Program-made: the position numbers and the translations under genes
Origin: Paramecium tetraurelia
Lineage: Eukaryota > Ciliophora > Oligohymenophorea > Peniculida > Parameciidae
NCBI RefSeq assembly: GCF_000165425.1
Contig: NW_001799462.1
Span: 62,001 to 126,000, forward strand
Reading direction: 5' to 3'
Length of the DNA: 64,000 bases
Notes under the pieces: model-generated
Databases searched by the model: none
What the model saw: the letters and a program-made list of their open reading frames with translations, nothing else
Told to the model about the DNA's origin: nothing
In this document: piece by piece, positions 1-64,000 of the stretch
How positions within the stretch are numbered: the first letter of the stretch is position 1
Layout of the letters: each line of letters opens with the position of its first letter

Positions 1-2
1 GT

Positions 3-320
3 GGCTAACAGACATACAAAAAAGATTTCATCACTCATGTCTCCATATGCAACCCATCAACAGATTGCATTTGTGGCTCCACCAATCAACACGACTAATA
101 AAAATGTCTCAGATTGCAATGTGAAACTCTCAAAAGTCAACTTAATACTCAAACCAAAGAATTATTACTACTCAAAGATGTTTAAACTACACTCTCCTAC
201 TCCAGTCCCCAAAAGTAAATCAATAGAGTGGTTATCAATCAATCGCCTTATGTGGCTACATCCCCTTTCTCATTGCAAGGTTTACTACAATAATCGGCTC
301 AAATTTTAAATGATGGATGA
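3..320 (+). CDS. C-terminal end of an unknown protein (5' truncated by window)
   Basis: Frame 3 is open from the window edge to TGA at 318-320 when TAA and TAG are read as Gln, giving about 105 residues. Near the start there is a cysteine cluster (CNPSTDCICGS, then a further Cys pair). It is followed by a polar, Gln-rich, probably helical stretch and a Ser/Gln-rich tail. The start codon lies left of the window, so length and domains are unknown. No family was recognised. The other + frames hit TGA earlier, which supports this frame. It is followed by about 410 bp without a gene. Confidence 0.6.
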
Positions 321-731
321 ACTTATTTATTTATTGATGCATTTTATTCACTCAAAACTTAAATTTTACATTTTACATTTTATTTTTCATGTTATTGCTA
401 TGCAAATTGCTTAATAAATTAATTAATTTACATGAATTTGTCTTTACAATAATGTGAATGTAATTATAATATCAAATTACTCAAAATCGATTGGACTAAG
501 AATTATTAAATTTCTATTTAGAAAATTTGTTTATATTTTTCAATATAAGAAAGTCATTAAATATTTAATATTTAACTAAATAGTTTTTTACTTATTTTGT
601 AACCAACAAATGCATAAATGAGATCTCGTTAGATTTCTTAATAAATATATTTTTGTTATTCATTCAAAAGGTGATTCGAATAGACATACAAGCAATTAAT
701 GTGTTCTTATAAAGTCATAATAAATTAAAAA
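321..731. other. Intergenic AT-rich spacer
   Basis: About 410 bp with very high A+T content, short A and T runs and no reading frame with coding-like composition. It holds the 3' flank of the truncated gene and the upstream region of the small gene at 732. No recognisable RNA gene or repeat. Confidence 0.5.
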
Positions 732-1013
732 ATGATGCGGGGCCCTAAATATTAACAGCAAAACATTCAGGAACTTTGCAGATCGAAATTTGATGACGAC
801 GACGATCCAGAAATAGATCAGAATGTTAGGGTGGATAGATTTGGAAACCCAATCAATAAAAAATTAAAGTTTCGCATATGTTTTAGAGATGAAATACTTC
901 CTTCTCAATAAGTGTTTGACATTCGCGTAGTTGAAAATTGGAAACTCTACAATCTGATGGAGGAAAAAGAGGAAGCTGATGCTTGCTGTAAACAATTTTG
1001 TTAGATTATATGA
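732..1013 (+). CDS. Small unknown protein, 93 aa
   Basis: ATG at 732 (followed directly by a second ATG at 735) opens a frame to TGA at 1011-1013 without introns. The product has a run of five Asp near residue 25 (KFDDDDDPEID), a basic segment (NKKLKFRICFRDEI) and a Glu-rich helix near the C-terminus ending in a Cys-containing tail. I do not recognise the family. The charge pattern and codon use look like real coding sequence. Its stop codon lies only 6 bp from the stop of the convergent gene on the minus strand, so the 3' UTRs must overlap or be almost absent. Confidence 0.55.
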
Positions 1014-1019
1014 AATTTA

Positions 1020-2244
1020 TCATTATAACACTTTTTCTGCCATTTAAGAGGGTAACAATTTATATAATATATCTACGCGATTCTGATATTTTGGATCAAG
1101 CGTCTCTCGTTGTTTGTTGGATAATAATTTCATCTAAGTCCTATATCCGTCATATTCTACTGGACTAGAAAATAAATGACTAACACGGTTCACTTATTCC
1201 CATACTGATTCTTTTTTCTGCTTCTCCAACAACTGAGGCTTCAGGTCAATCTAACAAGAATGCTGCTTCTGATTCTTCTGTATCTTCCCAATCCTTTTAA
1301 TTTCCTCCTTCATCCTCAATTGCTCATGGTGGTACTTATTGAAATTCACATCATCCTAATTGATTTTCAGTCTTTCGCCTATGATTTTTGATCGTTCGGA
1401 TAGTAATTGAGACTTCAAATTCACTACCTTCTCGATCTTATCCTCGATCTTTTACTGCAAGTCGGAATCAAAGACCAATGATTATGTTTTATTTCTAATT
1501 GAAATTTTCTATTTGAATGGTTTGCTAAGTTGGCTCTATTTTAGTCTCAATTTTTGCAATTTTTCACATTGCTTAGTAATCAACATTTGATATAGTTCGT
1601 TATCGAGTTGTTCTTTCTTGTTTTTCACTTCTTCAAGATTGGACTTTTAAAAATGCAGTTTCACTTCGGTCTTGAATTATTGAATTCTTTCTGTTGCTTT
1701 CTTTTCTAATGATGAATACATGGTTACCCTTGTCTTTTAATTTTTGGAACTGTTCTTCCTATTATTTCTCCTCCTATTGCAGAATTTGCTATCTTTTGAC
1801 AAGAAACTTTTCAGTCGAAGTTATAAAGAACTTCTCCTTGTTCTCATATTCACGTTGCGTTTCGCATCTTTTGAGTGACTATTCTGTTTTCAACAACTAG
1901 ACAGAAGGCTTTGATTGGATTGTAATTGGTTAAGAAGGTTGGGTTGGTAATTTGGATTTACGTTCTAAAATTTTATTCTTTTATTGATAATATTAAGCAA
2001 ACTTTTTTTGTCTTAGAAGCTCTTAATAAATGAGATTCTAAAGCACTCTCTCCTGAGCTGATACGTTTTGGGAATGTTCCTCTACAGTATCAACAATCGA
2101 AGAAAATTGAACATTGGTTTAAGTAGGTAACTCAGATAAACCAGTAGTTTTGTTCCTACTTCTCACATTGTTTATTTCATTTACTATTTCTAGTTTATTT
2201 AAAATTTAAGATTTTACTAAGCACTCTAGCTTTGTAATGCTCAT
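1020..2244 (-). CDS. Coiled-coil protein, 400 aa
   Basis: Starts at ATG 2244 and ends with TGA at 1022-1020. One 22-nt intron (1727-1706, GTAACC...TTAG) is needed to keep the frame, and without it the downstream coiled coil is lost. The N-terminal third is polar and low in structure. Residues from about 70 to the end are rich in Gln, Glu, Lys and Leu with heptad-like spacing, for example QQEEKQQEEQFQKLKDK and KSNLEEVKNKKEQLDNEL, so a long coiled coil is likely. It may be cytoskeletal or basal-body associated, but that is inference from composition only. No catalytic motif was seen. It converges on the small gene ending at 1013. Confidence 0.65.
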
Positions 2245-2439
2245 ACTTTACTTATCTCAACTCATTATTGACTGATTAAAATTCCTCTATGGATCTAAAG
2301 AGTATAATAACTGAGCCTTGTACCTATATGTGAGATCCTCTGGACGATATCCTAATCTTCTACACAGTCTGATTGTGGATACAGATTCTGGTTAGGTAGA
2401 TTCAATCAATTTCTTAAAATTATCATCCATTTATATATA

Positions 2440-5400
2440 TCACAATTATTATACATAAGTTTCATAAGCCTTCAAATTCAATCCGTTGTAATATTTATCA
2501 AATGGATTATGCCCACCATCAAAGATTCCCTGAATCAATGGTTATCCATATAAGTCCATTTGTTCCTTCAAAATTTCATCACCATCCAATCCCAATTTAT
2601 TGAAAAAGGAACTGTCTATCAAATATTCAGCATATTCGAATATTGATTTTACGACATTCCTTTTTGGCTTACTGATCTCAGGAGTAAAGACTTCTTGGGG
2701 TGAATAAGGATTAAAATTAAAATCCTTCAATCTAATCAACTTTTACAATTATCCAATTCAGTATCTAGAATGATGCTAACTCTTGACCTATCATCTTTCC
2801 TTGAATTATACGATTCCACAGTTTACACATCTTTGAACAGATGTAAGGACAATCTAAACAAAATAAAAATGTATCAATTGATTAAATGAACACACTTTCA
2901 TCTTATTTCAACTTATCCTCACAGAAGATTCTATAAGTCTAAATAATTTAGGTCATGTTTCTATGACAAAGACACAGTGGAGGCAACATCTGCAATTCCT
3001 TCTGCAATTATGGTCTATTTGATTTATTCATACTAATTATTTTGAATTAGGGTTAGACATCCCCACTTAGTCGTGTTATGAGTCCTGAAATTCCTCCTCT
3101 TTTGCATCGGATATCATCCTTAGCAATTGAGACTATTTATTCGATAGTACCTCCCTTCAAGGGCAATATAAATGTACCTAACCTCATTATGTGTGCTACA
3201 GGTATCTCTGCAAAACAACAACTGATTTTATGCACTTGATTATTCTCTTTAAAGTAACTAATAAATTCAAACACCAAAATCAGATTCAATTTCTCTTTCT
3301 GATTCTCACAATTCAAATAGAATCCATTATTTCTATTCTTCACTGGAAAATACCAAATATCCTCATTTTCAGGAAGGTATTTAGCTTTGAGAACGAGACT
3401 GTTCTCAGAAAATTGCTTATAAAAGTTATCGTAAATCGCCACGACTATTTCTCTTTTGAAACAAGTGCTTTTATCTTTTGGAGAAGGAATACCTTATGCC
3501 TCTAATAACTTGATCTTGCATGAATTGTTTCCAGAACATGGAGGATGAACTTGAATGTTTCCCAACAAATCCAGTTTATATCGAAAAGTATAGCTAGGTA
3601 GGTTGGCCTTAGAAGTAAAGGGTCGACAATAATTCAATGGAAGTTTAGAGTATAAGACTTTATGCATCTTTAACGAATTATCATAATATCCTTTCATCTA
3701 TTTAAGAAGCTTTTCTTACTCTAAATAATAACTCATTCAGTTTGTAATCTAGTATTGGATGCACATGTATCAAATAGAATAAATTGCTCAACTTTATGTT
3801 ACCTTTCTCCTCTTTGTCCAAAATAGAAAATAAATACTGTATATCTTCGAATTTAACATTTAATCTGATTTTCTCAAACAAAGTTCTAGAATAATGAAAT
3901 AACAAATTACTTTAATAGTGGAATATTTACTATATCAGTTTCTTCCTCCTTGTATTAATCCAATTCCTTTTTGAGATTGTAAATCAGTTTAGCTGAATTA
4001 AAGAAATACTTTAATTGTTGCATTATCACCTTTTCAAAGCTGAAATAATCATAAGATTTTTAATTAAGTAATTTTTATCCATTGATGACAACTCCAATTC
4101 TAAGTAATCCTGAAAACATTTGTTATTATGTTAAGATTTTCACTTTTTATTCATCAAGTTCATTAAATAAACAATATATATCATTTCTAAGAGAAATACT
4201 TTATAATTATTAAAGTCTTTCTTTTTCCTTTTCTTTTTCTTTCTCCTTCTCTTTTTCCTTATTATCTTTCTCTTTATTATCTTTATTATCTTTATTGTCT
4301 TTATTGTCTTTATTATCTTTATTATCTTTATTATCCTTATTATCCTTACTCTCTTTATTGTCTTTTTCAATCTACTTTTCTGATGCCTTTTCTTACTACC
4401 TTTCTGATGATTTTTCTTATTATCTACTAGATACTTATTAAAGCACTGGTTACTTATCCCTAAGAGCTGATTAGGGCTAGGATATTGCACTCAAAGGCAA
4501 TTATAGCTATTACCTTAAGGATTATCCTTGCTAAGATTGTCCTTACTTGATTAATGAGGGAGGTTATAACATTTATTATGATGCCCCTTTAGATTGATCT
4601 ATTTTTTCTTAAATCTCCTTCGATTATTGGATTTTTTCTGATTCAGGCTATGAAATTTCATATTTCTTTTTGTTTATAAACTAAGTGAATTCAATCACAT
4701 TGATGTCCTCTTCTTCTTTGTCTATTTTTTCCTCTCTAATCATTTCATAAATCTATAGGGCTTTATCCTTATCAATTACAAAACCAGTTAATATAATTGT
4801 TTATTCTATAAAGGTTTCTTTGTCCATTTTAAATAGCTATTCCTATTTGAAATACTAATCAGGCAATGTAACAGATTTTTCGACGACGCTTTTTAAGTAT
4901 TCTAAAATAATATCTTTTTGAAGTAGTTTTTGTTTTTCTTGTTCCTATTATTTTTATATTCTTTCATCTTCGATCACCTTCAAGGCATCGTTCATAAGTT
5001 TCGAATAAATTATGATATCTTCATCTTTATCTTTAGCTAAATACTTACGCAGAGCCAATAACTCTTGCTTTGACAAAGCTCTATCTATAAATTTGGTTAT
5101 GATGCTTAAAAACTTTTATATTTAAATTTCATCTGTAACACCCTGATCTTCATCTCTTAATAATCGAAATATCTATTCAATTGACCCATTTTTGATGATT
5201 GATTTTACAACATTTTAATAAGCATTAAAATTAAATTTCTTATCCACTTATTCTGCAATTTTAGACAACTTTTATTTAAAAACCTGTAAATTGTAGATAT
5301 TGTTTCCGTAGTCTGTCATTAGATTATAAATTTACTATAATTTTCCTTCATCCAAACCCCACATCCATTCTCTATTTAATAACTTCAAAGTTTCCACAGA

Positions 5401-6354
5401 GATCAATTTATCTGGCCCAGTCACTTCTTCAAAAAAGATATCCAACAATAGTCTATACTTGTTAACTATGTAATTTATGGCCATCATAACTAACTCTCCC
5501 AAGTCTTCTACGAGACTGCAACATAATTTTATAGTTGAAATAGTGTCCAATTTGGGTACTCTGTAGTATTTCTAAACTATTCTCTTCTAATCCTATTGTA
5601 AGTCAATAGATATTGATTTAAGAGCATGATCTAATTCATCCATTCTGATTTAAAATTCAACCAAGGCATCATCATACATTATAAACAAATCGAAAGGGTG
5701 AGCTTACTTAAAGGCAAACTAAGTTTTGAGTTGTTCAATTAATTCAATTCGTATTGCTTCGTCGTTTCTTTCTTGAACCTCCAACATGTATAGTCTCTAG
5801 GTTTTTAAAATGATAGTATTTTGTCTCTCCGTCTTTTAATCTGGACTGTCCTCAGCTGAACTTACTTCTTCTTATTCTTTATCCTATTTTTCTACCTCCT
5901 ATTTTTCTACCTCTTATATTTCTTTTTCATTTTCTAGTTCCTATTTATCCTTTCCAATAGCTTCATATAATTTTTAGAGATCATCTACTTCCTTTTCTTC
6001 CTTATCTGGCTCTTTTATTTATTCTGATTGTGGTTCTTGAATGTCTTAATTATTATTGTTGAATTAATTAAATTAAATTTCTCCTTCTTCAGGCTATTTA
6101 TCAAAAGACATGTATTTAGATGACTCATCTCCTTCGTCTTCATCCTCTTAAATGGGTTGGTCTTGGAAAGCATTTTGTTGATCTGATTGAGTTTATTATT
6201 ATTGTTATTCGGCTTGTTATTTTTCGACATGAAAACCCTTTGAAAATATAGTAAGAGGTGGATTGGGATTTTGTTCCTATTGTTAGGCATTCTCATTATC
6301 TGAAGATCCTTTGGACTCCGAATCTGGTTCTAAGTTGAGTTCTTAATCAGACAT
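2440..6354 (-). CDS. Gene A: large EF-hand-like / C2-like protein, apparent frameshift near its end
   Basis: Start ATG 6354. Exons read 6354-3911, 3885-3720 and 3697-2440, with introns of 25 and 22 nt. About 1,288 residues if a 1-nt shift near 2757 is ignored. The N-terminus (about 1-200) is acidic and Gln-rich. A helical region with EF-hand-like segments follows (LDKEEKGNIKLSNLFYLI near residue 840), and a Lys-Asp-Asn repeat lies near 670-700. A beta-rich domain resembling a C2 fold occupies about 930-1060 (KIKLLEAQGIPSPKD, then ENEDIW and NGFYLNCE). The paralogue at 42,579-46,212 is colinear, including both intron positions. Relative to it, gene A has one extra A (CTGAATTGG against CTGATTGG). 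This shifts the frame and gives a TGA at 2680-2678, while the homologous C-terminus stays intact in the other frame to 2440. No named family was recognised. Confidence 0.7.
2755..2760 (-). other. Single-nucleotide frameshift site in gene A
   Basis: By alignment with the paralogue in the same window, one extra A lies here. Before it the frame matches the paralogue. After it the matching frame is displaced by one (restored motif NFNPYSPQE). No GT...AG pair of Paramecium size repairs the frame; the only candidate would be a 49-nt intron. Confidence 0.55.
4261..4348 (-). repeat. Trinucleotide-scale K-D-N coding repeat
   Basis: About ten imperfect 9-bp units (AATAAAGAT/AATAAGGAT on the minus strand) encode repeated Lys-Asp-Asn within gene A, followed by a Lys/Glu run. 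The paralogue B lacks this repeat, so it expanded after the duplication or was lost from B. Confidence 0.75.
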
Positions 6355-6474
6355 TTTATAATTAATTAAATGAGTTTATAAAACACTTATAATGTAATTA
6401 GTTTATTATATATATATAAGATATGTTATTGAATTGATCTATCACTTGATAAAATAATATTATAAATTCATTAA

Positions 6475-7954
6475 TCAGAAAGCTGTGAATGAAAGTTACA
6501 CAGATCTAGATATTAGTTATATATTGATACCTTCCATTAATCTTGGCATCTTAGATATATCCTAAGACACTTAGACTGCATCCTATGTCGGAATACAGAA
6601 TTTTGCAAGAGCTCTGATTGATGAATCTAGAGAATATGGATTAAATAGGATACTTCATATTTAAGATGGGAGTGATACACCCGAAATATTGATATATTTG
6701 TTCTATGGTAACTCCAGATAGTCCGGTGATCAAGATTGAGTTTGATAGTGATTGTTAAAGAACTGGTTTTCTGTCATTGGGAGGCAAACTAACTTAGCGA
6801 GCGTCATGAGAAAGTTGATCTGAAACCACAAGATTCATAGGCATTCCAAAAAGCATGGCTTTGCCAAGTAGATTTTTCATTCGAATAGCTTCTTCTTTGG
6901 AAGGGATTTGAAGAAAAGCTCCGTAATTGCTTTGATAAATGGCATCAACTCGTGTGAATGTACTAAAGATGTTATACACCACTCGAAGATTGATGTTGGG
7001 ATGCTGGACCATCAAATAGGTTGGGAAGGTAGTTGGAGTCATTATAAATGGACTGCCAATTCTTTTTTAGGGGTAAGGAGTAAAAGGACTGGCACCACAA
7101 GAAAAAGGATTTGTGGAGTCATTACAAAAGACTTCATTGTAATTGTCTTCGGAATGAGTAGATTTCTAAGATTTTTCTGAAGATTGGGAGGAGATACTCT
7201 CTCCATCTGAGAACTCCTCTTTGTCGTCTTCTGAAGACTCTTCTGGAATCTGATGTCTGATTGAGTCCAAAGTGGAGTGTAAAAAGGGGGAAGGTGATGG
7301 AGTGGTAACGGCGGAAACGATTTATTTTTGTTTCTTTCCCTCTCTTTGTAAAACGGATGCATAATTGCGCAATTGCTGCTGGTAAAGAACGGTCAATTAT
7401 TGAGTTTGATTGCGGAACTCCTAGATCTGTTGGATTAGGGACATTTGTTCTTTTAAATCTGCCGTTTAGCTTACTTGGACTATAAGCTTATTCAGCATGT
7501 CAAGATTCTACTGTAGTTGTTGATTGAGAGAGCCTGAGTCTTCCTTCAACTGCTAGAAAAACTGTTGCTTTGATTAAAGAGTAGTATAATCTATATGATA
7601 GAAAAAGAAAAATTACCAACACCACAGTTGTTATTATTCTAAAACACCAGAGAATCACGTTGGCTGAGGTGCACTCTCATTTTAAGTTGGTAATCAAAGA
7701 GAGTCCCGTCTAAAACTAAAGCAGCTTGGGCCTGCTAAGCATTCTCATACTCGATGAACACCTTCCAAATGATCTTTCTTTCGAATATAAGAATCTAAAC
7801 ACAAAATAAAATGAAGAAGTACCTTTTTGACTTGCCCAAAAACTGAAAAGGTTCTGAAGAACTGGCTATGCTCTAATACTTTCCCCTATTTATTGGTGAC
7901 TAAAACCAGGATCACAGGGGTTGGTGAACTTGGTGATGGTGAATTCTTGTTCAT
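6475..7954 (-). CDS. PTB/hnRNP-L-like RNA-binding protein with three RRM domains, 457 aa
   Basis: Five exons: 7954-7823, 7794-7617, 7590-6654, 6626-6531, 6505-6475, with introns of 28, 26, 27 and 25 nt. Total coding length is an exact multiple of three. RRM1 (about residues 9-90) begins VILVLVTNKQG and continues through FFRTFSVFGQVKKILIF and VFIEYENAQQAQAAL. A Gln-rich coiled segment and a Ser/acidic linker follow. RRM2 (about 290-370) contains INLRVVYNIFSTFTRVDAI and GAFLQIPSKEEA. RRM3 (to the C-terminus) contains ILITGLSGVTIEQIYQYFG and ends NGRSVQLSFTAF. This arrangement resembles the PTB/hnRNP-L family, whose members bind pyrimidine-rich RNA and regulate splicing or stability. That role is inferred from the family. 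Gene A starts 120 bp downstream on the same strand. Confidence 0.8.
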
Positions 7955-8207
7955 AAAAAATAATAATATTTCATAAATCTAAATTTTGTTCTCCCTAAAT
8001 ACTCTCTTAATCACTTTCTTAATTTACTGCGTTATAAATATCGAAACTTAAATCCTCAATCCTAGACTTTTTTCTTAAGAATATTTCCCTAACCTTTCAA
8101 AACATGTTGTTAGTCAAATTTCATAATTTCCCAGACCATTTTTTGAATTTATATAAAAGATCATAATACAGAATTTGTTAGGCAATTAAAAATGAATATT
8201 TTATATT

Positions 8208-8594
8208 TCAAATTACTCTATTCCCGCGGTCTTACTTCAACAACATCTCCCTTGCAATATCTTCCTTCTCTTCCATATCAAGGTCACCAGATCTTTCTCT
8301 TCAGCGGAAAAAAATAATAAAAAGTACTTATGATACTGTTGAAATTTAAAAATAATATTACTCTCACATTCCTCAATTTCTCAAGGCAATTTGAATGAGA
8401 AGGACAAACACAATCAAAATTACTTTGGGTTAGTGTAAAAATCAATAATTTCTTATGCTGATTTTAATTATTCTTTAATTATTTTTATTTTCCAAGTTAC
8501 TTATATTTTAATATATATTGGAAACAGATGATTAATACTTTTGATTAAAAATTGACTCCTAAAATTAGTTATCAATTCTGCCAACTATGATCAT
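8208..8594 (-). CDS. Small protein with Cys motif, about 100 aa, probable frameshift
   Basis: Reading from ATG 8594 gives a coherent small protein if three introns are removed (8500-8473, 28 nt; 8361-8336, 26 nt; 8327-8299, 29 nt). The end is TGA 8210-8208. The middle shows IIDFYTNPKQ followed, one frame over, by FDCVCPSHSNCLEKLRNVR. The join requires one T fewer in a TTTT run near 8418. The C-terminal part (EEKEDIAREMLLKQDRG) is a charged helix. The Cys pattern (C-x-C-x5-C) could bind metal. I do not recognise the family. The four parts have proper Paramecium splice signals and together are one base away from a multiple of three, which argues for a real gene with one indel rather than chance. 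Confidence 0.45.
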
Positions 8595-8821
8595 AATTGA
8601 AGTTTTGTAATGGGTTTGAGAGAAAAATGAGTAGGAATCAATTAAATTTTGAATAAATATTATATTTTTCTATAAAATAATTAATGAATGAATAAAAAAT
8701 AAAAACAAGAAGAAGTCATCTTAATCAAAACATTTAAGTAAATGATTTTATCCTGACGCTTTTACAATAATTTTGGATAACAAAATAAAAAGAGTTTTTT
8801 TAATAACATAATTTTATAATT

Positions 8822-10323
8822 ATGAAATCACCTGTAGTAACAGATAATTGCCGTAGAGCTAAAACAAATCCTGATCAAAGCTCACTGCTTAGCTATTCTG
8901 TAGCCAAGTCTTGTGCCTCAAGTGTAAATGCATTATTAATTAATAGGAACGAAAAACTTAAGTCAAAGTAGCTTGCAAAGTCTTATGCGAAATGAGAGAA
9001 GATGAATCAAGTAAATTGGCAATGAAATTCACCTAACTAAGAATTGTACTAGCCACTCAATCTCTTCTTCATAAATTATAAAAGTATAAATCTTCTAAAC
9101 TGTAAACATATTTTTGGATTCTATAATAAGAAAGAAAAACAACTTAACCCAATGGCTTCTTAGATCTTAATCAAACAATATCACTTCCTCCTGTTATGGA
9201 TGATCTATCCAACAATTAGATCAGAGAATAAATATAGCAAGACTAAAGTCAATAAATACCCGTAGCATCAGCAATTGTACTATCTCACATCCTCAGGAGA
9301 CTTGTTAATTAATAATAAAGATTGACCTTGAAGAGGATTAGGGCATAATCAAATTTCATAAAGGGTATTAAGTAAATTAAGAATTTGATCAAAAAATGCC
9401 AAAAGAGGTCTTGCTATTTGAGTATTCTAAGTATAATGAGATGCAATCAGAACAGAAAAGTGTTTAAAACAAGTTTTCTTGATTAAGATCATGAGATTTT
9501 ACCTTAAGATTAGATGGAAGAATAAATTATTCAACAACCTGAAGAAATGTCAATGAAGGAATAATTAGCTATTAAGTTTGCAAGCATTACAATTTTAACC
9601 TCTATTTTAAATGAGAAAATAAAAAAACAACAATTTTAATTATTTTTTAATATCATAAAGGGTCATTTTTAATTAAATAAATAATTAAGTTTCTCATAAA
9701 TGAATGAAATTACTTAGATATATGAATAATCATTTTTAGATCAAAATCATATTGTTACAGGATCTTAACGTTTGAGTCGAATAATTTATTTGAGATTAAA
9801 GGATTACTTTAATGAAATCCGAGCATGTCAGACAACAGGTGAACTCAAAAATGGATATTCCATTAATACCATACTTCAAAACAAGAATTCAGAATAATCA
9901 ATGAATAATTCATATGAGGATCTTTATACATAAAGAGTTCTGCCTTCACAATCTAAGCAAGATGAAGAGAACAATGAAGAGGAAATCCAAACACTTGCCA
10001 ATAGTGACTAATTCAAGATGCCATGCTCTTTACAGCACATTACTGATATTGAGGATTCCTACTAAAAATAATCTGAGGACCACATTGAATTACCAAAGGA
10101 GAGAGCGATTGTTTAGAAGAATAAACATGCAGATTTAATAAAGAATGCTGTTAAATCTTATTGTACTTAATAGTAGTAGGCAAAACACAGTGTTTAAGGA
10201 ACTCCAAGGACTTAACAGCATGAATAAAAAATAGAGGAGAATAAAAAATAGTTAAGGCAACTCTATATTCCTCACATGATTGGGATATGTATGATTGTTT
10301 TGATTATTTTGATTTTATAATGA
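8822..10323 (+). CDS. Unknown tail-anchored helical protein, 492 aa
   Basis: ATG 8822, one 23-nt intron (8924-8946), TGA 10321-10323. Length is an exact multiple of three. The protein is predominantly helical, polar and basic, with Gln-rich and acidic patches in the second half. The last residues form a strongly hydrophobic segment, HMIGICMIVLIILIL, directly before the stop. This is the arrangement of a C-terminal tail anchor in the ER, mitochondrial or other membrane, with most of the chain in the cytosol. No catalytic or domain motif was recognised. The CK2 beta gene begins 28 bp downstream on the same strand. Confidence 0.65.
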
Positions 10324-10351
10324 TTTAATATATTATTTAATAAAAATAAAT

Positions 10352-11148
10352 ATGTCAGGAGATTCATCATATTCAGAAGGGGCAGGTTGGATTTAATGGT
10401 TTTGCAATATGGAAGATCATCAATTTTTATGTGAAGTTGATAGTGATTTTATAAGAGACAACTTCAATTTGTATGGATTGAAGAGCAAATTCAATTTCTA
10501 TAAGTAAATATCAAAACTCAACAATTAGTGAGGCATTGGATTTGATTTTGAGTTCTGAGACTCCTGACGATGAAGATTTGGAAGATGAGCGTTTCCTGGA
10601 GGTTTATCAAGAAGCTACTGATTTGTATGGATTAATTCATGCCAGATTCATTATTACAGCAAAAGGTATCAATATTCATTATCGAGCAGGATTGGCATTG
10701 ATGAAAGATAAGTTTTTATCAGGAAAATTCGGTGCTTGTCCAAGAGTATTATGCGACAGATCAAATGTACTTCCTGTTGGAATGAGTGAGGAATTAAGAA
10801 CTTCTAGAGTGAAAGTATTCTGTCCAAGATGTGAGGAGGTGTACATTCCAAAGAAGAAATGCCCAGATGTTGATGGGGCATATTTTGGATGTTCATTCCC
10901 TTCAATCTTCATCATGGTATGAAGATGGTTAATTTAATAAGAACTTCGTCTAAGAAATTCAGATTGCTCCTAATAGTCAGCAGTATGTTCCAAGAATTTT
11001 TGGGTTTAGAGTGTACAAGAAGAAAGGGTCTCGTTATCAAGATACGCTGTAGAAACCTGCTGAAATCACTCATTATTCTGAGGAACAATTGAAGAAGTTG
11101 AGAGGCAAAAATGAATAGCAAAGCAAAGAGGATTATGTTCAAAAGTGA
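10352..11148 (+). CDS. CSNK2B: Casein kinase 2 regulatory (beta) subunit, 248 aa
   Basis: Three exons: 10352-10503, 10529-10916, 10942-11148, with two 25-nt introns. The family hallmarks are in order. There is an N-terminal WIQWFCNMEDHQFLCEVD, an acidic stretch (SSETPDDEDLEDERF), and the zinc-binding core with CPRVLC followed by FCPRCEEVY. Then come DGAYFGCSFPSIF and the C-terminal YVPRIFGFRVY. CK2 beta dimerises through the zinc finger and docks two catalytic alpha subunits, setting substrate choice of the constitutive Ser/Thr kinase CK2. Removing the second intron exactly restores the conserved join between the FPSIFIM and YVPRIFGF blocks, so the exon model is firm. Gln positions encoded by TAA support the ciliate code. 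Confidence 0.95.
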
Positions 11149-11201
11149 ATATAGATAATTTGTTTTTATTATTAAAATTTTTAAATCTTTTTTAAATTAA
11201 A

Positions 11202-11539
11202 ATGCCTAAAGAAATTCAGGATGTTAAGGAGTTCCTCTCACTCATGAAGGGTAGTGATGCATAAGCAAAGGACCAAAATAAGGAACCAAAAAAGAGTAGA
11301 ATTTAATATCATTTTGATAGATCTCTACATTAAAGAGTCAAAGAAGATCACCAAATTCAAGTTGAGAGGAAAGAAATACCTCTTCACCTTCAAAACCGCT
11401 GATAAGAATAAGGCCTAAAAAATTCAATAAACACTCCCATAAAGTATTTAACCTAATTCACAATTACTTAGATGTCAACAAAATAGTTATTGGTGCAGGT
11501 GGAAAGAAACAATAAAACAAAAAGAAGTAAAAGAAATGA
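11202..11539 (+). CDS. RPL38: Ribosomal protein eL38, 94 aa
   Basis: Exons 11202-11295, 11321-11443 and 11472-11539, with introns of 25 and 28 nt. The start [16 protein letters not shown] is the conserved L38 N-terminus. The second exon gives [20 protein letters not shown], matching the conserved core, and QKIQQTLPQ matches the end of the usual protein. The last exon adds a basic extension rich in Lys and Gln that the roughly 70-residue animal protein lacks. Without splicing the frame hits TGA early. L38 is a component of the cytosolic large ribosomal subunit. Confidence 0.93.
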
Positions 11540-11604
11540 ACGCTGATTTATTACATATTCAAGAGTACATTATCTAAGAGCATTTATTTAATTTTTTATT
11601 TTTA

Positions 11605-13374
11605 ATGTCGAGTTTTCACAATAGTCACAACAGTGAGGTTAATTCCCCCAGAATCAAGCCCAAACTAACAGAAGAGCAGAAATTCCATCTCATCGATTAA
11701 TTCTTTGTTAAAAAACTCAAATTTCCAACACTCACCAATGCAATCATAGATGAAGCCATAAGTCAAGATTTTATGCCATTCGATGACAAGGATAAAATTT
11801 TAAGAGACCCCAACAAGCTATCAATTTTCTTTTTAAAATTAGATCCGCAATCTCCTCGCACAAAAGAAGCCCTGGATTCATTAGAATTAGCCGAGAGTGC
11901 ATGTTGCATATTTACATTTTAGTAGTTTCAAATACCTGAACTTCATCCCATTCAAAATCTAATTAATTATATGAACTACCTTACTGAAAAGTATAAGGAA
12001 TTGTTGCGAATTGTGAGTACTAGAAATTTGATTAAAAAGTAAGAGAAACTATAGAAGTCAAAAAACAATCTCAACAAATCACACACACGATAAAATACCT
12101 CAAGTATCAGTCTCCATTACATGTATCAGGCTTCCTCACTGATGGCGGTGCTCTTATCATACCCACAAAGTTGACCACTATAATGTCAAAATCATTCAAT
12201 ACACGTTCTCTCGATTTCTTATAGATTTCCTTTGAAGAGAAACTGGAAATGCAAGCAAAGAAAAGTTAAGAATACCTATAAACTCTTAGTAGATACAAAC
12301 AACTGGAAGAAGAAAAGCTTAAATCTTTATAAGATTATTATTAACAAAAAGTTCCTATTATGGCTAAAAAGGTAGAAACTGTTAAACAAATCAATAAAAT
12401 GTAATAAATCAATAAATTGGCTTAGTAAACAATAAGAACGAAAGAAAATCTTTTAAGATCGCCAGAGGAGAACTCTCGAAAAAATACATGAATTGGAAAT
12501 CAAAGACAGAGAATAAAGAGTCAAAATACAGGAGTGCTTGAATAAGAAACAAGAAATCACTCAACAAAATAAAATTTAATTTAATTCGTAATACAATCAA
12601 GAGTTGAGAGAACAGCAGGAGAGAAACTAAAGAAGGGATGAGGAGAGGAGAGAGAAGAAGAAATTGGCTAATTATATGGAAAATTAATAGATTGAATAGA
12701 TTATGGAGAAGTAAATGGAGAAGGAGTATGTGACTGAGTAATAACTATAAAAATTAAAAGATGAAATTAATCAAAAGAGACAATTGAGTCTTTAGAAATA
12801 AGAATATGCATAGTAAAAGGTAATGTAAACTCAGATTGAATATCAATAAAATAAACTTGAATAATACATTAAATATGCTGATTTGAGTAATAAGATGGTT
12901 GAAGAATAAATGTAAATCAAGAGTGAATAATTAGATCAGGTAAAAACTAAATTAGCTACTTAATTTAGAACGGTGAAGAAAAACAAAGAAAAATTGAATC
13001 ATATTTTGGAACAGAAAATAGAATCTATAAAAAAGAAGGAAAATGATAAAGGTATTATTATTTGAATTCATTTTAGACATTTCGGGTAGATTAATGTCAA
13101 TTTAATCAAGTATTGATATAAAAATCAAAGAATAAACAGAAAAAAATAGAATGAAATATTAAAGGGCCTTAAATAATACCAGAGCATTCGCAGAGGAAAG
13201 AGAAGTATATACTCTAATCATTAATAGAGAGAACAATAAAAGCTAATTGAAAAAATGGTTGAAAAAAGTCAAAAGTAAAGGCATCTCAAAAATCAAAAAG
13301 AACAATATAGCCAAGCAATATTAAAATAGCATTTACTTTAAAGATAAAGTGTTGATAAAATTGTATTTTAATGA
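11605..13374 (+). CDS. Coiled-coil protein with a folded N-terminal part, 556 aa
   Basis: Five exons with introns at 12104-12129, 12401-12425, 13052-13076 and 13205-13227 (26, 25, 25, 23 nt). Total coding length is a multiple of three. Residues 1-150 look globular, with LTEEQKFHLIDQFFVKKL and PFDDKDKILRDPNKLSIFF. From about residue 200 to the end the chain is one long Glu/Gln/Lys-rich coiled coil. The intron at 12104 ends in CAG, the others in TAG. A structural role at the cytoskeleton or basal body is plausible in a ciliate, but nothing here identifies it. It converges on the kinase gene with 61 bp between the stops. Confidence 0.7.
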
Positions 13375-13435
13375 ATTTTAATAAATTCGTTTGCTCTAAA
13401 TACATACATTGTTTCATTATTTAATTTAAATACAA

Positions 13436-14344
13436 TCATTTTTATTAAGTGAGTCTTTTTTTAATCTCATCAACTATCTGATCTGAGGTAGCAGACTTAT
13501 CTGCCAATAGTTAAATTAATTCATCAGCTGAGTATCTCATCTGAAACTTTACACACAGTAATTTTTAAATAATTGTTCTAACATATTCTGGTAATATGGT
13601 TAATTTTAATTCCTTCCAAAAAACATTCCATTCCTCTTTCTAAATGAGTTTCCACCAAGCATCTTCCGTTTATGGATTGTTTGATTCAAATGGAGGGTGT
13701 CCTGTCACCATAATAAAATAAACAACTCCCAACGAAAACATGTCACATTTTTTTAAATCGCTTGGGGTATTCCAAATTTCAGGAGCTGTATAACCTTCAC
13801 TCCCAGATACAGTAGTTTTTGGAATTGGAGCTTGTCCATTAATCTTAGCAAATCCAAAATCACATAATTTTACAATGAAATCCCCAGAAATTAGTAGATT
13901 ATCTAATTTAATGTCTCCGTGAGTTATTCCTTTTGCGTGAAGATACTACAAAGCTTAAGCAATTTAGAGTATTATTCCATTAGCAATAGCCAAAGGTAAA
14001 GGCCCTTAAAGTAAGATTTTATAAAGAGAGCCATTGGACATTAATTCAAGAAGCATACAAGAGCAGTCTGAACAATATCCAATCATGGTGATAATGTGTG
14101 GATGTTGAATGTGGCGAAGTATCTGGATCTCGTTCTCTTGAAAATATGATATTATAATTACGAATAAATTAATTGCATTTTACTCATTGGTTTATGCCAA
14201 GCATTTTAATGCAAATTGTTGTTTAGTTGATTTGTTCATAGTCAAAAACACTGTACTATCATGCCCTTTACCTATCAATTTGGAGAAATTCATTTAATAA
14301 TTTGCGGCAAATTGCTCAGGAGTAAACATTAAATTATTAATCAT
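13436..14344 (-). CDS. Protein kinase with altered catalytic loop (HGD), 293 aa
   Basis: Starts ATG 14344 (a second in-frame ATG lies at 14329) and ends TGA 13438-13436. The glycine-rich loop reads LIGKGHDSTVF and the lysine block FALKC. The catalytic loop is HGDIKLDN where most kinases have HRDxKxxN. The DFGFAK and SGSEGYTAPE blocks and the DMFSLGVVYFIMVTGHPPF block are present. An apparent 27-nt intron (14161-14135) would end in GAG. Leaving it in inserts nine mostly hydrophobic residues before helix C, so I favour splicing. Asp of the catalytic loop, the DFG Asp and the Lys are all present, so activity is likely despite the Arg-to-Gly change. Best described as a small cytosolic Ser/Thr kinase related to CAMK/ULK-like ciliate kinases; the exact family is uncertain. 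Confidence 0.85.
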
Positions 14345-14368
14345 TATTAATATTATCAATATATCAGA

Positions 14369-15400
14369 TCAAAAGCCTTTAGTAGCCATCATTCTTCCCA
14401 ATATAGCATTTAAATTTTCATCAAGTAGTTCATCCACTTTTAAACCAAGATGTCTCTTTGGATCCTTCTTACCTGTATTCTTGATTTTGGTTTCCTATTC
14501 TCCTTTTTTGGATTCATCCTCTACAATTTAAAAGAATCCATACCTATCAATTTCTAATAATCTAAAGCTAATTTGGACATATCTTCAACACACGATTCAT
14601 TTCTTTTACTATTTTCACTAGCAGAATTACATCTATTAATTTATAGGATTATAATTATATACTTTAATCCTTCAGTCCAACTATTTTTATATAAATTTTA
14701 TAGCATTTTCTATTCTAAATCATTGCACTTAAATTTGATGTTAATGGAATAATAGTATCTATTCAATCCTCTTAACAATGCTTCTAAACCTGGTTTTTAT
14801 AGATGCCCTGTATTTGAAGTAGTTTATCTTGGTTCTTATTAGCTGAGCATATTTTATTATGGAATCAATCTGAATGCATCAATTACTACTTTGCCTCTGA
14901 CTGATTGAATTGGGTCAATGACTACAGCAATTGATTTCTTATTTAACTATTCATAGGATTATTGAGTATTGATATCAACTTTTAAATAATGAGGAATGCA
15001 TAAGTACCACTTGAAAGCCAACATCCATATGATGGATGTGAGTGATACCATCCAATACAATTTTCCATTCTTCCTGTTAAGTTGAGAAGTTCAACCATCT
15101 TTTTATTGAAAAATTGGGCTCCACAGATTCCACGGAAACACTCACTTGCTGTTTAAGGCATCGAAAAAACATCATAAACTCTAATGTGATAATCGTCGAC
15201 AATGTCTCCTAATAAAAGACCCATGACTTCAAATGGAATTCCTGCCCTGGCATGCTGGAAGATTATTTTGTAATTACTTTAAGCATCTTGATTAAAGCAA
15301 GGGCACTGATAGTGACTTATTCAGCTGTATCAGGAATGGATGCTTCAGGATTGACTGCTTAACCTGCTCCAAATTATTGAATAAGGTTTTGAATGTCCAT
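14369..15400 (-). CDS. RPN11: 26S proteasome lid deubiquitinase Rpn11, 308 aa
   Basis: ATG 15400, TGA 14371-14369, introns at 15277-15255 (23), 15007-14979 (29), 14662-14633 (30) and 14543-14521 (23). The JAMM metalloprotease signature is complete: EVMGLLLG, then [17 protein letters not shown] with both His, Ser and Asp. Family landmarks follow, including [29 protein letters not shown] and KKDPKRHLG. Rpn11 removes ubiquitin chains from substrates at the proteasome lid. Total coding length is a multiple of three. A segment of about 40 nt just before the JAMM motif reads in the wrong frame: DVFSMPQ and KKMVELL are in frame, but [10 protein letters not shown] between them is encoded one base over, implying two compensating indels. 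It is divergent from the gene at 15482, with an 81-bp shared upstream region. Confidence 0.93.
15085..15145 (-). other. Two compensating frame shifts inside Rpn11
   Basis: On the minus strand, frame a gives ...DVFSMPQTA then a non-conserved run, then NKKMVELL. Frame b over the same bases gives [13 protein letters not shown], which is what Rpn11 should have here. The net change is zero modulo three. Removing 22-nt and 26-nt GT...AG pieces would also fix the frame but would delete conserved residues. Confidence 0.6.
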
Positions 15401-15481
15401 GATTATTTGAATGAAATATAAAAAACTAATACCGATGTTGAGATTATTTATAAATTATAATTGATAAGAAAAAATTGCAAA

Positions 15482-16273
15482 ATGATTGGAATCAGCTTTG
15501 TTTAGATGGGCGGATTTCAATAGAATCAATATAATTCTGATATGTAAATTTTGTAAGAGAATTCTGATAAAATATGTGCCATTTTAATGTTTGAAGTTAC
15601 ATCAAGACTCTCTTATAATGGCATAAAGAAGTTACTAGAAATTGCTAAAAAGTCCATATGGTAAAAGTATTTAATAAAGTATACTAATTAAATAAGCAAA
15701 TAGGTTAAAACTAGAGAATTACATTCAATCTAAAAATAAATATCCAACACTATAATGTCTCTTTTAAATCTAAATATGAGAAGCAATATCCATATTTATT
15801 AATTTTATTAGATTAATTAATAACTTATCGTAACCATTGTGAAGCCAGTCTTCCATTCCTTCAAATTTTCATTATTTTTATCCATGATATTACTATAGAT
15901 GCGATATAATTTGATAAAATATAAAAAGAAGATAACTTGATCTAGAGTATCAGCTAACGGATGATGAAGTTTAATGATAAATTAATAAAATATCTGATAG
16001 ACTGGTGATTATTTTTAAATCAAGTGAATTAGCAACTAGATTTTAAGATTAATCAGGTTTTAATTGTGTTTGTCCTATGTATCAAAAAAAGAGAAAATAG
16101 CTCCTTTGTAATCAGCAGTGTTAAATTAAGTTATATAATATTTAATAAAAACTATCTCTATAAGGGCAATATAAGGTTTTTTAAAATTTTTTGAGATACA
16201 GAGTTGCTTTGTTTCTGTTTCAAATTTATTATAAAAAATCTTCTTGAAATTTTCCAGAATTCTGAATTTTTGA
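15482..16273 (+). CDS. Unknown helical protein, about 254 aa, one probable 1-nt deletion
   Basis: ATG 15482 (MIGISFVQMGGFQQNQYNS...). The frame runs well to about 15755. It then continues convincingly one base over as KSKYEKQYPYLLILLDQL and FIHDITIDAIQFDKIQKED, which fits one missing T in the TTTT run near 15757. A 28-nt intron (16005-16032, GTGATT...TTAG) removes an in-frame TGA and joins to KKEKIAPLQSAVLNQV before TGA 16271-16273. The product would be a mostly helical protein with Leu/Ile-rich segments. No family was recognised. Because all frames in this AT-rich region are fairly open under the ciliate code, the exact exon path is less certain than for neighbours. Confidence 0.45.
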
Positions 16274-16407
16274 AGTTTCTTTGATTACCTCAATTCTTTT
16301 AATTAGACTTATGTTGAATGTGTAGACCCTTGAGAGCATTGTCATCAACAGGGTATTCAGAATTAAGAGATAGATTTTCGTTTTACAAACATATATATAT
16401 ATTATTA

Positions 16408-17971
16408 ATGAAAGATGTTTAAGAATAATAATAGCGAATCCCTGACGCATACAGAGTTTTTGTATTAATTTCCATCACTAATTTACTTGTGAGTCTTGAC
16501 CATGGTATAATTCCTGCAGGTTTGTATTTACTATTTAAAATGTTAAGCAAGCGTCCAGGTTCAGAGTGCACTGAAATTATCAAATTAAGAATTGGGAGTA
16601 TTGGGATCATTAGTGTATGCAGGGACTGTAGTGATGGGTTTTATAGCTTCCTTCATATTTTTGAAATACAATCCTCTAAGAGTTATTGAAATCAGTATGA
16701 TTACTATGATTTTGAGTCTGTTTGTGTTTACTTTGCAATTTGATGTTGCATGGCCTTATTATCTAAGTCGATTCATAACTGGTGCAGCCTAAGCTCCTTT
16801 AATTGTATACTTCCCCGTTTGGGTGGACACATTTGGTTAAGATAACAAAACAGTCTGGCTGACAATCCTCCAAGGGGGAGTGCCTTTTGGCGTGTTTGTA
16901 GGCTATGTATTGGCAAGTGTGATAGCAGCTCAATGGAATGTAATATTATAGTGAAATTATGAAAAGTGGCGATGGGCATTTTATTTACAAATCGGTGTAC
17001 TTGTACCAAGTATTGCATTGCTGTCTCGACAACCTCACTAAAACATAGATGTGAGACCCTATGTTAAGGATAGCAGTAATACATATGAAAAGATGCCTTA
17101 TTTTGAATTGATCAAATTAACATTGAAATCTAGACCATATGTAGTAATGACAGTAGTTCTGGGGATGCTCTATTTTTCAGTAACGGGAATATAATTTTGG
17201 ATATCCAATTATCTAGTTACAGTCTTGTGCTTTAATTAAGGCTTGGTTAATACACTTTTTAGTTTGGATTCAATTACAGGTCCCACTCTTGGGTGTGTTT
17301 TAGGTAGATAAATCATTTAATGTTAATCATAGGAGGACTGATAACTCAACATTATGGAGGGTATGATTCTAAGAATGCTTATTACATTACTTGTATTGCA
17401 GCAATTTTTGGATCATTGGCTTCAATTTGTGTGACACTTACAACCAATTTGTGGGCCATCACAGGATTTATTTGGTTGTTGCTCTTCTTTGGAGGTGCTT
17501 TAGTACCAATCATGACCGGTATAACACATAAGTAACTTCTAGGAATAGTACTATCATCGGTAAATTAAGGAATGCGCTCGTTTGCTAATTCCAATACAAC
17601 TACTTATGTAAATCTCTTTGGGTATTTGCCTGCTCCAATTGTTTATGGATATTTATCAACGATTTCTCCGAATTTAGGATACTATTGTTTGATGTACTGT
17701 CCAAGCGTCGGTTGTTTAATGATCATATGGACTACATATCATGAAAGAAGAAAGGATTGTCTTGTGGGGGATAAATCGATGGATTCCATGGAAATGCATC
17801 CCCCTTCTGCTAGGAGTACTTCTGTGATGTAGATCATCTAGAATTTTCATAATCAATCCGACGGTAATGTATTATAAAATTACATAAGATTTCGTTAAGG
17901 AGGTCCTGGAGTTTCATTCAACACCAATCAATAATATCACTACAACACTTTACTACGAAAAGTAATTGTGA
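16408..17971 (+). CDS. Major facilitator superfamily transporter, Spinster-like, 484 aa
   Basis: Five exons with introns at 16520-16547 (28), 16940-16966 (27, containing an in-frame TGA), 17304-17332 (29) and 17864-17888 (25). Total length is a multiple of three. About twelve hydrophobic segments are visible. The first loop contains LDHGIIPAA. The region LSNQELGVLGSLVYAGTVVM with a following FITGAAQAPL and ILQGGVPFGVFVGYV is the pattern of the Spinster branch of MFS carriers, proton-coupled lysolipid or sphingolipid transporters in animals. Splicing at 16940 restores WNWRWAFYLQIG, the conserved cytoplasmic loop into helix 6. The C-terminal tail is short and polar. Substrate is unknown; a lysosomal, vacuolar or plasma membrane location is inference. 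Confidence 0.88.
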
Positions 17972-18043
17972 TTTTTAATAAAGAATTCTGTTTATTGTTT
18001 ATAGTAAAAATATTATAATTTATAATTTACTTTTTATTTTTAC

Positions 18044-21000
18044 ATGTCTGAGAATACACTTTTCAATGAGTGTTTAGCCTGCAAGATGAAATTTGAGACA
18101 AGACAATAATTGGAGAACCATGTCAGGAAGGTAATTATTCAAGATTTAACAGAATAGTTTTGTGTGAGTTCAGATTATGGGTCTTAAAACAAATTAGAAG
18201 AGAAATACTAGAGAGAATTATTGAATTTAAAAAAGAGCAATGTTCCTGGCGCAAGAGAAATCATAGAGCCTGGTAGACCTCCACCAGGTTAATAACAAAA
18301 GAACTAACTATCTCTAGAAGCCTTAAAGGATTAGATGAAATAATAGGACGATGAATTCAAAAGATTAAATAGAATGGCTTAGAGAAGAAGAGAGGATGAA
18401 ATGGAAGATGAATTGAATAAACTCAAAAATGATAGACAACAGATCAAAATGAAAAGGGATGATGACAGATAGGCATTCGAAGAATTGTTACATGAGGTTG
18501 AATAGAAAAAGGAGAAGGAAATCAGGGCTAGAATTGAAAAAGATGAGATTCGAAGAGCCTTGATGGACTTGGAGAAAGCAAAATTAACAGCGATTGAATA
18601 AGAGAGGAAAAGAGAGTTGGAGAAACTCATTGCTGAAAGGGAGGCTCTCAGAATGAAAGAAAATGAACTCATTAAAGATATTGAATCGATGGAATAGAAT
18701 ACGAAAATGCTTGATTAGATGAGGTAAGAAGAAGTCTCTAAAATCAATAATGTAATTGAAGGAATGCAATTAAAACAAAAAAACAATACAAAACTAAATG
18801 AGGATCTCATTCATGAGAGATCAGACAATGTGGCCAAGTTAAAATTAAAGAGAGAATAATTAGAGGGAGAACGATTGAGAATCATGGACAATTTGGATAG
18901 ATTACGAAATGGTGATTTGAAGGCTGCCTAAAGAGGAGGTACTATGAATTTAGTTGCAAATGCTAAGAATATTTTGGGTGATATGAAATAAATGGAGAAT
19001 TTCAATGCCAAATTACATGATGGAAGATTTGCAGAACAATAACAAAGAATAAATCAATTGAAACAACAGAAACCTGAATTCATGTAATTTGATGGAGATG
19101 AGGCTTATGGATAAAGAGCAACTGTAGGATAGTAGGCTGTGGATATGTATAAAAGTAGGAATCCTTAGACTCACGGCGAACTGTAAGCTTTTAGATAAGG
19201 AATTGAATAACATGCAAATAGTATGATGGATTAGAGTATGTCACAGAGTGTGAATATGAGTTAAGTAAGGAGATAACCCTCCTCCTAAGTCAATAGAGCA
19301 CCAGCCACTAGATTATAGCCCTAATAAACTATATAGAGTTTTCCTGATGTTAACTAATAGCTTTAACAACAATAATAATAACAATAATAAATTGAGGTCT
19401 TAAAAAATGCTTGGGGTGTTCCCATTCCTTAATTTCAAAATAATCAGTTTCAAATGCTACCCTAATAAGCTTAATAACCATAATTTATAAATAATCCCAT
19501 GATGAATAATCCTATGATGCAATATAACGCATTTGCTTAGCCTCAAATGATGCCTGCTTACAACCCAGTGATGCAACAATAATAATAATAATAAGGGTCA
19601 ACTGCTTTTGGTCAATTTGCTTTGAATCAATTGGCTTTAAATCAGGAAGGCAAAAAGATGAAAGATCCATGGAGCATTTTCAATAGAAAGAATGAATTTT
19701 TTTTGATGAATGAAGTGCGAGGTGTTGATCTGACTGAAGAGGAGAGAGTGCTGATGAGTCTATAGGCTTAAGAAATTGATAGTCTTAGAGTAATTTCTAG
19801 AATTCCTGTAGGGACAGAGTTGTATAGGTTTAAGGTTGAGTAATATAAGGAATTATCTACGATGAGAGCGGAAATAGAGAAGATCGTTCAGGAGTAGCGT
19901 TTACAGGATGCAAGGAGAGAGTTTGAAATGGAAAGGAGAGAGGATGACAGACAATGGGAGAATGAGAAATGGGTAGATGATAATAAGAAGTTCATCATTG
20001 AGAATAGATTAAGGAAAGATAATACCTAGAAAAGATAGTAGATGCAGGCGTATAATCAAAGTGAGGGGTTCGTAGTTCATTGGGATTACACATTAGGATT
20101 ACCTAGAAGGAGCAATTACAGTTAGGTTGTATTCGGAGTTTACAATGGATAACAGGTGATTTGTTAGCCAAGATTGGTTGAACCAAGAGAGAGTGAAACA
20201 GAAAATTAAAATCATAACAGATGCATCTTTGGTGATTCTCACTAAGTTTTTGAGGTACCTGCACATCCAGATACTCTGATGATTATGGAAGTTCAAATTC
20301 CTTTTAGCAAAAGAGTTGAAGACAACGTAGGCAGAACTGAAACCTATGGATGGACTTAAGTGGATCTATTTGATCATAATAAATAATTGAAAAGAGGGAA
20401 ATTTAAATGCCCAGTCTATTATGGACCTACCTACAAGTCCAGAGATCACTGTAGAAGAGATCTAGAACTTAGAGCCTATCCCTAATTGTTGGGTCTATTT
20501 CAGAATAGGATATCCTAATGATAAAGACTATGGGGAAGTCAAAACAATCTATCCTGAATAAACCCAGCATGAATACATAGTGCCTTATATCCATCTGAGA
20601 GGATTGTTTGGAAAGAGAGAAAAGGTGAAAAATATGAAAGGAATGGAAGAAAGCTATGAAAGCAGATATGGGGGCAGAGGATATAAGATGATTGAGGAGA
20701 TTATAGAGGAGAGTTAATTGGTGGGAGGAGCAGGAGGTAAATCCAATATGGAGGAATACGAGATTACTGGGCAGCCACCTCCTATGCAGAAGTATGGAAT
20801 CAGGGAGGAAGAACCTCCTGTTTAAGATGATGGAAAGTAGAAAGGATTGAGACTGATCATTTATAGAGTTGATAACCATTAGGCTAGATCGCATTTGAGA
20901 GTGATGGCAGGATTATTTGAGGAGGGCAATTTAGTTTTGGATGCTAATGGATTGCCTGTTGCATTTAATACTTCTATTCATAATCCTTTGGATCAAAAGA

Positions 21001-23168
21001 ATAGACAAGTTTTAGCAAATGAATACATTATACCCTTACACAAACCTAATGTAGAATATGATGGAATGAATAATAAGGCATCAGGTCAGGATATCATTTT
21101 CTAGGAGGAGTATAGAGTATTTCGAAATTTATATGCTATGATTAAGAAGAACAAGAAGGACTTATATATTGGATTATAAGTAGTTGAAAAACCAGAGCCA
21201 GTTGAATTGCAGGAATCAATTTTGAATGAGACATAGAAGAACTATGCAGGGTTGGAATTCGATCTAAAAGGGTGGCAATTCCTAAAATTGACCTAGGATG
21301 ATGGGAGTCTGTTGACTGGAAGATTCAAGATGAAATTGTTTAAGCCTCCCTTAAGAAGACCACCCATAGATCCTACTAAGGTTTAGGAAATGGATGAAGT
21401 TATTGACTTTGCTTTGCATGAATTTGCGTATACAGAAAAGGATATTGAAGAATTTAAGAAGTAGATGAAGCATAAACACAAGAAACCCAAATTAGAGGAG
21501 ATTAAAGATATTCCATTAGATAATAGTCCATATATTCCTAATTTCTAACAATAATGGATAAATGAACAATTCGAAAGAAGACATGGAATAGACTTTTATA
21601 TTGATGGATTAAGGTTCTTACCTGATAAAGTAACAGCTTGTAAAATGTACATGGAAGTATACAATAGAAGATATGAAAAATTATTTGATGCTGAAACTGC
21701 AGCTCCTGATCTCAATAGTATGGCATATAATCCAACATTCTATTTCAGAAGAGAATTGAGAAAGGAAAAGTTTGATCCTACTGCTGTTGCTTTAATCACT
21801 GTTGTAACAGTAGATAAAAGTACTAATGATAACAGAATTGTTGGATATGCTGCTATTAATTTATTTTTAAATCCTGGTACTAAATCACAACCTGAAGATT
21901 AAAATGAAGATAATTATGTTGTCTATTCTGGAGCATATTAAATACCACTATTTAGTCAATAGTTGGACAGAACACCCCCATTTGATATGAAAAAGATGTA
22001 TATTATAAAATATCAATTAGTTACTCCCACGAACGATCTCCATGTTGTACAGTACTCGTCAGAATGTTCAAAGCACCTCTTAGTGAAGATGGCAAAAGAG
22101 CACTGTCTATCAAAGAGTTTCCTAGTTTAAAGGATCAAATTGCTAGGAACATAATGAGACCTCGTCCTTAATATGGTGCAGGAGCTTACAATACTGATTT
22201 AGCTCCTATCACTGAATCTGAAAATGAGTTATTTGCTTAAAGAACTATCAGACCTGATATAAGTGTTCGAGAAGCTGCTTATTTATTGATAAAGGGAGAA
22301 TAAATTAACAGATAATACAAGGATAATGAAATTATAAACTATTTGGACAACCGTATATCGTTAACTCATGATACTTTTATGATCGATATGATGTATTTCG
22401 CCAAATATAGACCACAGGCAGGATTCAAATTGACTGTGGATGGACTGCATAATGTTGTGAATCAATCACACATGTATGTGGTGTTTTATTCTTTGTCATA
22501 ACCAGGAACATTTTATCTAGAACCCAGAGACATTACTCAAGGACATATGTGTTCTAATTATGACTTCGATTCCAAAATCAATACTCCTGAATTTGATGAT
22601 GCTTGGTTTAAATTCAAAGAAAATGCCAACAGATATCAGAATATAATTTTGGACATTAAATCAGTTCCATTCTCTAAACCTGATGGAGCAATTTCTGATG
22701 TGGGTTGGACTATATTGCCAGTGTTCTCCCCGGATAATTATGTCATGTCCAACTGTTATCAATTACCAGTGTTCAGAGGATCAGTTCCAAGAGCTGTGAT
22801 TGAAGATATTAAAAAACAAGATGCTTGGGATTATCTTCGAGATCAAGTCACAAATAACAAAGTGTTTTATCTCAAAAATATGTCCATCATCGTTAGATTG
22901 GTGGATGCTTAGAGAGAAGTAATTATTAATTTAATTGTAGGGCCATTTTAATAAACGTATGGATTGCGATAGATTACAGTATAAGTATTTGCCACAAGGA
23001 GAACGAATCAAACAATGGTCTTACAATCCTGCAGTCGTTTTGGATTAGATGAGTATGAAGACTATCAAATCTTTGATACCGTTCAAAGACAATCCTGCTG
23101 CTTACAATAGAAAAGTCACAGAGTACTTTGCCAATTCATATGGTTTAACCCAATATCTTGGAAGTTGA
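18044..23168 (+). CDS. Large CCDC17-like protein: zinc finger, coiled coil, Gln-rich linker, repeated beta-rich domains; 1,676 aa
   Basis: Five exons with introns at 18131-18157 (27), 20451-20472 (22), 21998-22020 (23) and 22919-22940 (22). Length is an exact multiple of three. A finger at residues 10-35 reads CLACKMKFETRQQLENHV followed, after the first intron, by RKFC. This C2HC layout is found at the start of animal CCDC17. Residues 60-330 form a long charged coiled coil. About 400-540 is Gln/Asn/Pro/Met-rich. From about 640 on come several beta-rich blocks with C2-like features (FRIGYPNDKDYG, SPCCTVLVRMF, DVGWTILPVF). The C-terminus is NSYGLTQYLGS. CCDC17 is found in ciliated organisms, so a ciliary or basal-body role is plausible but inferred. 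Assignment rests on domain order and remembered family features, not on an alignment. Confidence 0.72.
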
Positions 23169-23184
23169 TTATATATATAATTTT

Positions 23185-23621
23185 ATGTAACATATTCAAA
23201 AAAGCAATTAAGATGTGCTTGAATTTCATATTACCAATAATGCCCAATTTTATCAACAAAACATCATTTAAGAAAAAAGCACAAATTGTAAACTACCCCT
23301 ACCCAAACTGACCACATTAGAAGATATTAAATTGGTATCTTCCACTCAGGTCTCTGGAGACGGTCATAGCAATTCTGTTTTGATTATTTGTTCTGGGTGC
23401 TAAAACAAGGTATTCCCAATTTTAATAAGGTCTAAACTGTGCTTACTCACCATTCTGGAATATCAACTATATTCGTAGGATTCCTTCTTCTCCTCTGTTC
23501 TTTTGGATTTTTTTGTGTGGCTTGCATTCCTTGTTGTTTAGATGATTGCAAAGATATAAGACACAATTGCCCAAAATGTCAAAGAACTTTAGGGAAAACT
23601 TCATTTAAAATACTAAAATGA
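23185..23621 (+). CDS. LITAF-domain (SIMPLE-like) membrane-associated zinc protein, 138 aa
   Basis: ATG 23185 lies 16 bp after the preceding stop. One 20-nt intron (23410-23429), TGA 23619-23621. The C-terminal half is a LITAF domain: a CSGCQNKVQT first zinc knuckle, then a hydrophobic insertion (FVGFLLLLCSFGFFCVAC, IPCC) and a second knuckle HNCPKCQRTLG. In this family the two half-sites join to bind zinc while the hydrophobic part inserts into the cytosolic face of endosomal or lysosomal membranes. The N-terminal half is polar and unremarkable. Splicing brings NK next to VQTV, matching the family consensus. Confidence 0.9.
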
Positions 23622-23639
23622 CTAGATTTATATGTAATA

Positions 23640-24163
23640 TCATTTCCTTAAGTAAATTCTTTTAATTCTTTCAATTTCTTATTGTGTCATAAACGAATTC
23701 ATAATTTTCTCCCTTTCCCTCAAATAAGCAGCTGAGTCTGAAATCACTCCTCTTTAGACACCAGAAGGGGCAGTGTAACTTAGTTCCACTTTGATTGGAG
23801 AATCTTATTTTATTTCCTTTTTGTAAACGTCTCTGTCGTATTCGTATTGCTGCGTTTATAAATGCTTATTATTATAATTCGGTCGGTAATTATAGGAATT
23901 CTAGTACCGTTCTTCCACTAAGGATTAATTCAAATCCCTGGGTTACTGCTGGTAATAAGAATATTGTAATTCATTTCGCTTGTAATTCCTCTTGAATTCC
24001 TCATATCTTGCCAACTACTAATCCAATCGACTTTGGTCCTCTCTTTTATAAAACGCACTGGATGTTCTATTCTATTCAGGTATATAATCTCTATATAGAT
24101 GATAAACTGAATACGGGATTTGGACATTCCTAAATTTGAAAGACTTCGTTGAGGCTGATTCAT
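23640..24163 (-). CDS. Small charged Gln/Tyr-rich protein, about 165 aa
   Basis: ATG 24163, TGA 23642-23640. The body is clear: FYKREDQSRLDQQLARYEEF, then a Tyr/Gln/Asn-rich middle, then a conserved-looking SAAYLREREKIMN and a basic helix before the stop. The first exon (MNQPQRSLSNLGMSKS) must be joined by removing about 26 nt (24114-24089). That intron would end in GAG, which is unusual here. An alternative reads the upstream part in the downstream frame without a clear ATG. No family was recognised. The 3' end lies 18 bp from the stop of the convergent LITAF gene and the 5' end about 43 bp from the upstream kinase stop. Confidence 0.6.
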
Positions 24164-24206
24164 TTCTGTTAATTATAAATAAGTAATCATCAAATAAAAA
24201 GTAAAT

Positions 24207-25373
<1,167 letters not shown>

Positions 25374-25525
25374 TAATTTATTATATTTATATTTAAGTAT
25401 CGTGTCTTGTTAAATTTAGACAATGTGTTCTTAATTCCCCAGAGGAGACTGTCGAAATAGAAATTCCAAGATATCGCGATAAAATAGTGATCGATAACTT
25501 ATTTCCCATTTTAATTATAATAAAA
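25374..25525. promoter_or_regulatory. Divergent upstream region of the MEK-like kinase and the ZC2HC gene
   Basis: Only 152 bp separate the two start codons, so both promoters must lie here. It is AT-rich at both edges with a more GC-containing centre (around 25435-25490). No defined motif was recognised. Confidence 0.4.
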
Positions 25526-27149
25526 ATGTATTAGGGATCCAACCTTTCTCGTACAGGCCAGATGGCTGTATCGAACGAGCAGGTCTCCAATTAGCTAAAA
25601 CTACTCAAGGCTAAGATGAGCAATCGGGACACTTGGTAATAGGGAACCAATCAGCAACTAGACGGTTATCCCCATACTCAACCTACCAAACCATCACAAT
25701 CGCCTCTCTATCCCAAAAGTGACTACGATTTCTATACTATGAAACAACAATAGCAGCAGTAAATGCAATCCAGCTCTCAGCCTAAAATCGCTGATCCACG
25801 CGCTCTCAATTACTAACAATTGCAACAATACAAACAACAACAAGTGCCCCCTCCTCAGAATGCCAATCGAAACGATCCCTATCTAGGTATGAATGCCATT
25901 AATAGACTCAACTACTACGATTAACTTTAGAAGTACAAGGAAGATCCATACAAAAAGAGTAACAACTTAAACAATTACAATGCTCCCCAGAGCTATTATG
26001 AGTAATAATTAAACAAGCGGCAATAATAACAACAATTAGTGCAATAGCCTCCTAAATACTACGATGATGTCTTAACTAAAAAATAATAATCTTATGGATA
26101 TTAGTAAAATAATAATTACGATTTCACCCAATAGCCAGTTTCATTGCAAAATAAGTATGATTATATGAATTACAATAACAATTACTCAAATAATGGTCCA
26201 TATAACAATAATACGTAGTGGTAAAACCAGAACTAAAACAACATATATAATAATAATAATAACAATAACAATAATTACAATTATTAATAATAGACATCTC
26301 AAACAAATCAATATAATCTATATGGGAATCAGAATCTAAATATTAACTAGAATATTAATTCATAATAGCAGCAATCCTCATACAATTAATATAATTACAA
26401 TTAAAATCCTTAATCTTTATCTCCACTCAAATAGCAACAACCACAACCTACCTAATAATAATTCAAGTACTCTCAACACAATTCTTAACCTCAGTTTGAA
26501 AAAAGAGAAAGACCTATCGAAAGACAGTAAGATCCAATTCCAGAATAATAATACAAGCAATCCTAATAATCTTACTAGCCATAAGAATAATAATACAACA
26601 AACCGCAACCCAGAAAGCAACAATAACCATAGCCACAATCATTCAATGCAAACAACAATAAAGCGTATAATCCCATTGACGAAATGCCTGCTGTGGCTAA
26701 GAAAAATCAAACCAATGCAATTCCACCTGAGGAGGATGATGATGGTGACTTACAAGAATGTCCAGAGGGATGTGGCAGAAGTTTCAAGGAAAATGCCTTG
26801 GACAAACATATTAAAGTATGCAAAAAAGTGTTCTAATCCAAAAGAAAAGAATTCAATTCAAAGGCACATAGATAAGTTAATTTAGGAGTAAGCAAAATTG
26901 GAGAAGCAAGGGCTGGTTAAGGATAAGATAATTGAGAAGAAAAAGTAGATGGCTTAAAATGGAGATCCCAAATGGAAGAAACAATCTGAAGCATTTAGAC
27001 AAATGATTAGTGCAGCCAAGTCAGGAGGGACTGCTGATATTCAACCTTAAGATGACCTAGTTGAATGTCCTGCTTGTGGTCGTAAATTCAGTGAATAAGC
27101 TGCTGAAAGACATATTCCAGGCTGCAAAAAAAGGAACTTCAAAAGATGA
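25526..27149 (+). CDS. Q/N-rich protein with two ZC2HC zinc fingers, about 540 aa, probable 1-nt insertion
   Basis: ATG 25526, TGA 27147-27149. Residues 1-390 are low complexity: Gln (many as TAA/TAG), Asn, Tyr and Pro, with Asn runs near 26245-26285. Two C2HC fingers follow. The first is ECPEGCGRSFKENALDKHI plus KVC, followed by KRKEFNS; the second is ECPACGRKFSEQAAERHI plus PGC near the C-terminus, with a basic linker between them. This pair, spaced by a helical linker with KWKKQSEAFRQMI, is the ZC2HC1 (FAM164) arrangement. Between the fingers the frame shifts by one near 26868. No intron fits without deleting the conserved KRKEFNS, so a single extra base is the simplest explanation. The Q/N-rich part may promote condensate formation; function is unknown. 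Confidence 0.75.
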
Positions 27150-27173
27150 TTAATTATATATTATTAACTATTT

Positions 27174-29306
27174 ATGTCCAAAAGATTACCTTCACTCTCT
27201 GTTGATTCCTCCAGAGTTGTGCAATTCGTTCATTACGGTACACTCAATTGTGTTATCTAGGCCAGGCACTTGCGGAAATGGGAATGGGATTTAAGGCTCT
27301 TCAACAATATGATTATGCGTTGGAACTTAACCCCAAGAGTCCTATTGTTTTTCATCAAAAAGGTTATATCAATATTACATCCTATAGGATTGTTGTACTT
27401 CCAAAAAGAACAATACATTCACGCCTTGCATTGCTATGAATAAGCCTTGCTCCAAGCCAATCAACCCAATATCTATTTTGATAAAGGTAATGCTCATTTG
27501 GCCTTGAACCAAATAGATAAGGCCATAGAATGCTACAACATAGCCTAATAGTATTTCAATGATCGGAAGGAAGTCTATTATCAATTAGGAATTGCTCATT
27601 ATTAGAAAAATAGTATTGTAACAGCCCTGAAAAATCTCATTCAGGCTATCAAGTTAGATCCCAAGTATATACTCGCCATCCAAAAACTAGGAGATATTTA
27701 CTATGATCTTAAAATGTATAAGAAGGCCTTAAAAACCTATGACAAAATTTTAAGAATTGATGGTCTCTACCATAAAGCCATTTATAGTAAAGGCTTGATA
27801 TTTTTTGAAATTAATGAAAAGGAAAAAGCAATGGTTTGCTTTGAAAAATGCATTCTCTTGTAACCAAATAATTCTATGCCTTACTTTAATAAAGGAGTCA
27901 TACTCTTATAAAACCATGAATTCAGAGAAGCCTAAAAAAACTTTAAGTTGTCTCTCAAAAGGAATCCTTCAAATTACTAAGCCAAATTTAACTTGGGTTT
28001 ATCGTATTAAAAATTAGGAATTTTCGATAAAGCTTTATTGCAGTACAGCAAATGCCAACCAACTCACGAGGTGCTATTCAATTCGGGTTTAATACAGTAA
28101 TAGTTTAAATTATATTACAAATCTCTAGATTTGTTGAAAAAAGCAATAAAATTGAAATAAGACAAACTTGAATATTGGTATCATTTGGGAATCAATTATT
28201 ACTTTATAGATAACATTACGGAGACTGCAAATTGCTTTGAAAAAGTTGTTGCTCTAGGAGGCTTATGGATTATTGAGGACAATAACATTTCTCACCCTGC
28301 TGTAATTTAATATCGATAGCAATTTATAAAAAAACCAACAGCCTATATCAACTTTTATCATTAAGGCCGTATTTATTGTTTATTGCACCAATTTCACTCA
28401 GCAATCAAATCATTTTAAAAAAGCAGTGAATTGAACTGCACATTTCTCTAATCTAAATTAGAATTAGCTAAAGTGTATGAGAGCTTGAAATAGTACAAAG
28501 AATCTATCCTAATCTATAAAGCAATTAATAATTAATAATCTTATCAATAATTGAGTTTACTCCTATCCCATTTGCAATTGCATAACGGTGCGATCTACAC
28601 ATTGAATAAGATTTTAGAGACCGATCCAAAGAATGTGGAAGCACTATACAACAAAGGACTATCACTGTCTTAATTACATCAATTTGTGCCTGCTTTATAA
28701 TGCTTTGAAGATATACTCCGTATTTAACCTAGGTACATAGAGGCTATTTTTTAAAAAGCCATCACTTTAAAACAATTAAATGAAAATGAGAAAGCTCATT
28801 CTTAATTTAAAAAGATACTAACCTTCACTCCTGAAAATGAACTAATTCACCTTTTGTAAGGTCATACATATTTCCAACTTCAGCAGTACAATGAGGCTCG
28901 ATCTGCTTACGAGAAGGCCATAGAAATAAATAATTCCTTTAATGAAGCCTACTTTGGATTAGGGTTTATTCATTATACGACAAAAGAATACCAATTATCT
29001 ATTAAAGTTTATAAACAATACTTAATGCAATGTCCCAAATCTAAATAGTTCTTATTGGCTCTTGGTATTTATATATATCATAAAATAATAGCAAATTCTT
29101 TCCATAAACTAGGTAAACATAAAACAGCTCTAAAGAAATTGGATGAAATCTTGATACAAGATAAATATTCATCTGAGGCTATCAATTGTAGAGCCATCAT
29201 TTATTATGATCTTAAAAATTTCAAGTAGTCCTTTATAAATTTTTACAAGGCTATCCATTATAAACCAAGATAGAATGAATTACTTAAATTTGTATATAAT
29301 TCCTGA
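27174..29306 (+). CDS. Long tetratricopeptide-repeat protein, about 690 aa
   Basis: About sixteen to seventeen TPR units cover nearly the whole chain. Examples are GQALAEMGMGFKALQQYDYA, LGDIYYDLKMYKKALKTYDK, KGLIFFEINEKEKAMVCFEK and LGFIHYTTKEYQLSIKVYK. Introns at 27363-27387 (25 nt) and 29065-29091 (27 nt) restore repeats. The most natural ATG (27174, MSKRLPSLSVDSS) is out of frame with the first repeat. Either a further indel lies near 27215-27240 or the true start is different. TPR solenoids bind peptides or other proteins; in ciliates such long ones are common in intraflagellar and scaffold proteins. No additional domain pins down a role. The stop is at 29304-29306, 133 bp from the convergent gene's stop. 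Confidence 0.8.
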
Positions 29307-29438
29307 ATTTTAAAGGATGCCTTTAACTAGATCTTAGTGGGAATGTTATTTTTAATATTCTAAATTAATCAATTAATTTCTACATCAAGTTTCTTAATAA
29401 ATATTGCGAAAAAATAAAATCAAATAAACAATTGAGTA

Positions 29439-30146
29439 TCAATTTTAAACTATTTTTACAAAGGAATTGTTTCTGCTTCTATAGGGTTTCTTTGATTAGG
29501 GTTGAGATGACCGTTGATCCAATTTAACTAGTCGATTTGTATTGCAATAGTAGGAATTTGATTTTTTAGAGCCAACTGTGCTATTTTCAGTCAGAACTGC
29601 CGATTATTATGTGTCTCGCTTTTCTGCTAATTTTGCTTAGAGCTCTTTACTTTGATTTCTTAATTCAATTATTTGTTAGTCTTTTCTTAATGGGATGGCA
29701 CTTTAGCAAATCTATAACTTTTGTTTCATTTCTTAAATTTCTCTCTTGATTTGAAAGTTTTAATCCATTATTGCAGCATTCTAATCTTCTAGTTTCTTGC
29801 GTTTTTATATTTATTCTTGATTCTCTCTCATCATTTATTGATATTTTTCACTCAGATTTCTATTATGCTCCATTTTCGACATTATCTATTAATATACATC
29901 TTTGCTAACTAAAACATTATTAATGGGCTTCTCGTTATTTTTATTGTCTTTTATTGTTTTTTGGGAATTCATCATATGTAAAGCCTGAAAACTGAATTCA
30001 AGAGGAAAGTCAACAAATGAATCCTAGGTTAGAAATAATAAGTTATTATGATCATCTAAGATTGAAGTCTCTTGTTGAGGATTATTGAATAGTTCAGTCA
30101 ATTGATTCACAGACAAAAAGATGGGCTTAACAACTTAATCTTGCAT
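29439..30146 (-). CDS. Coiled-coil protein, 235 aa
   Basis: ATG 30146 to TGA 29441-29439, no intron needed, exact multiple of three. The N-terminal 80 residues are mixed (MQDQVVKPIFLSVNQLTEL...). From about residue 95 to 185 there is an uninterrupted coiled coil (MSKMEHNRNLSEKYQQMM, EIQEMKQKLQICQSAI, LRNQSKELQAKLAEK). The C-terminus is Ser/Asn/Arg-rich. No family was recognised. The compact size and single coiled coil would suit a dimeric adaptor or cytoskeletal linker, which is only a guess. Confidence 0.7.
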
Positions 30147-30610
30147 AAAATGTAAAATAATTATGATGAATCTATCGATTTTATACTCTCAATTAAGCAA
30201 ATAAATTTATCTTATATAATTATTTGCATATATAAATACATGTGCTTTTTATAAATCGTTTTGATAATTCATGCTAGTCATTTGATTCAGACACATATAA
30301 ATTTATTTTGTTGTGTCAAAATAATTTTAAATGATCTTAGATTTCAGAGTTCATTCATATTAAATATTAATTTTTATAACTCCTAAAAGAAATTTTAACC
30401 TTCTTATATGTATTGTTTTAATGCAGTATAATAGAAAATGGATGTGTTGTAGATATCTTACGTTTAAAAACAATGAGGGATTAACACTAAGTTTGTAAGC
30501 CAAAGCATGGAATAGGTTTTTGTTAAGAAGCAACTAAATAGAGGTTTTCTAGAAAACAACAGAAGATTGTGTGAATTTTATTTTGAATTGAAGTGATAAA
30601 TATATAATTT
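30147..30610. other. Intergenic region upstream of two divergent genes
   Basis: About 460 bp between divergent start codons. It is very AT-rich. A stretch at 30468-30590 reads open in one + frame with fair composition (ending VNFILN), but it has no start and no intron join to the next gene, so I do not call it. Confidence 0.45.
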
Positions 30611-33254
30611 ATGTAACAAAATTAGGAAAATGTTTAGAATCTAATTTTAAATTATTGTTTAGTTGGGTTGGGTGAGAAGTATAGTCCGATGATGAAAAAT
30701 CAAAGAAGTAATTTAGAGTGGATATTTTATAGGGTTTTTGACATCAATTGAATTGCATGAAAATAAATGTATGACCTTATATAATGAACAATTCATAATT
30801 CAATAGGAATCATTAGATATATTGGGAAATGGGAAACTATTTCTAAATTGTGTGTATAATGAGCAGAACAAAGATCCAATAACTAACATTGCATTTGTTG
30901 ATGTCTAAGTTAGGGAAAGTCAAATCCAATTTAACTACAAATACAGCTTATGTCGGATCATGAAGTAGGCGAATGTTATGAAATCTATTCAAATCACTGA
31001 TTGGGGTCTCATCAAAGATAAGGAGCACTTCGACATAAGTCCTTATTTGACCGAATAGAATACATGCTATGTACTGTGTTATACTAGAAAAACAGATTAT
31101 CGTCCAATAATAAACTTGGTTTTGGAAGACTATGATCCACTCCATAATTTATAGGACACTGTGCAATTTAGTTCATTTAGCAAGAAGCAATTGCAAATCA
31201 TAAGATGTAAGCAATCCCTATTTTACATCATTCATAGAAAAGCCTCCCTTAGAGCAGACATACACTCCTGAAATACTTGATCTCTACCCATTTTGTTATA
31301 AGGAATCCCAAAAACAGAAACACATTTAGAATTTGTTCAATGACAATCCTGCCATCAGCAATTACTGCATTCCAGAAGGCATCCAGATAGTACAGAAGAG
31401 TCAAACCCAATTCCAGAACCCAAACCCAGTCACTTATTATTAATTAATGCAATCTCCAAAGGGGGATCTCATATACATCTATTGTCTACGCTATTATGAA
31501 CAGTTAAACAAGAAGTAAGCTTAGAAACTTAAGTTGGAGAATTACAGCAATTTCCTCATTCCAAAAGTCATGGCTTTCATAAGTTATCAGAACTTCATTA
31601 GTCAATTTTCATAATTGTTGACCTACTTATATTCTATCAGAGAGGATTCATAAATTGAAGTAAGTGCATCAAATAACCATTTTAGTAACATATTGAAAGA
31701 GTGATCTAATATCTAAAGTATGCCATAAATCTCGAAAAGATCTCCCTTAAACTAATTATAAACGACTAGCAATTTCTATTTCAAAAGCATATGAGATATC
31801 CAACATGCTAATTGAAATCAATCGACTATGTGATGAATAATATCAATTTGGATAACATCATATAACTTTATACTGCTGTCCTAACAGAGAGAAAAATCAG
31901 ACTATGTTCAAGTTCGATAGTGAATCCAGGTTGTGTTATTGAAGCCTTGATGACCTTCATCTACCCCTTATAATATTAAAAACTGTTGATCTGCTATTTG
32001 AATTACGACAATTCATAAATCATTGAAACTCCAGAACCATATATTATAGGCTTATTAGAAACATTGCCACAACCAGCATGTGAATCTGAAGGATATAAAT
32101 TTAGTTTGGACTGCAATGTTGCATTTCATGTTTCACCTCCTCCTGAATTTCCACTCATCGATAAATTAAGGAGAAAGCTAGAACCTTTCACTAAATAAGA
32201 AATCAATGAAGCAAATGCAAAGAAGATCAAAGAGATTTTCCTCAAGATAAATTTGAAAATCCTGGATCATGCTTTTGATTACGATATCAAGCAAAGGAAC
32301 TGGAGTGCTTTATTTTAAAAGAAGAAGCAGTCCCAATATCCAATCAAAAGTAAATTTTGGGAAATCTTTTCAAGAACTCAACTCTTGTGTTCGTTTATAG
32401 ACAACAATCAATCCAATCGATAACTAGCTTCCTACTTTACATATTTTAACGCTTCTTTCTAACAAGTGAATGAAAATAATAATAGCAAGATATTTGCTGA
32501 CATCAAAACTATTAATATCAACGATTAACCTAATCCATTACTTCCAGCAAAAAAGAAATAATAATTTTTCCCATATCTTACTCCTTACTATTATATTAGA
32601 AACAAATAGACTGCCTTATAAACACAAGTCTATAGAATTTGGTTGCAAATTATTCATATGACTTAATTAGATAGTAAAGAATTCTATGAATTGGCAATTT
32701 ATCTTAAAAAAGAGATTCCCTATATTGAAGACTTCGTTCAACAAAAGGAACATGTTTAACTCCATTAATATGATGATTTGAATGACTAGTAATTTCTATT
32801 TTAAAATGAATGTCCTCATTGCAAGAGATAAATTTCAATAGAGGAAATATTGCATAAGATTCCCCCCACTTACTTACGATAAACCATCAGGTGCTCAAAG
32901 AGGAAGGGTTGTGGCAAACAATTTACTCCCAAAATGACTATTTTCAATATTGGGGAAGTTGATATACTTAATATCCATCAATTACACTTCCAATTGGACT
33001 CCTTAAAGGTGTTTGAGCCGAAGTTTTTTAAGAGTACGGAGTTCTGGAATCTAATCTTTTACTTTAGATTGTTCAAACTTCCGATTCCATTTATTAATGA
33101 GAGTGAGGAAGCGTCTTATTGCTTCAAGTAAAAGGAGAGTAGACTAAAAGGGAATAATAACATTGGTTTGAGTGAAAACTTAAAAGCCTTACAAACTAAG
33201 AAGGTAGTGCAAACTAAGATAATATAGTATGGAGAATGTAGTTCGAGAAAATGA
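30611..33254 (+). CDS. DENND4/Crag-like Rab guanine-nucleotide exchange factor, about 854 aa
   Basis: ATG 30611; introns near 30684-30705 (22, least certain), 31207-31237 (31) and 31660-31685 (26); TGA 33252-33254. Coding length is a multiple of three. Near the N-terminus LILNYCLVGLGEKYSP matches the first strand of the DENND4 uDENN. An MABP-like insert follows (NTCYVLCYTRKTDYRPIINL). uDENN resumes at about 200 (TPEILDLYPFCYKES, CIPEGI). cDENN at about 385-450 has ILQLFTAVLTERKIRLCSSS and PEPYIIGLL, and a dDENN-like helical part follows. A late cysteine motif (CPHCKRQ ... CSKRKGCGKQF) corresponds to the zinc knuckle seen near the end of DENND4/Crag proteins. These proteins activate Rab GTPases (Rab10 in animals) in secretory traffic; the Paramecium target is not known. 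Confidence 0.82.
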
Positions 33255-33275
33255 TATACCTAAATACACATATAT

Positions 33276-33935
33276 TCATTTATTCAATTACTTCTTCTTT
33301 AATTACTTTAATAAATTTAATGCTTAGACACTCAATTATTCATTGAGTTCAGTCTTTTGGATTTGTTTCCCAATTGATTGAGTTTGAATCCTCGATCTAA
33401 ATAGGGATTTGGTTTGAGTTTACAATCTGCCAGCCTTCAGTCGTTTGATCAAATTGGTCAAGGCCTCAGAATTATACATAAGCCTCCTTTGCTTGTTTTC
33501 CACCTCGAAGTTGTATGGGGTTATGAAGTACAAATTTTTCTATTTAGATTATTGCAAAATCTCTATAATCTGACCAAATAATTATGACAACTCACCGACG
33601 TCTTGAATATCTTCCTTCGAACATTCTAATAAGTTGCAACATTGTCTGGCCTTCTCTTGCAATTCCGTGTGAGGGACTTCAGTTTTTTCTTGATCATCAA
33701 ATAACTTCAAATTATCTTGGATGTTGTCACTCTCTGCGCAATCCTTGCTTGCATTGCTCATATTAGTAATGGACATGATTTCAAAGGGCATAGGCTTGAT
33801 TTCGATCTTACCCAAAAGCTAACTTAAGAGTCTATTCTTGGCCCTGTATTGTCTGGGATACATTCGCTTTTCAATTCTTTGACCAAGAAATTGATGAGAT
33901 TGCTCTTATGTGAAATACTAACATTAATCAAGCAT
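33276..33935 (-). CDS. Unknown acidic/helical protein, 219 aa
   Basis: ATG 33935 to TGA 33278-33276, intron-free and a multiple of three. It contains a basic N-terminal segment (GQRIEKRMYPRQYRAKNRLL), an acidic middle (DNLKLFDDQEKTEVPHTEL), a cysteine trio (ARQCCNLLECSKEDIQ), the phrase NLYFITPYNFEVENKQRR, and a Lys/Gln-rich C-terminus. No domain was recognised. It converges on the DENND4-like gene with 21 bp between the stops. Confidence 0.65.
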
Positions 33936-34193
33936 GATTTAATATTTAATATATAGTTCACGAATTCAAATATATAGCATTTGGATTGAGCATATACATT
34001 GCAATATTAAAGATAAATTAATCATAATTGCAATGTATCAACATCTCGCTTTTTTAATGAATTTACTAAAGTAATTAACTCCTGATTTTAATAATCCCAA
34101 AAACTTTAAGCATTACAGAACTACCAAAAGTGATAGTCTCGCCTCCTCCTCTTAGTTCACCCCCTCTTCGTTAAACTTATTAATAAATTAATA

Positions 34194-37100
34194 ATGATTT
34201 TAAGTTTATTGATTTTATAACAATACTTCCGATACACAAATACGAAGTGCAGTATTAAATTTACAATTTTAAGCTACTCTGAATGACGAGCACCATTTTG
34301 AATTGTCAATAGGGGAACGATTTGACTTAAACATGAATGACAATTTTATTGGTTCCAATTTGAGATTTTCCTTGGTGGGATCTCATAGCCGACAATTCAC
34401 AGTCTAACAACGCTTGCATTTTGTTGCAATACAACCCCTCATGGAAGATTATGTCATCATCAAATAATGGGGAGAACTATTAGCCTTATTAAGAGGAACT
34501 CAGCAACAATATTACATCCAATATGGAATGTGTGATTTTCAATAAGCCCCTGCTTTTGAAAACATAATTCAGCTATTGCCTCGAGGAAATTGCGTTGATC
34601 TTATCTAAGACACCCTTTCTTCGTTTGTAGTTTTATGTGTAGAATAAACTCTATATTATTTGCAATATGTCTAAGTGGATGGACAAATCCAAGAATTCCA
34701 GTATTAGATGAAGTAAAAACCAAAGAAGTTCATGATCAACATGGTAAATGGAGTCGTAATAGTCATCCAAGTGGCAGATGAGTGCATTATAGATACCTAC
34801 TACCAACAAAAGGCAGGAATGCAATTAAATGCATAAACATTATCATAATTGACGATGCAGCAAGTCGAAAACTTCTCCATCAATGATATTACTGTGAAAG
34901 CCGATTAGATTATTATTGCACATCAAATTAGTCACATGATCTATTTGACAATTCAAATTTAGAATGACTAACCTATTTTTACCCTAGTAAAATTGGGGAG
35001 ATTCTAGTTTGACCTCCTGAAAATTAGTGCTTACTTAGATAACTATCTAAATCTTATAGTCGTTGCCCTTATACCTGACAACAGATTGTACTTTATAGAA
35101 ACGAACAAACAATATTAATTAGATTCCTAAATCAATCTCAAAAAAGCTAATTTACAAGCATCTTCAACTTATTGTTCTATTCATGATGGAAAAAGCTTAA
35201 TTATTTATAAATTCAGTGATGGCTTAAAAACTTTAATGTTTTAAGAAGATCTTGATCTTATTTAATACATATTTAATCCAGATTTGAATGATTTGATAAT
35301 TGTTTAAGAAAGATAAATTAGTAGATTTATTTTATCGGATGGTTATTTAATTTTGATACCACCTAAAGAGATTATCAAGACTCCAGTGGAATTTTCGGTT
35401 GTGGCTAGTAGTGATTTAATGGAATGTGAAGCGAGAGTTTCTTATATTGTAACGAGCAGTGTCAATTCACAATTGCTTAAGCCTTATTCTTATCCTAATC
35501 CATATCCCAATATTATATTCTTTCCAAAATTCCCCTCCATTTATAGTTTGAATTAGGTTTCAATTTCAGGGCCAAATCAGAAAATGCTTGTAACTGTAAA
35601 AGAGAACGATTGGCAATTAATTAACATTATCACAGATTATAAAAAAGTTATACCAATTTCAGGATTGAATGAGAAACGATTAAAACTAGCAAGCATCAAC
35701 GTTGAAATTAATAAGCTGATTCCTACAAAGATCCACTTTATATTGCAATATTATCAAAACCAATAATTATATACTGAATTCTTATCGTGTGAATTCAACA
35801 AACAACAATTGAAGATTAACTGTGATAAAGAATACATAATAGATCTTGATAATGTCATAACCCAAGATTAAATATTTTATAGTTATGACCTTGAAGATAA
35901 TGAAGTATTCATCTATGTTGTAAATAAAAATGAAGTCATCATATACAAATGGTTTGTCAATCAATTGATTTTATAGAATAGAGTATAGTTAGCTAATGAG
36001 AGCAAGTAGCATATTTAGTCGTCGATCTCCTAGATAATTTAGGTGAATAATCTCTTGGTTATTCTGAGGGGGGAGGTTGTCTATCTAATTTAAATATTTG
36101 GAGATGATTAATTTAGAATAGATGAGGCATTTTTATAACAAAAGAACTATTTGACTGAGTTTAAACCTAGTTAAGTGAAAGTAAGTCAAATTTGGAATCT
36201 GATTTTTATTGTTAATGGAGGTGATATACTTGTGATCCAGTGTTATGAGATTTGCGATTTGGTGAATAAAATAGTGATATAGAATGCCATGAGTTTGTAG
36301 ATTTAGATTCAAATGGAGAAGGTATTGATTGTGTTGGCTGAGATTGAATCTGAATTGTCTTTAATGGAGTACCTGATAAAGGATCCTCATTATATAGTGT
36401 ATCAAAAGAAATTGTAAACTTATCACTTTTGGCTTTAAAAATAGATGTTGAATAATTATTAGGATGATGAATTTTATGTGTTTGCTTATAGTCCAGTGTT
36501 GAAACAACGAGTTATTTTGATATATAAGGTGTTTGTTGAATTGAGGGATTCCTTATTGACTATGATCAATGTAGGTGAGGATAACTAGGAGTCCTTGTGC
36601 TCAGTCAGTGGGATAAATCAAAAATTAATGTACATTCACATGGACAAATCAGATTTAATCTATTTACTAACAAATGATTTACGATCAACAATCAATGTTG
36701 ATAATAAATCAGATAGCTTGTTTATTCACTAATTGCAAGTGGAATCCTCTTTTTTCAATATCGATTATCCTCTCCAATAGAAATATCATTAGACCATTAA
36801 GTTCGTAGATTTAAAAACAATCATCTATAAGAATGTTGATCAAATTGAATTTAAAATAACAGAAGACATCTAAATACCCATAGACAACTCATTCTTCACT
36901 GGATTAATTACTAATTTAAGGGCTGAGAATGCACATTTGGATATTCAGAAATCTGTTCAATTGACTGAGAACAAACGATCCTTTAAATCAGATGTTATTA
37001 ATACTTGTCAAATTGATGAGATCACTGTGATCCTCACTCATAAAACCATTGAATTTATGTACTCTAATTTCCAAGACTATTTTGAATCCTTAGATATAAC

Positions 37101-38353
37101 CGATTTAAAGGCTGAACTTGGGAATGTGTTTTGCAGTTCTCACATCACCAAATTGATCGCTTTCAGGTATCTGAATATTACTGGTTAGTACATACAATTC
37201 ATCTAATGTACTTAACAGAAGTGTTCCAAACAAGGGAACCCTTAGTTGATGAAGGAGGATGAATACATTTTCTCATTGATGATTATCAATTCTACTTTGA
37301 TCACACTTAGCAAAGATACTAAATACAATTAAGCTTTGCTAAATGTCTATGATATCAAAAGGAACGAATTCTAGATTTCACTCTACCAAACTGAAAAGAT
37401 CGATAAGCAAAGAGCAAATCAGGACTTCAATATCAAGTACATCAGCATGCAATCCTACTAGGTGAATGGAATAATGATTTACAAACTATTTCTCACTGAA
37501 ATGAGTAATGGTCTATTGTATGTTGATATGGCATAAGAGAAGTATATGTAAATCAAATCCAATGTGATCAATCTCAACTTGCAAACTCTGTTGTAAAGCA
37601 ATGGGTTATTTGAAGTTGATGACTAAATCTATATAAGCACGTTGTCCACCTAAGATCCAAAAGACTTTCACATAGAGGGCTACACTGAATTTTATCTCCT
37701 TATAATCACAGCCAATTCCCTTCACTATGGATTGATTGTGCAATTCAAAGGGTCCAAATTATCTGAGACTTCTATCGCCTATCTGCTTCATACTCATTAA
37801 TTGTGGAATGTGGTAACCTTCTCTCAGATTAAGTAATCCTATTTGGCACTTGGATACATTGTGCCTGATAAGCAAGAATTGATGGTAGCCATCTACAAAA
37901 TACCAGCTAATATATCTACTAATTTGAAGTCCAGTCCTGTTTTGGTTCACGGAGCAATCAATATTCAACTAGACCGCAATCTAAATTAATTGATATTCTT
38001 ACTTGAAAATGAGGGATAGGATGTCCTCCTTTATTTTAAAGATAAGGATCCAAACATAATATATTAGGCCAAAATTTACAATAGTTCTTATCTGATTATC
38101 AATAGTAGTGTGAAAAATCATGAATTCACTTTGGTGGCTAGCAATTACTATTATGAGAATTCAATACAAATAGTAATTTTGAATTAGGTAAAGAAGGGGG
38201 GATTTGGCGTCGTAGTAAGATATTGATTATAAATTGTAGATGGTTCTTTTGATACTGGTTGGTTGCATCATAGTATTGGGTCTGCTGGCTTACTTGTTTT
38301 TTAGGATTCGCTCTAAGGACCAAGTAGTTAATACCATTACTTTGTTAGAATGA
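34194..38353 (+). CDS. Surface-array gene U: giant secreted/type I membrane protein, 1,370 aa
   Basis: Three exons: 34194-34251 (58 nt), 34274-38214, 38240-38353; introns 22 and 25 nt; exact multiple of three. Exon 1 encodes a signal peptide (MILSLLILQQYFRYTNTKC) and the first intron follows directly. The ectodomain of about 1,300 residues is beta-strand-rich, with many alternating hydrophobic/polar stretches and scattered Cys (for example CTQQKCSKQGN). The last intron lies immediately before a membrane helix (MVLLILVGCIIVLGLLAYLF), followed by a short tail RIRSKDQVVNTITLLE. No named domain was recognised; the strand pattern could be a beta-propeller or a series of beta-sandwich repeats. The ATG at 34033 upstream opens only a 55-codon frame and is not used. 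Gene V follows on the same strand with an identical exon layout. Confidence 0.82.
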
Positions 38354-38451
38354 ATTATTATATATATATACACACAAGAAATAAATGATTTATTTAAATC
38401 GATGACAACATAGTTCTAATAATGAGGGATGCTGATAAAATTATTATTATA

Positions 38452-41400
38452 ATGTTAAATTATTTGCTCCTGTTTGAATTAATAGTACAATCAATTTAAC
38501 TTAAATGCAGTAACTGATTGAATATCATTAGAGTCAATCAAATTACGCTCTATTGTTCCACTTTCGAAAGAATTGAAAAAGATTTAGGCCAATTGGTTTA
38601 AGGTGAGAATGTTGAATATTCCTTGAATGGAATTAGCGAATATTTCGATATTGTGCAAATTATGAATCCCCTAACAGAAGATTACACCGTTGAAGATTTG
38701 AGTATGAGTTAATTAAGAATTAGCAAATGTAACCTTCATTGATTTACACACAATGAAGAATGGGTTTTATCATGAAAATTCAAGAGCTCTACTGTTTAAA
38801 AAGTATTCAATCTATCAAGTACGTTATCCGACCATTGATCAAGTGTTCTACTCAACAATTCAAAAGTGTTAGTTTGTAAGAGTCATCAGAAATAATGTCA
38901 TCCTATTGGCTTCTGACACTAGATTGTGGATAGCAAAAAATAATGAATATTACTTTGTCGATGGCTAGATCTTAGATATCGAGGTTGAAAATGGTTTCAT
39001 ATTAGTAACTACTTCAAAAAAAGTTGTGATTCTCTATTATGATTATACCCTCAAAGACACTGGCACAGTCATTGATTCACGTCTCTTAAACAGTCTACTA
39101 GACACATACAACAACTATTCAATCATCTAAACCAAGTATGCTTTGAACGATCTCCTCCTATTGGATTCAACCAAAGGAGTAATTGCACTAAGAGTCAAAT
39201 CCATAAATGTATTCGAGTTCGATTCCATCTACTCAAGTCCATTAGAAGCCAATTACTACTCCTTTTCAGTACTCAAAGATCTCAATTCTTACATCTTAGC
39301 CATATCTTTTAATACAAACTAATTGATCGTATATAATCGGCACTAAATCGATCTACAATAATGGTCTATTCAAGATCAAGCTCTCCAGAAAACTAGGATG
39401 GAATTCATTGGAGAATTTGGCAGATAGCAATTCCTCTGCCTGTTTAATTCAACTTCTCTTTTGATACATCAAATCAATCCTTCCTATATAATCAAGACTA
39501 TCACCTTCGAAAGTCCCATGATCGTTACATTCAATGCTTACAAGAGTGAGATCTATTTGGTTCAAGAAACCCAACAACAATCCTTTTTTATTTCCACTGG
39601 ATTGCTTATCATGAAACTCAATAATCAAGCCAATTATGAATTATAAAGTTTATTATTAATCGCAACTGAATTAAATCAATGTGCAGTAACCATCAATTAT
39701 GTCATTTACAATTATTTGGATAACAAACTGTATAAGAAGAACAATCTATAACATCAAATCAAACAACTAATAAATTACCCAACTGATCCTTAAGTACCTA
39801 TTTTTTAAGAAATAGGAGTCTCTGGATCGAACATCAAGGCTCAAATTGAACTCCAGGACGAGAGCATTTCTTTGAAGCTTGGATACATGGAGGATGTCAA
39901 AATCAAAGGAATTGTCTGGTCAGATCTAAATGATCAACCCAATGATTCGGTCTATGTTGACATCTGCGAAGTAGACCAATATGTTTACTACTTGGTCCAA
40001 TCCAAAACACTCAAAGCCACCTTATATCAATGTTCTATCAGTAATCCATACAATGAATTGAACTGCTAAAAAGTTCATTAGTTTTATCCCAATAGAATTC
40101 TGAGCAAGGATTCCTTTCAATGGATCCATGACAATTATGTCATCTTTGGTTACATCTCAAAGTTCCAACACACTTTGGAACTTTACAAATTGAGTCAATC
40201 CATTGTCTAAGATATGTTCACTGTAGCTACAAGTCTAAAGGATGAGTAATCTGAAATAACGTCATTTACGTTATCCAAAACTCATGTATTTGTTGTTTAA
40301 TCAAGAAAATAATAAATAGATATCATATCAATAGTCTCTCAACAAGTAATTGATACCATAACAACATTTGATGTGCCCTCTTATCATTTCAATCCTAAGA
40401 CTGTTTAAATCCAATCGAATCTGTTGATCATTACTGGCAATCAGAATATCATAATTGGCTATTTTTTTAATTCCTTCAGATTATTGGATTGCATAACATT
40501 CTCAGATAGTGAGTCCCTCGCAGTTGGAGTAACTAATTATTCATTCTTTGTTGCTATAGATTACGGTTACAAACAAGAAATTAGAGAATATAGTACAAGG
40601 ATGTGGAAAATTAATCTACTAAAAATCATACCTTTATTTCATTACATTTTACACAATCCTTTTCAGATACTCTCTCAAATGAATTTAGTTCTTCTTAAAG
40701 CCTACACTCCAGTATTGTAATAAACTGTGTTATTAATCTATCAGCCTGAAGTTGAGTTGAGAGAGTGCCTAGTTACTAGTGCTCCTTTGGGTTGGTATGC
40801 AGAAAATGAATTGAACTTGGGAGTCACAGCCTTTCATTAATCTGGACTATTGATCCACGCAGGATCTTAGAAGTATTTTAAGAATTTCTTTGTGGCTAAG
40901 GACTTTTAGGCTGTAATAACTTCTAAATATGATTCAAATTACATTCACAGAAAGGAACTGAATATATCCTATCTTACAATAGATTCTCCCGGGGTCATTG
41001 AGTAAGTGTAAAATGTAACGTTTCTTAATTTGATGACTAATATTGAGGCTGTTTAAATTCGTGGTGAATTGTATTTGGAATCTAAGATAGTACAAATACC
41101 AAATGATTGGTTTAAGGGGTTGGTGATTGATTTTAAAATAGAATGCTAACAATGCAATGATTAAATAATACTGACACCGAAGGTTCATTAGATTTCAAAT
41201 GTTCACCATTATGAGGATATATTAGGTTATTGTTAATTAAACGAGACTCTCTAAGTGATTCTTACAGATACCAGTCTCATTTTTGTAGATCATCAGCATT
41301 ATGTGAAACATCAGCGTTTCTTCTTTGATTTTGAAAATTCATATACTCCATAGAACATCTGGTGCAGAGACACTATCATACTAATAACAGGGAGTGCTGA

Positions 41401-42568
41401 TGTATTTTGGACTTCGTTCATAGCAATGGTGATTAGGGAGGGAGATTCCTTTAGGTTGGTGGATTAGCCAGTGGTTATTAAAATATTTAAAAAGATATTG
41501 TAACTTGAGATTCTAGAACATTTCAATTTTATTCTTTTATAAGCAAATGATGAGGATGACCAATCAAATTTATGCACATGGCATATAAATTACGCTTCTC
41601 CCAATTTCCTGAGTTTCTCCAAGATGTCATGCATTGATAAGTCAAAACATCCAAACTTTTTGGTGAGGAGCTTTATCACCTATTCATTTGGAAACTTGGT
41701 AAGAGTGTTTATGAATGAATTAAATTTTGGGATCTATGTGTAAGATTTCCAATACTAAAACGATTTCATAAGGTCTTTGATTATTCTTAATGATGTGATT
41801 AGAATATCTCCCAAGAGCAATCTGGAAGCTTTGTTGGGCGAGAAAATAAACGAAGGGATTACGTATCATAAAATTTTAAAGTGTGGAGACGAGGCGAATA
41901 AGAATTACTAAATTTTCAATGTGATTCTGTTGACGAGAGAAATTGCTCATTTAATGATGATTGTTTAGTTTGAAGATGAATTATTTAAGGAAATCATAAT
42001 AACCAGATTGATTCAGAGGTATTCAGACTTTAAATTGATGTTTCAATCCTCAGTTGCTAAAGATTACTTAGCACTGGCTTACAAGAAAGAATCCACTCAT
42101 TAGTACTCCATTTGCTTATACAAATTAGATACTAAGTCTGATATCATCTTGTAATTTGGAGGAATTGAGATCGTAGAATCCCATAACTAATTCTTCTCCC
42201 TTCTCTATGATGAGAATGACCAACTATTACTTCAATTGTAATTATCCAACAAAAATTTGTCCCTGTATAAAGTTGAAGAATTTGCAACACTCACTTTCTT
42301 AGAAGAAGCTCACGAATAACAATTGGTGTTGACAGCTAGCAATCTAGTTTCGTCAGCCAGCATGATTGTCCAAGCGTACGAAATTGTACAGACATCTTCA
42401 ATGACGTAAGAATTTATGCTATGTATTAGGTACTGGATCTTACTTATACTTTTACTTCTCGCAATTACGATTCTGTCTTTAATGTTTTTTGTTATTTATT
42501 GGAAAAACCGGTAGAAGAAATAGAGAAAGAAAATGTCACTACAACAATAATCATTAATACTTAAATGA
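38452..42568 (+). CDS. Surface-array gene V: giant secreted/type I membrane protein, 1,348 aa
   Basis: Exons 38452-38509 (58 nt), 38534-38701, 38724-42405, 42430-42568; introns 24, 22, 24 nt; multiple of three. The signal peptide MLNYLLLFELIVQSIQLKC is on a 58-nt exon, as in U. The long ectodomain includes NDWFKGLVIDFKIEC then QQCND near residue 870, a motif shared in modified form by other array members. The last intron precedes the membrane helix (YWILLILLLLAITILSLMFF) and a basic tail (NRQKKQRKKMS). The first intron seems to end in GAG. The stop is 10 bp from the stop of convergent gene B. Same architecture and intron positions as U identify the two as tandem duplicates despite low sequence similarity. 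Cell-surface adhesion or receptor roles are possible but unproven. Confidence 0.82.
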
Positions 42569-42578
42569 GTTATATAAG

Positions 42579-45500
42579 TCATATGATTTATTCTACGTAA
42601 GGTTCATACCCTTTCAAATTTAGTCCGTTTTTATAGGGATCAAAGGGATTCTATCCATTATCAAATATCCCCTATTCCTACATTTCTCCAAACTTCTGGA
42701 TCTGCTCTTCCAAGATCTTATCCCCAGGCAAATTCAATTTGTTTTCGAAGGATGAATCAATTAAGAACTCCGTATTCAGCAACACCGACTTAACTATGTC
42801 CTTTTTCTACTTCCCCACTTCTGGCGGGAAGATCTCCTAAGGCGAGTAAGGATTGAAACTGAAAGCCTTCATCTTCATTAGCTTTTGTAGTTACCCAATC
42901 AGAATGGAGAATACACTCTTTTCTTTACCAATCATCTTTCCTTTAATTGTGTTTATCCACAATCTGCAAATTCGATTATTAATGTACGGACAATCCAGTG
43001 AAAATAGAAACATATTCAATGATTGTATATAAACCTCTCCTTCTTCCTCCAGTATGTCTCTGGCGAATCTCTTGTACGCATAAACTATTTAAGTCATGTT
43101 CCTGTGACATAAACACAAGGGAGGAAGAGTCTCTAATTCTATCAGCAAAGCTGGTCTACGGGATCTTTTGGCAGAACTAATAGTTAAATGAGGAATGATC
43201 TCTCCCTTTATCTTTGCAGCCAAACTCGCAAATCCCCCTCTTTTGCATCTCACATCCCCTCGATTTATTGCTATCTCTTATTCTATGATCCCACCCTTCA
43301 ATGGAAGATCGAAGGTCCCCTATTAAATGATGTGGGAAAATGGGATCTCAACAAATCCACAACTCACTTTTTACACCACACCATTCTCCAAATAGTAGCT
43401 AATCAATTCAAATAGCAAAATTAAATGTAAATCGTTGTGCTTTTTCTCACAATTCAAGAAAAAACCATTACTCCTATTCCGAGATGGGAATTCCCAAATA
43501 TCCTCATTTTCCTCATTGTACTTAGCCTTCACAATTACAGTATTCTCTACGAACTCCTTATAAAACTTATCGTATATTCCCACCACAACTTCTCTCCTGA
43601 AACACGATTTCTTATCCTCTGGTGATGGTATTCCTTCGCCAGACAAAATCTTGACTTTGTAGACATTCCATGCCTTGCCTTTTTGCTCAACTTAAAATTT
43701 CCCCAATACATCAGGCTTAAATCGAAAAGAAGAACTGGGTGGGTTTGCTTTGATCGAGAAGGGTCTTATATAATTAAACGGCATTTTTTAATAAAAGATT
43801 CGTTGTGCTCTTAGTGAATTCTCGTAGTAACCTTTCATCTAATATTTGATTTAGCAATTACTCGAAATAGCAACTCATTCAATCTATACTCAATCAAGGG
43901 GTGTTAATGAATCAAATAAAAAAAATCCTCCAAATTTATATAACCACTTCTCTCTCTATCCAATGTTTAATAAATGAAAATCACGTCCTCAAATTTCACA
44001 TTCAAATTCACCTTCTCGAACAACTACCTAATTTTACTCTATTTTAACATTACTTTAATTATTGCATATTAACAACTTCAGTCTCAGCTTCCTTATATTA
44101 ATCGAACTCCTATTTCAATAGATATATCAATTTTTGAGAATTATAAAAGGTCTTTAATTGCAGCAATACAAACTTCTCAAATCCTCCATAATCATACGAC
44201 TTTTATTGCATCAACGTTTGACCCTTAATCAAAATGCCTAATTTCAGAAGTCCAAAGAACATTTGCTATTGTGTCAAATATTTCAATTGAATTGTGTCCA
44301 AATCCTCAAAATATTAATATATATCCATCTTTAATTGTTGAGTAGATATCTGTGCCTTCTCCTCCTGTTTTATTTATTATTCTTAGACAACCTCCTTTTG
44401 CTATGATTGCTTACTCAATAACCCTTATACTTGTTTCAAATCCAATTTGTCAGGGGAGTTCTGATTTGATTAGTCAGATGACTTGGGACTCATTATAATC
44501 TACGCTGACAATCTATTCAATGACTTCTTATTCAAATTCCTTTACAATTCGTACAATTCCTTAAACTATTCTTAATTTAAAGGCGAATTTATTTGATCAG
44601 TCTTGTCTGATATTGACAACTCGTGCTTCTTCTTCTTTATGAATTAATCAAACTCAAGATCTGTTATATTGAAACTTTTCTAATCAAGTTTACTTTCTTA
44701 GATCATCTAAAAAATGGCATTCGCACTCTCCTTGTCCACCTTGCCATTCGTTACCTAAATTGTCTATTTAATAAAATGATCCTTGCTTATTTTATTCTTT
44801 TCTTTAAAGTACTACTCCTGTAACTATGATAAATTATCAATTGAATTAAAGTACAATAACATCAATTAGAGTTAAAACTTCTGTATTTTGGCAGTTTATT
44901 ATAATCTTAAGGTTTTTTGATTCTCTATGATTTTGAGAGCGTCTGTTAGCAATTTATTGTAAGCCACAACCTCCTCGTCCTTCTCAACCTAAAGGAATAT
45001 CCTGATTGCATTCATCTCAATCTTAGACAGAGCTCTGTCTATATACATGGATAGGATATCAATGAAAATGTACAAAGCAACCTCTCCAGATGATGCCTGA
45101 TCCTAATCCTACAACAGCAAACTAAATGTCATCACAGAATCATCCTGAATTATTAGATTGACCAAAGATTAATACATTTCCAAATTCAAACTTGAGTCAA
45201 CTGCTTAAGGACTTTGTTAAAGCTTCTACTTAAATAGTTGAAAGTTCATCGAAGAGTTTCCATAGTCAGTCATCAAATTATGAACAACAGACATTTGCTT
45301 TTCCTCAAATCCCCATTCCCATTCCTTATTCAATAATTTCAGGGAATCAGCTGTAAATAGCTTTTCGGATTATGTGATTTCATCAAAAAAGATGTCAACC
45401 AATATACGATACTTGATGATTATGTGATTTAATGCCATAAACATTAATTCTGGTTAATCATCAACAATATGATAGCATAATTTCAAAGTGCTCAGTCCAT

Positions 45501-46212
45501 CTTTCACTTTGTAATATTTGTTTATTATTCTGTAATTATCTTCTCCAATTTCAATATTTACATATTTAAACGCCTATTCCAATTCACTCTAACGCAGAAG
45601 AAACTCCGCATTAGGATCATCCAACGCGGTGAATAAATCAAATGGGTGTATTTGCTTAAACATAAACTCAGTCTTCAACCACTCTATTAATTTCACTCTC
45701 AAATTCTCATCCTTCTTCTCCTACTCCTCCATCTCCAATTACTTTTGCGTCGATAGTTAAAATTTACTCTATCGATTATTGGAAATTGGGTCTGGAGTTG
45801 AATCAGGAGAAAAGGAAGTAAAAGATGTCTGACTTACCTTTTATTCCTTTCCTTTAAAAGCCCGATGAGCATTGTTTAAAATTGAAATTCTTTGTCTTTT
45901 CTTTTTTGCTAAATCTTTTTTATTCTAATCTTGCTCTTATTCTTGACCTGGCTACACAACTTATTAAGACACTACATCTTGTTCCTGTTACATTTCTTAA
46001 TGTTCAATTAGTTCTTCATTTTGCTCACCATCTTAATGGCCTTTCTCCAAAGATTGATTTCGCGAATGCTCTTTGCTTAGAATTTCATTAGACTTATTAT
46101 CCTTTGGAGAATTCAAATTTTAAGATGACCCTTAAGAATTTAGCTTTGATTTCGAGTTTGACTGGGACTTATTCAGATGATCTGGAGATTATACTTCAAT
46201 CTCTTGTTACAT
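42579..46212 (-). CDS. Gene B: intact paralogue of gene A, EF-hand-like / C2-like protein, 1,194 aa
   Basis: Exons 46212-44054, 44027-43862, 43838-42579; introns 26 and 23 nt at the same positions as in gene A; exact multiple of three. Low-complexity Gln/Glu N-terminus, then helical regions with EF-hand-like segments (IYQTLDRERSGYINLEDFF) and conserved blocks HNLMTDYGNSS and YDYGGFEKFV. A C2-like domain follows (YKVKILSGEGIPSPEDKK, EENEDIWEFPSRNRSNGFF). The C-terminus has FSFNPYSPQEIFPPEV and ends EPYVEQIM. It lacks the Lys-Asp-Asn repeat of A. Calcium-regulated binding to membranes or cytoskeleton would fit EF-hand plus C2-like parts, but the canonical Ca-ligand residues are not obvious, so this is inference. 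It lies within the surface array, 29 bp downstream of gene W, with no room for a long promoter. Confidence 0.78.
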
Positions 46213-46241
46213 AATTTTATATATATATATATTTAAGAAAA

Positions 46242-49200
46242 TCAAACTTCTGTTAACAATTTCTATTTCCCTTACCTTCTTCTTTTCTTTTGGCAATATA
46301 TTATGACGGATATCCCCAAGATCACAAACACCACCACAATCACCAATATTATCCATACTTTAAAATGAGAAGGCTCAGGTTCAATCAATTCAATGTTCAA
46401 TCTTAAATTTGTTATAGCTTCTTGTTATGAATTCTTCAATAGAGTTTAAACATCTTCTTAGACTGAATCCATTTCAATGCAAAGTTAAGTGGATCTTCTC
46501 AAAATATGGTGTTCCAATTTGTCTTTGTTTTCTGCCGAACTCAATACATGTAACTACCCCTTATGCTAATAAACAAAGGATTAAACAGTTTTTTGATCTT
46601 AAAGGTTCTACGACTTTACATAGGCAATAGCTGACAAGGGTCCAGTTTTGTTAGTATCATCATTCAAATCATAAAACAATAATTCATGATTCTTTTCGGA
46701 CTAATAAACTAAAGCAAGTATATTTTCCCTCAGGAGTTAACTTTGGTATTCATTATTCAAACTCCAACTACCATATTACTGGTAGCTATTCTTATACTTA
46801 AAAATAGAGAGACTACACAACTCATTTGTTGAACAATCAACCTTATATTCATAGGCATATGAAATAGAATTATTAAAAGTTATAACAATTAAATTTTCAT
46901 TCATTACCAATCCAGTGCATTTGAAATCAAGAGGAATAAACATGCCTTATCCTTTTATACTAGCTGCTAAGTTAAATGTTTAGAAAAAATTCTTTTAAGT
47001 AGTTTAAGCAACATCATAAGCGATTAATTCAAATGAAGCGGATTCGCCTATGCAATAAAAATAATAAACATAATGCTTAATATGTTGAATCTCAATTGAC
47101 TATGGATATTAAAAGGGAAAAACTCTTAAAATAAGTTTAAATTCATTAAAATTTGTGGGATCATCTTTGGTATCATAAGCTATTACATAATTCAATATCC
47201 AAATAAAGAATCTATCCTAGTTTTAAAATGCTTTTTTGATGTAATAATTAAAAGTAATTGATCCAGTTAGCAATGAAAATTTAGAGTCTTTGTATTATAT
47301 TATTTTAACATGATACTATTGATTTTAGGTAGCTTAAACATAAATAAGATCTTTTTGGATATAAAGTATATTAATGAATGAGTATTGATTATCTAATTCG
47401 AATTCTGTAGTTTTAAAATCTGCTTTAGAAACTAAAACAATCTTATTCTTAAACAATTAAATCAAATTTTGATCATCAAATTGCATAATAGATTCACTAT
47501 TTTATAGAGAATCTTCTTATTTTACCAAAGTCTTTTATAATTTGACATCTCCACTTGGTTACTTTAAATCTATATCAAAGGCTTAACCACTATACCAAGA
47601 TTATCCTATATTAAAGCAATGAGCATTATCCCCATCTTTGACATATGTAAAATTCATTTCTTTCTCTGTACTGAATAAATCTACTCCTCGATTTATTAAT
47701 TAAATAGGAACCTCTTCAATGGTGGAGTAATAATCAGTATTAGAAATCTTTCCTTTTAATTTAATACCTTTATTGTAGACTTACTATTTTAATTAAGTAT
47801 TTATGGAAGTTCTTACGAAATAATTGCCGTCTATAAAATATATATAGAATTTTTATGAATTCGCTTCAGTCTCAGTAATGAAAACAAAATTATTTGAAGA
47901 TGATATTTGAGCAGATTGAGTATCTAAAATCATGAATTATGAGTTTAGACTTGTTTCATTAGCTTTGTAAATTAAAATTGCCTTCTTGGCAGTCTTCTCA
48001 TGAGTTCCTATTACGTATAGTTGTTCATTAAAATAATTGCTATCAAATAATGTAATATCGTTTTATGCATGATGATATAAACTATGACTTCTTTAAGAAT
48101 AAATATCCCCAATATTTTGAATATTATATGTGAGAATTCCATACAAATCCTATTATTTTTTCAAAATAGAAAAATGACCATTAGTAATTGCAACACTAAT
48201 AGGTGCTTGGCTCTCTAGTTGTATAAACCAGATTAATGTTAACTTTTGATATTAAATGCTATATAAAGACAATTTAACATTATCGTAGGCAAATAAAAGG
48301 TCCTACTTATACGGTGATGTAAAAATCTAATTCACATCCTTCAATCCTACTGAAAGCTTTTTCCATCCTTGTGTATTGATGCTATAAATTTCAACATCCT
48401 TCTCGATTAATATAAACAAATTGCTTCCATCAGTTGAAATAGTTTTTCCTTAAGTTTGTAACTCAATAATTTAAAATTCTTAGAATTATTTTTAATCAAA
48501 AGGTAAAAAATTGACTTTCACTTATTTATCATTCAAATTGGCAAAATAAAGTCCGTCTTTACTTATCCACCAAATTTGTTTTTGAGAATCTTCCAGCTTT
48601 GGAAAATTTATTTTTTGAAACAAAATATTGCACCCAAAACCCTATTCTGGATGATTTTCACACTTGTAACCTTCTATTTCGAGGTTCTATTTTTGTTGAA
48701 TCAAGTACGCGTATTTTGAATCAAGATCTGAAATCGCCTTTCTGTAAATAACATCCGTTGAGTCTAAATTAGTCTGAATATCATCTTTCTTGTTTTTCAC
48801 CTCTATTTTTAATATGTCGCTATTATAAAATTCAAATTTGAGATTTGGTCCCGTACATGCAGGTTAGAATTTAGCTGTTTATTCATCCAAATTCACTCCG
48901 TATGCAAATAAGGCTGATGATGATTGAGTCAAGTACATTTTTAATGTGTCTATTGGAACTACTCTATAGTAAATAGTAACATAGCACTTAGGCAAATTAT
49001 ATTCTTCTGCAATTTGAACCTAACTATACTCTTCTTAAAGTTAATCGGATCTAAATCTTAAATAATAATCACTATTAATTGTGTAGCGATAGATGTCAGT
49101 ATCATCCAAGGCTAAGATGCTGTCTAAATTTGGATTTGAAATTAGTTTATACTTTGATTAATCCAATAACATTGAATAAAGCTTTTCAAGTTTCTAGTTA

Positions 49201-50207
49201 TAAAGTACAAGGCTATCTGATCTTGAAAGTAAAATATAATTTTGTGTCAAATAAACACTATTTTTTTCTTCTAAAGTGATACTAGCCATATATTCTTGGG
49301 ATGTTTTAGACTTAAAATAAAGATTTTATTCTTGGATAACTACTAATTGATTAGATTCGATATCAAAATCATAAGCTATTGCATTTTGAGTTTTTGTATC
49401 TATATTGTTAATCAAAACCCATTAATCTTCTTATCTGTGGTATTCAATTATTATGAGTTCCCCTTGAGAATTCAATATACTAATTTATCCATTTGAGTGA
49501 GTTTTAAAATCTCTTATTTCTAACTTAAAGGTGTCTTTTTTTAACAATTAAATTAGTGTGGCCTAATTTAGAATCTTAAGTAATTGCACAGTATTTTCTT
49601 CATAAATGTATAATTCTAACTCATTTACTGTGCTTCTTAAAATGTAATTGTCCATTTAATCTAATTTTCTCTGTTAATTCTTGGCTTTTTATATAGGAAT
49701 ATAAGTGTCTTATCCAATTGAGAAGTAATCTTAGTCTCCCTTTTGGCAATCAACAATAAAGATAGAATCGACTTAGACTAAATCATAGCAAATTGAATTA
49801 GGTTAGTCTACTCTTTCTGTTACTGAATTAATAGATGGTAAAGTATTGTAAATATTTGAATTAAATTCCACTTAATATGATTCCTTAAGTTATACTAAAA
49901 TTGCCATTGAATGTAGTGGGTCACGACTGTTTTTTGTTTTATAAAGCTTATATGATACTACCTTACTATCTTATAAAGTGTTAGCTTTTAACTTCTCCGT
50001 TTATTCTATCGGCTTAATGATAGCGAATTTATCATCATCGCTATACAAGGTTATTTTATTGTATTGTTTAAGTTTGAAAATTGAGCCTAACTACAGGTTG
50101 ATAACTTCATTTGGAGTTGAAATGATTTGCATAGCTTCATTTTGCAAATATGAGCAGGCATTTACAAGGATTGTGATCAAGCTTAAAAAACAATAGATTT
50201 TTTTCAT
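46242..50207 (-). CDS. Surface-array gene W: giant secreted/type I membrane protein, 1,321 aa
   Basis: Single open frame from ATG 50207 to TGA 46244-46242 with no intron required; exact multiple of three. Signal peptide MKKIYCFLSLITILVNAC, beta-rich ectodomain of about 1,250 residues, then FKVWIILVIVVVFVILGISV as membrane helix and a strongly basic tail (CQKKRRRQGKQ). The ectodomain carries QSWYSGQAFDIDLKQPSGD near residue 870. Immediately after it lies the tract that is nearly identical to gene X. Closest relative in the window is X: same intron-free structure, the membrane-proximal QxLLKN segment and a late RRS...C motif. Unlike U and V it has no intron before the membrane helix, so the array contains at least two subfamilies. 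Confidence 0.83.
47250..47610. repeat. High-identity tract shared with 51812-52168 (copy in gene W)
   Basis: Over about 240 bp of core only some nine or ten bases differ from the copy in gene X, roughly 96% by eye, while flanking gene sequence is clearly less similar. It encodes ESIMQFDDQNLIQLFKNK and neighbouring residues. Confidence 0.8.
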
Positions 50208-50773
50208 ATTTATATTTTTGATGTAATATGGAAATTAATTTTGTATATATATATAATTATCTTAAGTTTAACGAGTAATTTAATTTTATGGAATTTATGC
50301 TTAATCGTCATCAAATCCATAACTTCACTACAAAACTAGATAGTATTAAACAACGCAATAATGAAAAAAAAATTATTTCAATATACTATAACACTCATTC
50401 TTTTGATCCAAATTGTATATTTAAAGTCTCTAGCACAAACATCTAATCATTTGACAAAGATAAAAAAGTAATATTCTCCTTATTAAATCTAAATATTATT
50501 ATGCTCCTTCAATAATGATCAGCCTATTTCTTTTCGATGAAATAATTGCAATTATTATTACTTCCTTTAATATGTCCTAGTAAATGATTTCAGGGATTAT
50601 AATGTCAACCAACATTCATTATTTTCAACAATGGAATAAAACAAGAAATACATTTTATATTTTTATGAAATTATTTACAACATTATTAAACAATTGGATA
50701 AGATAGTGAATTACAAATTCTGAACCAAATTAATTAATTAATGATAATTAATTTACTATATATTTATAATTGA
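50208..50773. other. Intergenic spacer between genes W and X
   Basis: About 570 bp, very AT-rich, no gene found. It must hold the promoter of W (minus strand) and the 3' end of X. Confidence 0.5.
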
Positions 50774-53700
50774 TCATGGAATCGTTTCATACTAATCATC
50801 AGATACCTTCTTTTTCTTACAATACCAAATCGTGATTCCAATTCCACCCAACAGAATAACACAACCAATAATTGTTAAGGTTGCCCACAATGGGAATCCT
50901 TTCTTAACATCAGAATCTGGATCTGGACCTGGTGGATTAGGGGGCATATTTGGTGATATTTTCACTAGCACATTAATTGTTGATTCTTGATAATAATTTT
51001 TTAACAAAAATATTACGTTTTGTGTAACTGAATCTTTTTCTGTACAGATCTAAGGAGATCTTCTTAATATATAGTGTTGTAATTTAACTTCATTATCTAC
51101 TGAAGTCAACAAATGTAATTACTCATTAGAACTATAAACGAATGAAATCGTTGGCCTTTATTTAGATTTAGATAAAAAGTGAGCAATTGCCAATTTTGGT
51201 CCAATTTTATTATTCTAACTTTTAAGATCATAGAGCAAAACATCATAACCATCATCTAATTGATAAATTATAGACAAGATGTTTTCATTTAAATAGCTAC
51301 TAGGATATTTTGTATCTATAACTGAATCGCCATATTACTGATATTCAGATATTAAGTTTAACTCTATAATATCACAAATATTCTATTCCTAACATTTAGT
51401 AACCAAGCCAAATTTATAGGATGGAGTTCCAGAAATAACAACCACAAGTTCATTGTTTGCAAAGAATGAATTTCTGCAAATTTAGTTTTAAGGATCATAG
51501 AGTAATTTCTCACTTAAAACATTCCGAATATCTATTAGAGATTGGTAAGGACCGTTTTAGGTTTAAGTTATTTAAAAGCTCTATAGCAATAATAAGCAGC
51601 TCTCATTCAAAAACAAGATCTAATAAACATCATTGCTTTAGACATATAAAATTTCCATAGAACCATCATAAGGGGGAATGCTAATATTTTGAACAAAAGC
51701 ATATTTTTGTAAATTTGATAGTTCATCATTTGTGTTATAAATTTATACTTTCAAATCCACCCAAATAAAGAAATATTTATTAAGCTAGCTAACTTTTTTT
51801 ATTTATGCATTAAAAGTAATTGATCCCGTTAGTAATGAGAATTTAGAGTCTTTGTATTATATTATTTTAAGATGATACTATTGATTTTAGGTAGCTTAGA
51901 CATAAATAAGATCTTTTTGGATATAAAGTACGTTAATGAATGAGTATTTATTATCTAATTCGAATTCTGTAGTTTTAAAATCTGCTTTAGAAACTAAAAC
52001 AATCTTATTCTTAAACAATTAAATCAAATTCTGATCATCAAATTGCATAATAGATTCACTATATTCAATAGAATTTTCTTATTTTACCAAAGTCTTTTAT
52101 AATTGAACATCTCCACTTGGTTATTTTAAATCTATATCAAGAGCTTACCCACTATACCATGATTATCCTAAATCGAAACAATGACCATTTTCCCCAGCTT
52201 TCTCATATTTAAAATTAAATTCATTTTCTACAACAAATAAATCTATTCCTCTATTTATTACTGAAATTGGAAGCTCTTTAATTTCTTAGGTTTTTTCAGA
52301 ATTAAAGACTTTTGCGTTTAATTTTATTATTTCACAATTCTTAATTTATTTATACTTTTTATCTACTTCAATGCTAATAGAAGATGAATCTTTCTAAATA
52401 ATGTATTATGATAGCATTTAAAAGTTAGCATTAGTAATAAATAATGTTTATTCATTAGAGGAAATTTAGCTGCTTGCTAATATAGAATATTCTATGAACT
52501 ATGAATTTATTGCAATTTGATCTAATCTGTAAACAAGCAATACGCGATCTTCATTTTTTTATGCCTCCAAATAAATAAAATTGGAGTTAGAATTACAGCC
52601 TAGACAAAGCTTCAATTGAGTGTAACCTGAAAGGTCTAATTCTTTTGTAATGTATGCATGTTTGAGAGATTGATAGTCATACACAAATGCTTGATATTGA
52701 GTATCTCTTTTTGTAAGTAACAAAAAGTGATTCTCAGAAACTCCAATTTCGACATCTTCATAATCTTTTAAAGAAGTAAACCAAAGCAACTTTGAATTAT
52801 CCGAAATATCAAAGAGATTTAAGGTTTTCTTCTCATAAATCCAAATTCTATCTGAGTTTGCAGATGTAAAGATTTTTTCAGCTGAATGACGAAATACTAA
52901 CCTTTATTTACCAATAATTATCTAATATACAAGCACTTCCTAATCCACCATTATTAATAAATACGAAAGACTTTGCTTGATTTCCTTAATGTTACTATTC
53001 AAAGTTAAGGTTGTAAGAAGAGATATTTGGAATAGATCATTACAATTACAATAGAGTTCAACATTTTTCTCCTTTCCTATTGCTAAGTAGGTATAAAACT
53101 TTGCAAACCATGTTTAAAGAGGGGAATCCTATAATTTGACAAATTCGTGTGTCTTTATAAATGTCCTACACTAAAATTATTTGTCTGCTAAACTGCACAG
53201 ATATCCTGTTATTTTTAAATCTTTATCTTATTCGATAAAACTTGTTTATCCAGCTTCAGGGATAATTTTACGATAAATCACATCCTTTGGATCACCTGCA
53301 TTCAGAATTTCAACCTTTTTGCTTCTACTAAATGAAACCGTTCCAAATTCATTAGGAGTGAACTCTATCTTAATATTTTGTCCAGCGAATGGTTAAGTAA
53401 ATTACAATTATGATTGTTGGTCTAACACGAAACCACCTTTAAAAAAACTATTTGTAACTGTTAGTTATTAATAAATGTCCTTGGAAGCCTTCTCAACAAC
53501 CTTATAATAGCACCAGACTAAACATAAATTATATGAAGTATGCTAATAGATGTTTAGCAATTAATCTTCATTAATTAATTAATTCGATTAAAATCTCAAT
53601 ATCTAATCGCCTTCATGATTTATTGTATACGCATAAAAGTTTTAGAGATCAAACAATAAAAATTAATCAGCAGCTGGATATGAATTCAAAAAGCCTTAAT

Positions 53701-54751
53701 TTTTGATATCAACGCTTTATCGCTCTTTTAAATTCAAATTCAAAATTTATAAAGATTTTTAATTCTATATAATAATATTGTTTTAGGACAAACTCACTCT
53801 GCTAGTTTGTTTAAAGTTCAAGTCTTCTTATTAAGTCCAAGCTGAAATCTAACGAAGGTATATATCTTTTTCTGAAATTATGACTAATTACTAATACTTC
53901 CAAGAATAATCATAAGCATAAGGAAGAAATGTTGGAGTTTACAAAAATTCATACAATTCCCATTGTTTTTATTAGATCATGTATTTGAGACATATAAATT
54001 GTCCATTCTAATTCAAAATAGTAATTTATTAGTTGGTATGAAATTTAAAATCTAAAATTAGAAGATCAATATTCTCATCCTTAGTTATTTTTTTAACTTG
54101 CTCTTTATCTAGAGTACTCAATAAGACTAATTCATTATCCTGTAATTGATATAACTCTAATGAATAATATAAATTTCTTAAAACTAAGTTATCTAATTAA
54201 TCGAGTTTCCTTTGTTATCTTTAAGAATTTATAATTGTCATGAATTTCACTTAGTCTTTATTAAGTAGAGCAAAATAATCACCTTCCACATTGTTACATT
54301 CAATAACATACAATTAATTTACTTAGAGTGCATCGTAACAAATTGAAGCGTCTTTAAGATTTACTTATTAAACGACATCAATTTCTGGTGTGTTTTCAAA
54401 CATTACAGAATTATATTCTATAAAATACTTATTTTGTGCTTTGCTCAAAATAGTTATTTAATTTGTTATATCTAGATATCCTGAACTTTTATATAATTTT
54501 TAAGCTATCACCTCTCTTGGTTCTTAAAAATTATATTGACTTTATTGTATTAAACTCAATGGAGCAGAGATAGAGAAAAATTCTGATAACGGAGAGAGAG
54601 TGAATTATTTCTTATTTTTATCTCGAAAAATGTCACCAAGCTTGATATCAATTCTTTCTCCAGGCGTAGCTGTAATATAGAATGTATTGTTAGCCAATAC
54701 GGAACATCCGTAAGACATTTAGGTTAGCGTCAATAGAATAATGAACATCAT
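50774..54751 (-). CDS. Surface-array gene X: giant secreted/type I membrane protein, 1,325 aa
   Basis: Single open frame, ATG 54751 (a second ATG follows directly) to TGA 50776-50774; exact multiple of three, no introns. Signal peptide MMFIILLTLTQMSYGC, then TPGERIDIKLGDIFRDKNKK and a long beta-rich ectodomain containing QSWYSGQALDIDLKQPSGD. A Pro/Asp-rich stalk (NMPPNPPGPDPDSD) precedes the membrane helix (PLWATLTIIGCVILLGGIGI) and a short tail YCKKKKVSDDQYETIP. Sister of W. The stalk is specific to X. The tail Tyr in QYETIP might be a sorting or phosphorylation site; that is speculation. Preceded by the longest spacer of the window. Confidence 0.83.
51812..52168. repeat. High-identity tract shared with 47250-47610 (copy in gene X)
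   Basis: Partner of the tract in gene W, same orientation, 4.56 kb apart. The boundaries fall inside coding sequence: on the left similarity ends at the TAAAAGTAATTGATC block, on the right it fades after the block encoding QSWYSGQA. Confidence 0.8.
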
Positions 54752-55903
54752 TTAATTATTTTAAAAATATGAGTTTTGGAATAAATTATATTAAATTTCT
54801 GACAAGTTTTGAGTCATTAAATAATATCGATTACCTCATTCATAATTTATGATAAAATTAATAATCTTGAAATATATACATTTCAATTAAATTGTTACAT
54901 CATCGACCTAAGATGTTTGTTTAAACCTGATTATTCTTACACTACTCATTAATTAATGCATAATCAATAATTTGGTTGGTTTAAAAATCTCCTATTGAAA
55001 TACTTTTTAGATGTAATTTTGTGCATTTTATTATACAATTATTCTAAAACTTGTTCGAAGAATGATTCTGACTAAAATACATTACATAATTTTTGTTTAT
55101 TCAACTTTTTAATATTCGAATATTTCAATGTTGTTATTATGTTTCTTTTTCTTAATCATATAATCAAATTTTATGGTTACTGACCTTAGGTACAACCCTT
55201 AAGATATAAATTACTTAAAATGCAGGAATTTATCAACTCTTCAGCAAACCATTTTTATAATAATAAATAAAACAGTAATTTTGAGATAAATTATTTAGAG
55301 AATAGATAAGACACTATAAATACCATAAGACAGCATTATAAATGTTGATCAAATCTATTTCAAATAGGGAATTGAACAAATATAATGGTAATTATTGCTT
55401 TATTTAAATTATTTTCTTTTATACTAAACATTCGTTTAAACCCAAAAGGTAAAACAAAATAAAATAATATAAAATAATGTTTTTGAGAGGGACTATAAAT
55501 ATTGAATTTTAATTAATTATTATCAAATGTTATGAAATAGATATTAAAATCTTAAGAAAAATTAAAATTTATAAAAGTGTTGCCTATTAATAGGAAAACA
55601 TATCTTCATTCAGAAGGAATAGAGTGGTAGAAATCAGTCATGTAAACTATTTATTCATATTCGATATTTATTTATATAAAAACAGATTGATTATAATCGA
55701 TGACACGTATGAATACATCACAAATGATTCTTTGAAAGGCAAAATAATAATAAGCAATTAAACGAACGATACAAATAATAGTTTTATAAATATTAATTCA
55801 CAATGATTTTTGGAAATCTCAATTAAGTTGGAAAAAGTAAAAAATTGAATAACCTAAATGATATAAGTCATAAAATTTATAATAATATATTTTTAATAAA
55901 AAA
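54752..55903. other. Longest gene-free spacer (about 1.15 kb) between genes X and Y
   Basis: Extremely AT-rich. I found no frame with coding-like composition, no tRNA-like cloverleaf and no repeat. For a genome this compact the length is unusual; it contains the promoter of X and could hide a non-coding RNA or a decayed gene. Confidence 0.45.
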
Positions 55904-58900
55904 TCATTAAATGGCTTTATATGATCTTCTTCTCTTACGATGCTTGTTTATACATATATGGATTGACACACATATGATTATACCTGCTAGAAGTACTCCC
56001 AAAACAACTATCAAAAGTATAAAGAATAATTTCATTTCTTAATCAGGAGGCGGACATGGTATCAATGTTAGATTTATTCCCAATTACACTTATTTATAGG
56101 GATTCACTGCTATCAAACTCACTGTGTTATTCTTTAATTCTGATGCATTCTTTACAACAATTCTTGCATCTGAATCAATTGTGTAAATTTACAGACTTCT
56201 TTCATCATATGCATTTATCAATAATTAATACTTTCCAAATTGACTTTTCCTTAATACAAAATTGGAGGTTACCAGCAAATCATAATCAGATTATTTTAAT
56301 CCTGCTTTGCATATGCCTGCATTATTTCTTATATCACTATTCTAATCAATTTCATAGAGACAAAAGTAATTTTTGTTCTCATATTTAAACAATTACAATA
56401 GATAATCATCAACAACACTAATGGATCTCATTTTTAATATATTACCCAATTTCAAAAACACTTAGATTATCTGTATCCTAAAATTCCCTCTCTGATATTC
56501 AAGGAAGATTTAATAGCTTTCATTAATCTGATCAACTAAAATCAATTTGCAAGAGTTAATCCCCTCTTTAAAGATCTATATCTTTATGAATCTATTTTCT
56601 AAAGGCTCTACTAATTTTTCTTGGCGAAATGGTAATTCCAAATATTCATATTTTGAAATACTTGCCTGATCCTTCGTCAATATCATTTTTAATAAAATTA
56701 TACCAAAATGGAACTCAGCCAAAATCAAGCACCCTTCATTATCAGAGATTTTCATTACATCAAAAGAAGTCACATTAAAACTTTAATGAAAATAATCTTT
56801 ATTGATTATCAAGTCATATGGTTTTATAGAAAAATCTTTGTTATTAATTTCCAAAGAGTAAAAATATAGAGTTGGAAATTCTGTCAAACTCTCTGTTAAG
56901 ATTATTTGTACATTATTTAGGAAGGACATTTCTTTGATGATTCTTCTGTCATAAAACTCCATTTTCCCCATAAATTTGCAATTTTACTTTTCTTAATCCT
57001 TCCAACAATAATAATACTTCAATATTGGTTTTTAAGCTGCTACATTTTCATACAGAACAACTAGGATATAATCTGTTAATAAAAACAATTTTGTTGCAAC
57101 ATAATTATTTTATTCACTTTACAATTCAATTTGATTTTCTATTTCACCAAAATTATTGATAAATTGCAAATATTGTTTCGTTCCTGTTAATTCAGATAAA
57201 ATTAGAAGAAAATTTTCATTGAAATTGATGAATTGCTATATTGATTTTGATTGGATCTTTTTATTGGATTTTTAGAATTGATTCATCAAGTAGATTTAAC
57301 CACTGTCATTATCAGTCGTACACAAAATACAAGATAATTTATATTAAATTCTTTGACCCTAGATCCAATTGTCCTTTATTTTGATCATCGAAACTTCTTA
57401 GCATTCCTCAAACTCAAAATCTATGTTCTCCTTTATCCATTGCATCTCCAATTACATGTCTACAACCGTAATCTCCTTAGAGTACACCCTCTTTAAACTA
57501 TAATAGTCATTCCACTCTTATTAAGACAAAATCAAAACGGATTAAAAGTGTGTAGGATCAGTCAAATAATTGATATAGAGTCTGGGTTACTCAAAATAAA
57601 GATAACTATACACTTATCTCTTATATATAAACTAAATGACTGTATCGTAAATCCCTGCAACACAATAATTCAATTCATCTTCAAAGTAGTCGAAAGTATC
57701 AATGACTGTCAATAGGGAGTTCCTTTGATATTCATTAATTTAGTAAACCAAAATTACAGTAGTTTAAGTTTGCACAGAATATGCAGTAACCAAAATTAAG
57801 TTCTTTTAAGGGTTGGAAGCCAATTAAAGCTATTTTGGCAATTAGTAGTAGTATAAGGGGAGTTTCCTTAAGAGAGTTACTGAGTTCAAATTGTGAATAA
57901 GATATTGTAAAATACCCTGTTCTGTAACTGTTTTAAAGACAACCACGAGAGTAGATCTGAATATTGATAAGAGTAATTGGACATTTTGTTGGTCGGTCAC
58001 TTGGATCTGAGAGATGACATTAAATTCATTGATATAATGTCCTATTATGATTATGTTATTGCATTTGATAAATATAAGATTCTTGTTAAAGGTATTACTA
58101 ATGTAGACCTTTTAGGCATTATTTAGATTTGATATTGTATCAATTTAAGTTTTCTTAGATAATGAGTATACTTGGATCTCATTCATGCCACTAATAAGTA
58201 CGAATACAAATTGAGAACTGATTTCAAAATCAGTGATTTAAGTTTTCTCATTTTGCAAAGAAGTTTTGATTTGAAAAATTTGAATGATCTTGGTATCACC
58301 GACTCTATATATTGTGATTACATGATTATTCTAGGTCTTTATGCCTATGTATGAATCATACATTCCTACTTCTGTCCACGCTATATTGTCTTCAACCAAT
58401 TTTATTAGTGGGTAGAAGGTGATCTTTTATGAACACTTCTGTTCTAATTCATTCATTTAACACACATAAATGAAAGCACTCAAGTTTTCAATTTACACCA
58501 AGTATTAATTAAGACCCAAATTGTTATTGATGAGACTAAATATTACATTTTTCTAATCAAATTAGCTGATTCCTGTAATAGTCATAGGAGATAATGAGAG
58601 AAATTTCATATCTATCTTCTTCTTCTTTTAATCATTAGATACTGTTATTTGTTATTGAACATTTGGGCCATTAGTAATTCTGGGCCAAGTGTAGTAGGAT
58701 TTGGGATAGGGAGGATAGTAAAATATGCTTTATTTATAAAAAGTACTTTAAAAGTTTGTATGTATCTTTGCATCTAATTTGTCATAAATAGTTAGAACAA
58801 TATTTACATAACAACTAGTACATTAGTTGTCTACTAATTTGAAATACTATTAATTTTCCTATTTTTAAATTTGTTTTTGAAACATCAAAATACCAGAACT

Positions 58901-60116
58901 AATTTCATAGAATTCTGCTTTATTTCTATGAAATAAAATATAGAGGTCGAAATTTGGATTTGCAATGAAGATTTCTTTTTAAATCTGGAATTTATCAACT
59001 AGTTCATCATCATTTAAAATAATAAGTTCTGTATCTGAATTAATCAGGTAATATTTTGGAGTTGTTTGCACATTGCAAATGCCCAAAGTAAAGTCGACCT
59101 TCTCAAATGTTCTTACCACATTATCATATCTCCCATTTTTTAGGACTCTCAAACTCATCTAATTTTTAGATACAAATCCGAACACTATAAGTTCCTCTTA
59201 CTTTCTGATTGAAAAACTATAGTATTCTGTTATATATAATGAGGTAGTTATTAATTTTGCCTATGTGAAATTGCCTTTATTATCCTGGATTAACTTGATT
59301 GGCCCCATTTTATAATCTAAAACAAACACATTATTCGAATAAACTTGAACGTCAATTACAGAGAAATATTTGAGTTCATTTTAAAATAGTTCCGAGAGTT
59401 TTTTTTTATCCAAATAGTAAGGGGTTTCTATAATTTAGTAGGAATCAATGAGGAAGACGTTAATGATTGATTGTATGCTCATGGTTTCTTCTGTGTGTGC
59501 TGGAGTATAGATTAATAGATATGTGATTGATTTGTCTCTATAAATTGCCAAATTATAAGTGCTCCTTTGCTCCGTCAATTTTGAATGTGCATGTAAAATG
59601 GTTCCACTCTTATTAATAATTTATAGCAATATTTCATCATTATCTTGACAAACAACCACAAAATTATTTTAATCCAAATAATCGAAATCTGTACAAACAT
59701 GATAGAGTGGCAATTATCCAAATCCTTCATCATTTATTATGTATATATGAAGTCCTGAGGAGTCTCTTCCCAATAAACTATACTCATTCAACCAGAAGTC
59801 TCCTTTTCTATATGATCTAGCCTTGATTGTTTCTTGAATCTCTACAACTATGCTTGAATTTCATACAATAAGGAAAATTTTTCTAATCATAAATATCGTT
59901 CGGCTATTACAATTTGAAGTATGTCCCACTCCTATCTCCTTCCAATCTAAATTTTGTCATCTCTCCTTCAATTAATTCATCCTTTATTTCCCAATACATA
60001 TTTTCATATGTAGAAATACTGATTTCCAATTCACTTTTCAATATGTCTAATGGATTTCTAAAATAATTACTGCATGATTATATGTGTCTCAGGATTATTG
60101 AAATTAATAATAACAT
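55904..60116 (-). CDS. Surface-array gene Y: giant secreted/type I membrane protein, 1,395 aa
   Basis: Exons 60116-59867 and 59841-55904, one 25-nt intron; exact multiple of three. The preferred start gives a signal peptide MLLLISIILRHIQSC; an upstream in-frame ATG at 60158 would add 14 polar residues and is less likely for a secreted protein. The ectodomain is beta-rich with few Cys. A CPPPDQ stalk leads into the membrane helix (MKLFFILLIVVLGVLLAGII) and a basic tail with HRKRRRSYKAI. The intron position (about residue 84) differs from U and V, and overall similarity to the other members is low, so Y is a more distant relative defined mainly by architecture and position. Confidence 0.8.
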
Positions 60117-60656
60117 TAATAATTCTTAAATATTTGAAGAATGTAAATTTTTCTTCATATTAACATATAGAATTAATTTATTTTTATTACTAAAAGGCTT
60201 TCAATCAGAATTTATACAAGTTTCTTTTATGTTTTATGCAAATACCGAAAATGATATAAAAATATATTTTAAATATTGAGGGAGGGTTTCATCATCTTTA
60301 TAAGTGTGTGCACTCCAGCTAGTTGAGCCTGATTGAAAAGTAATCGAATTCTATCTTAAAATGAAGGTTCTTTAGGATTACTGATGATTCATAAAAAAAT
60401 TAAGAATAATAACAGTTCATATGCTATTTTAAAACTAAAAAGATTATACAAAAATAAGCTTGAAATTTTGAATTAAGATTCATTATTTTAAATAGTCTAA
60501 TTTCAGAGTATAAGTATATAATATTATATAGATGGATATTGAAATTATCAAGTTTGATAAATTATTACCTAAAATGATTGTTAAATAATCACCAAACCTG
60601 ATATATAATTAATTTGCAAATTATTTATTTGATTTATTAATAACTCAATGGGTTTT
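60117..60656. other. Intergenic spacer between genes Y and Z
   Basis: About 540 bp of AT-rich DNA without a recognisable gene; promoter of Y and 3' end of Z. Confidence 0.5.
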
Positions 60657-63600
60657 TCACCAAAACACATCTAGAACATTGTCCAAAAATGACTTCTCTT
60701 CCTCAATTTCTTCAGCTTTAAATTGTCTAAGCAATACTAAGCCTGTGTCTTAAGTGAAAGCATTAACGAGGGTAAGTGAAACAAATTATTGATTTAAATC
60801 ACCACCAACGTTATAGACATAAAGTTGATAAGTTGGATTCAAATAATATGTTTGTAACAAGTTCTCATTGATGTCAACATTTCTGATGATGTTAGCATAG
60901 AGTCTTGGCTAGAAATGATAAATAAAATAAATTTACGAAACCAATGTTCTTGGGAATATAGGCTAAGAAATCGTTAACTTGAGGATATCCATATTTGGAT
61001 TGGGTTCCTCCGACTAATTTAATCAAAGGTACTCCTAGGATTGGTTCTTTTGGTAACAAATAGGATGCTAACAATAATTAACTGTTATCAGTATATGCAA
61101 TGATAGCATAATCATTACCGACTGTGGCCTTATTCAATGCGGTCCAAGTGGAATATTGATTTAGGAGATAGATCACATTTTGGTAAGTCAAGGGGAGACC
61201 AGTAGAAACTGATTTGGCATCGAAGGTCAATAGAATACCATAATGAGCTGAGGTGTCAGTTGTGACGAGGACTCTGAGTTTGAGAGATTGTTCTGTTGAT
61301 GAGTATACGGGAGCTGACAATTCCAAGACTTAGTAGAATGAGCTGGATGATGAAACAAATTGACCTTGGTTGATGAATGTGTAAAGATTCAATGAAGTGT
61401 ACTTGGTTTACCATGTGATAACTCCGAAAGTGCTTATAGAGGCATCAACTGAATATAAGTTTTACTTGGCATCAACAATAAGGACTTTGAGGTAATTTGT
61501 AATTCCAACTTTGAAGGGAGCAATGTAGAAACTGCTGAAATAACTGGATTGATTTCCAAAGAAGGCTTTGTCAAATATTTGTTGTAAATCGAATGTGACT
61601 TATTGGGAACTAGCAGTCCATTTGTAAACATTGAGTGTTCCTTCATAGTTTCTGGGTCTTTGAGGATTAGAATTCAAAACGAAGACGTAATTTCCACTGA
61701 TAGCGAGTTAGGCAACAGTGAAGATTCCATCGATGGTTTGGATGGTTCCGAATTGATGGCATTCAAGTTATCCAGTAGTTGAGCATTTAGCAATGTGGAA
61801 TACCTTTTAGTTATTGAGTTGACAAGTGGCAAAGATGTAGACACCATCTTCAGTGGCAACAATGTGATCGCATGAATGGGATTAAGTGGTTGAAAGGGAG
61901 ATGGAGTAACTGGTTTCTTCTTTGTTTTCACTATCAGCAATCAAGACTCTGAGGGTTTGTTAGTTGGCTAGATAAATAGTTCTTTATCCTTTGTATGGGG
62001 CAGCGTCGATGATGTGATATCCATTGAAGGAACCTGAATCCATTTATTAGACAGTTTGAATTGGTTTGACATAAGAATCACATTGGTCGCAATCAATGTC
62101 TAAGGAGACAGCTTGTCCATCGAACCAATCGGAAACAAGGTCAATGTTTTATTCAGTTTGAGTAGCATTCAAGGGTCTGTAATCAAGAACATTCTGTTCA
62201 ATTCTTATGGTGATTTGAGTATTGATAAGGTTGATAACTTAATAATAGGTGATGGGTGTGATGTCATTGTAATTGTTGATTTGGAATTTGATAGTGTAGA
62301 CAGAAAAGTATGTAGATTAGTCATAATTTGGTTGGATTGTTAGAACAGGTTAGTCGAAATAGGAATATACTTTTTATAAGGTACCACTGTTAACATAGAA
62401 TACCATTTGACTTGATCCAGCTGTTGACATCATAATGGATGTACCATCAGCTATTTTACTGCCCAATGGAATGGCTTTGAGTAAGGAGTCTCTTAACAAC
62501 TTACCTGGGCCATAGACTAAGACAACAGTTTGAGCACTCTTACTATCATAAGCTCTAACAAAGAGCACACCAGTGTCTGAACAGAAATCAGTCTAAAGTG
62601 GAGTTTAGATTGTGTACCAGTACAATGGCACAGTTTTCATGAGATGGATGGAATTCAAATTCTAAAGATCGTATTCTTGAATCAGATTTTGAGTGGCTGA
62701 TTTTAATATAATGAAAAAGCTCTCTAATCCAACTGCCACATCTATTGATCCTTTGCTTAGAGTGATTACTTTGACAATTGTGAATTCAGCATGATAATCA
62801 GCAACAATAACATTATCGTCGTTGGTTATGAAGAGGAGGTAAGAATTGTGGACTCTGTTTCCGAAGATTCTTTAAGGATTCCATGAACCTGTGAATCCTC
62901 TGTATCTGAGCATGACTTCAGTTACTGAATATTCCAATTCAAATGGACTGTAAGTAGATCGTATATCGATTTGTTTTTTGTTTCCCAAAATAAAGTAGAA
63001 TTTATCTTTCAAGACAGTGACAGCTGTGATTTTATTAAGAGTCTCAGCTGGATATGAAATGCTATCGACAACACTGGTTCCATTAATACCACTAACTCTA
63101 ATGGTAGCCGAATAATCGTTGTCCAAAACAAGGTGGTAAATGTTGAAACCTTAATACCACCAAATGAAGTTGTTCATATTTAATTAGGTTGATACGTCGA
63201 AATTTTAATATTGCTTGCATTCTGATCTGGCTTTGAATTTGTCTCTGATGTAACATTGATAGATTGTTGTAGTCTTGTTTGTTGATTATAAGAGGAGAGC
63301 ATAACGTTCATCCTTTGCATCCAATACCAATACATCAGAATAAATCACTGAAGATGGATTTGGTAAACTAATAGATTCAAGAAGCATCTCTTGTAATTGA
63401 ACAATCTTGGCAGTCACTGTTGTGGCATCCTTTTGTGATAACAACTAAAGATAATTCAGATTTGGTCCAGAGGCAAGTGGATCAACATTGAATGGTGCAG
63501 GAATATCATACAAAAGACTTGGAAGTTACAATTCCTCTGTTGGTTAGACTGTATAATCTAAGGCATTGAACACTTTGAAGTTTATTGTCACCTTGCATTA

Positions 63601-64000
63601 GGTTGAAAATGAATCTGTGGCTACCAAAGTAAATGATTATAAAGATGATGTTGTTGTTGATGTGCTTGGGAATCTTAATAGACCATGTGTAAGTGAATAT
63701 CTTCTTGAATCTACTTAAGTGATGGAAATCAATTCAGTTTCATATGGATTAATGATGTATCCCTTGGCTCCTTCAATGACTTCCTTGTGGATGAAATCTT
63801 CATGTTCAGTACTGAACAAGTATGTGACACCCTTCTGTTAGATTATCAAAAATTATTATGAAATAACTAAGGTAGCTGGATAGGCTGCTGTGAATTCCAA
63901 AATGTATGTATTTACTGGTACCTTACCTTCAACAATTTGAATGTAATCATTGTACATGATGGCGATGACTTCCTTGACTGTTCCATCTTCTTGTAATAAG
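60657..64000 (-). CDS. Surface-array gene Z: large secreted protein, N-terminus outside window (1,104 aa visible)
   Basis: Open from the right edge to TGA 60659-60657 with one 28-nt intron (60936-60909); the visible part is an exact number of codons. It is beta-rich and has SDWFDGQAVSLDIDC with DQCDS, clearly related to the motif in V and W/X. Pairs of Cys recur (CDHIV...FATC, CSTTGQLECH). No membrane helix is visible at the C-terminus, which ends in an acidic segment (KAEEIEEEKSFLDNVL, DVFW). Codon choice differs sharply from its neighbours: ATC, TTC, GCC, ACC, AAG and GTC are frequent, the pattern of highly expressed Paramecium genes. It is probably an abundant secreted or peripherally attached surface component; the truncated N-terminus prevents a check for a signal peptide. 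Confidence 0.8.

Follow-up and report, generated by a model that had tools for sequence, protein, structure and literature searches.

A divergent family of giant proteins with receptor-like anatomy in the genome of Paramecium tetraurelia

Paramecium feeds, mates, and senses through surface contact, and to our knowledge few Paramecium surface recognition proteins are known. The six giant genes U to Z, which lie close together in the Paramecium tetraurelia genome, therefore raise the question of whether they form one family, how far that family extends, and what its proteins may do. The window analyzed here is the whole 64,000-nucleotide stretch from positions 62001 to 126000 of contig C184, within a genome of 69.07 Mb in 231 contigs. 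Under the ciliate code (table 6) the window contains 55 open reading frames (ORFs) of at least 200 amino acids (aa), some of them antisense, vs none under table 11. The code, the short introns of the gene models, and collinear duplicated contigs suggest that the genome is macronuclear.

Gene array and family census

The gene models, with introns of 22 to 28 nt, give proteins of 1321 to 1433 aa (Table 1), which agrees with the initial annotation that each of U to Z exceeds 1,000 residues. A seventh family gene, A7, lies immediately beyond the window edge. Near position 128455 of C184, A7 has a one-base frame change between HTETLL and NPYEPDLI without intron-like sequence, and its ohnolog on contig C79 is an open frame at this site. 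An unrelated gene lies between V and W; its open frame (44008 to 46356) overlaps the end of W, its true start is probably just past W, and a Pfam search with it returned no significant match. Beyond A7, at window-equivalent positions of about 71.7 to 77.0 kb, is a large gene with an open frame of 1772 aa, in which C2-like domains are repeated; it is labeled "ferlin-like" by eye only.

Table 1. Positions in the window of the array genes, the motif in V, and the W/X tract
Feature	Start	End	Strand	Description
Gene U	34194	38353	+	1370 aa; hydrophobic start; C-terminal membrane helix; tail YLFFRIRSKDQVVNTITLLE; two introns
Gene V	38452	42568	+	1356 aa; hydrophobic start; membrane helix; basic tail; two introns
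Motif WFKGLVIDF in V	41108	41134	+	G invariant across the alignment
Gene W	46242	50207	-	1321 aa; intron unnecessary; membrane helix; tail ends in KQKLLTEV
W/X tract, W side	47231	47720	-	covers WYSGQ
Gene X	50774	54751	-	1325 aa; intron unnecessary; YETI in tail
W/X tract, X side	51793	52282	-	89.4% identical to the W side
Gene Y	55904	60116	-	1395 aa; one intron; SYKAIQ tail common to Y and its C79 ohnolog
Gene Z	60657	64000	-	partial in window; start at window-equivalent 64986; 1433 aa

U to Z are mutually homologous. Profiles built with one clade left out still recovered that clade with E values of 1e-28 or better, and a single profile covers most of the length of each family member. The proposed homology is supported, as one family of giant secreted or single-pass proteins, and the family is larger than had been claimed. 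Searches of the genome with Y, X, Z, V, U, and the C32 member as queries located at least 40 family places on 18 contigs. These counts, which were merged by hand and include partial matches (for example, C174:20917, spanning 344 query residues), are lower bounds. Contig C184 holds seven plus four places and C79 five plus three; C166, C128, C174, C29, and C36 hold two each, and C25, C81, C219, C7, C30, C220, C167, C205, C43, C32, and C24 hold one each. An 872-aa protein at C79:73973-76588, with a hydrophobic start resembling that of the family and a marginal profile match (E value of 6e-6), was left out of the count and is perhaps a shortened relative.

Some members are fused. At C79:42-50.5 kb, a single open frame joins the end of one module to the module that follows, with neither a stop nor a signal-like stretch at the junction, and a helix and tail close the second module; a second frame with modules fused in the same way lies at C184:168-173 kb. 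The C79 protein would be very roughly 2,700 aa long, and additional modules near both loci may also be fused.

Most paralogues share only 13 to 42% identity because their duplication is old; V, for example, has its closest relative on C29, with 42% identity. A family tree of 24 rows, rooted at its midpoint and with good support for 17 of its 21 inner branches, separates three groups: C32 with the W/X clade, a U/V/Y group, and a Z/A7/giant group (94/97). The placement of U beside V has support of only 83/82, the branches of C32, U, and C81 are long, and five rows deviate in composition. The array has members from all three groups, which indicates that the spread of the family is old.

In line with the initial annotation, which assigned the proteins to no recognized family, sequence searches of Pfam, NCBIfam, and PDB with the scanned members gave no significant match. 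Single-query searches with Z, able to detect close relatives only, found no prokaryotic or viral relatives, and no literature description of the family was found among the titles and abstract openings considered. The family is real and large, has receptor-like anatomy, and is undescribed in the profile libraries and the literature searched; its function is putative.

Predicted anatomy of the proteins

The layout shared across the at least 40 places, as the sequences show, consists of a hydrophobic start and about 1250 strand-rich extracytoplasmic residues, in most cases followed by a single membrane helix and a short tail. One helix and a short tail had been described for five of the six proteins. 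This holds for U to Y, each of which has one strong C-terminal helix followed by 17 to 23 residues, but in Z no C-terminal membrane helix was found, even in a scan extended downstream of the gene. U, V, and Y also contain one or two internal stretches barely above the helix cutoff (1.65 to 1.97). The Cys content of U to Z is 0.9 to 1.6%.

The motif W-[FY]-x-G-x-x-x-D-[IF] had been noted in V, W, X, and Z. In its strict form it is present in V, W, and X (three of six) and missing from Z, and its G is invariant in all 23 aligned members, a subset of the family places that does not include A7. No equally good match was found in unrelated proteins of the window.

The beta-rich ectodomain of the initial annotation is supported. 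Propensities averaged over 23 members give 45% strand and 1% helix, and in single-sequence predictions the six array proteins have 5.8 to 6.9 strands per 100 aa vs 2.2 to 5.6 in seven other window ORFs, ranges that nearly touch. A mainly-beta outer region is thus a well-supported prediction. Three stretches of about 340 to 366 residues, with borders set by eye, contain 26, 28, and 24 strand segments; a seven-bladed beta-propeller has 28 strands. These counts suggest three putative propellers alternating with Ig-like domains. PDB profile searches returned nonsignificant rows only. For the first stretch, the best row was a Fab (E value of 0.31), six of the eight rows were Atg18 (0.77 to 1.2), and RB1CC1 also appeared; HIR2 was the sole row for its stretch (0.087); and for the third stretch, Plexin-A2 was best (0.052), with U2AF35 also present. 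Of these rows, only Atg18 and HIR2 are known to be propellers; neither the Fab nor the Plexin-A2 row is a propeller match. When the three putative propellers were compared with each other, no match was convincing, with hhalign probabilities of 5 to 10% in one comparison and 3 to 27% in another. A threefold internal repeat was weak by profile comparison, with one match being a mere overlap of two cuts.

Motifs of the YxxPhi and [DE]xxxL[LI] types bind AP adaptors in other eukaryotes. Such motifs occur in 8 of 14 family tails (U, X, Y, Y′, C205, C43, C29a, and C29b), vs 2.8 expected from shuffles, and are missing from V, W, C174b, C79f2, C32, and A7. No probability is attached to this excess because the tails are partly related (Y to Y′, C205 to C43) and some come from unspliced frames; in addition, the U motif adjoins the membrane, and the C29b helix call, from an unspliced frame, is weak. 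Three of the six W/X-clade tails carry DQRILL (C205), DEKVLL (C43), and DQRVLL (C29a), the X tail contains DDQYETI, and the Y and Y′ tails contain SYKAIQ.

A single membrane helix, a large lumenal region, and dileucine and Tyr tail motifs are also what would be expected of sortilin/VPS10-like cargo receptors of the endomembrane system, whose lumenal part would bind trichocyst, lysosome, or phagosome cargo while the tail recruits adaptors. The lumenal part of sortilins is a propeller. However, the sortilin domain PF15902 was not detected in any of the 23 scanned members or at any family place, whereas the same search matched 25 places elsewhere in the genome, several of which may be fragments belonging to a single gene. 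Z has no helix, and 40 places would be many for such a role. Ciliate lysosome-related organelles do use sortilin/VPS10 receptors (PMC9159632), and we regard this reading as possible but rather unlikely.

Ohnologous locus, selection, and gene conversion

The genes that flank the array on either side recur on C79 in the opposite order, and between them lie seven family genes on C184 vs three on C79 (A7′, Y′, and one more). No counterpart of the ferlin-like gene beside A7 was found in C79:70001-109500. Y and A7 are the two genes of the array for which the C79 locus has a clear ohnolog. Y and Y′ share 74% identity, which peaks in the middle, with a dN/dS of 0.10 (dS of 1.5). A7 and A7′ share 77 to 79% identity, with a dN/dS of 0.10 (dS of 1.5) in the N-terminal part and 0.14 to 0.15 (dS of 0.9) in the C-terminal part. 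These Nei-Gojobori ratios were obtained near saturation and are approximate; the V/C29b pair is saturated and gives no ratio. Nine flanking ORF pairs, chosen as sense-looking and including several pieces of one gene, share 75 to 98% identity with dN/dS of 0.013 to 0.20; many pairs that were antisense or shadow ORFs and gave odd ratios were excluded. The Y and A7 pairs fall inside this dN/dS range, and their identities are among the lowest. Rapid evolution of the family, as suggested initially, is thus not supported at the gene-wide level in the two ohnolog pairs (about 0.10 and about 0.14), though gene-wide averages can hide fast sites. Y/Y′ and A7/A7′ are under purifying selection, which indicates that these genes are functional.

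W and X share a tract of 490 bp in which dS is 0.25, vs 2.2 outside it, and which we interpret as a gene conversion. The tract includes the motif, and W and X are therefore not independent witnesses of it. The locus allows gene gain, loss, and conversion following a chromosome duplication to be compared side by side. Gene conversion and a large multigene family would also suit a further class of variable coat proteins for antigenic variation. However, the proteins are low in Cys and carry a membrane helix, purifying selection and retained ohnologs are seen, and the array lies at about 96 to 131 kb of a 213.6-kb contig, away from its ends, which makes a variable coat very improbable.

Putative role and comparison with known protein families

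The explanation that we favor, still tentatively, is that the family consists of surface or endosomal receptors or adhesins of the ciliate, with paralogues differing in ligand. Three beta-propellers with Ig/cadherin-like sandwiches between them, and twice this set in the fused members, would form a rigid surface that offers several sites for binding, and the likeliest job would be the binding of external or partner-cell ligands at the cell surface. The tails may carry adaptor-type sorting signals, in which case the proteins would cycle between the cell surface and either endosomes or a compartment related to lysosomes, and a helix-less member such as Z may act as a soluble partner or decoy. 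A bolder proposal, which we consider doubtful, is that the at least 40 triple-propeller/Ig modules, some doubled, with adaptor-binding tails constitute an undescribed receptor superfamily that serves as a main surface recognition set for food, partner, or predator and differs from both mtA and the GPI-anchored surface antigens (SAgs). Since the family is large and multilocus, has receptor-like anatomy, and shows purifying selection in two ohnolog pairs, silencing can test it directly.

Ectodomains with propeller and Ig-like domains and one membrane helix are found in CatSper auxiliary subunits, integrin alpha, and plexin/semaphorin. The predicted layout of the family would resemble that of these proteins, but Pfam and PDB searches gave no significant sequence match, and the three propellers per module are putative.

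Like the Paramecium SAgs, the proteins are of surface type and very large, and they belong to a multigene family. SAgs have a Cys periodicity and are mostly GPI anchored, with one group having two or more membrane domains with Cys repeats (PMC9788069). In contrast to these Cys-rich proteins, U to Z are poor in Cys, judged on content rather than periodicity, and the helix and following residues of U to Y appear unlike a terminal GPI signal. High dN/dS in the internal region is a further SAg feature; in the two pairs of the family, the ratios are gene-wide, at about 0.10 and 0.14.

Tetrahymena MTA/MTB and Paramecium mtA are also large ciliate membrane proteins, and mating or self-recognition agglutinins on cilia, an example offered by the initial annotation, would be consistent with giant, divergent, surface-type proteins and with the unequal gene content of the array at the ohnologous loci. 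However, a growth-factor-receptor (GFR) domain and five predicted membrane helices characterize MTA/MTB of Tetrahymena (PMC10901506), whereas U to Y have one strong C-terminal helix, none was found in Z, and Pfam detected no GFR/furin-like domain in 23 members at an E value of 0.1. With the low gene-wide dN/dS of the two pairs, an agglutinin role is unlikely. Sortilins resemble the family in their single pass, large lumenal part, and tail motifs and differ in their domain. By the features compared, the family is distinct from SAgs, MTA/MTB-type proteins, and sortilins.

Follow-up and report, generated by a model that had tools for sequence, protein, structure and literature searches.

A multigene family of giant, apparently undescribed Paramecium proteins: candidate sorting or endocytic receptors with predicted beta-propeller ectodomains

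What are the giant proteins encoded side by side in one stretch of the Paramecium tetraurelia genome, and do they belong together? The window (the whole stretch of 64,000 nucleotides analysed here, bases 62001-126000 of contig C184) contains, between 34.2 and 64.0 kb and under code 6, six open reading frames (ORFs), each coding for over 1,000 residues. A first-pass annotation, made from the sequence alone, had described them as an array of six giant genes (U, V, W, X, Y and Z) of no recognised family, and both points are borne out: no Pfam family is over the cut-off in any of the six window proteins or of the 15 members of alignment A2, where sub-threshold matches start at E 0.015.

The six proteins have sizes of about 1,320-1,433 aa. 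Two genes lie on the plus strand: (i) U (34194-38354; 1370 aa as modelled), with introns at 34252-34273 and 38215-38239, the first of them doubtful owing to its AAG acceptor; and (ii) V (38505-42568), which starts at the same ATG (MQVNQI...) as its annotated orthologues P0022 and P0023 from P. pentaurelia and P. sonneborni, and has a 22-nt intron after ATGCA, a second one at 38702-38723 and a probable third at about 42406-42429, placed by eye against P0022. The other four lie on the minus strand: W (46242-50207; 1321 aa) and X (50774-54751; 1325 aa) are single exons, Y (55904-60158; 1411 aa) has one intron of 19 nt (59848-59866), and Z (1433 aa; 60650-64000 in the window, running on to about 64986) has one of 28 nt (60909-60936). 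Past the window end there is a seventh member, AA (about 65117-69749, plus strand), whose frame is broken near 66466 (about 3466 of L009), as found by comparison with its intact relative P0017. This break is either an assembly fault or the mark of a young pseudogene; the deposited P. tetraurelia model of AA, P0015 (996 aa), covers only a part 3' of it. The protein read from this DNA has 100% identity to P0015, with 90% of the query covered. The array had been thought to hold one foreign gene; instead, two non-family ORFs lie on the minus strand between V and W (42579-43838 and 44008 to about 46212), neither with a Pfam match (the second scanned as 44011-46197). Upstream of U there is a DENN-domain gene (31701-33254), and downstream of the array a large C2-domain gene (L010:3-4040), which we take to be ferlin-like.

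The architecture attributed to these proteins (signal peptide, Cys-poor ectodomain, one membrane helix and a short tail, each end in five of the six) holds to a large extent. Cysteines are indeed few, with 13-22 per 1,321-1,433 aa in U, W, X, Y and Z and 18 in V. In five proteins, as proposed, a single predicted C-terminal membrane helix is followed by a short tail, namely in U (tail ending ...NTITLLE), V, W, X and Y; in Z, alone among the seven, a search for a helix revealed none, and Z is probably secreted. Signal peptides were recognised by eye in W, X, Y and Z, as well as in AA, but the count of five does not stand: in U, the signal peptide joins the body only via the 22-nt intron with the unusual AAG splice acceptor, and for V a 5' signal exon was looked for by eye and not found. 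In general terms, the view of one multigene family of mostly single-pass giants with a constant architecture is upheld.

Pairwise identity between X and U, V, Y, Z or AA is only 13-17%, so it might be argued that these are not one family at all, i.e., that they are unrelated beta-rich proteins alike by composition. Profile comparisons leave this with almost no credibility. Aligned by hhalign, the X/W and AA clades match with an E value of 1.7e-42 over 1,275 columns, and the Y/V/U profile matches both of them, with E 4.6e-63 and 1.5e-27; matches between the three sub-groups span 1,145-1,275 columns. Twelve control profiles, in which the partner was reversed or column-shuffled, gave E values of 0.11-0.95, and searches of the own genome with AA, V and L034 cross the borders of the sub-groups. 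Likeness by composition only was, in consequence, ruled out by profile matches of 1,100 or more columns, clean negative controls and genome searches across sub-groups. Judged from their sequences, the six window genes are homologous over nearly their full length and form one family.

The homology of V, W, X and Z had originally been proposed on the basis of a shared W[FY]xGxxxD[IF] motif. The homology is confirmed by the profiles, which join all sub-groups and are far stronger than the motif; the motif itself stands for V, W and X, the only three strict matches, and not for Z, which at that site has WFDGQAVSL, outside the strict pattern. In Y, U and AA the site is looser than in Z. Both checks that the first-pass annotation had named against its own proposal were run: the profiles unite the sub-groups, and the strict motif is found in no other ORF of the window (0 elsewhere in 52,898 residues, ORFs of at least 100 aa), against a chance expectation of 0.002 per set in shuffles of seven family proteins.

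Searches of the 69 Mb genome with X, AA, V and L034 yield 33 merged blocks on 16 contigs; with the three multi-gene blocks split by hand, this makes 37 or more family loci. The figure is a lower bound, and two of the 37, one each on C52 and C174, are supported by matches shorter than 800 nt. Seven loci belong to this array, four to C184:168630-184545, eight to C79 and eighteen are scattered. The four at C184:168630-184545 constitute a second, separate array on the same contig, with a counterpart at C79:42543-63088. In a tree of 50 sequences (FastTree, midpoint root, some rows being fragments, read without support values), the window genes fall into several deep clades (X/W; Y; U and V; Z; AA), and due to this scatter the array looks old rather than the product of a recent burst. 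Orthologues of X and W are found on contigs of the same size in P. octaurelia, and likewise those of V, W and an X-like gene in P. pentaurelia, which suggests that the linkage of the array genes is conserved across species. Protein searches of 5.8 billion sequences returned 25 proteins, of which three are those of the window itself and the other 22, named "transmembrane", "uncharacterized" or "unnamed", come from Paramecium species; the method requires shared 5-residue words, and one of the searches scored the best 7,994 candidates, which means that distant relatives elsewhere may escape it. Apparently, then, this is a family of giant Paramecium proteins undescribed so far, and, whatever its function, it fills an annotation gap.

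The family had also been supposed to evolve rapidly, which the substitution rates do not support. In five ohnologue or close pairs, dN/dS is 0.09-0.20 at dS 0.46-1.72, as expected under purifying selection. Eight pairs were computed and three set aside (0.14 at dS 3.35; a pair of infinite dS; and W-X, with 0.42 at 37% identity).

The pair W and X is peculiar in another respect. Their DNA is 53% identical overall, whereas identity peaks at 97% in windows of 60 codons and at 95% in windows of 100 codons; among nine family genes (36 pairs), every 60-codon window of the other pairs stays at or below 78%. The segment of high identity comprises codons 865-970 of X (51842-52159, minus strand; limits chosen by us), opens with WYSGQ and has its counterpart in W at 47280-47597 (minus strand); identity is already rising 40-80 codons upstream of WYSGQ (0.70-0.88 at the DNA level). 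Within species, X and W share 97/106 residues of this segment in P. tetraurelia and 102/106 in P. octaurelia, while the orthologues of these two species share 95/106 (X-X) and 91/106 (W-W). In P. tetraurelia the excess over orthologues is small, and it is backed by species-specific shared substitutions. In the flank (residues 400-840) the order is reversed, with 129/436 for X-W and 381/441 for X-X. Since the paralogues are closer than the orthologues within the tract, a stretch of about 100 codons has apparently been copied between W and X by gene conversion, and this in each of the two species on its own. Conversion is thus part of the reason why W and X are nearly identical at the motif, which in these two genes lies at the start of the tract. 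In the corresponding pair of P. sonneborni, paralogue identity is no higher than orthologue identity (69/106 in both cases). The X-like P0004 of P. pentaurelia agrees with the W-like P0008 at 105/106 positions of the segment and then at 265/265 to the end, possibly through a longer conversion or else an assembly or model fault. As judged from these comparisons, the W/X tract would be a clear example of gene conversion that is limited for the most part to one protein segment.

That segment can be located in the predicted structure. X was modelled with AlphaFold in two pieces (pLDDT 84-85): three beta-propellers are predicted, together with a stalk, a single membrane helix and a short tail. The predicted propellers occupy, all on the minus strand: (i) 53588-54565 (residues 49-374 of the first model); (ii) 52364-53287 (residues 475-782 of the first model); and (iii) 51038-52174 (residues 82-460 of the second model). 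The membrane helix and the tail, which ends in YETIP, correspond to 50774-50890 (minus strand; second model and helix prediction). Each propeller would have about seven blades, as read by hand from the strand list, and the segment of about 100 residues shared with W starts the third. Going by the model, X can be placed among the beta-propeller fold proteins; for the other family members, we infer from homology that they may have the same fold, the model being of X alone.

As regards function, we turn to the tails. A tail motif of the dileucine or YxxPhi type, defined as [LIM][LI] or Yxx[LIMFV] within the last nine residues and fixed after the first tails had been seen, is present in 12 of 15 orthologue groups; shuffled tails average 3.4, and none of 5000 shuffles reaches 12. 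The same motif occurs in 10,769 of 30,521 ectodomain 9-mers (35%). When counted by eight clades, grouped by eye and made up of related groups, five or six carry it, which is a modest excess. The groups without the motif are AA and its relatives, the P0024/P0025 pair and P0018. A later splice search at 19 loci (L049 left out) yielded no tail at 11 and a candidate tail at eight; L029, unlike any relative, was dropped, and L021 is one of the AA group, whose lack of the motif is counted above. The motif is found in five of the six others, L036 being the exception and L027 being close to the already counted P0020. Such tail ends would fit a role in intracellular sorting or endocytosis better than the contact roles proposed in the first-pass annotation. 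The genome has 20 matches to the AP mu-subunit domain on 9 contigs, 17 of them over the cut-off. In Tetrahymena, according to the part of PMC12752500 drawn on here, the sortilin Sor4p and AP-3 serve mucocysts.

From the tail motifs, the AP mu genes and the Tetrahymena Sor4p/AP-3 precedent, we tentatively read the family, by analogy and at a little less than an even chance, as sorting or endocytic cargo receptors that would work like sortilins without being sortilins. The predicted three-propeller ectodomain would bind lumenal cargo and the short tail would be recognised by AP clathrin adaptors, the route being, by analogy with Tetrahymena Sor4p and AP-3, endolysosomal or trichocyst. Against such a cargo receptor it can be objected that (i) the motif was defined post hoc and the groups are related, so that five or six of eight clades must be set against 35% of ectodomain 9-mers; (ii) the AA group, P0024/P0025, P0018 and L036 lack it; (iii) Z has no membrane helix; and (iv) the genome already possesses sortilins, with 25 matches to PF15902 on 15 contigs, none of which overlaps a family locus. 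If the receptor reading is right, a large receptor family would be added to the ciliate endolysosomal or trichocyst route, for which the receptor described in the cited part of PMC12752500 is a sortilin, and dozens of genes are offered for silencing tests.

Tail motifs of this kind also fit internalisation from the surface, and the large predicted ectodomains and the 37 or more loci would suit phagocytic or endocytic surface receptors for particles or food bacteria; gene number would then mirror the variety of ligands. This we hold to be fairly unlikely: lectin or adhesion domains over the Pfam cut-off are absent, and selection on the five ohnologue or close pairs is purifying, not diversifying. 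RCC1 is itself a propeller, and propellers act as scaffolds in many structures listed by Foldseek. It is hence conceivable that the family serves the structure or docking of cortical secretory organelles (trichocysts), with the propellers as scaffolds, the more so as a reference title gives Nd6p, a Paramecium exocytosis protein, RCC1-like domains; yet that role would leave the tail motifs unexplained, and the main text of the paper on the Tetrahymena docking complex makes no mention of propellers (PMC9159632), so we regard it as improbable.

A more far-reaching version of the cargo-receptor reading is speculative and, in our opinion, unlikely: dozens of three-propeller cargo receptors might form a second, sortilin-independent set with interchangeable AP-adaptor signals. 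Gene conversion would act again and again, in separate species, on the stretch of about 100 residues at the start of the third propeller, keeping it alike among neighbouring genes as the rest diverges.

How do these proteins compare with known systems? Paramecium surface (immobilisation) antigens are also large and extracytoplasmic and form a multigene family, and they are Cys-rich, periodic and GPI-anchored. The window proteins, in contrast, have 13-22 Cys in more than 1,300 residues and a membrane helix in five of six, and none of the six matches a Pfam surface-antigen domain. With the mating-type proteins MTA, MTB and mtA they have in common that they are giant ciliate membrane proteins with a large N-terminal ectodomain. 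A signal peptide, one membrane helix and tandem, diverged paralogues would indeed fit mating, self-recognition or other cell-cell contact, a function that we nevertheless consider improbable. Tetrahymena MTA and MTB are described in the consulted part of PMC10901506 as having five membrane helices and a Cys-rich growth-factor-receptor (GFR) domain, and the mtA protein of Paramecium is likewise termed MTA/B-like there; here, one helix is predicted in U-Y and none is seen in Z, Cys are few, and such a domain has no Pfam match over the cut-off. The mating role is thus disfavoured, the separation from mtA being made by way of the description of MTA/MTB.

Parallels are also to be found among receptors. 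Sevenless and LRP5/6 possess several extracellular propellers and one membrane helix, an arrangement similar to that predicted here, although their kinase or EGF modules are absent from the family (Pfam) and the Foldseek row of Sevenless against X has a TM-score of 0.18 over the query and 10% identity. In sortilin, a signal peptide and a beta-propeller ectodomain precede a single membrane helix, and the short tail bears sorting motifs; its one propeller, of ten blades, is followed by a Cys-rich module. PF15902 has no match in the six window proteins and the 15 A2 members, and three predicted propellers in tandem take here the place of one. The predicted plan resembles that of sortilin/Vps10 proteins such as Sor4p, with a signal peptide, a propeller ectodomain, one helix and a short tail with candidate sorting motifs, and the two would work alike.
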